Of a stretch of DNA of 39,699 nucleotides, positions 1-39,699 are shown piece by piece. Source of the stretch: a virus; the IMG/VR virus record IMGVR_UViG_3300031469_000006, positions 1 to 39,699 of that record, one strand, 5' to 3'. The notes beneath the pieces are model-generated. The model was not told where the DNA came from and searched no databases. It saw only the letters and a program-made list of their open reading frames with translations. Made by a program: the position numbers and the translations under genes. Numbering within the stretch: position 1 is the first letter of the stretch; every line of letters begins with the position of its first letter.

Positions 1-16
1 CTTTGTTAAGAACCTT

Positions 17-40
17 CGCATTTGAACACTTTCAAATGCG
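17..40. other. Perfect 10-bp hairpin in left noncoding stretch
   Basis: CGCATTTGAA and its exact complement TTCAAATGCG flank the 4-nt loop CACT. No U-tract follows, so it is not a standard intrinsic terminator. It lies about 130 bases before the first gene and is followed directly by a second hairpin, so this may be the processed 3' end or leader of a transcript that begins outside the window. Confidence 0.5.
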
Positions 41-52
41 ATCCAGCGTTAA

Positions 53-70
53 GAACATGTTTGCATGTTC
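53..70. other. Second hairpin, 7-bp stem
   Basis: GAACATG and CATGTTC form a perfect 7-bp stem around the loop TTTG, 12 bases after the preceding hairpin. Two stable stems in tandem in noncoding DNA suggest RNA structure or a protein-binding site; nothing shows which. Confidence 0.4.
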
Positions 71-113
71 GTACAAATTAACCTTATCACATGATTTGAG
101 TTCGAAACACAAA

Positions 114-144
114 AATGTCACATACCTGGTAAATAATGTCACAT
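114..144. promoter_or_regulatory. Operator-like direct repeat upstream of first gene
   Basis: The decamer AATGTCACAT occurs twice, at 114-123 and 135-144. The 21-base period puts both copies on the same face of the helix. The second copy ends 27 bases before the chosen start at 172. This is the layout of a regulator binding two adjacent sites, but no regulator is identified. Confidence 0.3.
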
Positions 145-171
145 TCATCACGTCGGGAGAAAGGAAGTGGT

Positions 172-579
172 ATGACGGAATACAAGGGAATACACGGTGA
201 ACCTTTGGAACCTTCAAGAGGTTCTCACACTCAAGGAGGGAATGAAGAGAAGTCGATTGACGAACGGGATCACACCCGACTGCGCTACCTGCCTCGAGTT
301 GATCGATTCAGCGTACGCGATAAGATAAGGCTCGGCACGTACACCAACAAGGAACCCTGGCCGGCCGCCAACATGGAAGCAAAGGTGAAATGGAAAAAAA
401 GAGCAGACCAACTCGAAGGTCTGTTCATCATCGACGCCCTCATGGAGACGCGATTGCACTCGCACCCGAGAGCGATGCTTGCGATGGACCTAGCAAAGAT
501 GGATCATCCGGGAATGTTCCTGGAGATGCTGAAGAGACTTGAAATGATCGCGGTGATCGTGGGAGTGAAGGAACAATGA
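172..579 (+). CDS. Hypothetical protein, 135 aa
   Basis: I do not recognise this protein. The start at 172 is chosen because a good Shine-Dalgarno stretch (GAAAGGAAG) lies just upstream; an in-frame ATG at 136 lacks one. The N-terminal half is polar and charged. The C-terminal half (from about residue 60) is helical, with a basic patch (KVKWKKR) followed by a Met/Leu-rich stretch. It overlaps the next gene by ATGA, so the two are translationally coupled and probably one early operon. There is no signal peptide or membrane segment. Confidence 0.7.
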   Translation: MTEYKGIHGEPLEPSRGSHTQGGNEEKSIDERDHTRLRYLPRVDRFSVRDKIRLGTYTNKEPWPAANMEAKVKWKKRADQLEGLFIIDALMETRLHSHPRAMLAMDLAKMDHPGMFLEMLKRLEMIAVIVGVKEQ

Positions 580-788
580 AAAAGCAATTCATGCACTGGG
601 AAGATGTTTCACCCGGGGACATCCTGATGCAGGACATGAGCCTGGAGCCCGATGGTTCCATTGTGAAACCTCGAATGGTCGTCGGTATCGAAGGGACGAG
701 GGTGACGTTGCTGATAGATTCACGCATCGTATCGTTCGATCGAGCGAAGCGTACCAACACGCACGTGCAGTGCTTGGCGAGACATTGA
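576..788 (+). CDS. PGD-motif small protein, 70 aa
   Basis: This is a small protein of a family repeated in this window. After a short N-terminus it carries WEDVSPGDILM, then alternating beta-strand-like segments (MVVGIEGTRVTLLI). The same pattern, [L/V]xPGDxL followed 10-25 residues later by LVIxV and ITLI, occurs in the genes at 3012, 4151, 7314 and 7541. A small SH3-like barrel is a reasonable guess from the strand pattern, but function is unknown. It overlaps the upstream gene by four bases (ATGA). Confidence 0.7.
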   Translation: MKKQFMHWEDVSPGDILMQDMSLEPDGSIVKPRMVVGIEGTRVTLLIDSRIVSFDRAKRTNTHVQCLARH

Positions 789-812
789 TACGTCGGTGTC
801 ATAAGGAGTACG

Positions 813-950
813 ATAGACTTATCACGCCTACCAAAATAGATCCTGGGTAAACAATGGTGGTCGGGAGGTTGGAATGGGTCCGATCTCCCGATTGTCATTT
901 CCAAGACGGAACGAAGTGAAATCGTTTGTGTTTTCCTCCACGATTCCTGA
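813..950 (+). pseudogene. Broken PGD-like small gene
   Basis: A good ribosome site (AAGGAG at 803-808) is followed at 813 by ATA where a start is expected. Reading on in that frame gives DLSRLPK, an in-frame TAG at 837, then ILGKQWW and a strand-rich tail (LPIVISK, IVCVFLHDS) ending at TGA 948. LPK-stop-IL lines up with the LxPGDIL motif of the PGD family. Loss of the ATG plus a nonsense codon point to a dead paralogue of the gene just upstream. Start and stop together are two point changes, not homopolymer slips. A 7-bp inverted repeat (TCGGGAG/CTCCCGA, 861-891) lies inside. Confidence 0.5.
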
Positions 951-956
951 TACACT
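928..956 (+). promoter_or_regulatory. Promoter P1 (leaderless type)
   Basis: GTGTTT at 928, 17-nt spacer, TACACT at 951, preceded by TGA (extended -10). Six bases (TAGATC) separate the -10 from the ATG at 963, so transcription should start at or next to the start codon. Confidence 0.55.
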
Positions 957-962
957 TAGATC

Positions 963-1184
963 ATGTACTTCAAGGTGAACCTAAGGCTGAATCTGGGAAC
1001 GATCGTGTGTTTCATCGAAGCTAAGAACGAACGTGCATTGAAGAAATTGATCAAGGACGTTCATGGTCGTGATCCGGGGAACAACGGACTCGATTTTGTT
1101 GTCATCTCGAAGGAGATGTTCGAATCATGCGTTGCCGCCAAGCGTGAGTTGCTTGCTAAACATTCTCAACATGGGATTCTCTAA
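963..1184 (+). CDS. Hypothetical small alpha/beta protein, 73 aa
   Basis: Unrecognised. The sequence reads strand-turn-strand (FKVNLRLN, GTIVCFIEA), a Lys-rich helix (ERALKKLIKDV), then NNGLDFVVIS. The next gene has the same plan (GTMVVIER, helix, NQGLHVLVTT), so the two look like a diverged tandem pair. Start follows directly on promoter P1 with no Shine-Dalgarno. The stop overlaps the next start (TAATG). Confidence 0.65.
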   Translation: MYFKVNLRLNLGTIVCFIEAKNERALKKLIKDVHGRDPGNNGLDFVVISKEMFESCVAAKRELLAKHSQHGIL

Positions 1185-1375
1185 TGTTCCTCTACACCTT
1201 CACCTGGTCCTCACGCTCGTCAGCAGGAACGATGGTCGTCATCGAACGTGATGCGACTGCAGCGTGGGAGATAGCGAAGTCGTACTTTTCTGAGAACGAA
1301 CTCACGCTCGAAGGTCACGAGCCCGTCAACCAAGGACTGCACGTTCTGGTCACCACCGAACAGCGTCCTCTTTAA
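1184..1375 (+). CDS. Hypothetical small protein, paralogue of upstream gene, 63 aa
   Basis: Unrecognised. YTFTWSS, then GTMVVIERDATAAWEIAK and NQGLHVLVTTEQ match in order the strand, helix and N(N/Q)GLxxxV elements of the protein at 963. The start shares one base with the previous stop, which implies coupled translation by re-initiation. Likely early phage protein; no catalytic motif seen. Confidence 0.65.
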   Translation: MFLYTFTWSSRSSAGTMVVIERDATAAWEIAKSYFSENELTLEGHEPVNQGLHVLVTTEQRPL

Positions 1376-1376
1376 C

Positions 1377-1405
1377 GTGTTTTCACCAACAAAACGTGTT
1401 AGGAT
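1377..1405 (+). promoter_or_regulatory. Promoter P2 (leaderless type)
   Basis: GTGTTT at 1377, 17-nt spacer, TAGGAT at 1400 preceded by TGT. Six bases (AAGATC) then the ATG at 1412. The octamer AACGTGTT occurs twice here, at 1374 and 1393, and includes part of the -35. Confidence 0.6.
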
Positions 1406-1411
1406 AAGATC

Positions 1412-1615
1412 ATGAAGTACTCATTCAACGTCGATCATTCAACCAACTACGACACGTTCGAGCTCCGTGATGATCATGGGTGCGTCACGGCACGTTACGA
1501 GCGACCGGCTTGGGGCGAGACGTTCAAGCCTTCGAAGGAACGAATCCTCAAGGCATTCGCTATGCTCGTCGACCTTCCGAACGACACGATCGTTGATCGT
1601 AGCCTCGATTGCTGA
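1412..1615 (+). CDS. Hypothetical small protein, 67 aa
   Basis: Unrecognised, acidic to neutral protein. Strand-like segments (KYSFNVD, TFELRDDHGCVTARYE) are followed by a helix (SKERILKAFAMLVDL). It has its own promoter (P2) with the -10 only six bases from the ATG, so it is expected to be read from a leaderless mRNA. It is the last clearly intact gene before a stretch of about 1.1 kb dominated by broken frames. Confidence 0.65.
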   Translation: MKYSFNVDHSTNYDTFELRDDHGCVTARYERPAWGETFKPSKERILKAFAMLVDLPNDTIVDRSLDC

Positions 1616-1759
1616 ACAATCTCGGATTGCGAAGCTTACATCGGAAGTGTAACCGCGGCCGTGCAACCGCGTCGCAATAGCGTGTCGCCTGGCGTACACG
1701 TTGTCACACCCGCATGCGTCGACGTCGACGCACGCCTTACTGTCTGTTGAACCCAATCG

Positions 1760-1776
1760 TGTTTCAGTGTGAAACA
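1760..1776. promoter_or_regulatory. 17-bp dyad, possible operator
   Basis: TGTTTCA-GTG-TGAAACA is a perfect 7-bp inverted repeat with a 3-base centre, ending one base before an ATG at 1777. Dyads of this size are typical phage repressor sites, but a short RNA hairpin blocking that ATG is equally possible. Confidence 0.3.
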
Positions 1777-2049
1777 ATGAACAAGGGGGCGGGTTGCCCC
1801 ACGCGACCGACCGCAACCGTAAACGTCGGCCGAGGCTCGCGACATTGGCACGCGAGCATGCGCAGTTCGGACTTGAAACACTGCTGGAAAGCGGAAAAAG
1901 AGTACGGGCGCATCGACGTCGACTCGCATGCACACGCATCTTCTCAGGCGGAATGAGGAACGAATGCAGACGATTCGTTAGGAAAATGTGTTCCGCCGTC
2001 CGAAAACGTCGCAGAAGATTTTGCTGGCGTTCCAGTCACTCAGAAATGA
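1777..2049 (+). pseudogene. Possible broken frame, region 1616-2049
   Basis: A frame opens at ATG 1777 and runs to TGA 1954; the same frame continues as protein-like sequence (GTNADDSLGKC, VAEDFAGVPVTQK) to TGA 2047. Alternative frames across the stretch are long only because they are Arg-rich, with no protein character. I read it as a decayed gene, with low certainty. The stretch 1616-1759 holds nothing I can call. Confidence 0.25.
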
Positions 2050-2073
2050 AGCGTCGACTCGACTCATGAATGA

Positions 2074-2102
2074 GTGTTCTTTCGCCATGAATATGTTAGG
2101 AT
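2074..2102 (+). promoter_or_regulatory. Promoter P3 (leaderless type)
   Basis: GTGTTC at 2074, 17-nt spacer, TAGGAT at 2097 preceded by TGT. Five bases (CAATC) then the ATG at 2108. Shares the -10 and spacing of P2 exactly. Confidence 0.6.
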
Positions 2103-2107
2103 CAATC

Positions 2108-2275
2108 ATGAATCAAGCGTAGACAAAAAAGAATCCTCACCCTCCCGGTGGTGAATACGTCGATCCTCCTGCATCTCTGCAGGATCAGGTCACAGCATTG
2201 CAAGAGCTCGTCAACTCACTGGTATCGAAGGTCGATGAGCTCGAAAAGAAGGCCCGTAGATCGTTCTACGACTGA
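2108..2275 (+). pseudogene. Small coiled-coil gene with amber at codon 5
   Basis: A promoter (P3) and ATG are correctly placed, but the frame reads MNQA then TAG at 2120. Past the TAG it continues as a convincing small protein of about 50 residues: a Pro-rich start (NPHPPGGEYVDPPAS) and a heptad-patterned coiled coil (LQDQVTALQELVNSLVSKVD) ending at TGA 2273. Either a nonsense mutation killed it recently or translation restarts after the stop. Large genes of this phage contain no in-frame TAG, so general TAG recoding is not the explanation. A hairpin (CCTGCA-TCTC-TGCAGG) lies at the DPPASLQ codons. Confidence 0.5.
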
Positions 2276-2411
2276 GAGACGGAGACGTTCTGTCGAAGTC
2301 TCCACACACCGCAAGGTGCCCGCTGAAGTCTGGAGACTATTGCGGCGAGCGAAAGTCTCTGAGCGCCTGAGTCACTGTAGTCTCGCAAGTCGTTCCGACC
2401 GGTCTTTTCGA

Positions 2412-2440
2412 GTGTTCAAGCCCTCTCAACGTGATAGAAT
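2412..2440 (+). promoter_or_regulatory. Promoter P4
   Basis: GTGTTC at 2412, 17-nt spacer, TAGAAT at 2435 preceded by TGA. No ATG stands 5-6 bases downstream as it does at P1-P3 and P5; the expected position falls on CTG ACT, the start of a decayed frame. Confidence 0.5.
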
Positions 2441-2443
2441 GAA

Positions 2444-2674
2444 CTGACTCGCTTGGTTGCGAGTCGCAGCGAGCAACTCATGCTGGCGACGAACGATCTG
2501 ATCATGAGCGGAATGACGCTGGCATTCTTCGCAGCCCCCCTCGACGGTGAATTTTAAACGGAAGTGAGAGAAAACGAAGCGTGAGCGCCGGAGCACTGTT
2601 AATTAAAAACGCAACAAAGTCAACTCATGTTGGAGAAAGCCGCAGCAATTCGTGAGGAACAGAGGAAAGACTGA
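2444..2674 (+). pseudogene. Decayed gene behind promoter P4
   Basis: From CTG at 2444 one frame reads LTRLVASRSEQLMLATNDLI, then MSGMTLAFFAAPLDGEF, TAA, TEVRENEA, TGA, APEHC, TAA, and LKTQQSQLMLEKAAAIREEQ ending at TGA 2672. The amphipathic helices and absence of shifts argue for a former protein of about 75 residues with three nonsense codons. An open stretch from ATG 2480 still gives 25 residues. An RNA function for the transcript is possible; CTCGC-TTGGTT-GCGAG forms a small stem at its start. Confidence 0.35.
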
Positions 2675-2714
2675 GTCCTGGACCGAACCCAATTTCGAAA
2701 GCTCTTGACTTACG

Positions 2715-2876
2715 GTGACACACGATTCTTTTTGTTGCTACGAGGGACAAGAGTGCATTCGATGCGAGCGCCCTGGTGAGTGTGCTATGTGCGTCCGTGC
2801 CGCGAGAGTGAATGGGTCACACAGTGGGATCCACCCGTGCAAAGCACGGATGTGCTTTGCAACCCCCGCACAGTGA
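2715..2876 (+). CDS. Small Cys-rich protein, 53 aa
   Basis: A GTG-started frame with ten Cys among 53 residues. The core CIRCERPGECAMC is a CxxC-x5-CxxC arrangement typical of a small zinc ribbon, followed by His residues and more Cys (HPCKARMC). Function unknown; it could bind zinc and nucleic acid. The ribosome site is weak, and the neighbouring frames are broken, so it may itself be a remnant. The C-terminal codons lie in a strong hairpin. Confidence 0.4.
   Translation: MTHDSFCCYEGQECIRCERPGECAMCVRAARVNGSHSGIHPCKARMCFATPAQ
2838..2861. other. Perfect 10-bp hairpin
   Basis: TGCAAAGCAC and GTGCTTTGCA flank the loop GGAT. It overlaps the 3' end of the Cys-rich frame. No U-run follows, so it is not a classic terminator; it may stabilise RNA or end a transcript by another route. 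Confidence 0.45.
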
Positions 2877-2938
2877 TGCGTAACATCGCATCACGAAGTG
2901 CGACAAAACGCATTGCAGCCACGTAGTATCCGGGATGA

Positions 2939-3025
2939 GACGAAAATGACGGGTTGCAGCGAGCGCTTCAACGACAGGCACAGGACGAGGCATACGATGC
3001 TGTGTGTTTTTATGAACTTCGATAG
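2939..3025 (+). pseudogene. Short protein-like remnant
   Basis: This frame reads DENDGLQRALQRQAQDEAYD then AVCFYELR and a TAG at 3023. It has no start codon in frame; an ATG at 2935 is one base out of frame. Upstream in the same frame, from ATG 2876, MRNIASRSATKRIAAT ends at TAG, followed by TGA. It looks like the helical tail of a former small gene. Confidence 0.3.
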
Positions 3026-3242
3026 GTTTACAACCAGGATTGCTTGGCGGTGCCTGCTGCCTGGAATGACGATGATCCAGCTGCCTGGAATGACGATGAT
3101 CCACGGTGACGGCCCGTACCTCGTGATCTCCGTGTCAAGGATTGAACCGCATTTGACAGAGGCGACATTCCTTAGAAGGCGCCACCGACAGATCGTCTCG
3201 TACGTCGATTACGACACTGCCACGGTCAAGGTCATGAAATGA
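3012..3242 (+). CDS. PGD-like small protein with duplicated motif, 76 aa
   Basis: This start is preferred over the upstream ATG at 2898 because residues before it are Arg-rich and overlap broken genes. LLPGMTMI matches the LLPGDML motif of the PGD family, followed by the expected strand PYLVISVSRI. The motif is present twice (LPGMTMIQ, LPGMTMIH) because of a perfect 24-bp tandem duplication that keeps frame. The tail has strand and Asp-rich segments (IVSYVDYD). It overlaps the next gene by ATGA. Function unknown. Confidence 0.55.
   Translation: MNFDRFTTRIAWRCLLPGMTMIQLPGMTMIHGDGPYLVISVSRIEPHLTEATFLRRRHRQIVSYVDYDTATVKVMK
3056..3103. repeat. 24-bp perfect tandem duplication
   Basis: Two identical 24-base units, 3056-3079 and 3080-3103, each beginning GCTGCCTGGAATGACG. 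The duplication adds eight residues to the PGD-like protein without shifting the frame; no sequence divergence between copies suggests it is recent. Confidence 0.9.
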
Positions 3243-3667
3243 GGTTCATCACCACGAACGAGCTCAAAAGTTTTGCAATGCACCGAGGTGATCGATATTT
3301 ACAGATCACGATGCCGCTGTTTGACCTCCTGGACGATTTTGATCACTTTAAGACGAGAAATTCAGCACCGTCAGGGTCATCTTGCACATCAAAGTGCGAC
3401 GATCCCTCGAGCAGAATGGCGATGAAGCACATGATCAACGCGCTGGATCGACGTGACACGATGTTCCTCGGTGACCTGTCCGCCGTTGCCGCCCTGTCGA
3501 TAGAACGAACCGAGGTGCTGGTTGATCACCTTGTATCGGTCGGTGCCATTTCGAGATTGACGATCGATGAATTACGAAAGCTTGGATTGATGGATACCAG
3601 CATCGTCGTTAAGATTCAACGTCGTGTCTGCGAGAGCATTGCACTCGCCGTGCACGAACGAACGTAA
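3239..3667 (+). CDS. Hypothetical protein, possible winged helix, 142 aa
   Basis: Unrecognised. The start overlaps the upstream stop as ATGA. From about residue 60 the sequence looks like a helix-turn-helix fold: HMINALDRRDTMFLGDL, then ALSIERTEVLVDHLVSVGA and ISRLTIDELRKLGL. This arrangement (long helix, short helix, recognition helix) would suit a small DNA-binding regulator, but no key residues identify a family. The N-terminal 60 residues have no clear features. Confidence 0.6.
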   Translation: MRFITTNELKSFAMHRGDRYLQITMPLFDLLDDFDHFKTRNSAPSGSSCTSKCDDPSSRMAMKHMINALDRRDTMFLGDLSAVAALSIERTEVLVDHLVSVGAISRLTIDELRKLGLMDTSIVVKIQRRVCESIALAVHERT

Positions 3668-3673
3668 TTATTG

Positions 3674-3702
3674 GTGTTTTGACATCGTACATGTGTTATC
3701 GT
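3674..3702 (+). promoter_or_regulatory. Promoter P5 (leaderless type)
   Basis: GTGTTT at 3674, 17-nt spacer, TATCGT at 3697 preceded by TGT. Five bases (TCATC) then ATG at 3708. Overlaps nothing coding except the first base after the previous stop. Confidence 0.6.
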
Positions 3703-3707
3703 TCATC

Positions 3708-4103
3708 ATGACATACGCGATTGCCAAGGTAATCTACGGATTACCGAATTCTGAATATTTTGAAACGAGCGTCAAGAACATCGACATCGCATCGATCGAC
3801 AAGGAATGGATTTCAGACAATAATATTGTCGATGGCAACGATCTTCTCGAGTTCCTGTTCGAATCAGGTGATTTCTTTGACACGGCATACACGGGTCGTG
3901 GATACGTTCAGGCGGGTTGGATCGGTTTTGAACTTGGTTCATTTGATGAATGCGGCGAGAACGTGAAATTGTCGAGCTTGATGTTCACACCGAATGAATC
4001 GCAGAAAGCGATTGCAGAGGAACGCATTAACAAACTTCCGCAGCAGGTTCGTGATCTTCTTCCTCCCGACATCGATGTGTACGTGGTGTGGAGCACATCT
4101 TAA
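3708..4103 (+). CDS. Hypothetical acidic protein, 131 aa
   Basis: Unrecognised. The start at 3708 fits promoter P5; the frame is open upstream but without protein character. N-terminus MTYAIAKVIYGLPNSE, then acidic segments (DGNDLLEFLFESGDFFD), a Gly/Trp-rich strand region (GRGYVQAGWIGFELGSFDE) and a helical tail (QKAIAEERINKLPQQVRDLL) ending PPDIDVYVVWS. It reads as a compact soluble domain. No signal peptide. Confidence 0.65.
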   Translation: MTYAIAKVIYGLPNSEYFETSVKNIDIASIDKEWISDNNIVDGNDLLEFLFESGDFFDTAYTGRGYVQAGWIGFELGSFDECGENVKLSSLMFTPNESQKAIAEERINKLPQQVRDLLPPDIDVYVVWSTS

Positions 4104-4150
4104 TTTGAGAAATTATTGTTCGGTGGGTCGGACTTCTTACTTTTTTATCT

Positions 4151-4426
4151 ATGATCACCAACGATTGGGACGGACAATGGACAACGTTGTTACCGGGTGA
4201 CATGTTATTCAAGAATGACAACAAGCTCGTGTATTACGTGATCGTGTCACGTATCAGAAATCAGGACATTACGAGCGTCGTGTTCATGGTATGTACGGCT
4301 CACCTGAAACTGAAACCTGGAAAAATGTTTCAAGTTGATTACGACATGACCAGGTCGCAACTTTCACAAAAATCTGATTGGACGGTGGTGAGGACAAGAT
4401 CGTGTGTTCATCCACTGATTACATGA
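4151..4426 (+). CDS. PGD-motif small protein, 91 aa
   Basis: WTTLLPGDMLFKND near the N-terminus is the PGD-family motif, followed by strands YYVIVSRIR and SVVFMVCTA. The tail has a further VDYD segment also seen in the relative at 3012, ending WTVVRTRSC. It starts after a T-rich stretch with no Shine-Dalgarno. Probably a small barrel-like protein of unknown role. Confidence 0.65.
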   Translation: MITNDWDGQWTTLLPGDMLFKNDNKLVYYVIVSRIRNQDITSVVFMVCTAHLKLKPGKMFQVDYDMTRSQLSQKSDWTVVRTRSCVHPLIT

Positions 4427-4435
4427 TCATCGTAC

Positions 4436-4642
4436 ATGGCTTTCACCATTCTAGCTGTAACGGTGTTGGTTGTTGTCGTAACGATTTGTGTTGTCAAGCT
4501 CGTTCGTACTGTAAAGGAGCACAAGTGCGATCATAACTTTCGCCAGGTGAATTCCAACTTCGATGTAACGTTCGGTAGGACAACATCGCACCTCTGCCAG
4601 AATGTGGCAGAGTCATCATCAACATGTAGTGTAAACGGTTAA
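4436..4642 (+). CDS. Small single-span membrane protein, 68 aa
   Basis: Residues 2-23 are a strong membrane segment (FTILAVTVLVVVVTICVVKL). The rest is polar and contains KCDHNFRQV, a Cys/His pair that recurs in small phage proteins. N-terminal anchor and hydrophilic tail could suit a spanin-like or inner-membrane factor, but nothing identifies it. It lies ahead of the structural block. Confidence 0.55.
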   Translation: MAFTILAVTVLVVVVTICVVKLVRTVKEHKCDHNFRQVNSNFDVTFGRTTSHLCQNVAESSSTCSVNG

Positions 4643-4666
4643 CATTCGTGGCATTGTTCATACAAT

Positions 4667-5515
4667 ATGAGCATGCCAGATGATAGATCGTCCTCAAACA
4701 AGGTATTTTCGGAGACACCGCAGCAAACAACAACCTTGCCGAAGGTTCAGTTGCAGGTAGACGTTGTCCCTGTATCCGCGGTCTCACTTCCGTCAAAAGG
4801 AAAGGTGTATCCGCCCGATCATCCTTTCCACCTCGTTGAGACCGTCGATATCACTGCGATGACCGCACGTGAGGAGGACATCCTCACGTCATCTGCGTTG
4901 CTAAAGAACGGCACCGTGATCTCCGAATTGATCAAGTCATGTCTGTGTAACAAATCAGTCGATGTTGATTCATTGCTGATGGGCGACATGAACGCACTGA
5001 TGATCGCGGTTCGTGCCGTTGGTTACGGAACTGATTACGACACGCAAATCAAGTGTGAAGAATGCGGTGAACAGACCGATCGTCAATTCAACCTCGCCAA
5101 TCTGGGAATCAAGGGCCTGACGCTTGAACCGGTCGTGACGGGAGAGAATCTGTTCGAGATGAAGCTCCCCGTTTCAAAACGTCTGGTTCGATTCAGGTTC
5201 CTCACCGGAAGGACAAAGAACGAGATCACCGTCACGGCTGAACGAATGAAGAAGAACTTCAAGTCACAGCTCGATACGCTCGTCACGTCGAACCTCGCTC
5301 AAGCGATCGTATCGATCGATGGTGATGACGATCGATCTCGTATCATCAAGTTCGTCAGCATGATGCCCGCTCTTGACAGCCGGGCGCTTCGTAAGTACAT
5401 GAAGGACAATGAACCTGGCATTGACATGAAGCAGGATACGAAGTGCGAAGCATGTGGGCACGTCGAGGAAGTGATCATCCCTCTCGGGTCAACGTTTTTT
5501 TGGCCTGAGACCTGA
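4667..5515 (+). CDS. T4 gp26-like baseplate hub protein
   Basis: A baseplate hub component or hub-assembly factor of the T4 gp26 type (T4_baseplate family). Shown by the family signature LPSKGKVYPP near residue 41, an acidic helix region (TAREEDILTSS), VDSLLMGDMNALMIAVRAVG, and two CxxC pairs (C130/C133 and C260/C263) that could hold zinc. The C-terminus ends FFWPET, as relatives do. An alternative start at 4673 lies six bases after TACAAT and would fit the leaderless pattern. A gp51-like gene follows, as expected for hub genes. Confidence 0.8.
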   Translation: MSMPDDRSSSNKVFSETPQQTTTLPKVQLQVDVVPVSAVSLPSKGKVYPPDHPFHLVETVDITAMTAREEDILTSSALLKNGTVISELIKSCLCNKSVDVDSLLMGDMNALMIAVRAVGYGTDYDTQIKCEECGEQTDRQFNLANLGIKGLTLEPVVTGENLFEMKLPVSKRLVRFRFLTGRTKNEITVTAERMKKNFKSQLDTLVTSNLAQAIVSIDGDDDRSRIIKFVSMMPALDSRALRKYMKDNEPGIDMKQDTKCEACGHVEEVIIPLGSTFFWPET

Positions 5516-5552
5516 AGATAAGGCTTTACTCTTTTTAGAACCAATTTTCGTA

Positions 5553-5768
5553 TTGCTATATTACGGGGGATTTACTTACGCCGAAGCGTATAATCTTCCC
5601 GTTCCATTTCGTCGTTGGTTTGTTGATAGAATCATACGAGAAATTAAAGGCAAAGATTCAAACGATCCCCCTCCGAATCGTGCTGTTCATACAAATGATC
5701 CTCAAACTCGTGAGTTAATGGGAATGCAAAGAAATCAACAACCTTCAAGGTTACGAAGATTTACGTAA
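5553..5768 (+). CDS. gp51-like hub assembly protein
   Basis: The segment YYGGFTYAEAYNLPVPFRRW matches the short protein that follows gp26-like genes in T4-type phages (hub assembly catalyst gp51 type). TTG at 5553 is the first usual start codon, but the frame is open upstream and protein-like (LRPEDKALLFLEPIFVLL), so translation may begin at CTG 5505 within the end of the gp26-like gene, or the T7 run at 5495-5501 may be involved. The tail is polar and Arg-rich. An endonuclease gene follows directly. Confidence 0.6.
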   Translation: MLYYGGFTYAEAYNLPVPFRRWFVDRIIREIKGKDSNDPPPNRAVHTNDPQTRELMGMQRNQQPSRLRRFT

Positions 5769-6631
5769 TGTTCGTTGAAACGAAAAAAATTCCTTCAAAA
5801 ATTGATAGATTAGGTCGTCAATGGTACAAATCTATTAACGTTTTTAGTTGTGATGAATGTTCAACTAAATTCGAAAGCGGTTTAAAACGCCAAGGAAAAT
5901 TACATTTCTGTAAAAGAGAGTGTTTTAGACTTTCGGCTAAAGGTGGAATTTTACGCTCAAAGAAAGAAGCAACTTGTTTAGCAAAGTACGGAACGACTTC
6001 GCCATTAAGTTCAAGTGAGTGTTTAAAAAAATCTCGTATAACATGTTTACAAAAATACGGAGTAGAAACTACAGGTCAATCACGAATTTCAATTGAAAAT
6101 CGTCAAAAAACTTGTTTAAAACGTTACGGAAAAATTTCGTTTTTAGGAACGAAACAATGCAAAAAACGATACAATGATCCAGAAATTGAACAAAGATGTC
6201 GCGATTCATTCAAAAAAGTTGATTGGGTAAAAAGAAACACGAAAAAATTTGAGACAATGAAATTAAACAATTCGTTCAAAACATCAAAACCCGAAGAAAT
6301 CATTCACTCAATCTTGATCGATCATTTTGGTGAAAACGATGTTGAACGTCAAGTCCAGATCAACGATCACTGGTTCATAGACTTTCATGTCAAATCAATT
6401 GACACATACGTTCAATACGACAGTTACTGGCATGGTTATAAAAGTGATGGAACGTTGCGAGATTTGAACGAAGTTGCTGAGTTCAAATCAAAACAAGACA
6501 AGTCCATTCATGGAAAAATGTTGATCGACCAACGACAAAATGAATGGTTCAAAGCACGAAATATGAGGCTAATTCGTGTCATTTGCGATGAATACTTGAA
6601 CATTGATGCGTTAATTTCTCGAATCACATAA
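5768..6631 (+). CDS. EDxHD (Vsr-like) homing endonuclease, 287 aa
   Basis: A free-standing mobile nuclease. The N-terminus has a Cys4 zinc-like element (CDEC...CKREC). The middle holds repeats of TCLxKYG (about residues 75-125), a DNA-binding repeat found in this family. The C-terminus carries the Vsr-like nuclease core: VERQVQINDHWFIDFHV, then VQYDSYWHG, with the E, D, H and Q-Y-D residues expected for EDxHD enzymes such as I-Bth0305I. It is more AT-rich than the structural genes around it and begins on the last base of the gp51-like gene. Two relatives lie at 29319 and 32503. Confidence 0.85.
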   Translation: MFVETKKIPSKIDRLGRQWYKSINVFSCDECSTKFESGLKRQGKLHFCKRECFRLSAKGGILRSKKEATCLAKYGTTSPLSSSECLKKSRITCLQKYGVETTGQSRISIENRQKTCLKRYGKISFLGTKQCKKRYNDPEIEQRCRDSFKKVDWVKRNTKKFETMKLNNSFKTSKPEEIIHSILIDHFGENDVERQVQINDHWFIDFHVKSIDTYVQYDSYWHGYKSDGTLRDLNEVAEFKSKQDKSIHGKMLIDQRQNEWFKARNMRLIRVICDEYLNIDALISRIT

Positions 6632-6666
6632 ATTGTTCTTTTTTCACTTTCATAGTATGATAGATT

Positions 6667-7356
6667 ATGAAGTTGTCTTTGTTTGCATGCATCTCGTTAA
6701 TTGCATGCAACGGTCAAGATGTAACTCAGTTGATCAACGAACCACCCATTATTGACGGTGGTACGATCATCGTTGATTCTTCCGTTGGGATTGTTCTAGT
6801 TGACTCGAAAATACCCGTTGATGATGCAGGTACGTGTCTGGATGCTGGAATCGATGACGCAGCACTTCACTTTTTTATTGATGACGCAAGTGTTGTTGAA
6901 ATCGTCCCACCGATTGATGCTGGGCACGATGCGGGATCAGTTAAGATCGTTCCTACGATGTCGTTTTCAATTGTAGGTCCCGATCCTTACGGGTACCTCA
7001 CGGCTCAATTACCGATCGTTCTTCAACGTTGGAGCGTTGCAACTTGTACGAATCTCGTTGTGGGTGAAGGCGAACACGTTGTTCAATACGGCGATCGTAC
7101 GAACATGACGGGTACTCGATTGGGACAGACGACGGGGACTTGGGATAACGCAATCATTCGAATCAAAAGTGAACTGATTCAATCTACGGTACGAGTGGTA
7201 ATGATGCATGAAATTGGTCACGTTCTTGGAAGAACCAATGAACATTCGACTGATGGGATTGATTCTGATTCCATGTCAATTCCAAAGATCACTGCATCTT
7301 CTCTTGAACTCGCATGCAAGTCCTGGACGTGCAAATGTCAACATCCGGAAATTTAA
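6667..7356 (+). CDS. Lipoprotein zinc metalloprotease, 229 aa
   Basis: A predicted membrane-anchored protease. The N-terminus is a lipoprotein signal (SLFACISLIAC, lipobox LIAC with Cys14). Residues 20-95 form an acidic linker rich in D-A-G (DDAGTCLDAGIDDA, IDAGHDAGS). The catalytic site is HEIGHVLGRTNEH at 181-193, and DSDSMS around residue 200 looks like the Met-turn of metzincins. The third His is two residues further along than in the standard HExxHxxGxxH. It may act on the host envelope or as a superinfection factor; in any case an unusual phage cargo in a structural operon. Confidence 0.75.
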   Translation: MKLSLFACISLIACNGQDVTQLINEPPIIDGGTIIVDSSVGIVLVDSKIPVDDAGTCLDAGIDDAALHFFIDDASVVEIVPPIDAGHDAGSVKIVPTMSFSIVGPDPYGYLTAQLPIVLQRWSVATCTNLVVGEGEHVVQYGDRTNMTGTRLGQTTGTWDNAIIRIKSELIQSTVRVVMMHEIGHVLGRTNEHSTDGIDSDSMSIPKITASSLELACKSWTCKCQHPEI

Positions 7357-7574
7357 AAACGCTCATCGGTGAATTGGTTCCGGGCGATTTTTTGATCGAT
7401 CAAGATTCCGATCATCCCGAGCACGAAAATGAAACTCTGCTCGTCATCAGTGTTGACGAAACGAAGATCACGTTGATCACTCGTGAAATCACCTACCTTA
7501 CTTGGCAACTTGCAGCGAACGAATTTCTTGACATAGATCGATGTGGCTGGAAATTGATTCCGATATGTACGTGA
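7314..7574 (+). CDS. PGD-motif small protein, 86 aa
   Basis: LIGELVPGDFLIDQD is the PGD motif, followed after an acidic spacer by LLVISVDETKITLITREI and a Trp (TWQLAA). This is the best-preserved copy of the family pattern together with its neighbour at 7541. A second in-frame ATG at 7335 is equally likely as the start; both overlap the end of the metalloprotease gene. Function unknown. Confidence 0.65.
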   Translation: MQVLDVQMSTSGNLKTLIGELVPGDFLIDQDSDHPEHENETLLVISVDETKITLITREITYLTWQLAANEFLDIDRCGWKLIPICT

Positions 7575-7840
7575 TCGTGATGTACCCCTACCCTACGCCC
7601 GAACAGGTTCGTTATAGGAATTTATCGATTTCGTCGACACGAATTGAAGATCTTTTGCCAGGTGATTTGCTTGTATTTGATCTTAATCGGGGGAATGATT
7701 TACTCGTGATCGAAAAAAGTGAAAGTGGTATCACGCTAATCAATCTTAAAAACATGTCCAAATTCTCCTGGACAATGAAGTACACGAACGTCTTGATAAA
7801 GAGCATGGGTTTTCTCTTGTTACGAAAGGAAGATAATTAA
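7541..7840 (+). CDS. PGD-motif small protein, 99 aa
   Basis: RIEDLLPGDLLVFDLN followed by LLVIEKSESGITLINL and FSWTMKY repeats the layout of the preceding protein (PGD, LLVI, ITLI, Trp), so the two are tandem paralogues. In-frame ATGs at 7541, 7565 and 7580 are all possible starts; 7580 would avoid most of the overlap. No membrane segment. Function unknown. Confidence 0.65.
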   Translation: MWLEIDSDMYVIVMYPYPTPEQVRYRNLSISSTRIEDLLPGDLLVFDLNRGNDLLVIEKSESGITLINLKNMSKFSWTMKYTNVLIKSMGFLLLRKEDN

Positions 7841-7843
7841 GCT

Positions 7844-8101
7844 GTGCATCTTAATCTCCTCGGAAAACTCTTTTTAGGATCGCTTGCAGCATGGGCGGTT
7901 GGAAAAGCCACGAACGTCAAGCTCAGGGGCACGAAGGACGAGATAGAGGCCGTTGCGAATGCGATGATGTCGAGCAGAAAATTTCAGGAGGAGCTAGCAA
8001 AACCTGGCGCAACGGTGAACAGCGTGATGACCCACCTGAACGTCAAGAACATGGACGCTGAGAGGTTCGAAAGAACATTCGGTGTGAAGTTTCCTTTATG
8101 A
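7844..8101 (+). CDS. Conserved phage small protein, 85 aa
   Basis: A GTG-started gene resembling a short protein common beside baseplate genes in large T4-like phages. The N-terminus has a hydrophobic helix (LLGKLFLGSLAAWAVGKATN), then KLRGTKDEIEAVANAMMSSR and a helical remainder ending FERTFGVKFPL. Probably membrane-associated or structural. It overlaps the next gene by ATGA. Confidence 0.65.
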   Translation: MHLNLLGKLFLGSLAAWAVGKATNVKLRGTKDEIEAVANAMMSSRKFQEELAKPGATVNSVMTHLNVKNMDAERFERTFGVKFPL

Positions 8102-8847
8102 TCCGTGAATTCGTTCGTCTATCGTTGAACGAGCGTCTTCGAAACGAACTCTTTCGAATCAAAACACTTCGTGATTGCGAAGACGCTGCAGAAGTTCAAT
8201 CTTACTGCCGAATGACGGGCCTCCAAGAAATGGGTAAAGGTTCATCACGCACTGTGTACCTTTTGTCGTCTCGAAAGGTTCTCAAGGTTGTGGGTGGTTC
8301 GTTCAAACGTGATGACATTGGTCGTGCTCAGAACAAGGCGGAACGCACGTTGTACGATTCGATGTCACAAGAGTTCAAGCAGTACGTTGCTCGTGTCTAT
8401 GAATCCGAACCACGAAACATCTGGTTGATCAGCGAGCTCGTTCGTCCGGTGAAGAACAAGGAAGAATTTTGTCGATTGACGGGCCTCGTATCTCGAATGA
8501 ACATGAACAATGTCATTCAATACGTTGATAATGTTGGCAAAAGATCATGGGCAAAGATAGAATTTTACGCCCTTCCCGAGAATGTTGAAAAGTTTCAATC
8601 GTTCGTGAATGCCATCATTCATTTTCGTGAGATCGGCTTGTTGGATCAAGATTTAGTACCTCTTGAACATTGGGGAGTCACGACTGATCAGAGAATCGTG
8701 TTGCTCGATTACGGGTACAACGAAGAGACGCGTAAGGTGTACGTTGGCGAAAAGGGTCAAGCTGCGATTGATCGTCTAAACACGGGTAAAGGCAAAGGTG
8801 ATGACTTTTACTACGCAATGAAGGCAGATTTGGATTCACGTGAGTAA
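8098..8847 (+). CDS. Kinase-like protein with capsid-targeting-like N-terminus, 249 aa
   Basis: Residues 1-12 (MIREFVRLSLNE) match the head-targeting-like segment shared by several proteins here and end in LNE, a fit to the T4 gp21 cleavage rule. The body looks like a protein kinase: Gly-rich loop GKGSSRTVYLL (46-56), Lys63 in VLKVV, and DYG at 204-206 (RIVLLDYG). The catalytic loop reads DQDLVPLEHWG, so the Asn that normally binds Mg is replaced by His. It may be an atypical kinase or a pseudokinase. It forms a pair with the next gene. Confidence 0.65.
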   Translation: MIREFVRLSLNERLRNELFRIKTLRDCEDAAEVQSYCRMTGLQEMGKGSSRTVYLLSSRKVLKVVGGSFKRDDIGRAQNKAERTLYDSMSQEFKQYVARVYESEPRNIWLISELVRPVKNKEEFCRLTGLVSRMNMNNVIQYVDNVGKRSWAKIEFYALPENVEKFQSFVNAIIHFREIGLLDQDLVPLEHWGVTTDQRIVLLDYGYNEETRKVYVGEKGQAAIDRLNTGKGKGDDFYYAMKADLDSRE

Positions 8848-8848
8848 A

Positions 8849-9481
8849 ATGTTACGTGAATTCGTCAAACTCGTATTGAACGAGGTTCGAAACAAGAACA
8901 AAAGATTACCGTTCGACTGGAGCGAATTCAAATCATTCACCACCGAACAACAACGACTTGAATACGCATCTTCTCGTTTACAATTCATCGGTGAAGGTAG
9001 TTCAAGAAAGGTGTTCGCGTTGTCATCAAAGCGCGCGTTGAAGATTGCAGCACACCAATTCGGTCGCATTCAAAATGAATGTGAACTTGATTCTGCGAAA
9101 TCGGAGTTCATCACGAAAGTTTTTGAACATGAACCAAATTACGAATGGATTGTTACGGAGCTCGTGAATCCGTGCGAGTCGCTCGATGAGGTCGAGGATT
9201 TCTTGGGGATCAAACGACGTTCAATGTACAACTTCATGACGACGATGGTTTCTCAACGTCAAAAAAGTGCTTTGGACGGCGCGAGAACTGAATCTCCCAA
9301 TTCACCTGCGACCAAAATGTGGATCGATCATTTTTCATCGGGTACGCATGATGACGTCCTTCAAAGGTTCGTTGAATTCGTTTTCAATTGGCGATCACAG
9401 ACATTCGTTGACGTTGCTCAATCTCGTCAGTGGGGTAAAGCCCCAGATGGGCGAATCGTTTTGTTGGATTACGGTGCTTAA
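8849..9481 (+). CDS. Kinase-like protein with capsid-targeting-like N-terminus, 210 aa
   Basis: Second kinase-like paralogue. ATG 8849 is preferred to GTG 8840 because it starts the shared segment MLREFVKLVLNE. Gly-rich loop GEGSSRKVFAL and Lys in ALKIA lie near residues 50-70; DGRIVLLDYG is at the C-terminus. The catalytic loop has VAQSRQWG, with Gln at the Asn position. The protein ends right after DYG, so the C-lobe is short compared with true kinases. Probable role: modifying or sensing host proteins after delivery, by inference from the N-terminal segment. Confidence 0.65.
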   Translation: MLREFVKLVLNEVRNKNKRLPFDWSEFKSFTTEQQRLEYASSRLQFIGEGSSRKVFALSSKRALKIAAHQFGRIQNECELDSAKSEFITKVFEHEPNYEWIVTELVNPCESLDEVEDFLGIKRRSMYNFMTTMVSQRQKSALDGARTESPNSPATKMWIDHFSSGTHDDVLQRFVEFVFNWRSQTFVDVAQSRQWGKAPDGRIVLLDYGA

Positions 9482-9505
9482 AGCTAACGAACGCTTACTT
9501 ATGAC

Positions 9506-12500
9506 GTGGCTACTTCCAAAGAGAATCTTGAGGATCAGCTCTCAATAACACAAAAGATGAACAGCGTGATCGAGCGCATGGCGATGACCATGACTCGGAT
9601 CGAGCAATCGTACGCTAACCAGTCGCAGTACATTGAAAAGATCACCGAAGCGTTGAATGCCCTTGATGTCAAGAAGGCGAACGCTGAGATCGCCACACTC
9701 ACAGCACGTGTAAAGGGTCTTGCCGATAGTTTAGGAGACATTGCTTCGACGTCGGCCGACGCGATGGGTAAAGCTGCGAAGGGTGCAAGTGTCGCCGATG
9801 ATTCGGTGAAAGCGTTCAATGATCGCATCAAGGATAGTTCAAAGAACCTGAAGAACGCTGGAACCGCGGGATCCAACTTTGATCAGATCAGTGAAATGAT
9901 TGACAATGCGAAGAAATCCGGAAAAGGTTTCAACGACAACATGTCGGGTCTTGAAAAGTTCTTCCGGGGTAAATTTCCAAAAGCGATCTTCATCGCTGCA
10001 GCGGCGATCAGTGGATTCAAGCAAGGCTTTGACAATGTCGTCGCTGTGTCAAAATCGTTCATCGGCGTGTTGACTGAATTATCGAGCACCGTTTTCAACG
10101 TTGGTCTTGCAATTGCATCCATTCCATTGAAGATATTCACGGGTCTCGTTGACCTCGCCGCGTCCGCATCAGCGAACTGGGGCGAATTTGCACAAGCAAT
10201 TGAAGATCTGAGAAAAGAATTCGGCGATCTAAAGGGTCCCACGTCCCTGGCATTGACGGGTCTATCAAGGGACTTGAAGGGATTCTCCGACACGGGTCTA
10301 TCAGCATGGAGGGTGTTCGGAGACGTCGCTCAACGTCTAACGTTCCTGAAAGAAAACGCGGAAGCGATGGGAGCGACGTTTGATTCCACACGCAAGGAAT
10401 GGGAAGATAATGGAGGCGCCTTGCTCGGATTTCAAAAGGGTCTCGGTTTAACGGCCGATACGATGAAATCCCTTGCTCAAAGGGCGATCTCAGTCGGTAA
10501 ACCGATGAGCAAGTTCCTTCTTGACACGACGAAACAGACTCTTGCACTTGGCGATGCTTTTGGTATATCCCAAAAGGTGATCGGTAAAGACATGGGGAAG
10601 GCCTTCGACGACATGAAGCACTTCGCTCAATTGTCGGTCAAGGAGATCGGGCAAGCTTCCGTCTACGCACGTAAGTTGGGTCTTGAACTCGACAAGATCA
10701 CGGGGACGCTTGATCAATTCGAAACTTTCGACTCCGCTGCAGAATCAGCGGCAAAATTAACGCAATCGTTTGGTATCACGATCGATGCCTTCAAATTGAT
10801 GGAAGCACAAAGTCCTGCCGAACAGATGGACATGCTGAAGAAATCGTTCGCAAGAGCGGGCGTTGACGTGGCGAATTTCAATCGTCAACAATTGCACCTC
10901 TTGGCATCGACCACGGGTCTCGATGAGGCAACCGCAAAGCAAGCATTCTCATTGAAGAATCAAGGTGTCGAACTTGACCAGATCAAGAAGAAGAGCGATG
11001 TCGCTGAGAAGAAACAACTCACCCAAGCTGAAGCGATGGGTAAGCTTGCTGATTCAATTGAACGCATGGTCAAGTTGCAGGATCAAACAGGTAGTTACTT
11101 TGACATGTTCGTCAAGGGTGTGAGTCGAGGATTCCAGTCTTCAAAGGATTTCATCAAGATCATTTCCAACATCAAGAACGGGTTGCAACAGGTCTACTAC
11201 GTCGGTGTTGACCTGGGTAGACAACTACCAAAGATCATGCCAGGTTTGGGTAAGTTCTTATCAGGATTGCGTGAATTCTTTGATCCAAAGAAATTCCGAG
11301 CCGTCGCACAAAGCGTTTCCGATGCGATTAAGGATTATTTCACCGGTCAAAAAGGGTTGACTGAGGCGTTGGCGGGAATCAAGGATCAGTTCATGAAGTT
11401 CTTCAACGCTCAGGGCCCCGTTGCAATGAAGATCTACGATGGGTTCAAGGACATATTCAAGTTCGTTGTCAAGATCGTTAATGATTCTATTCCCCTGCTC
11501 GCGAAGAGCATTGCAAAGACGTTGTCAACGTTGACTGAGTTCATTCATGATCCGAAGGCGTTCATGAAGAACATCAAAGGTCAAGGCCAAGAGTTCGGAT
11601 TCTTCACCGACCTTGTCATGCAAACTGCAGGTTCGTTGAAGGATGCTGGAAGTGTCATCTGGCCCGCGCTGAAAGGCTTGTTAATCGTCCTTTTTGATAA
11701 GTTGAAGCAAGCGGTTCAAGAGCCTCCAATCTCGACCGCACTGATCTCCGCGGGTAAGGTTGCCGTGGCAATGATGTTCGGTCCCGCGATTGCAAGAGCT
11801 GGTCTCGCAGCGTTCACGAGCTTCATAGTAAAGACGACGCTTGAATCGTTCGCATCTTCTGCAGCAGTGAAAGCTGGAACTTCAGCTGCAATGGGTTACT
11901 TGGGTAAGATATTCGGTAGTGGTGGGTCAGCTGGTGCATCTGCTGTATCTAACGCGGTATCTGGCGGGTTGTCAAAAGCATCAACCGCGGCTGGTTCGTT
12001 GTTCGCTAAGATGGCATCCGTCCCGCTCATTGCATCCGCGGCTACGATGGCGAATTCGTTCGCACTGAAACTCGGAGCATCGGGTGTCGGTAACGTTCTG
12101 GGTGGTGCTGTCGGTCTCGCTGCGGTCGCATACATCGGAATGAAAGGCAAAGAGATCATTGATGAATCATTTAAAAAGAGCGCAGATGCCCAAAATCACG
12201 GTGCAATAGCTCTTGCTCAATCGGGAGGTAAGAACAAGAGCGTTAACGCTCTTCAGGGACAAGCCGACGCGATAAAAAGTGCCATCAAGGAATTGAAGGA
12301 AAGTCAAGAAGGTGTATCGGGATTCACGCAAGATTTGCTTGGAGGTGTGGCAACTCTCGTGTCCGATGCACCGAACATGAGAGCTCAAAATAACGCTCAG
12401 ATCGGTGATCTAGAAGAAGAATTGCATCGCATCAATGATCGAATGGAACAAGCAAAGAAAATTACGCTTGAAAACAAATCGACGGCGACGAAAGCGGTCG

Positions 12501-13177
12501 TTTCAGCCGATAGTTTTATATCACCCACCACTCTCGACGAGGCTAAGTCAAAGATAATCGATCTTGAAAGCTTGGGTAAAAAATTAACGAGCAAGGATTT
12601 TGATCTACAAAAAACCATCGATGGAATCAAGGCCAAATTTGCGAATATCTCTTTCGACATCGTCTCCCCCGAGCAAGGTGTCGCATTGTCGAAATCAATC
12701 GAAACGTTCGGAACGGTCACCGATAGCATCAAGAACGCAGCGAGTTCAATGAACGTGTTCAAAGGATTTGCGTCCGAATTGAATGGTGCCGTCAAAGAAA
12801 TCAAACAAGCTGGTCTTGCTCCCGCTCTCAAGGCAATCCAAGAAATGATCGACCAGGTAAATAAGATGGACGAAGCTCTTTCTGATGGGAGACTAAACAC
12901 GATCAACGTGAAGACGAAGTTGCAACAGGTCGCGGCGAACGTGGGTCTCGGTTCCAAGGCTCAGTACACGATCCAAACGAAACCCGTCAACATCACGGTC
13001 AACCTTCAGGTCTCCATGAATGCCGAAGACATGGAAAAAGCGTTGATCATGAGGGCATCATCGATCATTCGTGATCGTCTGAACTTCGCGACTGAACGAC
13101 CTTCAGATAGAGGCGCCTCGACGATCAGTGATAAGGTTGGTGAACAGATTGGCATCAACTCATCAAGCAGTTCGTGA
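9506..13177 (+). CDS. Tail tape measure protein, 1223 aa
   Basis: The largest gene of the window; its length sets tail length in phages. N-terminal coiled coil with many Lys/Glu/Ala heptads, repeated LEDQLSITQKM- and DKLEF-like helices, then long Ala/Gly-rich hydrophobic stretches in the second half (SAGKVAVAMMFGPAIARAGL, VLGGAVGLAAVAYIGM) as tape measures have. Start is GTG 9506; an in-frame TAA at 9485 blocks any earlier start. No Shine-Dalgarno is visible. It ends by overlapping the Nudix gene region. Confidence 0.85.
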   Translation: MATSKENLEDQLSITQKMNSVIERMAMTMTRIEQSYANQSQYIEKITEALNALDVKKANAEIATLTARVKGLADSLGDIASTSADAMGKAAKGASVADDSVKAFNDRIKDSSKNLKNAGTAGSNFDQISEMIDNAKKSGKGFNDNMSGLEKFFRGKFPKAIFIAAAAISGFKQGFDNVVAVSKSFIGVLTELSSTVFNVGLAIASIPLKIFTGLVDLAASASANWGEFAQAIEDLRKEFGDLKGPTSLALTGLSRDLKGFSDTGLSAWRVFGDVAQRLTFLKENAEAMGATFDSTRKEWEDNGGALLGFQKGLGLTADTMKSLAQRAISVGKPMSKFLLDTTKQTLALGDAFGISQKVIGKDMGKAFDDMKHFAQLSVKEIGQASVYARKLGLELDKITGTLDQFETFDSAAESAAKLTQSFGITIDAFKLMEAQSPAEQMDMLKKSFARAGVDVANFNRQQLHLLASTTGLDEATAKQAFSLKNQGVELDQIKKKSDVAEKKQLTQAEAMGKLADSIERMVKLQDQTGSYFDMFVKGVSRGFQSSKDFIKIISNIKNGLQQVYYVGVDLGRQLPKIMPGLGKFLSGLREFFDPKKFRAVAQSVSDAIKDYFTGQKGLTEALAGIKDQFMKFFNAQGPVAMKIYDGFKDIFKFVVKIVNDSIPLLAKSIAKTLSTLTEFIHDPKAFMKNIKGQGQEFGFFTDLVMQTAGSLKDAGSVIWPALKGLLIVLFDKLKQAVQEPPISTALISAGKVAVAMMFGPAIARAGLAAFTSFIVKTTLESFASSAAVKAGTSAAMGYLGKIFGSGGSAGASAVSNAVSGGLSKASTAAGSLFAKMASVPLIASAATMANSFALKLGASGVGNVLGGAVGLAAVAYIGMKGKEIIDESFKKSADAQNHGAIALAQSGGKNKSVNALQGQADAIKSAIKELKESQEGVSGFTQDLLGGVATLVSDAPNMRAQNNAQIGDLEEELHRINDRMEQAKKITLENKSTATKAVVSADSFISPTTLDEAKSKIIDLESLGKKLTSKDFDLQKTIDGIKAKFANISFDIVSPEQGVALSKSIETFGTVTDSIKNAASSMNVFKGFASELNGAVKEIKQAGLAPALKAIQEMIDQVNKMDEALSDGRLNTINVKTKLQQVAANVGLGSKAQYTIQTKPVNITVNLQVSMNAEDMEKALIMRASSIIRDRLNFATERPSDRGASTISDKVGEQIGINSSSSS

Positions 13178-13188
13178 TAGGTAAAACA

Positions 13189-13883
13189 ATGTCGTTGTTA
13201 CGCTCGTACATCAGTTTGATCGTTGAAGCGGTATATTGGGGAAGCAAAGCTTCCGGAATCATGTACGTTTGCAAGGAAACAAATGAAGTTCTTCTACTGA
13301 AACGTAGTCAAGAAGTCATGCAACCCGGAACTTGGGGAATTGCCGGCGGGGCAACCGACGAAGAAGGAATGAAGAACAACAATGTTGCATCACAAGATCC
13401 ATCGAACGAGCGCTGGTTGAAAAGTGCGAAGCGTGAAACAATAGAAGAGATGGGTTCACTCCCCGCCACAACTCAATTGATCACCATAACAACGTTCAGA
13501 GACAAGAACTTTGCTTACAGAACTTACGTGTATAACGTGGCGAAAGAAACGAGACATTCGTTCGTTCCACAATTGAATTGGGAGAACGATGATCACGAAT
13601 GGTTCTCGCTTGATAAATACCTCACAACATTCATTTTGGCGCTAGATTCACGATTGACAAGCTATGAACATATGAAAACCAAAGAAGAACTCATCAAGTC
13701 GATCATGGAGAACGAACGATTCCTGAAATCGATTGATGACATTACTGACCCCGAAGAAAGAAAAAAGTCGAAGCTATCGCCTTGTCCGTCGCTGAGAAGA
13801 TTTCAGAATCACTTCAACCTCTGATTTCTATCACTGATGAGGTAAAAGAAGAGCTACGTAAACTAGTGGCGACAAGACAATGA
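13189..13883 (+). CDS. Nudix hydrolase, capsid-targeting-like N-terminus, -1 frameshift
   Basis: Starts at ATG 13189, giving MSLLRSYISLIVEA, the shared N-terminal segment with a predicted cut after IVE. The Nudix box is recognisable but has an insertion: GGATDEEG, then KRETIEEMGSL (RExxEExG intact). Such enzymes cleave nucleoside diphosphates linked to another group. In the zero frame it stops at 13824 after an unnatural tail (SPCPSLRR). At 13761-13767 the codons AGA AAA AAG contain A AAA AAG; a -1 shift there continues as VEAIALSVAEKISESLQPL and ends at TGA 13881, overlapping the next ATG by four bases. An A-run sequencing error would give the same picture. Confidence 0.75.
13761..13767 (+). 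promoter_or_regulatory. A AAA AAG slippery heptamer
   Basis: Classic -1 frameshift sequence (as in E. coli dnaX), and in the correct codon phase for slippage. The -1 product ends with a stop that overlaps the downstream start as ATGA, the usual gene junction of this phage. I see no strong downstream stem-loop. Confidence 0.4.
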
Positions 13884-14500
13884 GCGAAATAGATGACACT
13901 GTATCAGAATTCGAAGATTTTCTTAACGATCGAGGGTGTAATGTTACGGGAATAGCAGGTGAAGGTTCAACGGGGTTTGCTTACTTTTGTACATTTCATG
14001 ACGTACCACGAATTTTAAAAATCACGACGGATGCTTCGGAGGCAAGGGCATGCAAACTGCTTTTGAACAAAAATTTCAAAAATATTGTCAACGTTCAAGA
14101 TGTTTTTCGTTTGGATGATTACGATGCAATTGTCAAGGAACGTTTATCACCATTGACTGGATTACGAGCTCAAAGGATTGAAAACGCTCTTGAGGAATTG
14201 GATCATTATACGAACGGTGAATGGTCATTGTTAATGTTCAGAATTCTTGACAATGAGGTCGATCCAGATGTCGAATCAGAAGTCGAAGCGCTGGGAATCA
14301 TAAAAACGGAAATTCTGCCAATAATTCAACAATTGAATCAAGCAGGAATTTCGGGTCACAATGACATCAACGTTGAGAATCTGATGTTACGAGGAAACGA
14401 TCTAGTTCTCGTCGATTTGGGTGGCTCAGAAATAAAAGGTCGAGGTTTAAATGAACTACGAAAATTCATCAAGACAATGATCGGTGAATCGTTCTTATAA
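13880..14500 (+). CDS. Small canonical protein kinase, 206 aa
   Basis: A minimal kinase with all key elements. Gly-rich loop GEGSTGFAYF near residue 28, Lys in RILKITT, a catalytic loop HNDINVENLML (the HxD Asp and the Asn five residues later) and VDLGG in the DFG position. It lacks the N-terminal head-targeting-like segment of its neighbours, so it probably acts in the infected cell or on the virion. It overlaps the Nudix frame extension by ATGA. Ser/Thr specificity or a small-molecule substrate cannot be told apart. Confidence 0.75.
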   Translation: MSEIDDTVSEFEDFLNDRGCNVTGIAGEGSTGFAYFCTFHDVPRILKITTDASEARACKLLLNKNFKNIVNVQDVFRLDDYDAIVKERLSPLTGLRAQRIENALEELDHYTNGEWSLLMFRILDNEVDPDVESEVEALGIIKTEILPIIQQLNQAGISGHNDINVENLMLRGNDLVLVDLGGSEIKGRGLNELRKFIKTMIGESFL

Positions 14501-14518
14501 CATTCATAGTTATTTTCA

Positions 14519-16552
14519 ATGGGAACTAACACGGGCAACGGTGGCTTTGACATCGAAAACAAAAACATCACGTTCGCCAACGTTCCAGAAGGTGAGAATG
14601 GTGATACTGCTCGTAAAATCGATCACGGTGACATCAACGTCGATAAGACCAAGAAGGACATCGGCAATGATGTGAAGGTGACACTCGGGCGGTACCTCGG
14701 GTCACTTTCCAACGTCAATCGGTATCCAATCAATCCAACCATCGTTGATTCATCCTTGACCGACGAGAATGGATTTCCGGCGGGAATGAGTGATTCGAAC
14801 ACGAACAAGTTCGTTTCGGAGCTTCCGAACGTCTCCCAACAACCCGATCTCAGAGGTTCACCTCAAACGTTGACGGATCCCAAGGTCAATCTGGATCTTA
14901 AAAAGGGCAAAAGTTCTGATGATGCTCCGGACGGGAACGATCTTCTCTTGAAGGCTCCCGAATCGACGAGCACGTACATTCGATCGACGTTATCCAACAA
15001 TAGGTTCGACGCTGCTTCGTTGGGCATGAAGAATGGATTCATCCAAGGAAGAATAACGACGACGGATGATGAGCGTAGGTTACCCGTTCGCCCGAACGCA
15101 AAGTACAATGCGACGTTCACGCACCCCGATTTCGGTGACATGACCGCGAACCAACTTGCGAAGGTGGGTTCATCGTTGTCAATTAGGGCGTCAGGTGAGA
15201 TTGGATCGACGGATTCGGGAAATGACCCGACATCGTTCGGTTCGGAAGCAAAGACGTTGTTGCCAAGCCCGAATCAACTCGCATTGTCAAGGATCAACCA
15301 ATCGGTTCTTGAAGCGAACGATGTGCTTGAAAAATTGACAAAGAACGAGATCACTGAATCGAACATCACTTCGATCGCACCCGGAGGATCTTGGGGGTCA
15401 TTGAACAACATCAATGATCAGTTTTCTGGAATCAATTCAATCGGCATGATCGCTCTATCTGTTGCGTTGACATCGGGTGTGTTTTTGATCTACGAGGGCC
15501 TCGATTTCATCATCAACCTCATCAACGTTGGACCAAAGACATTGGGTAAGACTTCATCAGATAGTTTCACGCTCGGTCGTTCAACCGTGATGCCACGTAC
15601 GGATCCGAACGCATTCCCGCCAAGCGACATGCTTGATATCGCATCGATGCTTGGAATTCGACAAACGGTGAATCCATTCAAGAAAGCTGTCGATTCAGGC
15701 ATGGCAGCGTTCTTCGGAGTCAACAACGACGGCAGCTTGGTATCTCGATTGGGAGGTACGATCGTCAACTCAACGAGAAGTCCGGGATTCAACGTTGTCG
15801 TCGCTCGTACGATCATCAGGTCAGGTACGTTGATCATCGATCGATTCAAGAACATCGGAGGAAATCCAATCTCGGTCGCTCAAAGCATCCTTAGCGTGAT
15901 CGACGAGATACGAACATCAAAGATCATATCGGTGATGAACGTGTTCGCCGCGTTGGGTGATCAACTTCTGAACGATGAGAACTCGATCGAAAGCGTCAAC
16001 GAACCCGGGCAACCCGTAAAGAAATCCAGGATCGATTCTGAGAGTGACGATGCGTTCTCGGGGAACGTCGTCAAGAATCGTCTTGCGGGTGGACTAAAGC
16101 TTGCGTGGAGCAGCAATCGTTCACCAGCAATGTACCTCTTACCAGATTCTGCAGTTGGATTGACTGCGATGAACGGAATCGGTGCATTGAACACGGGATT
16201 AGGGATGCAACACGATAAGGCTCGTGTTTTCTACAAGATGCTCACATCGAACGACATACAGCAACGTGGCGCAAGGATTCCTTACGATAGCACGAACCCG
16301 AACGATCTGACCGTCAAGATGATGGAAAAAAAGCTTGAGGCTGAGTACGTTCCTTTCTACCTTCACGACCTTCGAACGAACGAGATCATATCATTCCATG
16401 CGTTCATCACCGCGTTGAGCGATGCGTATTCTCCCAACTGGGAATCGTCAGAAGGATTCGGTCGTGTTGATCCCGTACAAGTCTACAAGAACACGACTCG
16501 AAAGGTATCATGCGGTTTTTTACATTGCATCGACATCGGAGGAAGACTTTAA
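14519..16552 (+). CDS. Baseplate structural protein, N-terminal part
   Basis: First 665 or so residues of a large baseplate protein. Polar, Asp/Asn/Ser-rich N-terminus; a hydrophobic patch near residue 305-330 (IGMIALSVALTSGVFLIYEG); Pro/Gly-rich strands. Near the end it has FGRVDPVQVYKNTTRKVS, the start of a block shared by baseplate and tube-cap proteins, which continues in the +1 frame after a T6 run at 16516-16521. The native protein would be about 1027 residues. Last eleven residues after the T-run (LHCIDIGGRL) are an artefact of the shift. Confidence 0.7.
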   Translation: MGTNTGNGGFDIENKNITFANVPEGENGDTARKIDHGDINVDKTKKDIGNDVKVTLGRYLGSLSNVNRYPINPTIVDSSLTDENGFPAGMSDSNTNKFVSELPNVSQQPDLRGSPQTLTDPKVNLDLKKGKSSDDAPDGNDLLLKAPESTSTYIRSTLSNNRFDAASLGMKNGFIQGRITTTDDERRLPVRPNAKYNATFTHPDFGDMTANQLAKVGSSLSIRASGEIGSTDSGNDPTSFGSEAKTLLPSPNQLALSRINQSVLEANDVLEKLTKNEITESNITSIAPGGSWGSLNNINDQFSGINSIGMIALSVALTSGVFLIYEGLDFIINLINVGPKTLGKTSSDSFTLGRSTVMPRTDPNAFPPSDMLDIASMLGIRQTVNPFKKAVDSGMAAFFGVNNDGSLVSRLGGTIVNSTRSPGFNVVVARTIIRSGTLIIDRFKNIGGNPISVAQSILSVIDEIRTSKIISVMNVFAALGDQLLNDENSIESVNEPGQPVKKSRIDSESDDAFSGNVVKNRLAGGLKLAWSSNRSPAMYLLPDSAVGLTAMNGIGALNTGLGMQHDKARVFYKMLTSNDIQQRGARIPYDSTNPNDLTVKMMEKKLEAEYVPFYLHDLRTNEIISFHAFITALSDAYSPNWESSEGFGRVDPVQVYKNTTRKVSCGFLHCIDIGGRL

Positions 16553-17603
16553 CGATATGTGGGTCAAGGTCAACAAGTTGACATCGATGGTGTACCCGCA
16601 GTACACGAAGGGTCGAACGCTCACGACTCAAGACGGTCAAAACACGATCATTCAACCATTCAGCCAGCTGATGTCTGCGAGCCCGCTCGTTCGTTTGCGA
16701 ATCGGTGACGTCATCAGGTCGAACTACTCACGATTCGCACTTTCACGTTTGTTCGGTGCCGATTCAGGCGAGATGGTTCTCAACGGAACGAAGATCAAGT
16801 TCGAAGGTTTGCTGGAAGAGCTGAAAAAGAAATTGCAGGATGCGATCTCCACCAAGAATGAGAACTACACATGGGCATTGTCAACCGACAACCTCAGCAA
16901 TCAAACTGAAGGCGCAACACGCGTAACGTTACCAACGATCCCGATCATCGGTGGGATCAATCAAGGTGCGGGATTCGCTCCGACGTTCCAGGTTGACAAG
17001 CACGACATCAAGTTCTTTGAATTCAAGATCACGAGCGGTAACGACAAGACAACGAAAAACCTTATCGTGAAACCTTCGATCATGGAGGCGGGTGAGATGC
17101 TATCACGATTCAGCATGAATTCCGACGACGTGTCGAGGATTCGAGCGTCGCTTAAAAAGAAGTACGACAACAACGAGAACTCATCACGTCGTGTCATCGG
17201 TGGATCGTACAACGTGCATTCAGATAATCTCCTTCCAACGATTCGAACCGTGAACGAGATCAAGGATCAGATCCTATCGAGCAACTCAGAGATCTCTGAT
17301 TCAGTCCAACAACTATCTGAATTCCTGAACCCCGATAAGAACGCTTTGGTTAGATCGTTTCAGGAGACTCGTGGACAGGGGCTTGCTGGAAAGATTGACA
17401 ATCTCGACTTCGATTTCTACGATAATGTAACATGGGAAACAAATATCGGACAAAGAGCTCCTCGATTTTTTAAAGTGAATTTTTCATTCACGCCTATTCA
17501 CGATATTTCTCCTGGTATTGATTTTCAAGGGTTCAATCGTGCGCCTATTTATTCTCTGGGCTGGCACAAAATGGATTCTGATTCTGTGAAAGAAGGAAAA
17601 TAA
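16522..17603 (+). CDS. Baseplate structural protein, C-terminal part
   Basis: Continues the preceding frame after loss of one T: FYIASTSEEDFNDMWVKVNK, then LTSMVYPQYTKGR and VRLRIGDV, a signature of T4-type baseplate or tail-tube-cap proteins (gp48-like region). No start codon with a ribosome site exists near the junction, so this is not an independent gene; the in-frame ATG at 16422 lies in the overlap and codes for unrelated residues. The final 180 bases are more AT-rich than the rest and adjoin a GIY-YIG endonuclease. Confidence 0.65.
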
Positions 17604-17604
17604 C

Positions 17605-17925
17605 ATGTTTTTTGTTTATACTGATGAAACTGATTCGGGAATTGTTTTCTATGTTGGAAAAGGTAACCAAAAACGTATTAAACATTTCAATCGAAATGTG
17701 AAGCATAAAAATGTTCGCAATAAACATGGCATTGTAAGAAAAATTGTATTTGAAACCGAAACAGAACAAGAAGCTTTTGACAAGGAAATTGATCTGATCA
17801 AAGAATTTCATACTTTCTATCAAGATCCTCTTTCAAGTTCATTTGCTTGTAACTTGACATTAGGCGGTGAAGGTGTCAGTGGTCGAAAACCAATGCTGGG
17901 AAAAAAAACATTCCGAGGAAACTAA
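17605..17925 (+). CDS. GIY-YIG homing endonuclease, N-terminal part
   Basis: Catalytic domain: FVYTDETDSGIVFYVGKGNQ is a GIY-YIG start, followed by RIKHFNRN and a helix with the acidic residue (EQEAFDKEIDLIKEF), then NLTLGGEGVSG. The frame ends at 17925 after an A8 run (17901-17908); one A fewer joins it to the downstream DNA-binding region, giving 263 residues. AT-rich, starts one base after the baseplate gene. A mobile gene in the structural block. Confidence 0.75.
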   Translation: MFFVYTDETDSGIVFYVGKGNQKRIKHFNRNVKHKNVRNKHGIVRKIVFETETEQEAFDKEIDLIKEFHTFYQDPLSSSFACNLTLGGEGVSGRKPMLGKKTFRGN

Positions 17926-18397
17926 GAGAAAAATGCGTAAACCAAAACCTGAATCTTTCAAAGATCATTTATGGGGAAATACTCATTCTAAAGGTTTTAG
18001 GTTTTCTTCTGAACAACGATTAAACATTTCTAATTCAGCAAAAAATCGCCCGCCCGTTTCAGATGAAACTAGAATCAAATTGAGTATTGCATCGAAAAAA
18101 CGTGCCCCAATGCCAATTGAAACTCGTAAGTTGATATCGCAATCATTGAAAGGTAGGACCGGACATATTCCTTCAAAAGAAACAAGGGAAAAAATTTCAC
18201 TTGCGAACAAAAGAAGAATCTCTAAACCTGTTACGGATAACGCGAAACAAAATATGAGAATTGCCGCAAAAGGTAAAATCAAATCTGAATCTCATAAAGA
18301 AAATTTACGGTTAGCTGCGCGCCGCCAACACGCATTGATTCGTCAAAAAAAAGGTGTTTCAAAACCAGGCGATGATTTACTTTTGAGGGTTTCGTAA
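17867..18397 (+). CDS. GIY-YIG endonuclease, C-terminal NUMOD3-type part
   Basis: From about 17909 this +1 frame carries repeated SEETKRKMRK-type units (SDETRIKLSIASK, PIETRKLISQSLKG, SKETREKISLANK), the NUMOD3-like DNA-binding repeats that follow GIY-YIG domains. The residues before 17909 belong to another frame, so the ATG at 17867 is probably not used. The basic tail ends just before the gp53-like gene. Together with the upstream frame it makes one endonuclease. Confidence 0.7.
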   Translation: MKVSVVENQCWEKKHSEETKRKMRKPKPESFKDHLWGNTHSKGFRFSSEQRLNISNSAKNRPPVSDETRIKLSIASKKRAPMPIETRKLISQSLKGRTGHIPSKETREKISLANKRRISKPVTDNAKQNMRIAAKGKIKSESHKENLRLAARRQHALIRQKKGVSKPGDDLLLRVS

Positions 18398-18687
18398 TGT
18401 TCAGTCGCTACAATCGTTGTCCCATCCTTCGTTTGGGTGAGCAATACGGCACATCAGAAGCCATCAACGTCATTCGTTCAGGTATCAAGAACGGTACGAT
18501 CAAAACACGTGAATTAACGCTTACGGAAGCACAACGGCTCGATACTTTATCGGGAATAATATACGGCGACGGTCGTGCGTGGTGGATTTTGGCGGCGGCG
18601 AGTTCGATCGGTTACGGGCTCCAAGTTCCTCCTGGCACGATCATCAACGTTCCCGACATCAATGACATCGCGGCATTACTCTCGTGA
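18397..18687 (+). CDS. gp53-like baseplate wedge protein, 96 aa
   Basis: LDTLSGIIYGDGRAWWILAA followed by SSIGYGLQVPPGTIINVPD is the pattern of short baseplate proteins related to T4 gp53, with a LysM-like YGDxxxWW...PPGTxIxVP motif. It starts right at the end of the endonuclease and overlaps the next gene by GTGA. Expected to sit in the baseplate wedge. Confidence 0.7.
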   Translation: MFSRYNRCPILRLGEQYGTSEAINVIRSGIKNGTIKTRELTLTEAQRLDTLSGIIYGDGRAWWILAAASSIGYGLQVPPGTIINVPDINDIAALLS

Positions 18688-19319
18688 CACAGATTTTACG
18701 TAATTTCATTCAAGAGGTCGCAGCTTCGACATCGGATGCAAAGAAACGTCATCTTGCGTTGCACATTTCTACGGGATCGGGTACACGAAAGTGTTACACT
18801 TTGTACGATCCAAGTGTTTTTTTAGACGAGATGAAGCCATTGCAGAAAGCACTGCAAAAAACGGGTAGAGCTGAAGGTTATACGGATGAGGGTGTCGCTC
18901 AAAGGTTGAGGAAATCCATTGTTGGAATCATTGAATTCAAGAAACCCAGCGCTTCCGCGTACGGTGCAAAAGAGGTTCAAGCATCCGCGGCTGAAAAGGG
19001 TTACGGTCCTTTGATGTACGACATTGCAATGATGCCTCTTGATGATGTCATGAACCCTAAAACACCACAAAAATTCGATGATTCATACGTCTTTGGTTCA
19101 AGTACAGAAGAAGGACCTTACGGTCCCGGACCGTACGATGATGATCCTCGTCAAGACGAAGACGTCTTGAACTATGCTTATGCGTTGGGCGATTTTCCAT
19201 CAATTCAAGCACTATTCGATAATGATCAAAATACCTTCAAGGATGTCATCGTGAACGATTTGAACGCAGTATTCAACTTAGCATTCATGAAGTACTTTCA
19301 TAATAAGTACAATTCATGA
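18684..19319 (+). CDS. Capsid-targeting-like protein, GYGPLMYDIAM family, 211 aa
   Basis: Starts with MTQILRNFIQEVAA, the shared segment with IQE as the likely cut. The body belongs to a family with four members in this window: LALHI and YTLYDPS strands, SIVGIIEF, AYGAKEVQASAAEKGYGPL, MYDIAM, then an acidic Asp-rich C-terminal half. A central strand followed by a KGYGPL loop and a helix resembles the acetyl-CoA loop of GNAT acyltransferases, but this is a guess from pattern only. GTG start overlapping the gp53-like stop; coupled to a paralogue downstream. Confidence 0.6.
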   Translation: MTQILRNFIQEVAASTSDAKKRHLALHISTGSGTRKCYTLYDPSVFLDEMKPLQKALQKTGRAEGYTDEGVAQRLRKSIVGIIEFKKPSASAYGAKEVQASAAEKGYGPLMYDIAMMPLDDVMNPKTPQKFDDSYVFGSSTEEGPYGPGPYDDDPRQDEDVLNYAYALGDFPSIQALFDNDQNTFKDVIVNDLNAVFNLAFMKYFHNKYNS

Positions 19320-19969
19320 AGAAACTATTCGAGGCGGCGATCTCAGTTCCCGAGGCGAAGCGTCGTGGTTTAGCACTGCATCGATCGATCGATGATACCT
19401 TCGTTGTCTACACGTTGTACGATACGAAAGAATTCATGAAGAAGATTGGAGAATTCTTTGAAGATTATCGCCATGATGATGCTGATCTCGTGGGTCCGAT
19501 TGAGGATTCGATCGTTGGAACAATAACCGTGAAAAATCCCGAAGGGAAAGCTTGGGGCGCGAAGGAGGTTGCGAATTCCGCGGCTGAAAAAGGTTACGGT
19601 CCCCTGATGTACGACATTGCAATGGCGTTCGAAGGTGCATTGATTTCCGACAGGGACAAAGTATCAAAATCAGCCTTGAACGTGTGGAAAAAGTACAAAG
19701 AAAGACCGGACGTTGATGCAAGGGAACTTGATGATATCAGCGATCCAGTTACCCCATCCCCCGAAGATGACTCGTTCGTGTACTACGATAGCAAATCACA
19801 TGTTCTTAATTACGCGTACTCGCTAGAGTACTTTCCTTCTATAAAAGAACTGTTCGATAACGACAAGGTTGTCATTTCTAACGTTGAAATGTCGGATCCA
19901 GATTACGTGTTCAACGAAGCCTCAAGATCGTATTTTTCGATGAGGTATGATGCGGGGGAACCATCTTGA
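19316..19969 (+). CDS. Paralogue of preceding GYGPLMYDIAM protein, 217 aa
   Basis: Same order of elements: LALHRSI, VVYTLYDTKEF, SIVGTITVKNPEGKAWGAKE, AAEKGYGPLMYDIAM, ALISDRDKVSKSALNVWKKY, acidic tail. Its N-terminus is short (MKKLFEAAISVPEAK) and only weakly like the targeting segment, so it may stay in the cell or be bound by its partner. Overlaps the upstream gene by ATGA. Function unknown, possibly acyltransferase-like. Confidence 0.6.
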   Translation: MKKLFEAAISVPEAKRRGLALHRSIDDTFVVYTLYDTKEFMKKIGEFFEDYRHDDADLVGPIEDSIVGTITVKNPEGKAWGAKEVANSAAEKGYGPLMYDIAMAFEGALISDRDKVSKSALNVWKKYKERPDVDARELDDISDPVTPSPEDDSFVYYDSKSHVLNYAYSLEYFPSIKELFDNDKVVISNVEMSDPDYVFNEASRSYFSMRYDAGEPS

Positions 19970-19972
19970 TTG

Positions 19973-19989
19973 GTAGATAAGTAATCTAC
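19973..19989. promoter_or_regulatory. Hairpin at the start of the hub gene
   Basis: GTAGAT-AAGTA-ATCTAC is a perfect 6-bp stem ending one base before ATG 19991, where a ribosome site should be. No Shine-Dalgarno is visible. It could hide the start or be a protein-binding dyad. Confidence 0.3.
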
Positions 19990-19990
19990 G

Positions 19991-22939
19991 ATGGGCGCTG
20001 ATTTTTCTGATCTAAGGAATATATTCTCCATGTTCTCTCCTGCGGACCTCTCGGGGGTCATTGAGAACACGGGCGGTGTCAAGGACGGTGATAGATCGAA
20101 CATTGTCAAGAGGCTTCTGAAGTTGCTGGTTGATCGTGACGGTGGAGGAACACCAACCGTCGCAACGATGAAGAAAGAACTCGAAGAGATCCTCTTGAAG
20201 GCGAACGACGAGGATGCGAAGGATTTCCATCGTGCAATTCGTTTCTACTCAACAGCTGGTAACGTGTCAACGAACGGCGTTGACTGGCAACTGATGTACC
20301 AGGACGTTGATGATCAATTGAAGCAATCAAAGATCACGAACAACGAGTTCGAACGGATCGTATCGTTGGATCCGTTCGCTAGAACGAAGAGCGAGAAGGG
20401 CGTCTCGATCATCTGCAGCGATGAGAACTTCATCAGCCCCTTGACAATCGCAGCACGTGATGCTGAGATCTTTCTCAACTTTATGCCAAGTCTCGTGATG
20501 TCGAGATGCGTTCCTTATTTATCAACCGATTTCGTATTCGATAGATCGTTCCTCAAGAATTCACGATTGAATGCCCCCAGCTTGCTAAAGTTCCTGCTCG
20601 GTGCTCAGAACATCACGAAGGGTCAAGCTGGTGATTTCAGTGATGGTACTGCGAACGACATGATGGTTGAAGGTAACACGATACGTGCTGACTACACTGA
20701 TAGTTCGAAAGAATTCCCATCAGACATGACGATCGGTGGTATGGAATTATTCACCTCCCCGCAAACGCTAACGAATCCTTCTCCCGTTGCTGAGGGCTCA
20801 CGCTACGTCAACGTTCTCGATCATTTCAGGCCGCTCGCTTCCGTTGAAAGCTTTACCGTCGAGGTACGACCGACGTTTGGAATGATGACCTACAAGACTG
20901 CGAACCTCACATTGATAGTTCATGATCGTTCGAGGCTGAGCGAGCTCGCTGATTTGATCAAACCATTGATCTACGCACAAACGACCGTATGGGTGACGTA
21001 CGGGTGGCGTCACCCAATAGAACCTAACAATCCTTACGCGAATTTCATCAACAATAAATTACTCGTTCGTGAACCGTACGGTATCGTCAATAGCTCGTAC
21101 GAGTTCGACCAGGTTGGGCAAGTGAAAGTCAACCTCCAGCTTTACACGAGAGGCGTGCAGGAGCTTAAGGACATTCGTGTGACTGATACCAAGAATTCAT
21201 TCAAGGATCTCGAAAAGCAGATTCAAAAGCTTGCCGACGACATTCAAGGTTACAGAGAAAAGCTCAACCTCGACAAGGGAGTCGGTGTCTTGAAGGAGAT
21301 TCGTGCGTATCAAATCATTGAGGCTGGATCGTTCGGATCATTTCCTAGCATCGATCCCAAGGAAGTCGCAACGTTGTTGTCCAAAATCGACAAGACGTTC
21401 CTCAAGGAATCAAACAAGATCGACGTTGAAGCCGCGGAAGGACTGAAGAAAGCTCTGCAAAAATTGTACGAAACGGAAGGTTCAAAGGAAAAGAAATTCG
21501 CATTCAACCAACGCTTCAATGATCGAGCCGACGCTGCGGTGAAGAAATTGTTCGATGAGGTCCGCTCGGGAGTCGACGTGTTCCTGTTGACCGAGGAAAA
21601 GGACAAGAAACGTTCTGAGCAACTGAACGCTCAAAAACATCCCTTCACCGAGATCACGACTCGTTACAACAACACGGTGTTTCGTGACAAGGAGAACAGA
21701 AGCGACAAGCAATTCAGAAAGCTCGTGTCATTCGGTAAATTGTTCACCACGTTCTTGACCAACGCAGTAGCCACGATGTCAAGCATTGACGAGCTTCAAA
21801 TGTTTTTCTACCCGTTCAATGAATCTGCGGGAAAAGCTGCGAGCACGAACATCGCTGAATTTCCGATCGACATGAGCGTGTTTCTCGATCAATTCAAGGA
21901 TCACATTGCAACTCGGAAGACGGATCGAATCACGATGGAGGAGTTCCTGAAGCTCGTGATTGATTCGCAGTTACAGGACGTACGTGGACCAGGATACGGG
22001 TTCTTCACGTACTTCGAACCGTATGACCCCAAATTGAAGGATGCGAAGCTCAGGAAGAACCAATCAGATAACTACGAGACAGCCTTAGCGCAACAGGGTG
22101 ATAAGAACGGTCCATTCAAGATGCCTGCAATCGACGTCTACGTTGAAGCAACGCAGGTCGCTCTAAGTTCCGTTGCTTCGGGCGATCTGTTGAAATCGTT
22201 CGAACGCAACTTGAATGAATTGTCGGGCAAGACGAACGACTCCAATTTTACGAAGGTTCTTAGGGTTCACGTCTTCGACAAGACGATAGATCCTTATCCA
22301 CTCGCAGGATCAATCCTGAAATCCGACAAACGTGAATTCAAGAATTCGAAGCAACAGGAGAAACTGAACACGAAATTCAAGTCGATCATTGAAAAATCGA
22401 TCAGGAACTTCGATCAAGAACTTTTGTTGCAAACGGGTCAACGATTGAAACCCGATCAAAGGTTCGGTGTCCAAATAGAAGATGGTGCATCGTACGAAAC
22501 TATCAAGCGTTTGGTGAGTCTCACGATACCCACGATCATTTACGGTGGAAATGCTTCGACGATATCGAACATCACGATAGCATCGAAACAAGATCCACTG
22601 TTGACTTCTGTACAGATGTTATCATCTAAAGCTGGGCGTCCCGCAGTAACCCAACCAAATGGAGGTGGAACTTACGGTCTACCATTACGAGTCATTCCCG
22701 GCGCGGTTACAGTAACCTCGTTGGGTTGCCCACTAGCTCGATATGCACAGATGTGGTATCTCGACGTAAACACGGGAACCTCGCTCGACAACAGGTATGG
22801 TATAACGGGAATTACTCATACATTATCACCCGGTCGATTCGAAACAACAATGAATATGGTCTGGAGCGATGCGTATGGTCAATATGAATCTAGCGATACA
22901 CTACTAAATTTTGTTAAAAACCTCGATATTCCTAAGTGA
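19991..22939 (+). CDS. Baseplate hub protein, gp27-like, 982 aa
   Basis: A large structural protein of T4-like baseplates. Recognised by VWVTYGWRHP, YANFINNKLLVREPYGIVNS, FDQVGQVKVNLQLYTRG in the middle third, a charged coiled-coil region (KDLEKQIQKLADDIQGYREK), and a gp27-like C-terminus (NTGTSLDNRYGITGITHTL, PGRFETTMNMVW). Likely forms the hub that carries the tail spike or lysozyme. The last 300 bases are poorer in the codon style of the rest and lie beside a nuclease gene on the other strand, with which the 3' ends overlap by eight bases. Confidence 0.75.
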   Translation: MGADFSDLRNIFSMFSPADLSGVIENTGGVKDGDRSNIVKRLLKLLVDRDGGGTPTVATMKKELEEILLKANDEDAKDFHRAIRFYSTAGNVSTNGVDWQLMYQDVDDQLKQSKITNNEFERIVSLDPFARTKSEKGVSIICSDENFISPLTIAARDAEIFLNFMPSLVMSRCVPYLSTDFVFDRSFLKNSRLNAPSLLKFLLGAQNITKGQAGDFSDGTANDMMVEGNTIRADYTDSSKEFPSDMTIGGMELFTSPQTLTNPSPVAEGSRYVNVLDHFRPLASVESFTVEVRPTFGMMTYKTANLTLIVHDRSRLSELADLIKPLIYAQTTVWVTYGWRHPIEPNNPYANFINNKLLVREPYGIVNSSYEFDQVGQVKVNLQLYTRGVQELKDIRVTDTKNSFKDLEKQIQKLADDIQGYREKLNLDKGVGVLKEIRAYQIIEAGSFGSFPSIDPKEVATLLSKIDKTFLKESNKIDVEAAEGLKKALQKLYETEGSKEKKFAFNQRFNDRADAAVKKLFDEVRSGVDVFLLTEEKDKKRSEQLNAQKHPFTEITTRYNNTVFRDKENRSDKQFRKLVSFGKLFTTFLTNAVATMSSIDELQMFFYPFNESAGKAASTNIAEFPIDMSVFLDQFKDHIATRKTDRITMEEFLKLVIDSQLQDVRGPGYGFFTYFEPYDPKLKDAKLRKNQSDNYETALAQQGDKNGPFKMPAIDVYVEATQVALSSVASGDLLKSFERNLNELSGKTNDSNFTKVLRVHVFDKTIDPYPLAGSILKSDKREFKNSKQQEKLNTKFKSIIEKSIRNFDQELLLQTGQRLKPDQRFGVQIEDGASYETIKRLVSLTIPTIIYGGNASTISNITIASKQDPLLTSVQMLSSKAGRPAVTQPNGGGTYGLPLRVIPGAVTVTSLGCPLARYAQMWYLDVNTGTSLDNRYGITGITHTLSPGRFETTMNMVWSDAYGQYESSDTLLNFVKNLDIPK

Positions 22940-23225
22940 GAATTCCAAGTTGTATCAATTTATCGTGATCCCATAATTCAGAGTTCTTGTAATTTTCCTG
23001 AAACCATTTCCATTTTTCACGAGATGATTCATGCCGCCACCAACCTTTAATCTCAATGTAAATATTTGCAAAAGTTCCCGATTTAATCAAGGCGTCAACG
23101 ATGTACGAGCGTCCCGAAGGCATTTTAAATCTGATTTGCCAGTCAAATTGAATTTTATTGTCATTAAACCAATTTACAACGGCAACTTCATACGATGTTT
23201 GACAAAATATAAGATAACGTTTCAT
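22932..23225 (-). CDS. Small PD-(D/E)XK homing-type endonuclease, 97 aa
   Basis: Start chosen at ATG 23225; an in-frame TTG at 23243 is possible. SYEVAVVNWFNDNKIQFDWQ is the helix and first strand, SGRSYIVDALI supplies the Asp, and NIYIEIKGWW the ExK of a PD-(D/E)XK nuclease related to Vsr-type mobile enzymes. Short for the fold. Opposite in direction to its neighbours and converging with the hub gene; AT-rich. Ends in TAG, unlike nearly all other genes here. Confidence 0.65.
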   Translation of the reverse strand: MKRYLIFCQTSYEVAVVNWFNDNKIQFDWQIRFKMPSGRSYIVDALIKSGTFANIYIEIKGWWRHESSREKWKWFQENYKNSELWDHDKLIQLGILT

Positions 23226-23264
23226 TGACCGCTCTTGGCCCAACGAAAGTAATCAACTTTTGGT

Positions 23265-23293
23265 GTGTACGTAATTAATCGAAGTGGTAGAAT
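23265..23293 (+). promoter_or_regulatory. Promoter P6
   Basis: GTGTAC at 23265, 17-nt spacer, TAGAAT at 23288 preceded by TGG. It is of the same family as P1-P5, but here a leader of about 20 bases with AAGGA precedes the lipoprotein ATG at 23319. Confidence 0.5.
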
Positions 23294-23318
23294 GAAAATT
23301 CTCTCTTTAAGGAATAAA

Positions 23319-23540
23319 ATGAAGTACCTAATTTTGTGTCTCGCAATTGTTGCTTGTAAACCGGCTCCCGTCGTGATTGAGCCACCGCCCGTGGTGAATG
23401 TTGATGCGGGCGTTCCGTGTCCGGTTGCATGCACCAAGATCAGTAGCGTAAGTGTTACAGGTCAATGTTGTACCTGCAACGGGGTGACAAAGACGTTCGT
23501 CAAGTCAGCCTGGAGCGGCACGACGTTTCTCTGCCAGTAA
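23319..23540 (+). CDS. Small Cys-rich lipoprotein, 73 aa
   Basis: MKYLILCLAIVAC is a lipoprotein signal with Cys13 as the lipid site. A Pro/Val linker (APVVIEPPPVVNVDAGVPCP) leads to a compact Cys-rich domain (CTKISSVS, GQCCTCNGVTKTF, TTFLC) that may hold disulfides. ATG 23319 follows AAGGAATAAA at a good distance, so this start is firm. Surface-exposed phage lipoproteins often block superinfection; that role is only a suggestion. The tRNA genes follow 14 bases downstream. Confidence 0.65.
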   Translation: MKYLILCLAIVACKPAPVVIEPPPVVNVDAGVPCPVACTKISSVSVTGQCCTCNGVTKTFVKSAWSGTTFLCQ

Positions 23541-23554
23541 TCTACTAACATGAG

Positions 23555-23641
23555 GGTGGAATAGTCTCGTAATTGCAGCGAGGGTCGACTGTAAATCGAT
23601 TGCGTAATGCCTTGTTGATTCAAATCCGACTTCCACCACCA
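23555..23641 (+). tRNA. tRNA-Tyr (GTA)
   Basis: Acceptor arm GGTGGAA pairs with TTCCACC, then discriminator A and encoded CCA. The anticodon loop CTGTAAA gives GTA; stem GTCGA/TCGAT (one G-T pair). The long variable arm (TGCGTAATGCCTT) is right for bacterial tRNA-Tyr. Odd points: four bases between acceptor and D stems, a D loop (GTAATTGCAGC) without GG, and an A-C mismatch closing the T loop. It may be degenerate or simply diverged. Confidence 0.75.
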
Positions 23642-23648
23642 ACCTTTT

Positions 23649-23725
23649 CGGGGATTAGCGAAGCCTGGTATCGCGCTTGTTTTGGAGACAAGAGATCGCT
23701 GGTTCGAATCCAGCATCCCCGACCA
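23649..23725 (+). tRNA. tRNA-Pro (TGG)
   Basis: All arms are normal: acceptor CGGGGAT/ATCCCCG, D stem GCGA/TCGC, anticodon stem CTTGT/ACAAG with loop TTTGGAG (anticodon TGG), T arm GCTGG-TTCGAAT-CCAGC, A, CCA encoded. Seven bases after tRNA-Tyr, so probably cut from one transcript. Confidence 0.93.
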
Positions 23726-23730
23726 ATTTT

Positions 23731-23937
23731 ATGAATGAACTTTTTCCTCAATGGCAATGGCAAGGAACGCTAGAAAACTGGCTCGTTCTCCTTGCTTGGA
23801 TTGTTTGGTGGTCACTCATTATCATTGCATTCGTTTCGAAGTACTTTTATGGCGACGAAATGGATCGTAAACGTGTCAAAGATCATTTTATGAACGGGGA
23901 ATCAAGGTTCCAAAAGAGTGGGAATGAGGGGAAATGA
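23731..23937 (+). CDS. Small membrane protein, 68 aa
   Basis: Trp-rich N-terminus (LFPQWQWQGTLENW) followed by a membrane helix (LVLLAWIVWWSLIIIAFVSK) and a basic, soluble tail. One span. It starts six bases after the tRNA and ends overlapping the next gene (ATGATG), so expression is linked. No family recognised. Confidence 0.6.
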   Translation: MNELFPQWQWQGTLENWLVLLAWIVWWSLIIIAFVSKYFYGDEMDRKRVKDHFMNGESRFQKSGNEGK

Positions 23938-24326
23938 TGCTATTTCTTTTGTGCATGATCGTGCTATTCTGTGCGATCGGAATCTGCTTTTGCTTGCATT
24001 ACAAAGGTAAGAATCGTTCCGAACAATCTTTGCTAGAAAGGTACGCATCAAAGGCAAAATACAAGGATACTGTTACAGGCGTTGAAATTAACATGAAGTA
24101 CTTCATGTCGGAGAACGAATTTCGTATCAGATTCTCTTCCCTGACGAAGGATATTGCCGACGTCGAGATCGCAGTGTTCCTACAAATTTCGAAGCCAACC
24201 GTCCAAAGATGGAAAGATGGCGTTTCATGCGTTCATCCGTTCGGTCGTGAAACAATCATCGCATCCCTACCGTCGTTAAGGGACCAACTAGGTCTTGACC
24301 CTATTGAACATTACACTTTGCATTGA
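23934..24326 (+). CDS. Membrane-anchored helix-turn-helix-like protein, 130 aa
   Basis: Residues 1-22 are a membrane anchor (LFLLCMIVLFCAIGICFCL). The C-terminal half has DIADVEIAVFLQISKPTVQR then WKDGVSCVHPFGRETI, which fits a helix-turn-helix (AVFLQISKPTVQRW) as in Cro-type domains. An anchored DNA-binding protein next to the polymerase gene could tether replicating DNA or act as a membrane-bound regulator; not proven. The end overlaps the polymerase start by about 30 bases. Confidence 0.6.
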   Translation: MMLFLLCMIVLFCAIGICFCLHYKGKNRSEQSLLERYASKAKYKDTVTGVEINMKYFMSENEFRIRFSSLTKDIADVEIAVFLQISKPTVQRWKDGVSCVHPFGRETIIASLPSLRDQLGLDPIEHYTLH

Positions 24327-25548
24327 CAAGAACGTTCTTGGAACGTCAAGGCATTTTCTCATCCGCGATGGTAACTACTCGTGGTCTGTCAACGTACCCG
24401 ATGATTCTTGGTACCTCAACGGCTCGTTGAAGTTGATCGATAAATGCTTTGACTCAATTGCTCGTTTGAACGGATCGACGATCGACTTGACACCGCCCGA
24501 GGCATTTGCTAGGGCGATAAGTTCGTTCGTACTTCCGGGAGAAACGCCACCCTGGCGTTGGTGCATGCCACGTGCAATACACGAGAAGTTCTCGAGAAGA
24601 ATCATTGACGATGCATCAAGTATCCTAAAATCAATCCTGCAGAATTCTTCCAGACCGTCTCAGAGCAACGAAAAACCATCGATCATTGATTACCACCAGA
24701 ACATCTGGCTTGCAGGCAATCGTGTGCTCGGTGCCTTGAAAAAGGCGAAGTTGAACGTTGCGGAGTACGAACGCTTGATAACGTCGGGTGACGGCAACGT
24801 TGGTGCGAACAAGACGTTCAAACCCATCGCCGCGGGATACGCGAACGACATTCGTTACAATCGTTTCGGAACAAGAACGGGTCGGTTGACCGTCGAATCA
24901 GGTCCTCTGATACTCACCCTGAAGAAGGAACATCGTAAATCGCTGCTCGAATCGAGGTTCGAGGGTGGCAAGATAATCGAGCTCGATTTTGCAAGTCTCG
25001 AACCTCGTGTCATGTTGCACGAAGCAGGCAAGACATCGAATAGCGTCAACTTATACGGTGAGCTGAACGAACAATTGTTCGGTGGTCGGGGCGAGCAGAA
25101 CGTGATCAAACAAGCAGTGATCGCTCAATTGTACGGAATGGGCAAGAATACATTGCAGAAATTGCTCAATGTTCCGATGGAGACGATCGATACGTTCATG
25201 ACGGTGATCACGGATCACTTTGAAACCAAGAACTTGCTGAAACGCGTAAAGTCTGAGTTCTACGAAAAAGGTCACATCACGAACAAGTTCGGACGTCTCG
25301 TTGAGATCGAGGTACCGATCGACAGGATGTTCGTGAATTCGTGGAGCCAATCATCGGGTGCCGACGTTGCGATGCTGGGATTCGATCAGATGATCAAGTC
25401 ATTCGAAGGAAAACGTATCAAGCCATTGTATCTGATCGTGGATGCGATGCTCGTCGATTGTCACCCGTCAGAGAACGAGTTCGTGAAATCGTTGAGAAGC
25501 TTTGAGATTGCGGGAAACAAGTATCCCGTGAAAATCACAGAGTACTAA
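24295..25548 (+). CDS. Family A DNA polymerase core, 417 aa
   Basis: A short polymerase I-type enzyme: FGTRTGRLTV (191-200), motif A ELDFASLEPRVM with Asp231, motif B NVIKQAVIAQLYG with Lys272 and Tyr280, QSSGAD (352-357) and motif C LIVDAMLVD with Asp383. In motif C the usual HDE reads VDA, so the second acidic residue is missing. The first 130 residues are unassigned and no 3'-5' exonuclease motifs are seen, so proofreading must come from elsewhere. TTG starts at 24295 or 24304. The 3' end overlaps the opposite-strand gene by four bases. Confidence 0.8.
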   Translation: MTLLNITLCIDKNVLGTSRHFLIRDGNYSWSVNVPDDSWYLNGSLKLIDKCFDSIARLNGSTIDLTPPEAFARAISSFVLPGETPPWRWCMPRAIHEKFSRRIIDDASSILKSILQNSSRPSQSNEKPSIIDYHQNIWLAGNRVLGALKKAKLNVAEYERLITSGDGNVGANKTFKPIAAGYANDIRYNRFGTRTGRLTVESGPLILTLKKEHRKSLLESRFEGGKIIELDFASLEPRVMLHEAGKTSNSVNLYGELNEQLFGGRGEQNVIKQAVIAQLYGMGKNTLQKLLNVPMETIDTFMTVITDHFETKNLLKRVKSEFYEKGHITNKFGRLVEIEVPIDRMFVNSWSQSSGADVAMLGFDQMIKSFEGKRIKPLYLIVDAMLVDCHPSENEFVKSLRSFEIAGNKYPVKITEY

Positions 25549-26216
25549 GTAAAGAATTTTTTATCAAAGAAATTCGCGGATGCATCATCGAACATACGTT
25601 GAATTTTCATGAATTGCATTCCTCTTTTCAGAAGCTCAGACTCAAACAAAGAATGGTTTTGAACAAGCTTGTTGGTTGAAAGATCGTTACGCATGAAGTA
25701 TGCGTAATCTAGTTGAGGATTTGCTTGTTTTTCATGAACGATCGCATCATCAACATCAGGTGGTGTATCTGGGTCATCGACATTGTCAAGTTTTTTCTTT
25801 TCAATGTCGGGTCGTTGAAAGTAAATTTTCCAGACGTTCTTTGCTTGACTGCTGACCTTGAATCGATCAGGTATGAGTCCGCCCTCCCATGACATTGCAA
25901 TGTCGTAAATGAGCGGACCAAATCCCTTTTGTGCGGCGGATGCAATGACCTCACGAGCTCCCCAAGCGTTACCTTTTTTAGGATCTCTGACGGAAATTGT
26001 TGCTACGATTGATTTATCAAGCAGCGATGACAGATCATTTTCATCGTACGAAATGATCAACGATGGGTCGTACAACACGTACGTCGTTTGTTTCTCATGA
26101 TCAAGAACGTTCAACGCCAATAGACGACCACTTGCTTGATCGATTGATACCGCAGCTTCGATCAAAGTACTTCTGATGAAATTTTTAAGCAAGTGGTCGT
26201 TTTTCATCACGTCCAT
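25545..26216 (-). CDS. Capsid-targeting-like protein, GYGPL family, 223 aa
   Basis: Only large gene on the minus strand. From the ATG at 26207 it begins MKNDHLLKNFIRSTLIEAAV, the head-targeting-like segment with LIE as the cut. The body repeats the family order: LALNVLD, YVLYDPSLI, SIVATISVRDP, NAWGAREVIASAAQKGFGPL, IYDIAM, GGLIPDRFKVSSQAKNVWK, acidic region. Closest to the member at 19316. It ends in TAG and converges with the polymerase gene, leaving no room for a terminator between them. Confidence 0.65.
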   Translation of the reverse strand: MDVMKNDHLLKNFIRSTLIEAAVSIDQASGRLLALNVLDHEKQTTYVLYDPSLIISYDENDLSSLLDKSIVATISVRDPKKGNAWGAREVIASAAQKGFGPLIYDIAMSWEGGLIPDRFKVSSQAKNVWKIYFQRPDIEKKKLDNVDDPDTPPDVDDAIVHEKQANPQLDYAYFMRNDLSTNKLVQNHSLFESELLKRGMQFMKIQRMFDDASANFFDKKFFT

Positions 26217-26258
26217 AAATATGAACTTTTGAACGACATTGTGTAGGGTTTAATTCGT

Positions 26259-26870
26259 ATGAGTGAATTGACGCCCGAACAGATTGAAAAGAACTGGAAC
26301 ATGTACTGCTCGTTCCTGGACAAGCTTGGTGATCGAAGTGAGGTTGCAAAGAAACTCGTTGAAACGATCAGTGAAGTGCTTGCAACCGCACCTGCTTCAA
26401 GCAGAAAACACTATCACATGTGTTGCGTCGGAGGATTATGTGATCATAGTTTGAGAGTGCTTCGCAACGCATTAAAACTAAAAAAGACATTCAATTATGA
26501 TGTTCCTGATGAAAGTCTAATCATCGGGTGCTTATTTCATGATCTTGGTAAGACTTGTCACGTTAACGATGACGGAACATTGATTCCTTACTATCTTCCC
26601 AATGAGAGTGAGTGGCACAAAGAAAAGCTAGGTGAGCTTTATAAGATCAATGATAAGATCCCGTTTTTAGCATCACCTGATCGTACATTATGGCTATGTC
26701 AAAAATTTGGTTTGGTTCTTTCACATTCTGAATACTGTTCTTTAAGGTGCGCCGATGGGCAGTATACCGATGAAAATAAACCTTACAAGACGAAGGAACC
26801 GTTGCTGGCGACGATAGTTCATACCGCTGATTATTTGTCAATGCTTCAAGAAAAGGAGAACGAGAAGTGA
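26259..26870 (+). CDS. HD-domain phosphohydrolase, 203 aa
   Basis: HYHMCCVGGLCDHSLRVLRN, then CLFHDLGKTC and VHTADYLS give the H...HD...D metal ligands of HD hydrolases, which cleave phosphoesters of nucleotides or cyclic nucleotides. Such genes occur in many T4-like phages, probably adjusting nucleotide pools. Starts divergently from the minus-strand gene across 42 bases (26217-26258), where promoters for both must lie. It heads a chain of four genes joined by GTGA overlaps. Confidence 0.75.
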   Translation: MSELTPEQIEKNWNMYCSFLDKLGDRSEVAKKLVETISEVLATAPASSRKHYHMCCVGGLCDHSLRVLRNALKLKKTFNYDVPDESLIIGCLFHDLGKTCHVNDDGTLIPYYLPNESEWHKEKLGELYKINDKIPFLASPDRTLWLCQKFGLVLSHSEYCSLRCADGQYTDENKPYKTKEPLLATIVHTADYLSMLQEKENEK

Positions 26871-27034
26871 CAGTAACGATTCATCTTTATACGCAGTCGC
26901 AACCTATCATTCATGAATTCGTGGTGAACACGTATCAAAAAGGTGATCTTTTTTGCGTTCTTCTCGATGATGGTGAGGTTCAAAAGTTTCCGTTGCAACA
27001 TGTGTTTCGAATCGTTGAAAGGAATTCGAAGTGA
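26867..27034 (+). CDS. Small protein, 55 aa
   Basis: GTG start overlapping the HD gene stop (GTGA); ends overlapping the next gene the same way. VTIHLYTQSQPIIHEFVV then KGDLFCVLLDDGEVQKFP and LQHVFRIVE read as a five-strand small barrel; KGDLF...DDG is distantly like the PGD family. Function unknown. The junctions at both ends make it a real gene despite its size. Confidence 0.6.
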   Translation: MTVTIHLYTQSQPIIHEFVVNTYQKGDLFCVLLDDGEVQKFPLQHVFRIVERNSK

Positions 27035-27318
27035 TTGCAAATGTCGCGTTGGTGATCATGTTCATTGCAATGATCGTCATCATTGCACGAACCAGCCCTC
27101 GGAAACACCATATTCTTACTGAGATTTGGTGCGTAGGTAACTGGAGCAACTACTGGAACGTCAACAACAAGCTTGAACATGTGCCACGAGTGGGTTACAA
27201 GATCTTCGTGAACAACAAGAAGATGCACAAGCATTGCACGGTCGTTGAGGTTGAATTTTGCGTAGATGCGCCCCGTTACATGCCACGTGTAAGAATCAAG
27301 GTCGTGGAGGACAAGTGA
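27031..27318 (+). CDS. Membrane-anchored small protein, 95 aa
   Basis: An N-terminal membrane helix (VALVIMFIAMIVIIARTS) followed by a soluble domain of short strands (IWCVGNWSNYWNVNN, GYKIFVNNKKM, VVEVEFC, PRVRIKVVED). GTG start coupled to the previous gene, GTGA overlap with the next. No match recognised; membrane-linked protein of an early operon. Confidence 0.6.
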   Translation: MIANVALVIMFIAMIVIIARTSPRKHHILTEIWCVGNWSNYWNVNNKLEHVPRVGYKIFVNNKKMHKHCTVVEVEFCVDAPRYMPRVRIKVVEDK

Positions 27319-27449
27319 TCACTGAATTCTGGTCAGTTGCGAACCTCCTTGAGGGGTTGAAGATCTTTGGTTCTATTCTTGGCGTGTTTACAATACTTTT
27401 CCTTCTGGGAATATGGTTGCTTGAAGGTTCAAAAGACGACGCGTGGTAA
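27315..27449 (+). CDS. Tiny membrane protein, 44 aa
   Basis: GTG start overlapping the preceding stop. ITEFWSVANLLEGLKIFG then a membrane helix (SILGVFTILFLLGIWLLEG) and SKDDAW. Last of the four-gene GTGA chain beginning at 26259. Function unknown. Confidence 0.55.
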   Translation: MITEFWSVANLLEGLKIFGSILGVFTILFLLGIWLLEGSKDDAW

Positions 27450-27486
27450 AAAATAATCAACGTTGTTCTGTGAACATATTTAGTTC

Positions 27487-27738
27487 ATGAACAAAACGTT
27501 GCTTCGTAGGTTCGTTCGTGCTCTAGTCGAAGGTCAAACGGATCCACGGATTCCGACGCAATTGATGAGTCCGAAGGATGCGGCCGAGGACGATGATACG
27601 ATTGACCGCAAGATCGATGATCGTAAAGATGATCATGCCCTTGATGAATTCTCTTCCTGCGGCGGCGGAAGCATTGCAGGTTATTCCGGGCAGATGGGAA
27701 TCCCGTCCGTCAAAAAGAAGAGAAAGCCGAAGAAGTAA
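27487..27738 (+). CDS. Small acidic protein with capsid-targeting-like N-terminus, 83 aa
   Basis: MNKTLLRRFVRALVEGQ is a textbook example of the shared segment, with LVE then Gly as the likely cut. The remainder is Asp/Lys-rich and disordered (DDDTIDRKIDDRKDDH), ending EFSSCGGGSIAGYSGQMGIP and a basic tail (KKKRKPKK). The small size and lack of enzyme motifs recall T4 internal proteins, which are packed in the head and injected. It is in tandem with two further segment-bearing genes. Confidence 0.6.
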   Translation: MNKTLLRRFVRALVEGQTDPRIPTQLMSPKDAAEDDDTIDRKIDDRKDDHALDEFSSCGGGSIAGYSGQMGIPSVKKKRKPKK

Positions 27739-28463
27739 TGTCAACGTTGAACGATGTACGTTGGTTGATTCGTCGCATCCTAAGCGAACGAATCAGAAGC
27801 GATTCGGGTGATAAAAAGACGTTGAAGTTCAAAATGAACGAGTTCAAGAATCTTTCGACGTTGCAAGAATGTAATGACTACGCAGATTCACGTTTAAAGG
27901 TTCTTGGATGGGGAAGCTCAAGAAACGTTTACTTGTTGAGCTCGATCAAGGTGTTGAAAATTGCGAAGATGAAAAGTCACACGATATCAGGTGATGCGGG
28001 GGCTGGAATGGCTCAAAATCAAGCCGAGGTCGAAGTAAGCAAGAATCCTCGTTTGAAGAACGTCGTTGTCAAGGTGTACGATTCTGATCCTATTTTCAAA
28101 TGGATCATTTCTGATTTAGTTCATCAATTCGATGGTGATACACAAATGGCGAGAGCACTAAAAATTAGCGAACCGCCTGAAAAGGGAATGATTTCTAGAT
28201 CATTAGTTGACATCGAAATTTTGATCAAACGAATCACAAAGTACGACGAGGGAATCGACGAATTGATGGATTACGAGCCTCAAGATGTTGAAGCATTTTC
28301 AGAATTCATCGAAGGAATTCGTGATCTCGTTGATCGTGAAGATTTGCATCCAGGTGAATTCGATTCCGACCATTTTGGTAAGACTCGTGACGGGCGTGTC
28401 GTGTTGTACGATTACGGTGGAACGAGAAAAGTTATTAGAAAGTTCTACTATGTTGCTACGTGA
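27738..28463 (+). CDS. Kinase-like protein with capsid-targeting-like N-terminus, 241 aa
   Basis: Third kinase-like paralogue. The N-terminus reads MSTLNDVRWLIRRILSE. Gly-rich loop GWGSSRNVYLL and Lys in VLKIA at about 57-74, IISDLVHQ in the hinge position, and DGRVVLYDYGG near the end. The catalytic loop (FDSDHFGKT) lacks a clear HxD and has His where Asn is expected, as in the two paralogues near 8.1-9.5 kb. Starts on the last base of the previous stop and overlaps the next gene by 14 bases. Confidence 0.65.
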   Translation: MSTLNDVRWLIRRILSERIRSDSGDKKTLKFKMNEFKNLSTLQECNDYADSRLKVLGWGSSRNVYLLSSIKVLKIAKMKSHTISGDAGAGMAQNQAEVEVSKNPRLKNVVVKVYDSDPIFKWIISDLVHQFDGDTQMARALKISEPPEKGMISRSLVDIEILIKRITKYDEGIDELMDYEPQDVEAFSEFIEGIRDLVDREDLHPGEFDSDHFGKTRDGRVVLYDYGGTRKVIRKFYYVAT

Positions 28464-29277
28464 ATGCATTCGTTTGTTGGTTGTTGAGGGCATCGTTGAC
28501 GATGTGAAAAAAAAGTACGAAGATGAAATGGCTTCAATCGATATCATCGACAGACTTTCAAAAAATGACCCCTCCGGAAAGAACAAGTATCTGCGTTGGA
28601 TGGCGAAACAGATGTTCGGAAACAAATCTTCCGAACATCAATTGTACATGTTGACAAAAGCATTTCATGATCGTCCAGATGCATTTTCAAGTAAGGATAT
28701 CAATTCGTATAAAGATATTGAAGATCTTCGAAAAGAAGCATTGAAAATCTCACCTACAAAGAATTCAATCAAGCAAAAGACGAAGCAACGGGGTGCACCA
28801 TTGATCACCACGATCGGTAATTTTTCAGTGTACAGGATCGATACGCGGCAAGCGTGCATTATGTATGGGTCAGGTACGAAATGGTGCATTTCAATGGCTC
28901 ATAAAGATTCGCACTGGCGAGATCATAGTAAATCATCCGTCCTTTACCTTGTCGTGGATCGTTCGAATGGAAGAAAGATCATTGTTGAGTTACCGATTCT
29001 ATTCGTTGACAAGACTTTCGACGGGAAGTCAACGAAGAAAACGAATTTCAAAGTTTACGATGAAGTTGATGATGGTCATGATACAATTTCAGACGCTTTG
29101 AATGCCCCGTTGAATGACGAAGGACGCGAATCTACAATCAATCCCGACATTGAAAATGAGATCGTAAATGCGATCAAGAAAGACGCACCGAACTCTCCTT
29201 GGTACAAGATGACGGCTGGAATGATGTCACCCGAGGAGAAAAAAACGTTTCAAGCAATTGAGCCAACCGCCGATTAA
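28450..29277 (+). CDS. GTKWC-motif protein with capsid-targeting-like N-terminus, 275 aa
   Basis: Starts MLLRECIRLLVVEG, again the shared segment, cut predicted after VVE. A helical region follows (KKKYEDEMASIDIIDRL, NKYLRWMAKQMF), then a core with FSVYRIDTRQACIMYGSG, TKWCISM and VLYLVVDR. GTKWC with a downstream YLVV strand recurs in large-phage proteins without known function, as far as I recall. The C-terminus is polar. Probably an injected effector by analogy, activity unknown. Overlaps the kinase-like gene by 14 bases. Confidence 0.6.
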   Translation: MLLRECIRLLVVEGIVDDVKKKYEDEMASIDIIDRLSKNDPSGKNKYLRWMAKQMFGNKSSEHQLYMLTKAFHDRPDAFSSKDINSYKDIEDLRKEALKISPTKNSIKQKTKQRGAPLITTIGNFSVYRIDTRQACIMYGSGTKWCISMAHKDSHWRDHSKSSVLYLVVDRSNGRKIIVELPILFVDKTFDGKSTKKTNFKVYDEVDDGHDTISDALNAPLNDEGRESTINPDIENEIVNAIKKDAPNSPWYKMTAGMMSPEEKKTFQAIEPTAD

Positions 29278-29318
29278 CATGAAACATGTGCTCGATCTGT
29301 TAATACGATTTGAAGGTA

Positions 29319-30313
29319 ATGTCGGTTAAAGAAATCATCAAACGAGAGAAAAAAACATGTGTTGATTCTCGTGTGTGACAATGATGATTGTGGTACTGTA
29401 CATGAGTGTGAAAGGTATTCTTATCGTCATAAGAAACTTCATTTTGTAAACGTGAATGTTTTTTAAAGGAATTCAAGAATGGTGGAAAACTAAGAGCCTC
29501 AATTGAACGATCATGTATTAAAAACCACGGAGCTAAATCGCCACTTTCGGCAGGAACGGTTCAGCGTGAATTAATCAATGCGACGAAAGATCATTTTGCA
29601 CCTCTAAGAAATTATCTTGAACGAAAAGGTGTTAAAAACGTTTCACAATTACCCGATCATCTTGAAAAGTGAAGAAGACTTCGATTGAACGATACGGCGT
29701 TGATCATCCGTTTAAATCGATTCAAGTTCAAGAAAAGATCATGATGACGAATCAGGAGCTATTCGGCGTGGATCGATTCATGGGTTGCCCCGAATTTCTT
29801 GAAAAATCAAAGAAAACTAACAATGAAAATCTTGGTGTTGACTGGCCGATGCAAAGTGCAAAAATTCAAGCAAAAATCGATTATGATTTAGCTTCACAAC
29901 GTCGTCATGAAAACATGAAGACAAACGGAACCTACGGAAAATCAAGAATTGAAGATGAGGTTCATTCAAAACTTTGTAAAATTTTTGGAAATGACAATGT
30001 TAAACGTCAAATTGTGATGAATAAAGTTTGGTCAATTGATTTCTACGTTGAATCAATTGATACGTATTTTCAATACGACAGTTACTGGCATGGATACGAT
30101 GTAAATGGGAAATTAAGAGATTTGATCGAGGTTGCTGAGTTCAAGACAAAGCAAGATCGAACGATACACTATAAAATGTTGATTGATATCAAGCAAAAAA
30201 TTTGGTTCAATGAACGAGGAATGAATCTTGTACGTATAATTGGTGACGACTACAAGAATGAAAAATTTTGGTCACTTTTAAGAAAAGGCAAGGAAGAAGA
30301 AAATGGGAATTAA
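29319..30313 (+). pseudogene. EDxHD homing endonuclease, frame broken three times
   Basis: Relative of the endonuclease at 5768. The N-terminal Cys4 element (VCDNDDCGTVHEC, then KLHF) and the repeat SCIKNHGAKSPLS are in different frames: shifts occur at A7 (29349-29355, one A too many), at T4 (29442-29445, one T short) and at 29665-29668 (one A short). The rest (29669-30313) is open: SIERYGVDHPF, then the nuclease core WSIDFYVESIDTYFQYDSYW. All breaks are in homopolymers, so it may be intact in reality. It ends 11 bases inside the single-strand binding protein gene. Confidence 0.65.
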
Positions 30314-31232
30314 TCTAGCGGCAATTAAGGCGAAGATCGCTCAACTGAATGGTGACAACAAACGAGAGAATAGTTCGAACATTCAGTTTTGGAAACCGGC
30401 TGTTGGTGAGTACAAGATTCGATGCATGCATTGGCCCGACGGGGTTTGCAAAGAGGGGGAAGTTTTTGAAGAACGCTGGTTTTATTATGGAATTGGTCGT
30501 TCCGCCCTTCTTGCTCCCGATCAATTCGGTAATCCTGATCCGATCAAGGAACTTCGCATGAAGTTGTTTTCAAGCGGCACGCCTCGTGACAAGGAACAAG
30601 CAAAGAAGCTCTTTCCGAAGATGCGTTCCTATGCTCCGATCGTAGTTCTCGAGGGTCATGATGCTGACCCCGAAAAGGTGTTGGTTTACTCGTTCGGATC
30701 TGGAATCTACCAGAAGCTACTCGGGTACTTCATGAACGAGAAGGTTGGTGATTACTTCGATCCCTTTAATGGGTTCAACCTCGATGTGAAGGTCACCCAA
30801 GTGAAGAACAAGGAATTCCTTGACGTTAGCATCGAACTTGCAGCGTTGGACGGTCGATGTCCTTTGAATTCCGATCCGGAAAAGGTCAAGACGATCCTTG
30901 CTTCAATTCCAGACCTATCTAAGGTTTGGCAGGTGAAGGATTATGACCTCATTTCGAAGGATCTGGATGCATGGCTTGGAACGGCAGGACAGGCTGCGGC
31001 AACACCTTCAGTCGGAACCGTCAAGGAGGCCGTTGAATCAAAGAGTTCACTCGATGAGCTCGATGATCTCGTCGCTGAAGTGAAGGAAGAAAAGAAATCC
31101 GCTGCGAAGAAGGTTGAGAAGCCGGTTGCTGTAGCGAAGGCGGCGAAGAAGGAACCCGTTGTCGTTGATGATGAGGATTCCCCAGCGACGGATGATCTTG
31201 ACGCAGCGTTCAAAGATCTGATGGAAAGCTGA
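30303..31232 (+). CDS. Single-stranded DNA-binding protein, gp32-like, 309 aa
   Basis: Coats single-stranded DNA in replication and recombination. Evidence: N-terminal basic helix (LAAIKAKIAQLNGDNKRE), QFWKPAVGEYKIRCMHWPDG as the start of the OB-fold core with Cys/His residues, and a long flexible tail rich in Lys, Glu and Ala that ends in the acidic DDLDAAFKDLMES, the partner-binding tip typical of gp32. Its position before uvsX and helicase genes agrees. The start lies inside the end of the endonuclease gene. Confidence 0.75.
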   Translation: MGINLAAIKAKIAQLNGDNKRENSSNIQFWKPAVGEYKIRCMHWPDGVCKEGEVFEERWFYYGIGRSALLAPDQFGNPDPIKELRMKLFSSGTPRDKEQAKKLFPKMRSYAPIVVLEGHDADPEKVLVYSFGSGIYQKLLGYFMNEKVGDYFDPFNGFNLDVKVTQVKNKEFLDVSIELAALDGRCPLNSDPEKVKTILASIPDLSKVWQVKDYDLISKDLDAWLGTAGQAAATPSVGTVKEAVESKSSLDELDDLVAEVKEEKKSAAKKVEKPVAVAKAAKKEPVVVDDEDSPATDDLDAAFKDLMES

Positions 31233-31234
31233 GA

Positions 31235-31585
31235 ATGATGGGAACGGAATCCGACAGCATGCATTGGATCAATTTGAACGTTGGTGAACGAACCGCGGTG
31301 GAAGTTTTGCAGGATCCTCCCACATTGCATCTCGTTCCAGATGAACGTTCTGAAACATGCAAACGAGTTAACAAGAACGACAGCGAACGTTACAGGGCGA
31401 TTGTTTTGCTTCATAAGTACGCTTGTAACGAACCTGAAGTTCATGAATACCTCGTATCTGTCGGATTCCTTCCTAATCACAAGATTGACGAGGTCAGGAG
31501 AGCTAGAATCAAGTTCCTGCAAGCTGAACTTGACCGTGAAATGGGATGCTTGAACAACGTGGGAATTTCAAATGAAAATCGGTGA
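31235..31585 (+). CDS. Hypothetical protein sharing dUTPase N-terminal motif, 116 aa
   Basis: Unrecognised. Near the N-terminus GERTAVEVLQDPPTLH almost repeats GNRTAIEVLQEPPSFH from the N-terminal extension of the dUTPase at 35029. The rest is helical and charged (ERYRAIVLLHKYACNEPEVH, IDEVRRARIKFLQAELDR). The shared element may be a docking peptide for a common partner. It starts after the ssDNA-binding gene and overlaps the next small gene by 14 bases. Confidence 0.65.
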   Translation: MMGTESDSMHWINLNVGERTAVEVLQDPPTLHLVPDERSETCKRVNKNDSERYRAIVLLHKYACNEPEVHEYLVSVGFLPNHKIDEVRRARIKFLQAELDREMGCLNNVGISNENR

Positions 31586-31751
31586 TCTGGTAAAATTGAA
31601 GGGTGGCGGGCCCGTGATGGTCGTCGATGAAAAATCATCACAAAAAGGTGAATCCATCAGATACACCTGCACGTGGTATTGTTACGAAGAACACATGTTC
31701 AAGGAACACACGTTCAACAAGAAAATTATCGCAGTTTACGTTTCAAAATAA
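31572..31751 (+). CDS. DUF2158-like small protein, 59 aa
   Basis: MKIGDLVKLKGGGPVMVVDE is the opening of the YodC/DUF2158 family, short proteins of about 60 residues with unknown role; the middle has CTWYCYEEHMFKEHTF, also as in that family. The length agrees. It overlaps the previous gene and ends two bases before the next one. Confidence 0.7.
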   Translation: MKIGDLVKLKGGGPVMVVDEKSSQKGESIRYTCTWYCYEEHMFKEHTFNKKIIAVYVSK

Positions 31752-31752
31752 T

Positions 31753-32443
31753 ATGATGAATGTGTTACGAAAATTTATTCGTTCATTGATTCAAGAGGCG
31801 GCTTTTGATTCTGGTAACGCAGTTCAACAAAATCTTGCATTGTATTCATTTTCTTCACCTAAGAAAATACACGTAATTTTGTACAACACGAAGGGTGTTG
31901 ATGACGACATAGAAAAAGCGATTCAAATGTCAAACGGTTCATCTTCCTTAGTGGACAAAAATCGACCTCTAGTCATAGACATGATTAGTCATAGACATGA
32001 TGCAAAAACATATCATTGGTGTTTTGTATGCTGAGTTGAATGGTGAACATTACGAAGCATTGTGGATGGCGGCGATAAAGGGGTGGGGTCCGTTCATTTG
32101 GGATGTTGCTATGAAACTAACGGGGCAAATGGGGCTGATGCCTGATCGAGATCTTGTTTCAAATGATGCAACCAAGATGTTTTCAAAGTATTACGAACGA
32201 GACGATGTTGAACATATTCCACTTAAAAAGATGAGAAGCGTCACGTTAACGGGTGGCGTAAAATCTCATGATCTCCCCGAGCTTAATCAGGCTTACCGCT
32301 TCAAAGCGAATGCTGGCCCAGATATCAATGATTTGAAAAAGAACAACGACGCGTTAAACAACAAACATTTTCACATGGTTTCAGGTCATATCATGAAGGC
32401 CGCTGAAGAATTTTTTGTTCGTCGTAATCCCTTCAAGAAGTAA
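31753..32443 (+). pseudogene. Capsid-targeting-like GYGPL-family gene broken by a 16-bp duplication
   Basis: Starts MMNVLRKFIRSLIQEAAF (shared segment, IQE then Ala). It then follows the family plan (LALYSF, VILYNTKG) to a 16-bp tandem duplication at 31970-32001. With both copies the frame ends at 32034. With one copy it reads PLVIDMMQKHIIGVLYAELN and joins the downstream frame (WMAAIKGWGPFIWDVAMKLT, PDRDLVSNDATKMFSKYYER), giving 224 residues, the family's length. Internal re-initiation at ATG 31997 could still make the C-terminal part. Confidence 0.75.
31970..32001. repeat. 16-bp perfect tandem duplication
   Basis: TAGTCATAGACATGAT occurs twice with no gap (31970-31985, 31986-32001). It shifts the frame of the gene it lies in. 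Identical copies imply a recent event, or an assembly artefact. Confidence 0.9.
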
Positions 32444-32499
32444 TGAAACTCGTTGAAGAATTGATCGAGCAACAAATACTGCAAACGACAAACGAATGA
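32443..32499 (+). CDS. Possible 18-residue remnant of a targeting-type gene
   Basis: MKLVEELIEQQILQTTNE begins on the last base of the preceding stop and ends just before the endonuclease gene. Its helical, Leu/Ile/Glu pattern resembles the N-terminal segments of the packaged-protein candidates. It may be what remains of such a gene after the endonuclease moved in, or a chance frame. Confidence 0.3.
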   Translation: MKLVEELIEQQILQTTNE

Positions 32500-32502
32500 C
32501 TA

Positions 32503-33459
32503 ATGACGAAACGAGTATCACTAGAAGAAGTTAAACGACGAATTCGTGATATTCATGGTGACACAATTACGATGATTGATGAATCGTATACGTTCGTAAC
32601 GTCTCCGGCAAAATTCATTGATAAAGATTTCGGAGAATTTGACTCAAATCCCAAGTACGTATTTGATGGTCATTGTTGCAGGAATCGTGCTAATGTAAAT
32701 CGTCGTGCTACGAACATGAAATTGTATGGTTGTGAAGTATCCTCACAAAATGATAACGTTAAACAAAAAGGCAAGAAAACTTGCTTAGAGCGTTTTGGAG
32801 TTGATAACGTTTTTAAGCTTCATGATGTACATGAACGCGGTATACAAGCATCTATTTCTGAAAAATCTAGAAACAAAGCAAAACAAACTTGTATCAAACG
32901 ATACGGTGCTGAAAATCCTTTCGCTTCAAGTTCGATTAAACTTAAATGTCGTGAAACATTGATGAAAAACCATGGCGTTGAATCACCGATGCATAGCCCC
33001 GAAATCAAATCAAAGTACGATTGGAAACTTGCAAAAACTCGAGAACATCAAACTCGTAAATTGAATGGATCGTATGAAAGATCAAAGATCGAAGACACGT
33101 TTTTTACGATTCTTGTTGAAGAGTTTCAAAATATTGATCGACAGGTGATAATGAATGGTTGGGCGATAGATTTTTACATCAAGGACATTGACATGTACGT
33201 TCAATTCGATGGCATTTATTGGCATGGATTAGACAGACTGATTGAAGAAATTCGATTGTTCAAAAACCCAAGAGATGTACTGATTGAAGGAACGTTTAAA
33301 CGAGATCTTCAACAGAATGCTTGGTTTAAAACAAACAACAAGCAATTGGTTAGAATCACAGATAAGGAATTCAAGGAATGGCAAAAAGAAAAGAAGAGTC
33401 AGAACTCCCTTCAGACGTTGAAGGACTTGATTTTAGCGAAGAGCTCATTAAATCACTGA
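32503..33459 (+). CDS. EDxHD homing endonuclease, 318 aa
   Basis: Free-standing mobile nuclease upstream of uvsX. Middle repeats of the form TCLERFGVDNVF, TCIKRYGAENPF, TLMKNHGVESPM are the DNA-binding units; the nuclease core has WAIDFYIKDIDMYVQFDGIY followed by WHG. The C-terminal 82 bases overlap the start of uvsX in another frame. AT-rich relative to uvsX. An alternative start at 32500 is not excluded. Confidence 0.85.
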   Translation: MTKRVSLEEVKRRIRDIHGDTITMIDESYTFVTSPAKFIDKDFGEFDSNPKYVFDGHCCRNRANVNRRATNMKLYGCEVSSQNDNVKQKGKKTCLERFGVDNVFKLHDVHERGIQASISEKSRNKAKQTCIKRYGAENPFASSSIKLKCRETLMKNHGVESPMHSPEIKSKYDWKLAKTREHQTRKLNGSYERSKIEDTFFTILVEEFQNIDRQVIMNGWAIDFYIKDIDMYVQFDGIYWHGLDRLIEEIRLFKNPRDVLIEGTFKRDLQQNAWFKTNNKQLVRITDKEFKEWQKEKKSQNSLQTLKDLILAKSSLNH

Positions 33460-34553
33460 ACAAGGAATTTCAGACGAAGGTTGCATACAACCTTGCGACC
33501 ACTGACTCACCGACTCACGTTAAGAGGTGGATTTCTACTCGGTCAATACTGCTTGATTACGCCATTGCTAATCGTAAAAATGGTGGCATCCCCGAAGGCA
33601 GAGTGATAGAAATTTATGGAGAACCTTCGACGGGAAAATCTCATTTGGCCTTTGCTATCGCCAGGTCAGTCCAAGAACGAGGTGGTGTCGTTGTCTACAT
33701 CGACACCGAAAACGCAGTCCCGGTAGAGAAACTGGGTGCCATGGGTATCGATGTCAGTAAACGCTTCGTATATATCGACACTCACGAAACTGAGGAGGTA
33801 TTCCAGATCGCTGAATCTACGATCATGAAAGCGAAGGAGATGATCAAGGACGTTCCCATCCTCATCGTTTGGGACTCCGTTGCTCAAACATCTCCAAAAA
33901 TGGAACTCGAAGGAACGTACGAACAACAAACAATGGGTTTGCAGGCTCGTGTGATCTCAAAGGGAATGCGAAAGATCACCGGTGTGATCGGTCGAAACAA
34001 CGTCATCTTCCTGTGCCTCAATCAAACTCGTACGAACATCAACGCTGGTCCGTACAACGATCCGACGACCGTGCCGGGTGGGAAGGCGATTCCGTTCGCT
34101 GCTTCGGTTCGAATTGCACTGACTGGTGGTACCCCACTCAAGGATGCTTCGAACAACGTCGTTGGAAGCAAGGTCAACATTACGATCAAGAAGAACAAGG
34201 TCGGCCCGCCTTTCAAGAAGATGTCTCTGGAAATCCTGTTCGGTCGTGGTTTGAACGAGAACGAAGCGTTGTATGATACCTTATTCGATGCCACGAAGGC
34301 ATCTGGGGGTCACGTCGAAAGGAATGGAACGAAGTACTCCATTGACGGGGGTGGGGCATGGAAGACGTTCAAGGTAGTGGATGCGTCGGGAACTGTGATC
34401 AAGGACATCAAGTTCTACAAAGCAGCGTTTGCTGAAAAGGTATTGAATGATCCCGAATACCGTGAACACGTGCTTGAAATGATCGATGAAGTGCTCGTAA
34501 CAAAGCTCGATGGTTCTTCACCCGTTTCTTCAGAAGATGAGAACGATGTGTAA
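33378..34553 (+). CDS. uvsX: UvsX recombinase (RecA family), 391 aa
   Basis: Strand-exchange protein for phage recombination, repair and recombination-dependent replication. Walker A GEPSTGKS (81-88), Walker B ILIVWD (161-166), the Q-rich EQQTMGLQARVISKGMRK region and NQTRTNI (215-221) of loop 2 are all present. Length matches T4 UvsX. ATG 33378 lies within the endonuclease gene; the first 25 residues are charged and a later start is conceivable. Neighbours (ssDNA-binding protein upstream, helicase downstream) support the role. Confidence 0.9.
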   Translation: MAKRKEESELPSDVEGLDFSEELIKSLNKEFQTKVAYNLATTDSPTHVKRWISTRSILLDYAIANRKNGGIPEGRVIEIYGEPSTGKSHLAFAIARSVQERGGVVVYIDTENAVPVEKLGAMGIDVSKRFVYIDTHETEEVFQIAESTIMKAKEMIKDVPILIVWDSVAQTSPKMELEGTYEQQTMGLQARVISKGMRKITGVIGRNNVIFLCLNQTRTNINAGPYNDPTTVPGGKAIPFAASVRIALTGGTPLKDASNNVVGSKVNITIKKNKVGPPFKKMSLEILFGRGLNENEALYDTLFDATKASGGHVERNGTKYSIDGGGAWKTFKVVDASGTVIKDIKFYKAAFAEKVLNDPEYREHVLEMIDEVLVTKLDGSSPVSSEDENDV

Positions 34554-34845
34554 ATTAATGCACGATAAGACGTTCATCTTGTCAGGTTGTAGCATGTTTG
34601 TATCTGGTATTGCCGCACTATTACTGAAATCATTGTACATGGGTGCGAGTTTATTATTGGTAATGATTGTTGCACTCACCATCTGCATGATGAGATTCGT
34701 ACAGATTATCTGGACCGATTTTAAAAACATCTATAAAGATACTAGCAACATTTGTGAATGGCATAAAACTAACCCTCGTGGTAAAAGAGGTCATCCTGAT
34801 TACGATTTCTGTATTGGTGGAAAATGTGATGAGAACGATGTTTAA
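34546..34845 (+). CDS. Two-span membrane protein, 99 aa
   Basis: Starts at ATG 34546 overlapping the uvsX stop by eight bases; ATG 34558 is an alternative. Two membrane helices (FILSGCSMFVSGIAALLL and GASLLLVMIVALTICMM) and a soluble tail with Cys/His residues (NICEWHKTNPRGKRGH, DFCIGGKCDEND). Ends in DENDV, as uvsX does. Function unknown. Confidence 0.6.
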   Translation: MCKLMHDKTFILSGCSMFVSGIAALLLKSLYMGASLLLVMIVALTICMMRFVQIIWTDFKNIYKDTSNICEWHKTNPRGKRGHPDYDFCIGGKCDENDV

Positions 34846-35032
34846 GAAAATCTGGGACTACCTACTGTGGCCTTTTGGTTACATCCTCGAACGTGATCGA
34901 GCATCGATGGTCGGTCGATGCGAAGATTGTGGGCGATACGGGCAATTGAGACGCACGGTCGACCCGATGGGCGGGCCAGCTTGTGCTATGTGGAAGAATG
35001 TTTGTACCAATTGGAAAGAATGTAAGAAATGA
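34829..35032 (+). CDS. Small zinc-finger-like protein, 67 aa
   Basis: MRTMFKKIWDYLLWPFGYIL is an amphipathic, possibly membrane-binding helix. Then GRCEDCGRYGQLRRTVDP and later Cys (ACAMWKNVC, KECKK) form a likely zinc site. ATG 34829 or 34838 could be the start; both overlap the preceding gene. The stop overlaps the dUTPase start (ATGA). Confidence 0.55.
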   Translation: MRTMFKKIWDYLLWPFGYILERDRASMVGRCEDCGRYGQLRRTVDPMGGPACAMWKNVCTNWKECKK

Positions 35033-35679
35033 AAAAGAAATTCAGTGAACTATTCACAGGTAACAGAACTGCAATTGAAGTTCTACAAGAACCTCCGTCA
35101 TTCCATAAAATTGATGAACAAATTGACGTCATTCACAAGCACATTCAAGACACCACCGTGAAGAATTCAGTAACTTGGCCACTTGAAAGTGATCCCAATG
35201 GGCCTTATTCGATGCAACTCTTGTATCCAACATACGAAGTAAAATTGCCTGTCAACATTAAGTTCAAGCGATTGAACGAGAACGCAACGATTCCAACGTA
35301 CTCGACACCAGGATCAGCGGGTTGCGATCTATCGACGCCGTACGATTTTAGGTTACCCGCACATTCAACGTTGTTGGTGAAATTGGGATTCGCAATCGAG
35401 CTCCCCCCAAATCACGAAGCTCAGGTCAGATCGAGATCGGGACTTGCATTGAAGCACGGTGTCGTGGTTCAGAACAGCCCTGGCACGGTCGATGAAGATT
35501 TTCGCGGCGAAATGTGCGTGATCCTACACAACACAAGCGACACGCAATTGGAATTCGATGCCGGAGAACGCATCGCTCAAATGGTGATCGCACCCGTCAC
35601 ACGTGCAATTTCCACGGAAGTACCTGAATTGAACGATTCGTTGAGAGGATCTGGTGGATTTGGATCGACGGGTCAGTGA
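35029..35679 (+). CDS. dut: dUTPase with N-terminal extension, 216 aa
   Basis: Converts dUTP to dUMP, keeping uracil out of DNA. All five trimeric dUTPase motifs are visible: PGSAGCDL (94-101), RSRSGLA (134-140), GTVDEDFRGE (152-161), GERIAQMVI (179-187) and RGSGGFGST (206-214). Residues 1-75 are extra compared with the usual 150-residue enzyme and include TAIEVLQEPPSFH, shared with the protein at 31235. Coupled to its neighbours by ATGA and GTGA overlaps. Confidence 0.93.
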   Translation: MKKKFSELFTGNRTAIEVLQEPPSFHKIDEQIDVIHKHIQDTTVKNSVTWPLESDPNGPYSMQLLYPTYEVKLPVNIKFKRLNENATIPTYSTPGSAGCDLSTPYDFRLPAHSTLLVKLGFAIELPPNHEAQVRSRSGLALKHGVVVQNSPGTVDEDFRGEMCVILHNTSDTQLEFDAGERIAQMVIAPVTRAISTEVPELNDSLRGSGGFGSTGQ

Positions 35680-35948
35680 TTTACTTCAATAAAAAAATGA
35701 ACCGTCTTGCGTACAACATGTATGAAATGAAGTATGCATGGAATTTCATCGACAGGGGTGATGGGAAGATTGAAACTGTAATGGGGAATTTTGGATTTTC
35801 AATTCCTTCACGGTCGTTACATATTTTGCTGGGATCCGCCACAAATCAACATAAAACATTTGGTTACATCACCTTGTGTAAAGGTAGCGTGAGATGGGTT
35901 CCGTGTGCATCATTGCATCCCGTTCATCAAAATTGGTTCACCTCATGA
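35676..35948 (+). CDS. Hypothetical small protein, 90 aa
   Basis: GTG start overlapping the dUTPase stop, stop overlapping the exonuclease ATG. Tyr/Met-rich start (NRLAYNMYEMKYAWNFID), then strands (GKIETVMGNFGFSIPSRS, TFGYITLCKGSVRWVPCASL). Reads as a small beta domain. No family recognised; the coupled position suggests a role alongside replication genes. Confidence 0.6.
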   Translation: MIYFNKKMNRLAYNMYEMKYAWNFIDRGDGKIETVMGNFGFSIPSRSLHILLGSATNQHKTFGYITLCKGSVRWVPCASLHPVHQNWFTS

Positions 35949-36901
35949 ATACAACTCGACCCGTACTTTTGGTAGATGTCGCAAATATCTTCTTAAGAAA
36001 CATTGCCGCCTATCCTCAGATCAGTTCAAATGGTGATCCAATGGGAGGATTCATTGGAACTCTCAAGTCTCTGAAACGAATCATCGGTGAGACGGGTGCG
36101 AAAAGCGTCTACATGGCTTGGGAAGGTGGCGGGAGCTCAAGACGACGTCAACTCTTCCCCGAATACAAGCTGAAGCGTAAGCCTCAAAAATTGAATCGTT
36201 TCTACGAAGATGACATCCCAACGACTGATGATAACATCCAAAAGCAAACGTTCCTGTTGTTACAGGCTCTAAAGTACTTTCCGGTTTGTCAACTTTACGC
36301 TGAGAATGCTGAAGCTGATGATCTCATCGCGTACCTTTGCGAAAGGCATCTAAAGAACGAGAACAAGATCATCGTTTCAAGTGACAAGGATTTTTACCAA
36401 CTCTTGAACGACAACACGAAGATCTACAACCTTTACACGAAACGTACGATCGATAAATCAGAGGTCATTAAGCAATTCAGGATCTCAGCAAATAACTTTG
36501 CCGTCGCTAAGGCGTTGTGCGGTGATGAAGGTGATAACGTTCCCGGTCTTGAGAGAATGGGATTCAAGACGCTTATCAAGCATTTTCCGTTGCTGGGGCT
36601 CGAACAGGACGTGTCTCTTGATGACATCTTCAACTATTGCAGAACGCATATCGCTGAAAACAAGAACTTCAAAAGGGTTCTTGACTTCGAGAACGATGCA
36701 CGTCGAAACTGGCAACTCGTGTTCCTGAACGGTAACATGATCGCACCGAATCAAGCCGAAAGAATTGATCGAGTGATTGAAACCTGGACGCCGAAGGTGG
36801 ATAAGATGTCACTCGCCAAGCTCCTCATCAACGAGGGCTTGAACGACATCAATGTGAACGAGTTGCTTTATGGATTCAACGGTATTCAAAGGACGAAATG
36901 A
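35945..36901 (+). CDS. 5'-3' FEN-type exonuclease / RNase H, 318 aa
   Basis: Removes RNA primers and 5' flaps, like T4 RNase H and T5 exonuclease. Acidic clusters in order: LLVDVANIF (Asp11), MAWEGGGSSRRRQLFPEYK (cap region), ENAEADDLIAYL (Asp125, Asp126), SSDKDFYQLL (Asp147, Asp149), GDEGDNVPGL (Asp194, Asp197) of the helix-hairpin-helix. Length matches. ATG 35945 overlaps the previous stop as ATGA, so the earlier in-frame ATG is not used. Confidence 0.88.
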   Translation: MNTTRPVLLVDVANIFLRNIAAYPQISSNGDPMGGFIGTLKSLKRIIGETGAKSVYMAWEGGGSSRRRQLFPEYKLKRKPQKLNRFYEDDIPTTDDNIQKQTFLLLQALKYFPVCQLYAENAEADDLIAYLCERHLKNENKIIVSSDKDFYQLLNDNTKIYNLYTKRTIDKSEVIKQFRISANNFAVAKALCGDEGDNVPGLERMGFKTLIKHFPLLGLEQDVSLDDIFNYCRTHIAENKNFKRVLDFENDARRNWQLVFLNGNMIAPNQAERIDRVIETWTPKVDKMSLAKLLINEGLNDINVNELLYGFNGIQRTK

Positions 36902-37116
36902 AGTTCAATGAACTTCGACCGAACGATTGTTTGGTCGGAATTTCCCCCAACACAACTGGACGGCTCGTACTTGTAGTCGGAATAAACTCTAAACAAATGA
37001 TCATTCTCAATTCGGGAAAAGATTGTCTTGGACCATTACCGAAAATTCTCAAGGTAAATGACATGCAATTGATGACCAATGATGTCGAATTTCAGTGGAA
37101 AATCTTAAGAAAATGA
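36898..37116 (+). CDS. PGD-like small protein, 72 aa
   Basis: KFNELRPNDCLVGISPN is the PGD-family opening with Asn for Gly, followed by LVLVVGINSKQMIILNSGKD in the LLVI-ITLI positions. So a divergent member sits between exonuclease and helicase. ATGA overlaps at both ends. Function unknown; co-translation with replication proteins is the only hint. Confidence 0.65.
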   Translation: MKFNELRPNDCLVGISPNTTGRLVLVVGINSKQMIILNSGKDCLGPLPKILKVNDMQLMTNDVEFQWKILRK

Positions 37117-37457
37117 CAGATACTACCAACTCACTAGGACAATACGGTAAGGCTTTTCAAGAGGGTTGCGTTCAGGCTCTCATGGTTGACAAGGTCTGGG
37201 CTGAGCAGATTCTCGAAGTGTTCGATCCTGCTTATTTTGATCAAAAATACCTGCAATTTTTGGCATCGAGGTATTTCGAGTTCTGGAAGAAGTACAAGTC
37301 ATTTCCCAGCATTCAAATGCTTGTGACGATCATTGGTGATGAACTCAAGAAAGGCAGCGATTTGATGTTGAAGGAACAGGTCGTTTCCTACCTCGTCAAG
37401 ATGAAAGCCAATCCCAACCCTGGTGACATCGAGTTCATCAAGGAAAAAAAGCCTTGA
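37113..37457 (+). CDS. Replicative helicase, N-terminal domain
   Basis: First part of a T4 gp41/DnaB-type helicase. MTDTTNSLGQYGKAFQEG, then helices (LMVDKVWAEQILEVFDPAYF, YFEFWKKYKSFPSIQML) match the N-terminal dimerisation domain. The frame stops at 37455 right after an A7 run (37444-37450); one A fewer joins it (EFIKEKSLDFCRKQALKF) to the ATPase domain, giving 467 residues. Starts by ATGA overlap. Confidence 0.75.
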   Translation: MTDTTNSLGQYGKAFQEGCVQALMVDKVWAEQILEVFDPAYFDQKYLQFLASRYFEFWKKYKSFPSIQMLVTIIGDELKKGSDLMLKEQVVSYLVKMKANPNPGDIEFIKEKKP

Positions 37458-38517
37458 TTTTTGCAGAAAACAAGCTCTGAAGTTCGCGATGGGGCAGGCG
37501 GTCGATTGCATCGCATCGAACGACGGTAACTACGAACAGATCGTTGAGATCATCAAGAAGGCTGTGATGGTTGGTACGGCACCGAGCGTCGGTCATGATT
37601 TTTTCGAGGACGTTGAAGCAAGGTTCATTACAACCAAGCGTGAAGTGATACCCACGGGTCTCTCAGAGCTTGACAAGAAGGAGATCCTCCAGGGTGGGGC
37701 TGGAAAGGGTGAACTCAATGTTGTGCTTGCCAATACTGGCGTGGGTAAGTCACATTTGTTGGTCGCATTGGGTGCGAACGCACTGAAGCAAGGCTTCGAT
37801 GTTGTCCACTACACTCTCGAACTTTCTGAGACCGCTGTCGGTACTCGTTACGATTCGTACCTCTGTGACATCGATTCGAACGAGATCATTGACAACAAGG
37901 AAAAGGTGACATCGAGGTTGAAGGATACGACGCTTGGCAAGCTAGTGATCAAATCGTATCCGCCGAACATGCCCACAATCTACACGTTAAAGAGCCACCT
38001 CGAAAGGTTGGTGATCCAAAAGAACATTCGACCGGCGATGGTGATCATCGATTACGCTGACATCATGCGTTCAACACGTAAGTTCGATTCCCTAAGACAT
38101 GAATTGAAACTTGCATACGAAGAGCTAAGAGCATTCGCGATGGAGATGAACGTCGTTGTTTGGACCGCGAGTCAGTCGAACAAGGACGGTGCTAACAGCG
38201 ATGTCGTTGACATGTCAAACATGTCAGAAGCATACGGTAAGGCGATGGTCGCTGATTTCATCGTGTCAATCTCCAGAAAGTCTTACGAGAAAGCGAACGG
38301 TCAGGGCCGCTTGTACATTGCAAAGAATCGAGCTGGCAAGGATGGAATCTTGTATCCCATCAACATCAACACCGCTCGTAGCCAGTTCACCATCACCTCC
38401 GGTCCATCCGACATGCAAGAGTTCATTGGTGATGATAAAGAAAAGATGAAAGATCATTTGAAATCACGCTGGAATGAACTTAAAAACTCGAATCTTGTGA
38501 AAAAAGATCAAGGGTAA
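37423..38517 (+). CDS. Replicative helicase, ATPase domain
   Basis: RecA-like motor that unwinds the fork. Walker A NTGVGKSHL after GAGKGELNVVLA, DVVHYTLELSE, Walker B MVIIDYADIM, VWTASQSNKDG with the sensor Gln, and AKNRAGKDG near the end with the arginine finger region. The GTG at 37423 has no ribosome site and its first residues (TSSSSRKK) are out-of-frame translation of the N-domain, so this is better seen as the second half of one gene broken at A7. Confidence 0.85.
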   Translation: MTSSSSRKKSLDFCRKQALKFAMGQAVDCIASNDGNYEQIVEIIKKAVMVGTAPSVGHDFFEDVEARFITTKREVIPTGLSELDKKEILQGGAGKGELNVVLANTGVGKSHLLVALGANALKQGFDVVHYTLELSETAVGTRYDSYLCDIDSNEIIDNKEKVTSRLKDTTLGKLVIKSYPPNMPTIYTLKSHLERLVIQKNIRPAMVIIDYADIMRSTRKFDSLRHELKLAYEELRAFAMEMNVVVWTASQSNKDGANSDVVDMSNMSEAYGKAMVADFIVSISRKSYEKANGQGRLYIAKNRAGKDGILYPININTARSQFTITSGPSDMQEFIGDDKEKMKDHLKSRWNELKNSNLVKKDQG

Positions 38518-38591
38518 TAGTTCAAGTGTAACGGCTTCATTGTTCACAAAATGATTGAATTCGTTACCTTTTGGACATAGGTATTAGACTC

Positions 38592-39554
38592 ATGAGCATC
38601 ACTATTGCACGTCAAACATACGCACCCTTTGTTTATGAAAAAGCGTATGAATTTTGGGAAAAACAACAAAGTTCACACTGGATTCATAAAGAAATTTCAA
38701 TGGCCAGTGATATCAATGATTTCAAAATGATCTTAAACGACACGGAACGTAACGTTGTTGGACATGTTCTAAAAGGTTTCGTACAAAGCGAAGTATTCAT
38801 TCAAGATTACTGGGCAGCGAAAGTACTACGCTGGTTTAAACACCCCGAGATCCAAATGATGTCTGCATGTTTTGCGAACATGGAATCAGTCCACGCTGTT
38901 TCCTATGCATATTTGAACCAATCACTTGGATTGGAAGATTTTGATGCATTTTTGCATGAACCGACCGCAAAAGCGAAAATTGATCGATTGATCAACGTCA
39001 AAGGAAAATCGAAGGTAGACATTGCAAAAAGTCTCGCGATATTTTCAGCTTTCAACGAAGGAGTCTCGCTTTTTTCAAGTTTTGCAATCCTGTTGAATTT
39101 TTCACGTTTCAATAAAATGAAGGGTGTGGGTCAAATCATCGCATTTTCTATCAAGGATGAAAGTTTACATTCCGAGGCCGGAATTTGGTTGTTTAACACG
39201 CTCGTGTCTGAAAATCCCGATCTAATGACGGACGAATTGAAAGAAGAATTGTACGATGCGGCACGTTTAACTGTTGAACTCGAAGATAATTTCATTGACA
39301 AAGCGTTCGAGTTCGGTGACGTTGAAGGTATCAATGCAAGCGATATGAAAAATTTCATCCGTTTTCGTACGAACACGAAGTTAAACGATCTCGGCCTAAA
39401 AAAGTTATGGAAACGAATTGACAAGGAGGCACTTGACCGCATGTCGTGGTTCGATGTTCTCAGTGCTGGCGTTTCCCATTCAGACTTTTTTGCATCTCGC
39501 GTTGATTCATACAGCAAGGGAACGATTGATTTCTCAAATGTGTGGGATGATTGA
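38592..39554 (+). CDS. nrdB: Ribonucleotide reductase small subunit (class Ia R2), 320 aa
   Basis: Makes the tyrosyl radical that lets the large subunit produce deoxynucleotides. Di-iron ligands and radical site: E98-S-V-H101-A-V-S-Y105 (the ExxHxxxY pattern of R2, Tyr105 the likely radical), Glu156 in FNEGVSLF, and E190-S-L-H193. Glu67 or Asp72 supplies the remaining ligand. ATG 38592 preferred over 38571. No large subunit is seen in the window; it may lie downstream. A GIY-YIG gene starts on its last base. Confidence 0.88.
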   Translation: MSITIARQTYAPFVYEKAYEFWEKQQSSHWIHKEISMASDINDFKMILNDTERNVVGHVLKGFVQSEVFIQDYWAAKVLRWFKHPEIQMMSACFANMESVHAVSYAYLNQSLGLEDFDAFLHEPTAKAKIDRLINVKGKSKVDIAKSLAIFSAFNEGVSLFSSFAILLNFSRFNKMKGVGQIIAFSIKDESLHSEAGIWLFNTLVSENPDLMTDELKEELYDAARLTVELEDNFIDKAFEFGDVEGINASDMKNFIRFRTNTKLNDLGLKKLWKRIDKEALDRMSWFDVLSAGVSHSDFFASRVDSYSKGTIDFSNVWDD

Positions 39555-39699
39555 TGTTAATCTACGGTATTAAAATTCAAGAACAAATTGTCTATGTTGG
39601 TCAAACTAAGCGAACTCTTGAACAACGTATTCGTGCTTATGAATCCTCTATTCGTAACGGTGGCAAAACGAAAGTTATCAATTTTTTAAGAAAAAAAAA
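39554..39699 (+). CDS. GIY-YIG endonuclease, cut by window end
   Basis: MLIYGIKIQEQIVYVGQTKR is the GIY-YIG opening, then TLEQRIRAYESSIRNGG with the conserved Arg. The ATG overlaps the nrdB stop (ATG within TGATG). 48 codons are visible; the window ends in an A9 run inside the gene. Probably a second GIY-YIG homing endonuclease, here beside nrdB. Confidence 0.75.
   Translation, partial: MLIYGIKIQEQIVYVGQTKRTLEQRIRAYESSIRNGGKTKVINFLRKK

Follow-up and report, generated by a model that had tools for sequence, protein, structure and literature searches.

Do the repeated promoter-like sites in a fragment of a viral genome form a real promoter family, and are the genes behind them translated from mRNAs that begin at the start codon? 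The question arose from the window, a stretch of 39,699 nt (positions 1 to 39,699 of IMG/VR virus record IMGVR_UViG_3300031469_000006). An earlier note had listed six forward sites there, at 928, 1377, 2074, 2412, 3674 and 23265. The coordinates, the 17-nt spacer and the TGN directly before the -10 were correct for all six, as were the distances of 6, 6, 5 and 5 nt between the -10 and the ATGs at 963, 1412, 2108 and 3708. The site GTGTTT-17-TACACT with TGA before the -10 (928..956, +; leave-one-out score 16.7) precedes an ORF of 73 aa (963..1184, +). GTGTTT-17-TAGGAT with TGT before the -10 (1377..1405, +; score 27.5) precedes an ORF of 67 aa (1412..1615, +), and GTGTTT-17-TATCGT, also with TGT (3674..3702, +; score 12.8), precedes an ORF of 131 aa (3708..4103, +). 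All three ORFs have leaderless-type starts and no Pfam match, and a search for homologues of the 3708 protein returned only one genome, G001. At the fourth ATG the noted distance is right, but the frame is short. The site GTGTTC-17-TAGGAT with TGT before the -10 (2074..2102, +; score 28.9) is followed by a frame (2108..2276, +) that reads MNQA and then meets an in-frame TAG (2120-2122), after which it is open and codon-like up to a stop at 2274-2276. In a search for further copies of the frame that might explain this amber codon, the stretch was found besides the window only in G001.

All six listed sites are present, but the last is weak and two members had been missed. GTGTAC-17-TAGAAT with TGG before the -10 (23265..23293, +) is a doubtful member that scored 9.3, compared to 12.8-28.9 for the other five, and it is followed by a 25-nt leader with AAGGA and an ATG at 23319. 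The extra member TTGTTC-17-TATGAT (6633..6661, +; score 14.6), in which TAG replaces TGN, has an ATG at 6667, 5 nt after the -10. This ATG gives a leaderless-type start to an ORF of 229 aa (6667..7356, +) with a weak zincin-like match. The scan with the refined model that added this member also gave a divergent variant with an 18-nt spacer, GTGTTT-18-TAAGGT, whose -10 is preceded by TGA (81..110, -). It faces leftward genes beyond the window edge.

The pattern was then compared with chance expectation. In the window, GTGT-N19-TANNNT had eight matches on the + strand and none on the - strand. When TGN was included, there were seven forward and no reverse matches, where 0.09 were expected (maximum 2 in 200 Markov-1 shuffles), and spacings other than 17 gave 0-1 matches. 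Two of the eight matches, at 29371 and 39540, scored as noise, as sites of a chance pattern without function might. That reading is nevertheless refuted, and we give it a negligible probability, on the grounds of the excess over shuffled sequence, the held-out model, the ATG phasing and the intergenic placement.

The window was found to be a fragment of a T4-like soil phage, here called phage A, for which a composite of 183,147 bp (~183 kb) was built from overlapping contigs. The T4-like assignment rests on PHROG matches to core genes in the window, namely UvsX, a gp32-like SSB, a gp41-like helicase, a family B polymerase, the baseplate hub and RNR. IMG/VR contig 3300030846_000100 (74,351 bp) holds the window in reverse orientation (identity 99.975% for L009 against the window, and 100% for L104) and shares an overlap of 14,837 bp, 99.99% identical, with contig 3300031469_000005 (112,886 bp). 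Contig 3300030846_000103 contributed a further 10.7 kb. The contigs stem from different assemblies, so the composite serves as a working scaffold and does not amount to a single verified genome. Gene calling relied on a simple in-house script in place of a published gene finder, so some error in gene borders is expected; the called genes cover ~76% of the composite.

The ten sites of the first contig served to train a position model, which was then applied to the remaining, unseen genome. It found ~34 sites at or above 14 bits, almost all intergenic, and at 12 bits 50 sites compared to 7 in reversed sequence. Over the composite, [GAT]TGTT-N15-TGN-TANNNT had 37 matches, and 36 of them lay outside called genes despite the high coding fraction (P about 1e-21). 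The pattern is therefore far from being as common inside genes as before them, which was the result that the earlier note had named as fatal to its proposal of a promoter family. The 'fixed' 17-nt spacer of that proposal is the dominant form, at 29 sites, but 18 nt is a minor variant at 5 sites (control 0-2), several of which likewise have an ATG at 5-7 nt. The consensus consists of an A/T-rich upstream region, [G]TGTT[C/T]TTTC, a spacer with an A-rich end and TG[A/T]TANGAT. Position 6 of the -35 is a pyrimidine in all sites, and [G]TGTT[C/T] is accordingly the better form. The arrangement, TGN-TANNNT with a -35 at 16-18 nt, is that of sigma-70/sigma-A promoters with an extended -10. These results indicate that ~40 near-identical promoters are one family on both divergent arms of phage A.

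How the sites came to be alike is a separate matter. They may be mobile cassettes of the PeSL kind, so that their similarity reflects copying between hypervariable regions and not independent selection at each site. This reading concerns origin and is compatible with the explanation that we prefer below. A near-copy of the 928 promoter lies at window position -2130 (G001/G011), and the two share 86% of their spacer bases before unrelated ORFs. At C:4669, a phage A site, and B:74675, a site of a second phage (phage B, below), a 55-bp unit of promoter plus leader is 86% alike before different genes. However, few site pairs resemble copied cassettes in this way; mean spacer identity was only 0.33 and flank identity was at chance (0.27 and 0.26), which argues against simple duplication and against the sites being parts of duplicated genes. 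The PeSL early promoter/stem-loop cassettes of T4-like phages, as described by Comeau 2014 (cited in PMC4503421), similarly place near-identical promoters before unrelated ORFs in variable regions. The comparison covered the promoter part of such cassettes, and the phage A sites differ in that their flanks are not shared. We regard copying as the main source of the similarity only as a tentative possibility, one that we would not favour.

The leaderless layout was examined genome-wide. For each site, the first ATG whose ORF spans 25 codons or more was taken. This ATG lay 5-7 nt after the -10 at 13 of the 21 sites in held-out sequence, compared to 2.6% of random intergenic points (P about 4e-16). 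The same layout emerged from the gene starts when no -35 was required: TGNTANNNT ended 5 or 6 nt upstream of the start in 22 of 190 genes (11 at each distance), over a background at other gaps of about 0.3 per position. Shine-Dalgarno-like 4-mers were present in 60 of 164 other genes and in 6 of 26 leaderless-type genes, and all six of the latter occurrences lay within the -10 itself, leaving 0 of 26 with one outside it. The leaderless arrangement that had been noted at four sites thus extends over the genome, by the held-out phasing, the start-centred TGNTANNNT peak and the absence of Shine-Dalgarno sequences outside the -10. For this distance of 5-7 nt, which most sites share, sigma-70 geometry would place the transcription start on the start codon or no more than 1-2 nt away.

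The start codons of several of these genes could be compared with homologues. For a DNA ligase (A 60623+, ATG +6), residue 4 aligned to residue 3 of T4 gp30 ligase (5wfy), so that the predicted start was confirmed by homology. An RNA ligase and a DUF7336 protein aligned from profile positions 3 and 1, respectively, which supports their predicted start codons as well.

The -10-like hexamer could in principle have another function. If transcripts started further upstream, TAGGAT would serve as a Shine-Dalgarno sequence through its AGGA at normal spacing, and the genes would not be leaderless. The 4-mers within the -10 in about a quarter of the leaderless-type genes are consistent with this, and Shine-Dalgarno sequences are indeed used by other genes of the phage (AAAGGA occurred 24 times, 6.2 expected). 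Yet 20 of the 26 genes have no such 4-mer, and the hexamer is locked to TGN and to a -35 at 17 nt. We therefore consider this reading improbable for the family, and leaderless initiation remains the preferred one. Read-through transcripts from upstream could still use the AGGA in TAGGAT, because it lies at Shine-Dalgarno spacing. Some members do have leaders: C:4669 and B:74675 (20-nt leader, AAGGA), besides the weak site at 23265. The promoter at C:4669 and B:74675 therefore also serves leadered genes.

The layout has counterparts in bacteria. The phage A pattern agrees with the signal that Zheng et al. (PMC3160421) reported for TA-led genes: measured from the first T of TANNNT, the start codon follows ~10-12 bp downstream, with the peak of starts 5-6 nt after the hexamer. 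It also agrees with mycobacteria, in which the -10 and the Shine-Dalgarno are mutually exclusive (PMC4633059). TA-led genes of Actinobacteria, Deinococcus-Thermus and others (PMC3160421, PMC12340547, PMC4633059) likewise have a TANNNT, separated from the start codon by some 6-7 nt, lack a Shine-Dalgarno and coexist with genes led by one. Phage A differs in having a conserved -35 and an extended -10, in one phage promoter family. The earlier note had thought a leaderless early class of a phage unusual, a view tempered by a precedent. In Thermus phage phiYS40, most middle and late mRNAs are without leaders (Sevostyanova 2007, as reported in PMC3594737), which is likewise a leaderless class, found in a large phage dependent on the polymerase of its host. 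According to that report, the phiYS40 class is middle/late and belongs to a phage of a thermophile, whereas the phage A class looks early and its phage is T4-like. Leaderless phage mRNA classes are thus already known, and the phage A family differs in detail from the one described there.

We also examined where the sites lie. They cluster in two divergent arms, whose meeting point is the window's left end. The genes behind them are small orphan ORFs, two DNA ligases and one RNA ligase, and the structural and replication blocks are almost free of them. T4 early promoters would be expected in such places, and position and gene content suggest an early timing. T4 early genes have leaders with a Shine-Dalgarno, unlike most genes of the phage A family, and the T4 early -35, as the earlier note gave it in drawing the comparison, is GTTTAC, which differs from the phage A consensus [G]TGTT[C/T]. 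The likeness to T4 early promoters holds for the presence of a -35, an extended -10 and a set spacing (PMC2988021), and further for the strength of these elements, the many copies, the placement before small early genes and the T4-type genome. It fails for the -35 sequence, TGTTY in phage A, and in the distribution of the motif: 80 T4-like relatives (UvsX about 55% identical) showed no enrichment, with 8 matches compared to 13 in the control. A T4-type late promoter (TATAAATA) was absent upstream of phage A genes. A second class on GTGTTACAATGA was hinted at by k-mer counts and was unconvincing on inspection.

The same family was found in phage B (3300031231_000003, 124 kb), with leaderless-type ATG or GTG starts. 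Phage B shares proteins with only 16 of 224 phage A genes, and for most of the 16 the match is to one of the same three B proteins; these three resemble repeat families, for example homing endonucleases. A promoter common to unrelated phages and absent from relatives suggests that the polymerase of the host itself is used, and the shared family points to shared machinery of the host bacterium. Pattern scans for more relatives gave a clear excess only in further contigs of phages A and B. Searches that bear on the host were less informative: PEPCK, used against bacterial genomes, gave one partial match, to a Euryarchaeota MAG, and GroEL, Ku and sigma, compared with phages, gave only distant matches.

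Phage A encodes an RpoD-like sigma with matches to regions 2 and 3 and none to region 4. As GTGTTY differs from the TTGACA -35, an activator or an alternative sigma may act. The sites could therefore be a middle class, in which the phage sigma or a MotA-like activator recognises the TGTTY box in place of the host -35 contact, with the layout still leaderless. The box continues as TTTC and carries a weak dyad (axis score 0.436, at most 0.351 elsewhere), which would fit such a protein, as would the phage's own sigma and the fact that several of the genes encode nucleic-acid enzymes, DNA and RNA ligases among them. However, a MotA box has its centre at -30, 13 bp before the -10, and replaces the -35 (PMC2988021), whereas phage A has a conserved hexamer 17 nt before an extended -10, which is sigma-70 geometry. 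The phage A sigma, without region 4, should be unable to read a -35, and in phage B, which has the same family, only a region-4 fragment of a sigma was found. On this evidence, a middle class appears unlikely.

We consider it probable that the family is instead an early-type regulon, transcribed by a sigma-A-like polymerase of the host into mRNAs that are translated without leaders. The -35, extended -10 and 17-nt spacer would be recognised as elements of the housekeeping (sigma-70/sigma-A) type, and the host holoenzyme would read them at the start of infection. The reasons for this assignment are the small orphan ORFs and the handful of nucleic-acid enzymes that lie behind the sites, the near absence of sites from the structural and replication blocks, the occurrence of the family in the unrelated phage B, and the lack of region 4 in the phage sigma. 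The first gene of each unit would be translated from a leaderless mRNA, and host ribosomes would initiate efficiently on the 5'-terminal AUG. A broader reading is conceivable, although we hold it at somewhat less than even: unrelated large phages of one bacterium may share an early regulon in which promoter and start codon are fused. The mRNAs for early takeover proteins would then be leaderless, and later genes would be led by a Shine-Dalgarno. If true, this would be an early/late switch at the level of translation, governed by the sigma and the ribosomes of the host.

In E. coli, translation of leaderless mRNAs is inefficient, but it is common in some phyla. If the leaderless reading is right, the ribosomes of the host must accept leaderless mRNA, and this tolerance, together with the sigma consensus, is a clue to the host. 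Phage A provides a compact, testable set of about 30 leaderless-type starts with a shared strong promoter in a T4-like phage, and its one genome permits a natural comparison of leaderless genes with leadered ones. Gene callers that rely on the Shine-Dalgarno will misplace such starts.

One of the noted sites, GTGTTC-17-TAGAAT with TGA before the -10 (2412..2440, +; leave-one-out score 20.5), is without a start codon just downstream. The ~600 bases that follow it have little coding signal. From its sequence, this site is a candidate promoter for an untranslated or distant product.

A 55-bp segment consisting of a promoter and its SD leader was found in both phage A (L213:4669-4723) and phage B (L168:14675-14730), with 86% identity between the two copies. 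This segment precedes different genes in the two unrelated phages and looks like a promoter cassette that has been exchanged. At several promoter sites, a dyad, TGTTC-N9-GAACA or similar, spanned the -35 element and the spacer. Dyad-bearing sites lie left of the window at -4297 and -4017 on the minus strand (10418- and 10698- of the 74-kb composite) and, in the same numbering, beyond its right end at 49897 on the plus strand (64612+ of the composite). The dyad signal was weak across the whole promoter set.

Downstream of the promoter at 2412, the coding signal was low across window 2440-3000. This region includes a hairpin-rich segment (2800-2950) that folded better than mononucleotide-shuffled sequence (z about -3.7), and window 2440-3000 may give rise to an untranslated RNA. 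In the frame at window 2108-2276, an in-frame TAG was found at codon 5, and the rest of the frame was coding-like.

Outside the window, phage A encodes an RpoD-like sigma factor with regions 2-3 (L162:3526-4305, plus strand). This protein gave no region 4 match, and its gene is followed by a 101-aa ORF. In phage B, a region-4 match was found in a separate protein (L167:11756-12226, minus strand). This division of sigma regions recalls the gp55/gp33 pair of T4.

Phage A also encodes two enzymes of gluconeogenesis, an ATP-type PEP carboxykinase (PEPCK; L162:182-1750, plus strand) and a class 1 fructose-bisphosphatase (L162:14659-15561, minus strand). PEPCK matches were found in only 8 of the 50,697 phage records searched, and several of these 8 appear to be contaminating host sequence. 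GroEL (L162:16082-17698, minus strand) and Ku (L162:6285-7058, plus strand) are likewise encoded by phage A, and elsewhere in the searched phage collection Ku occurred almost only in mycobacteriophages.
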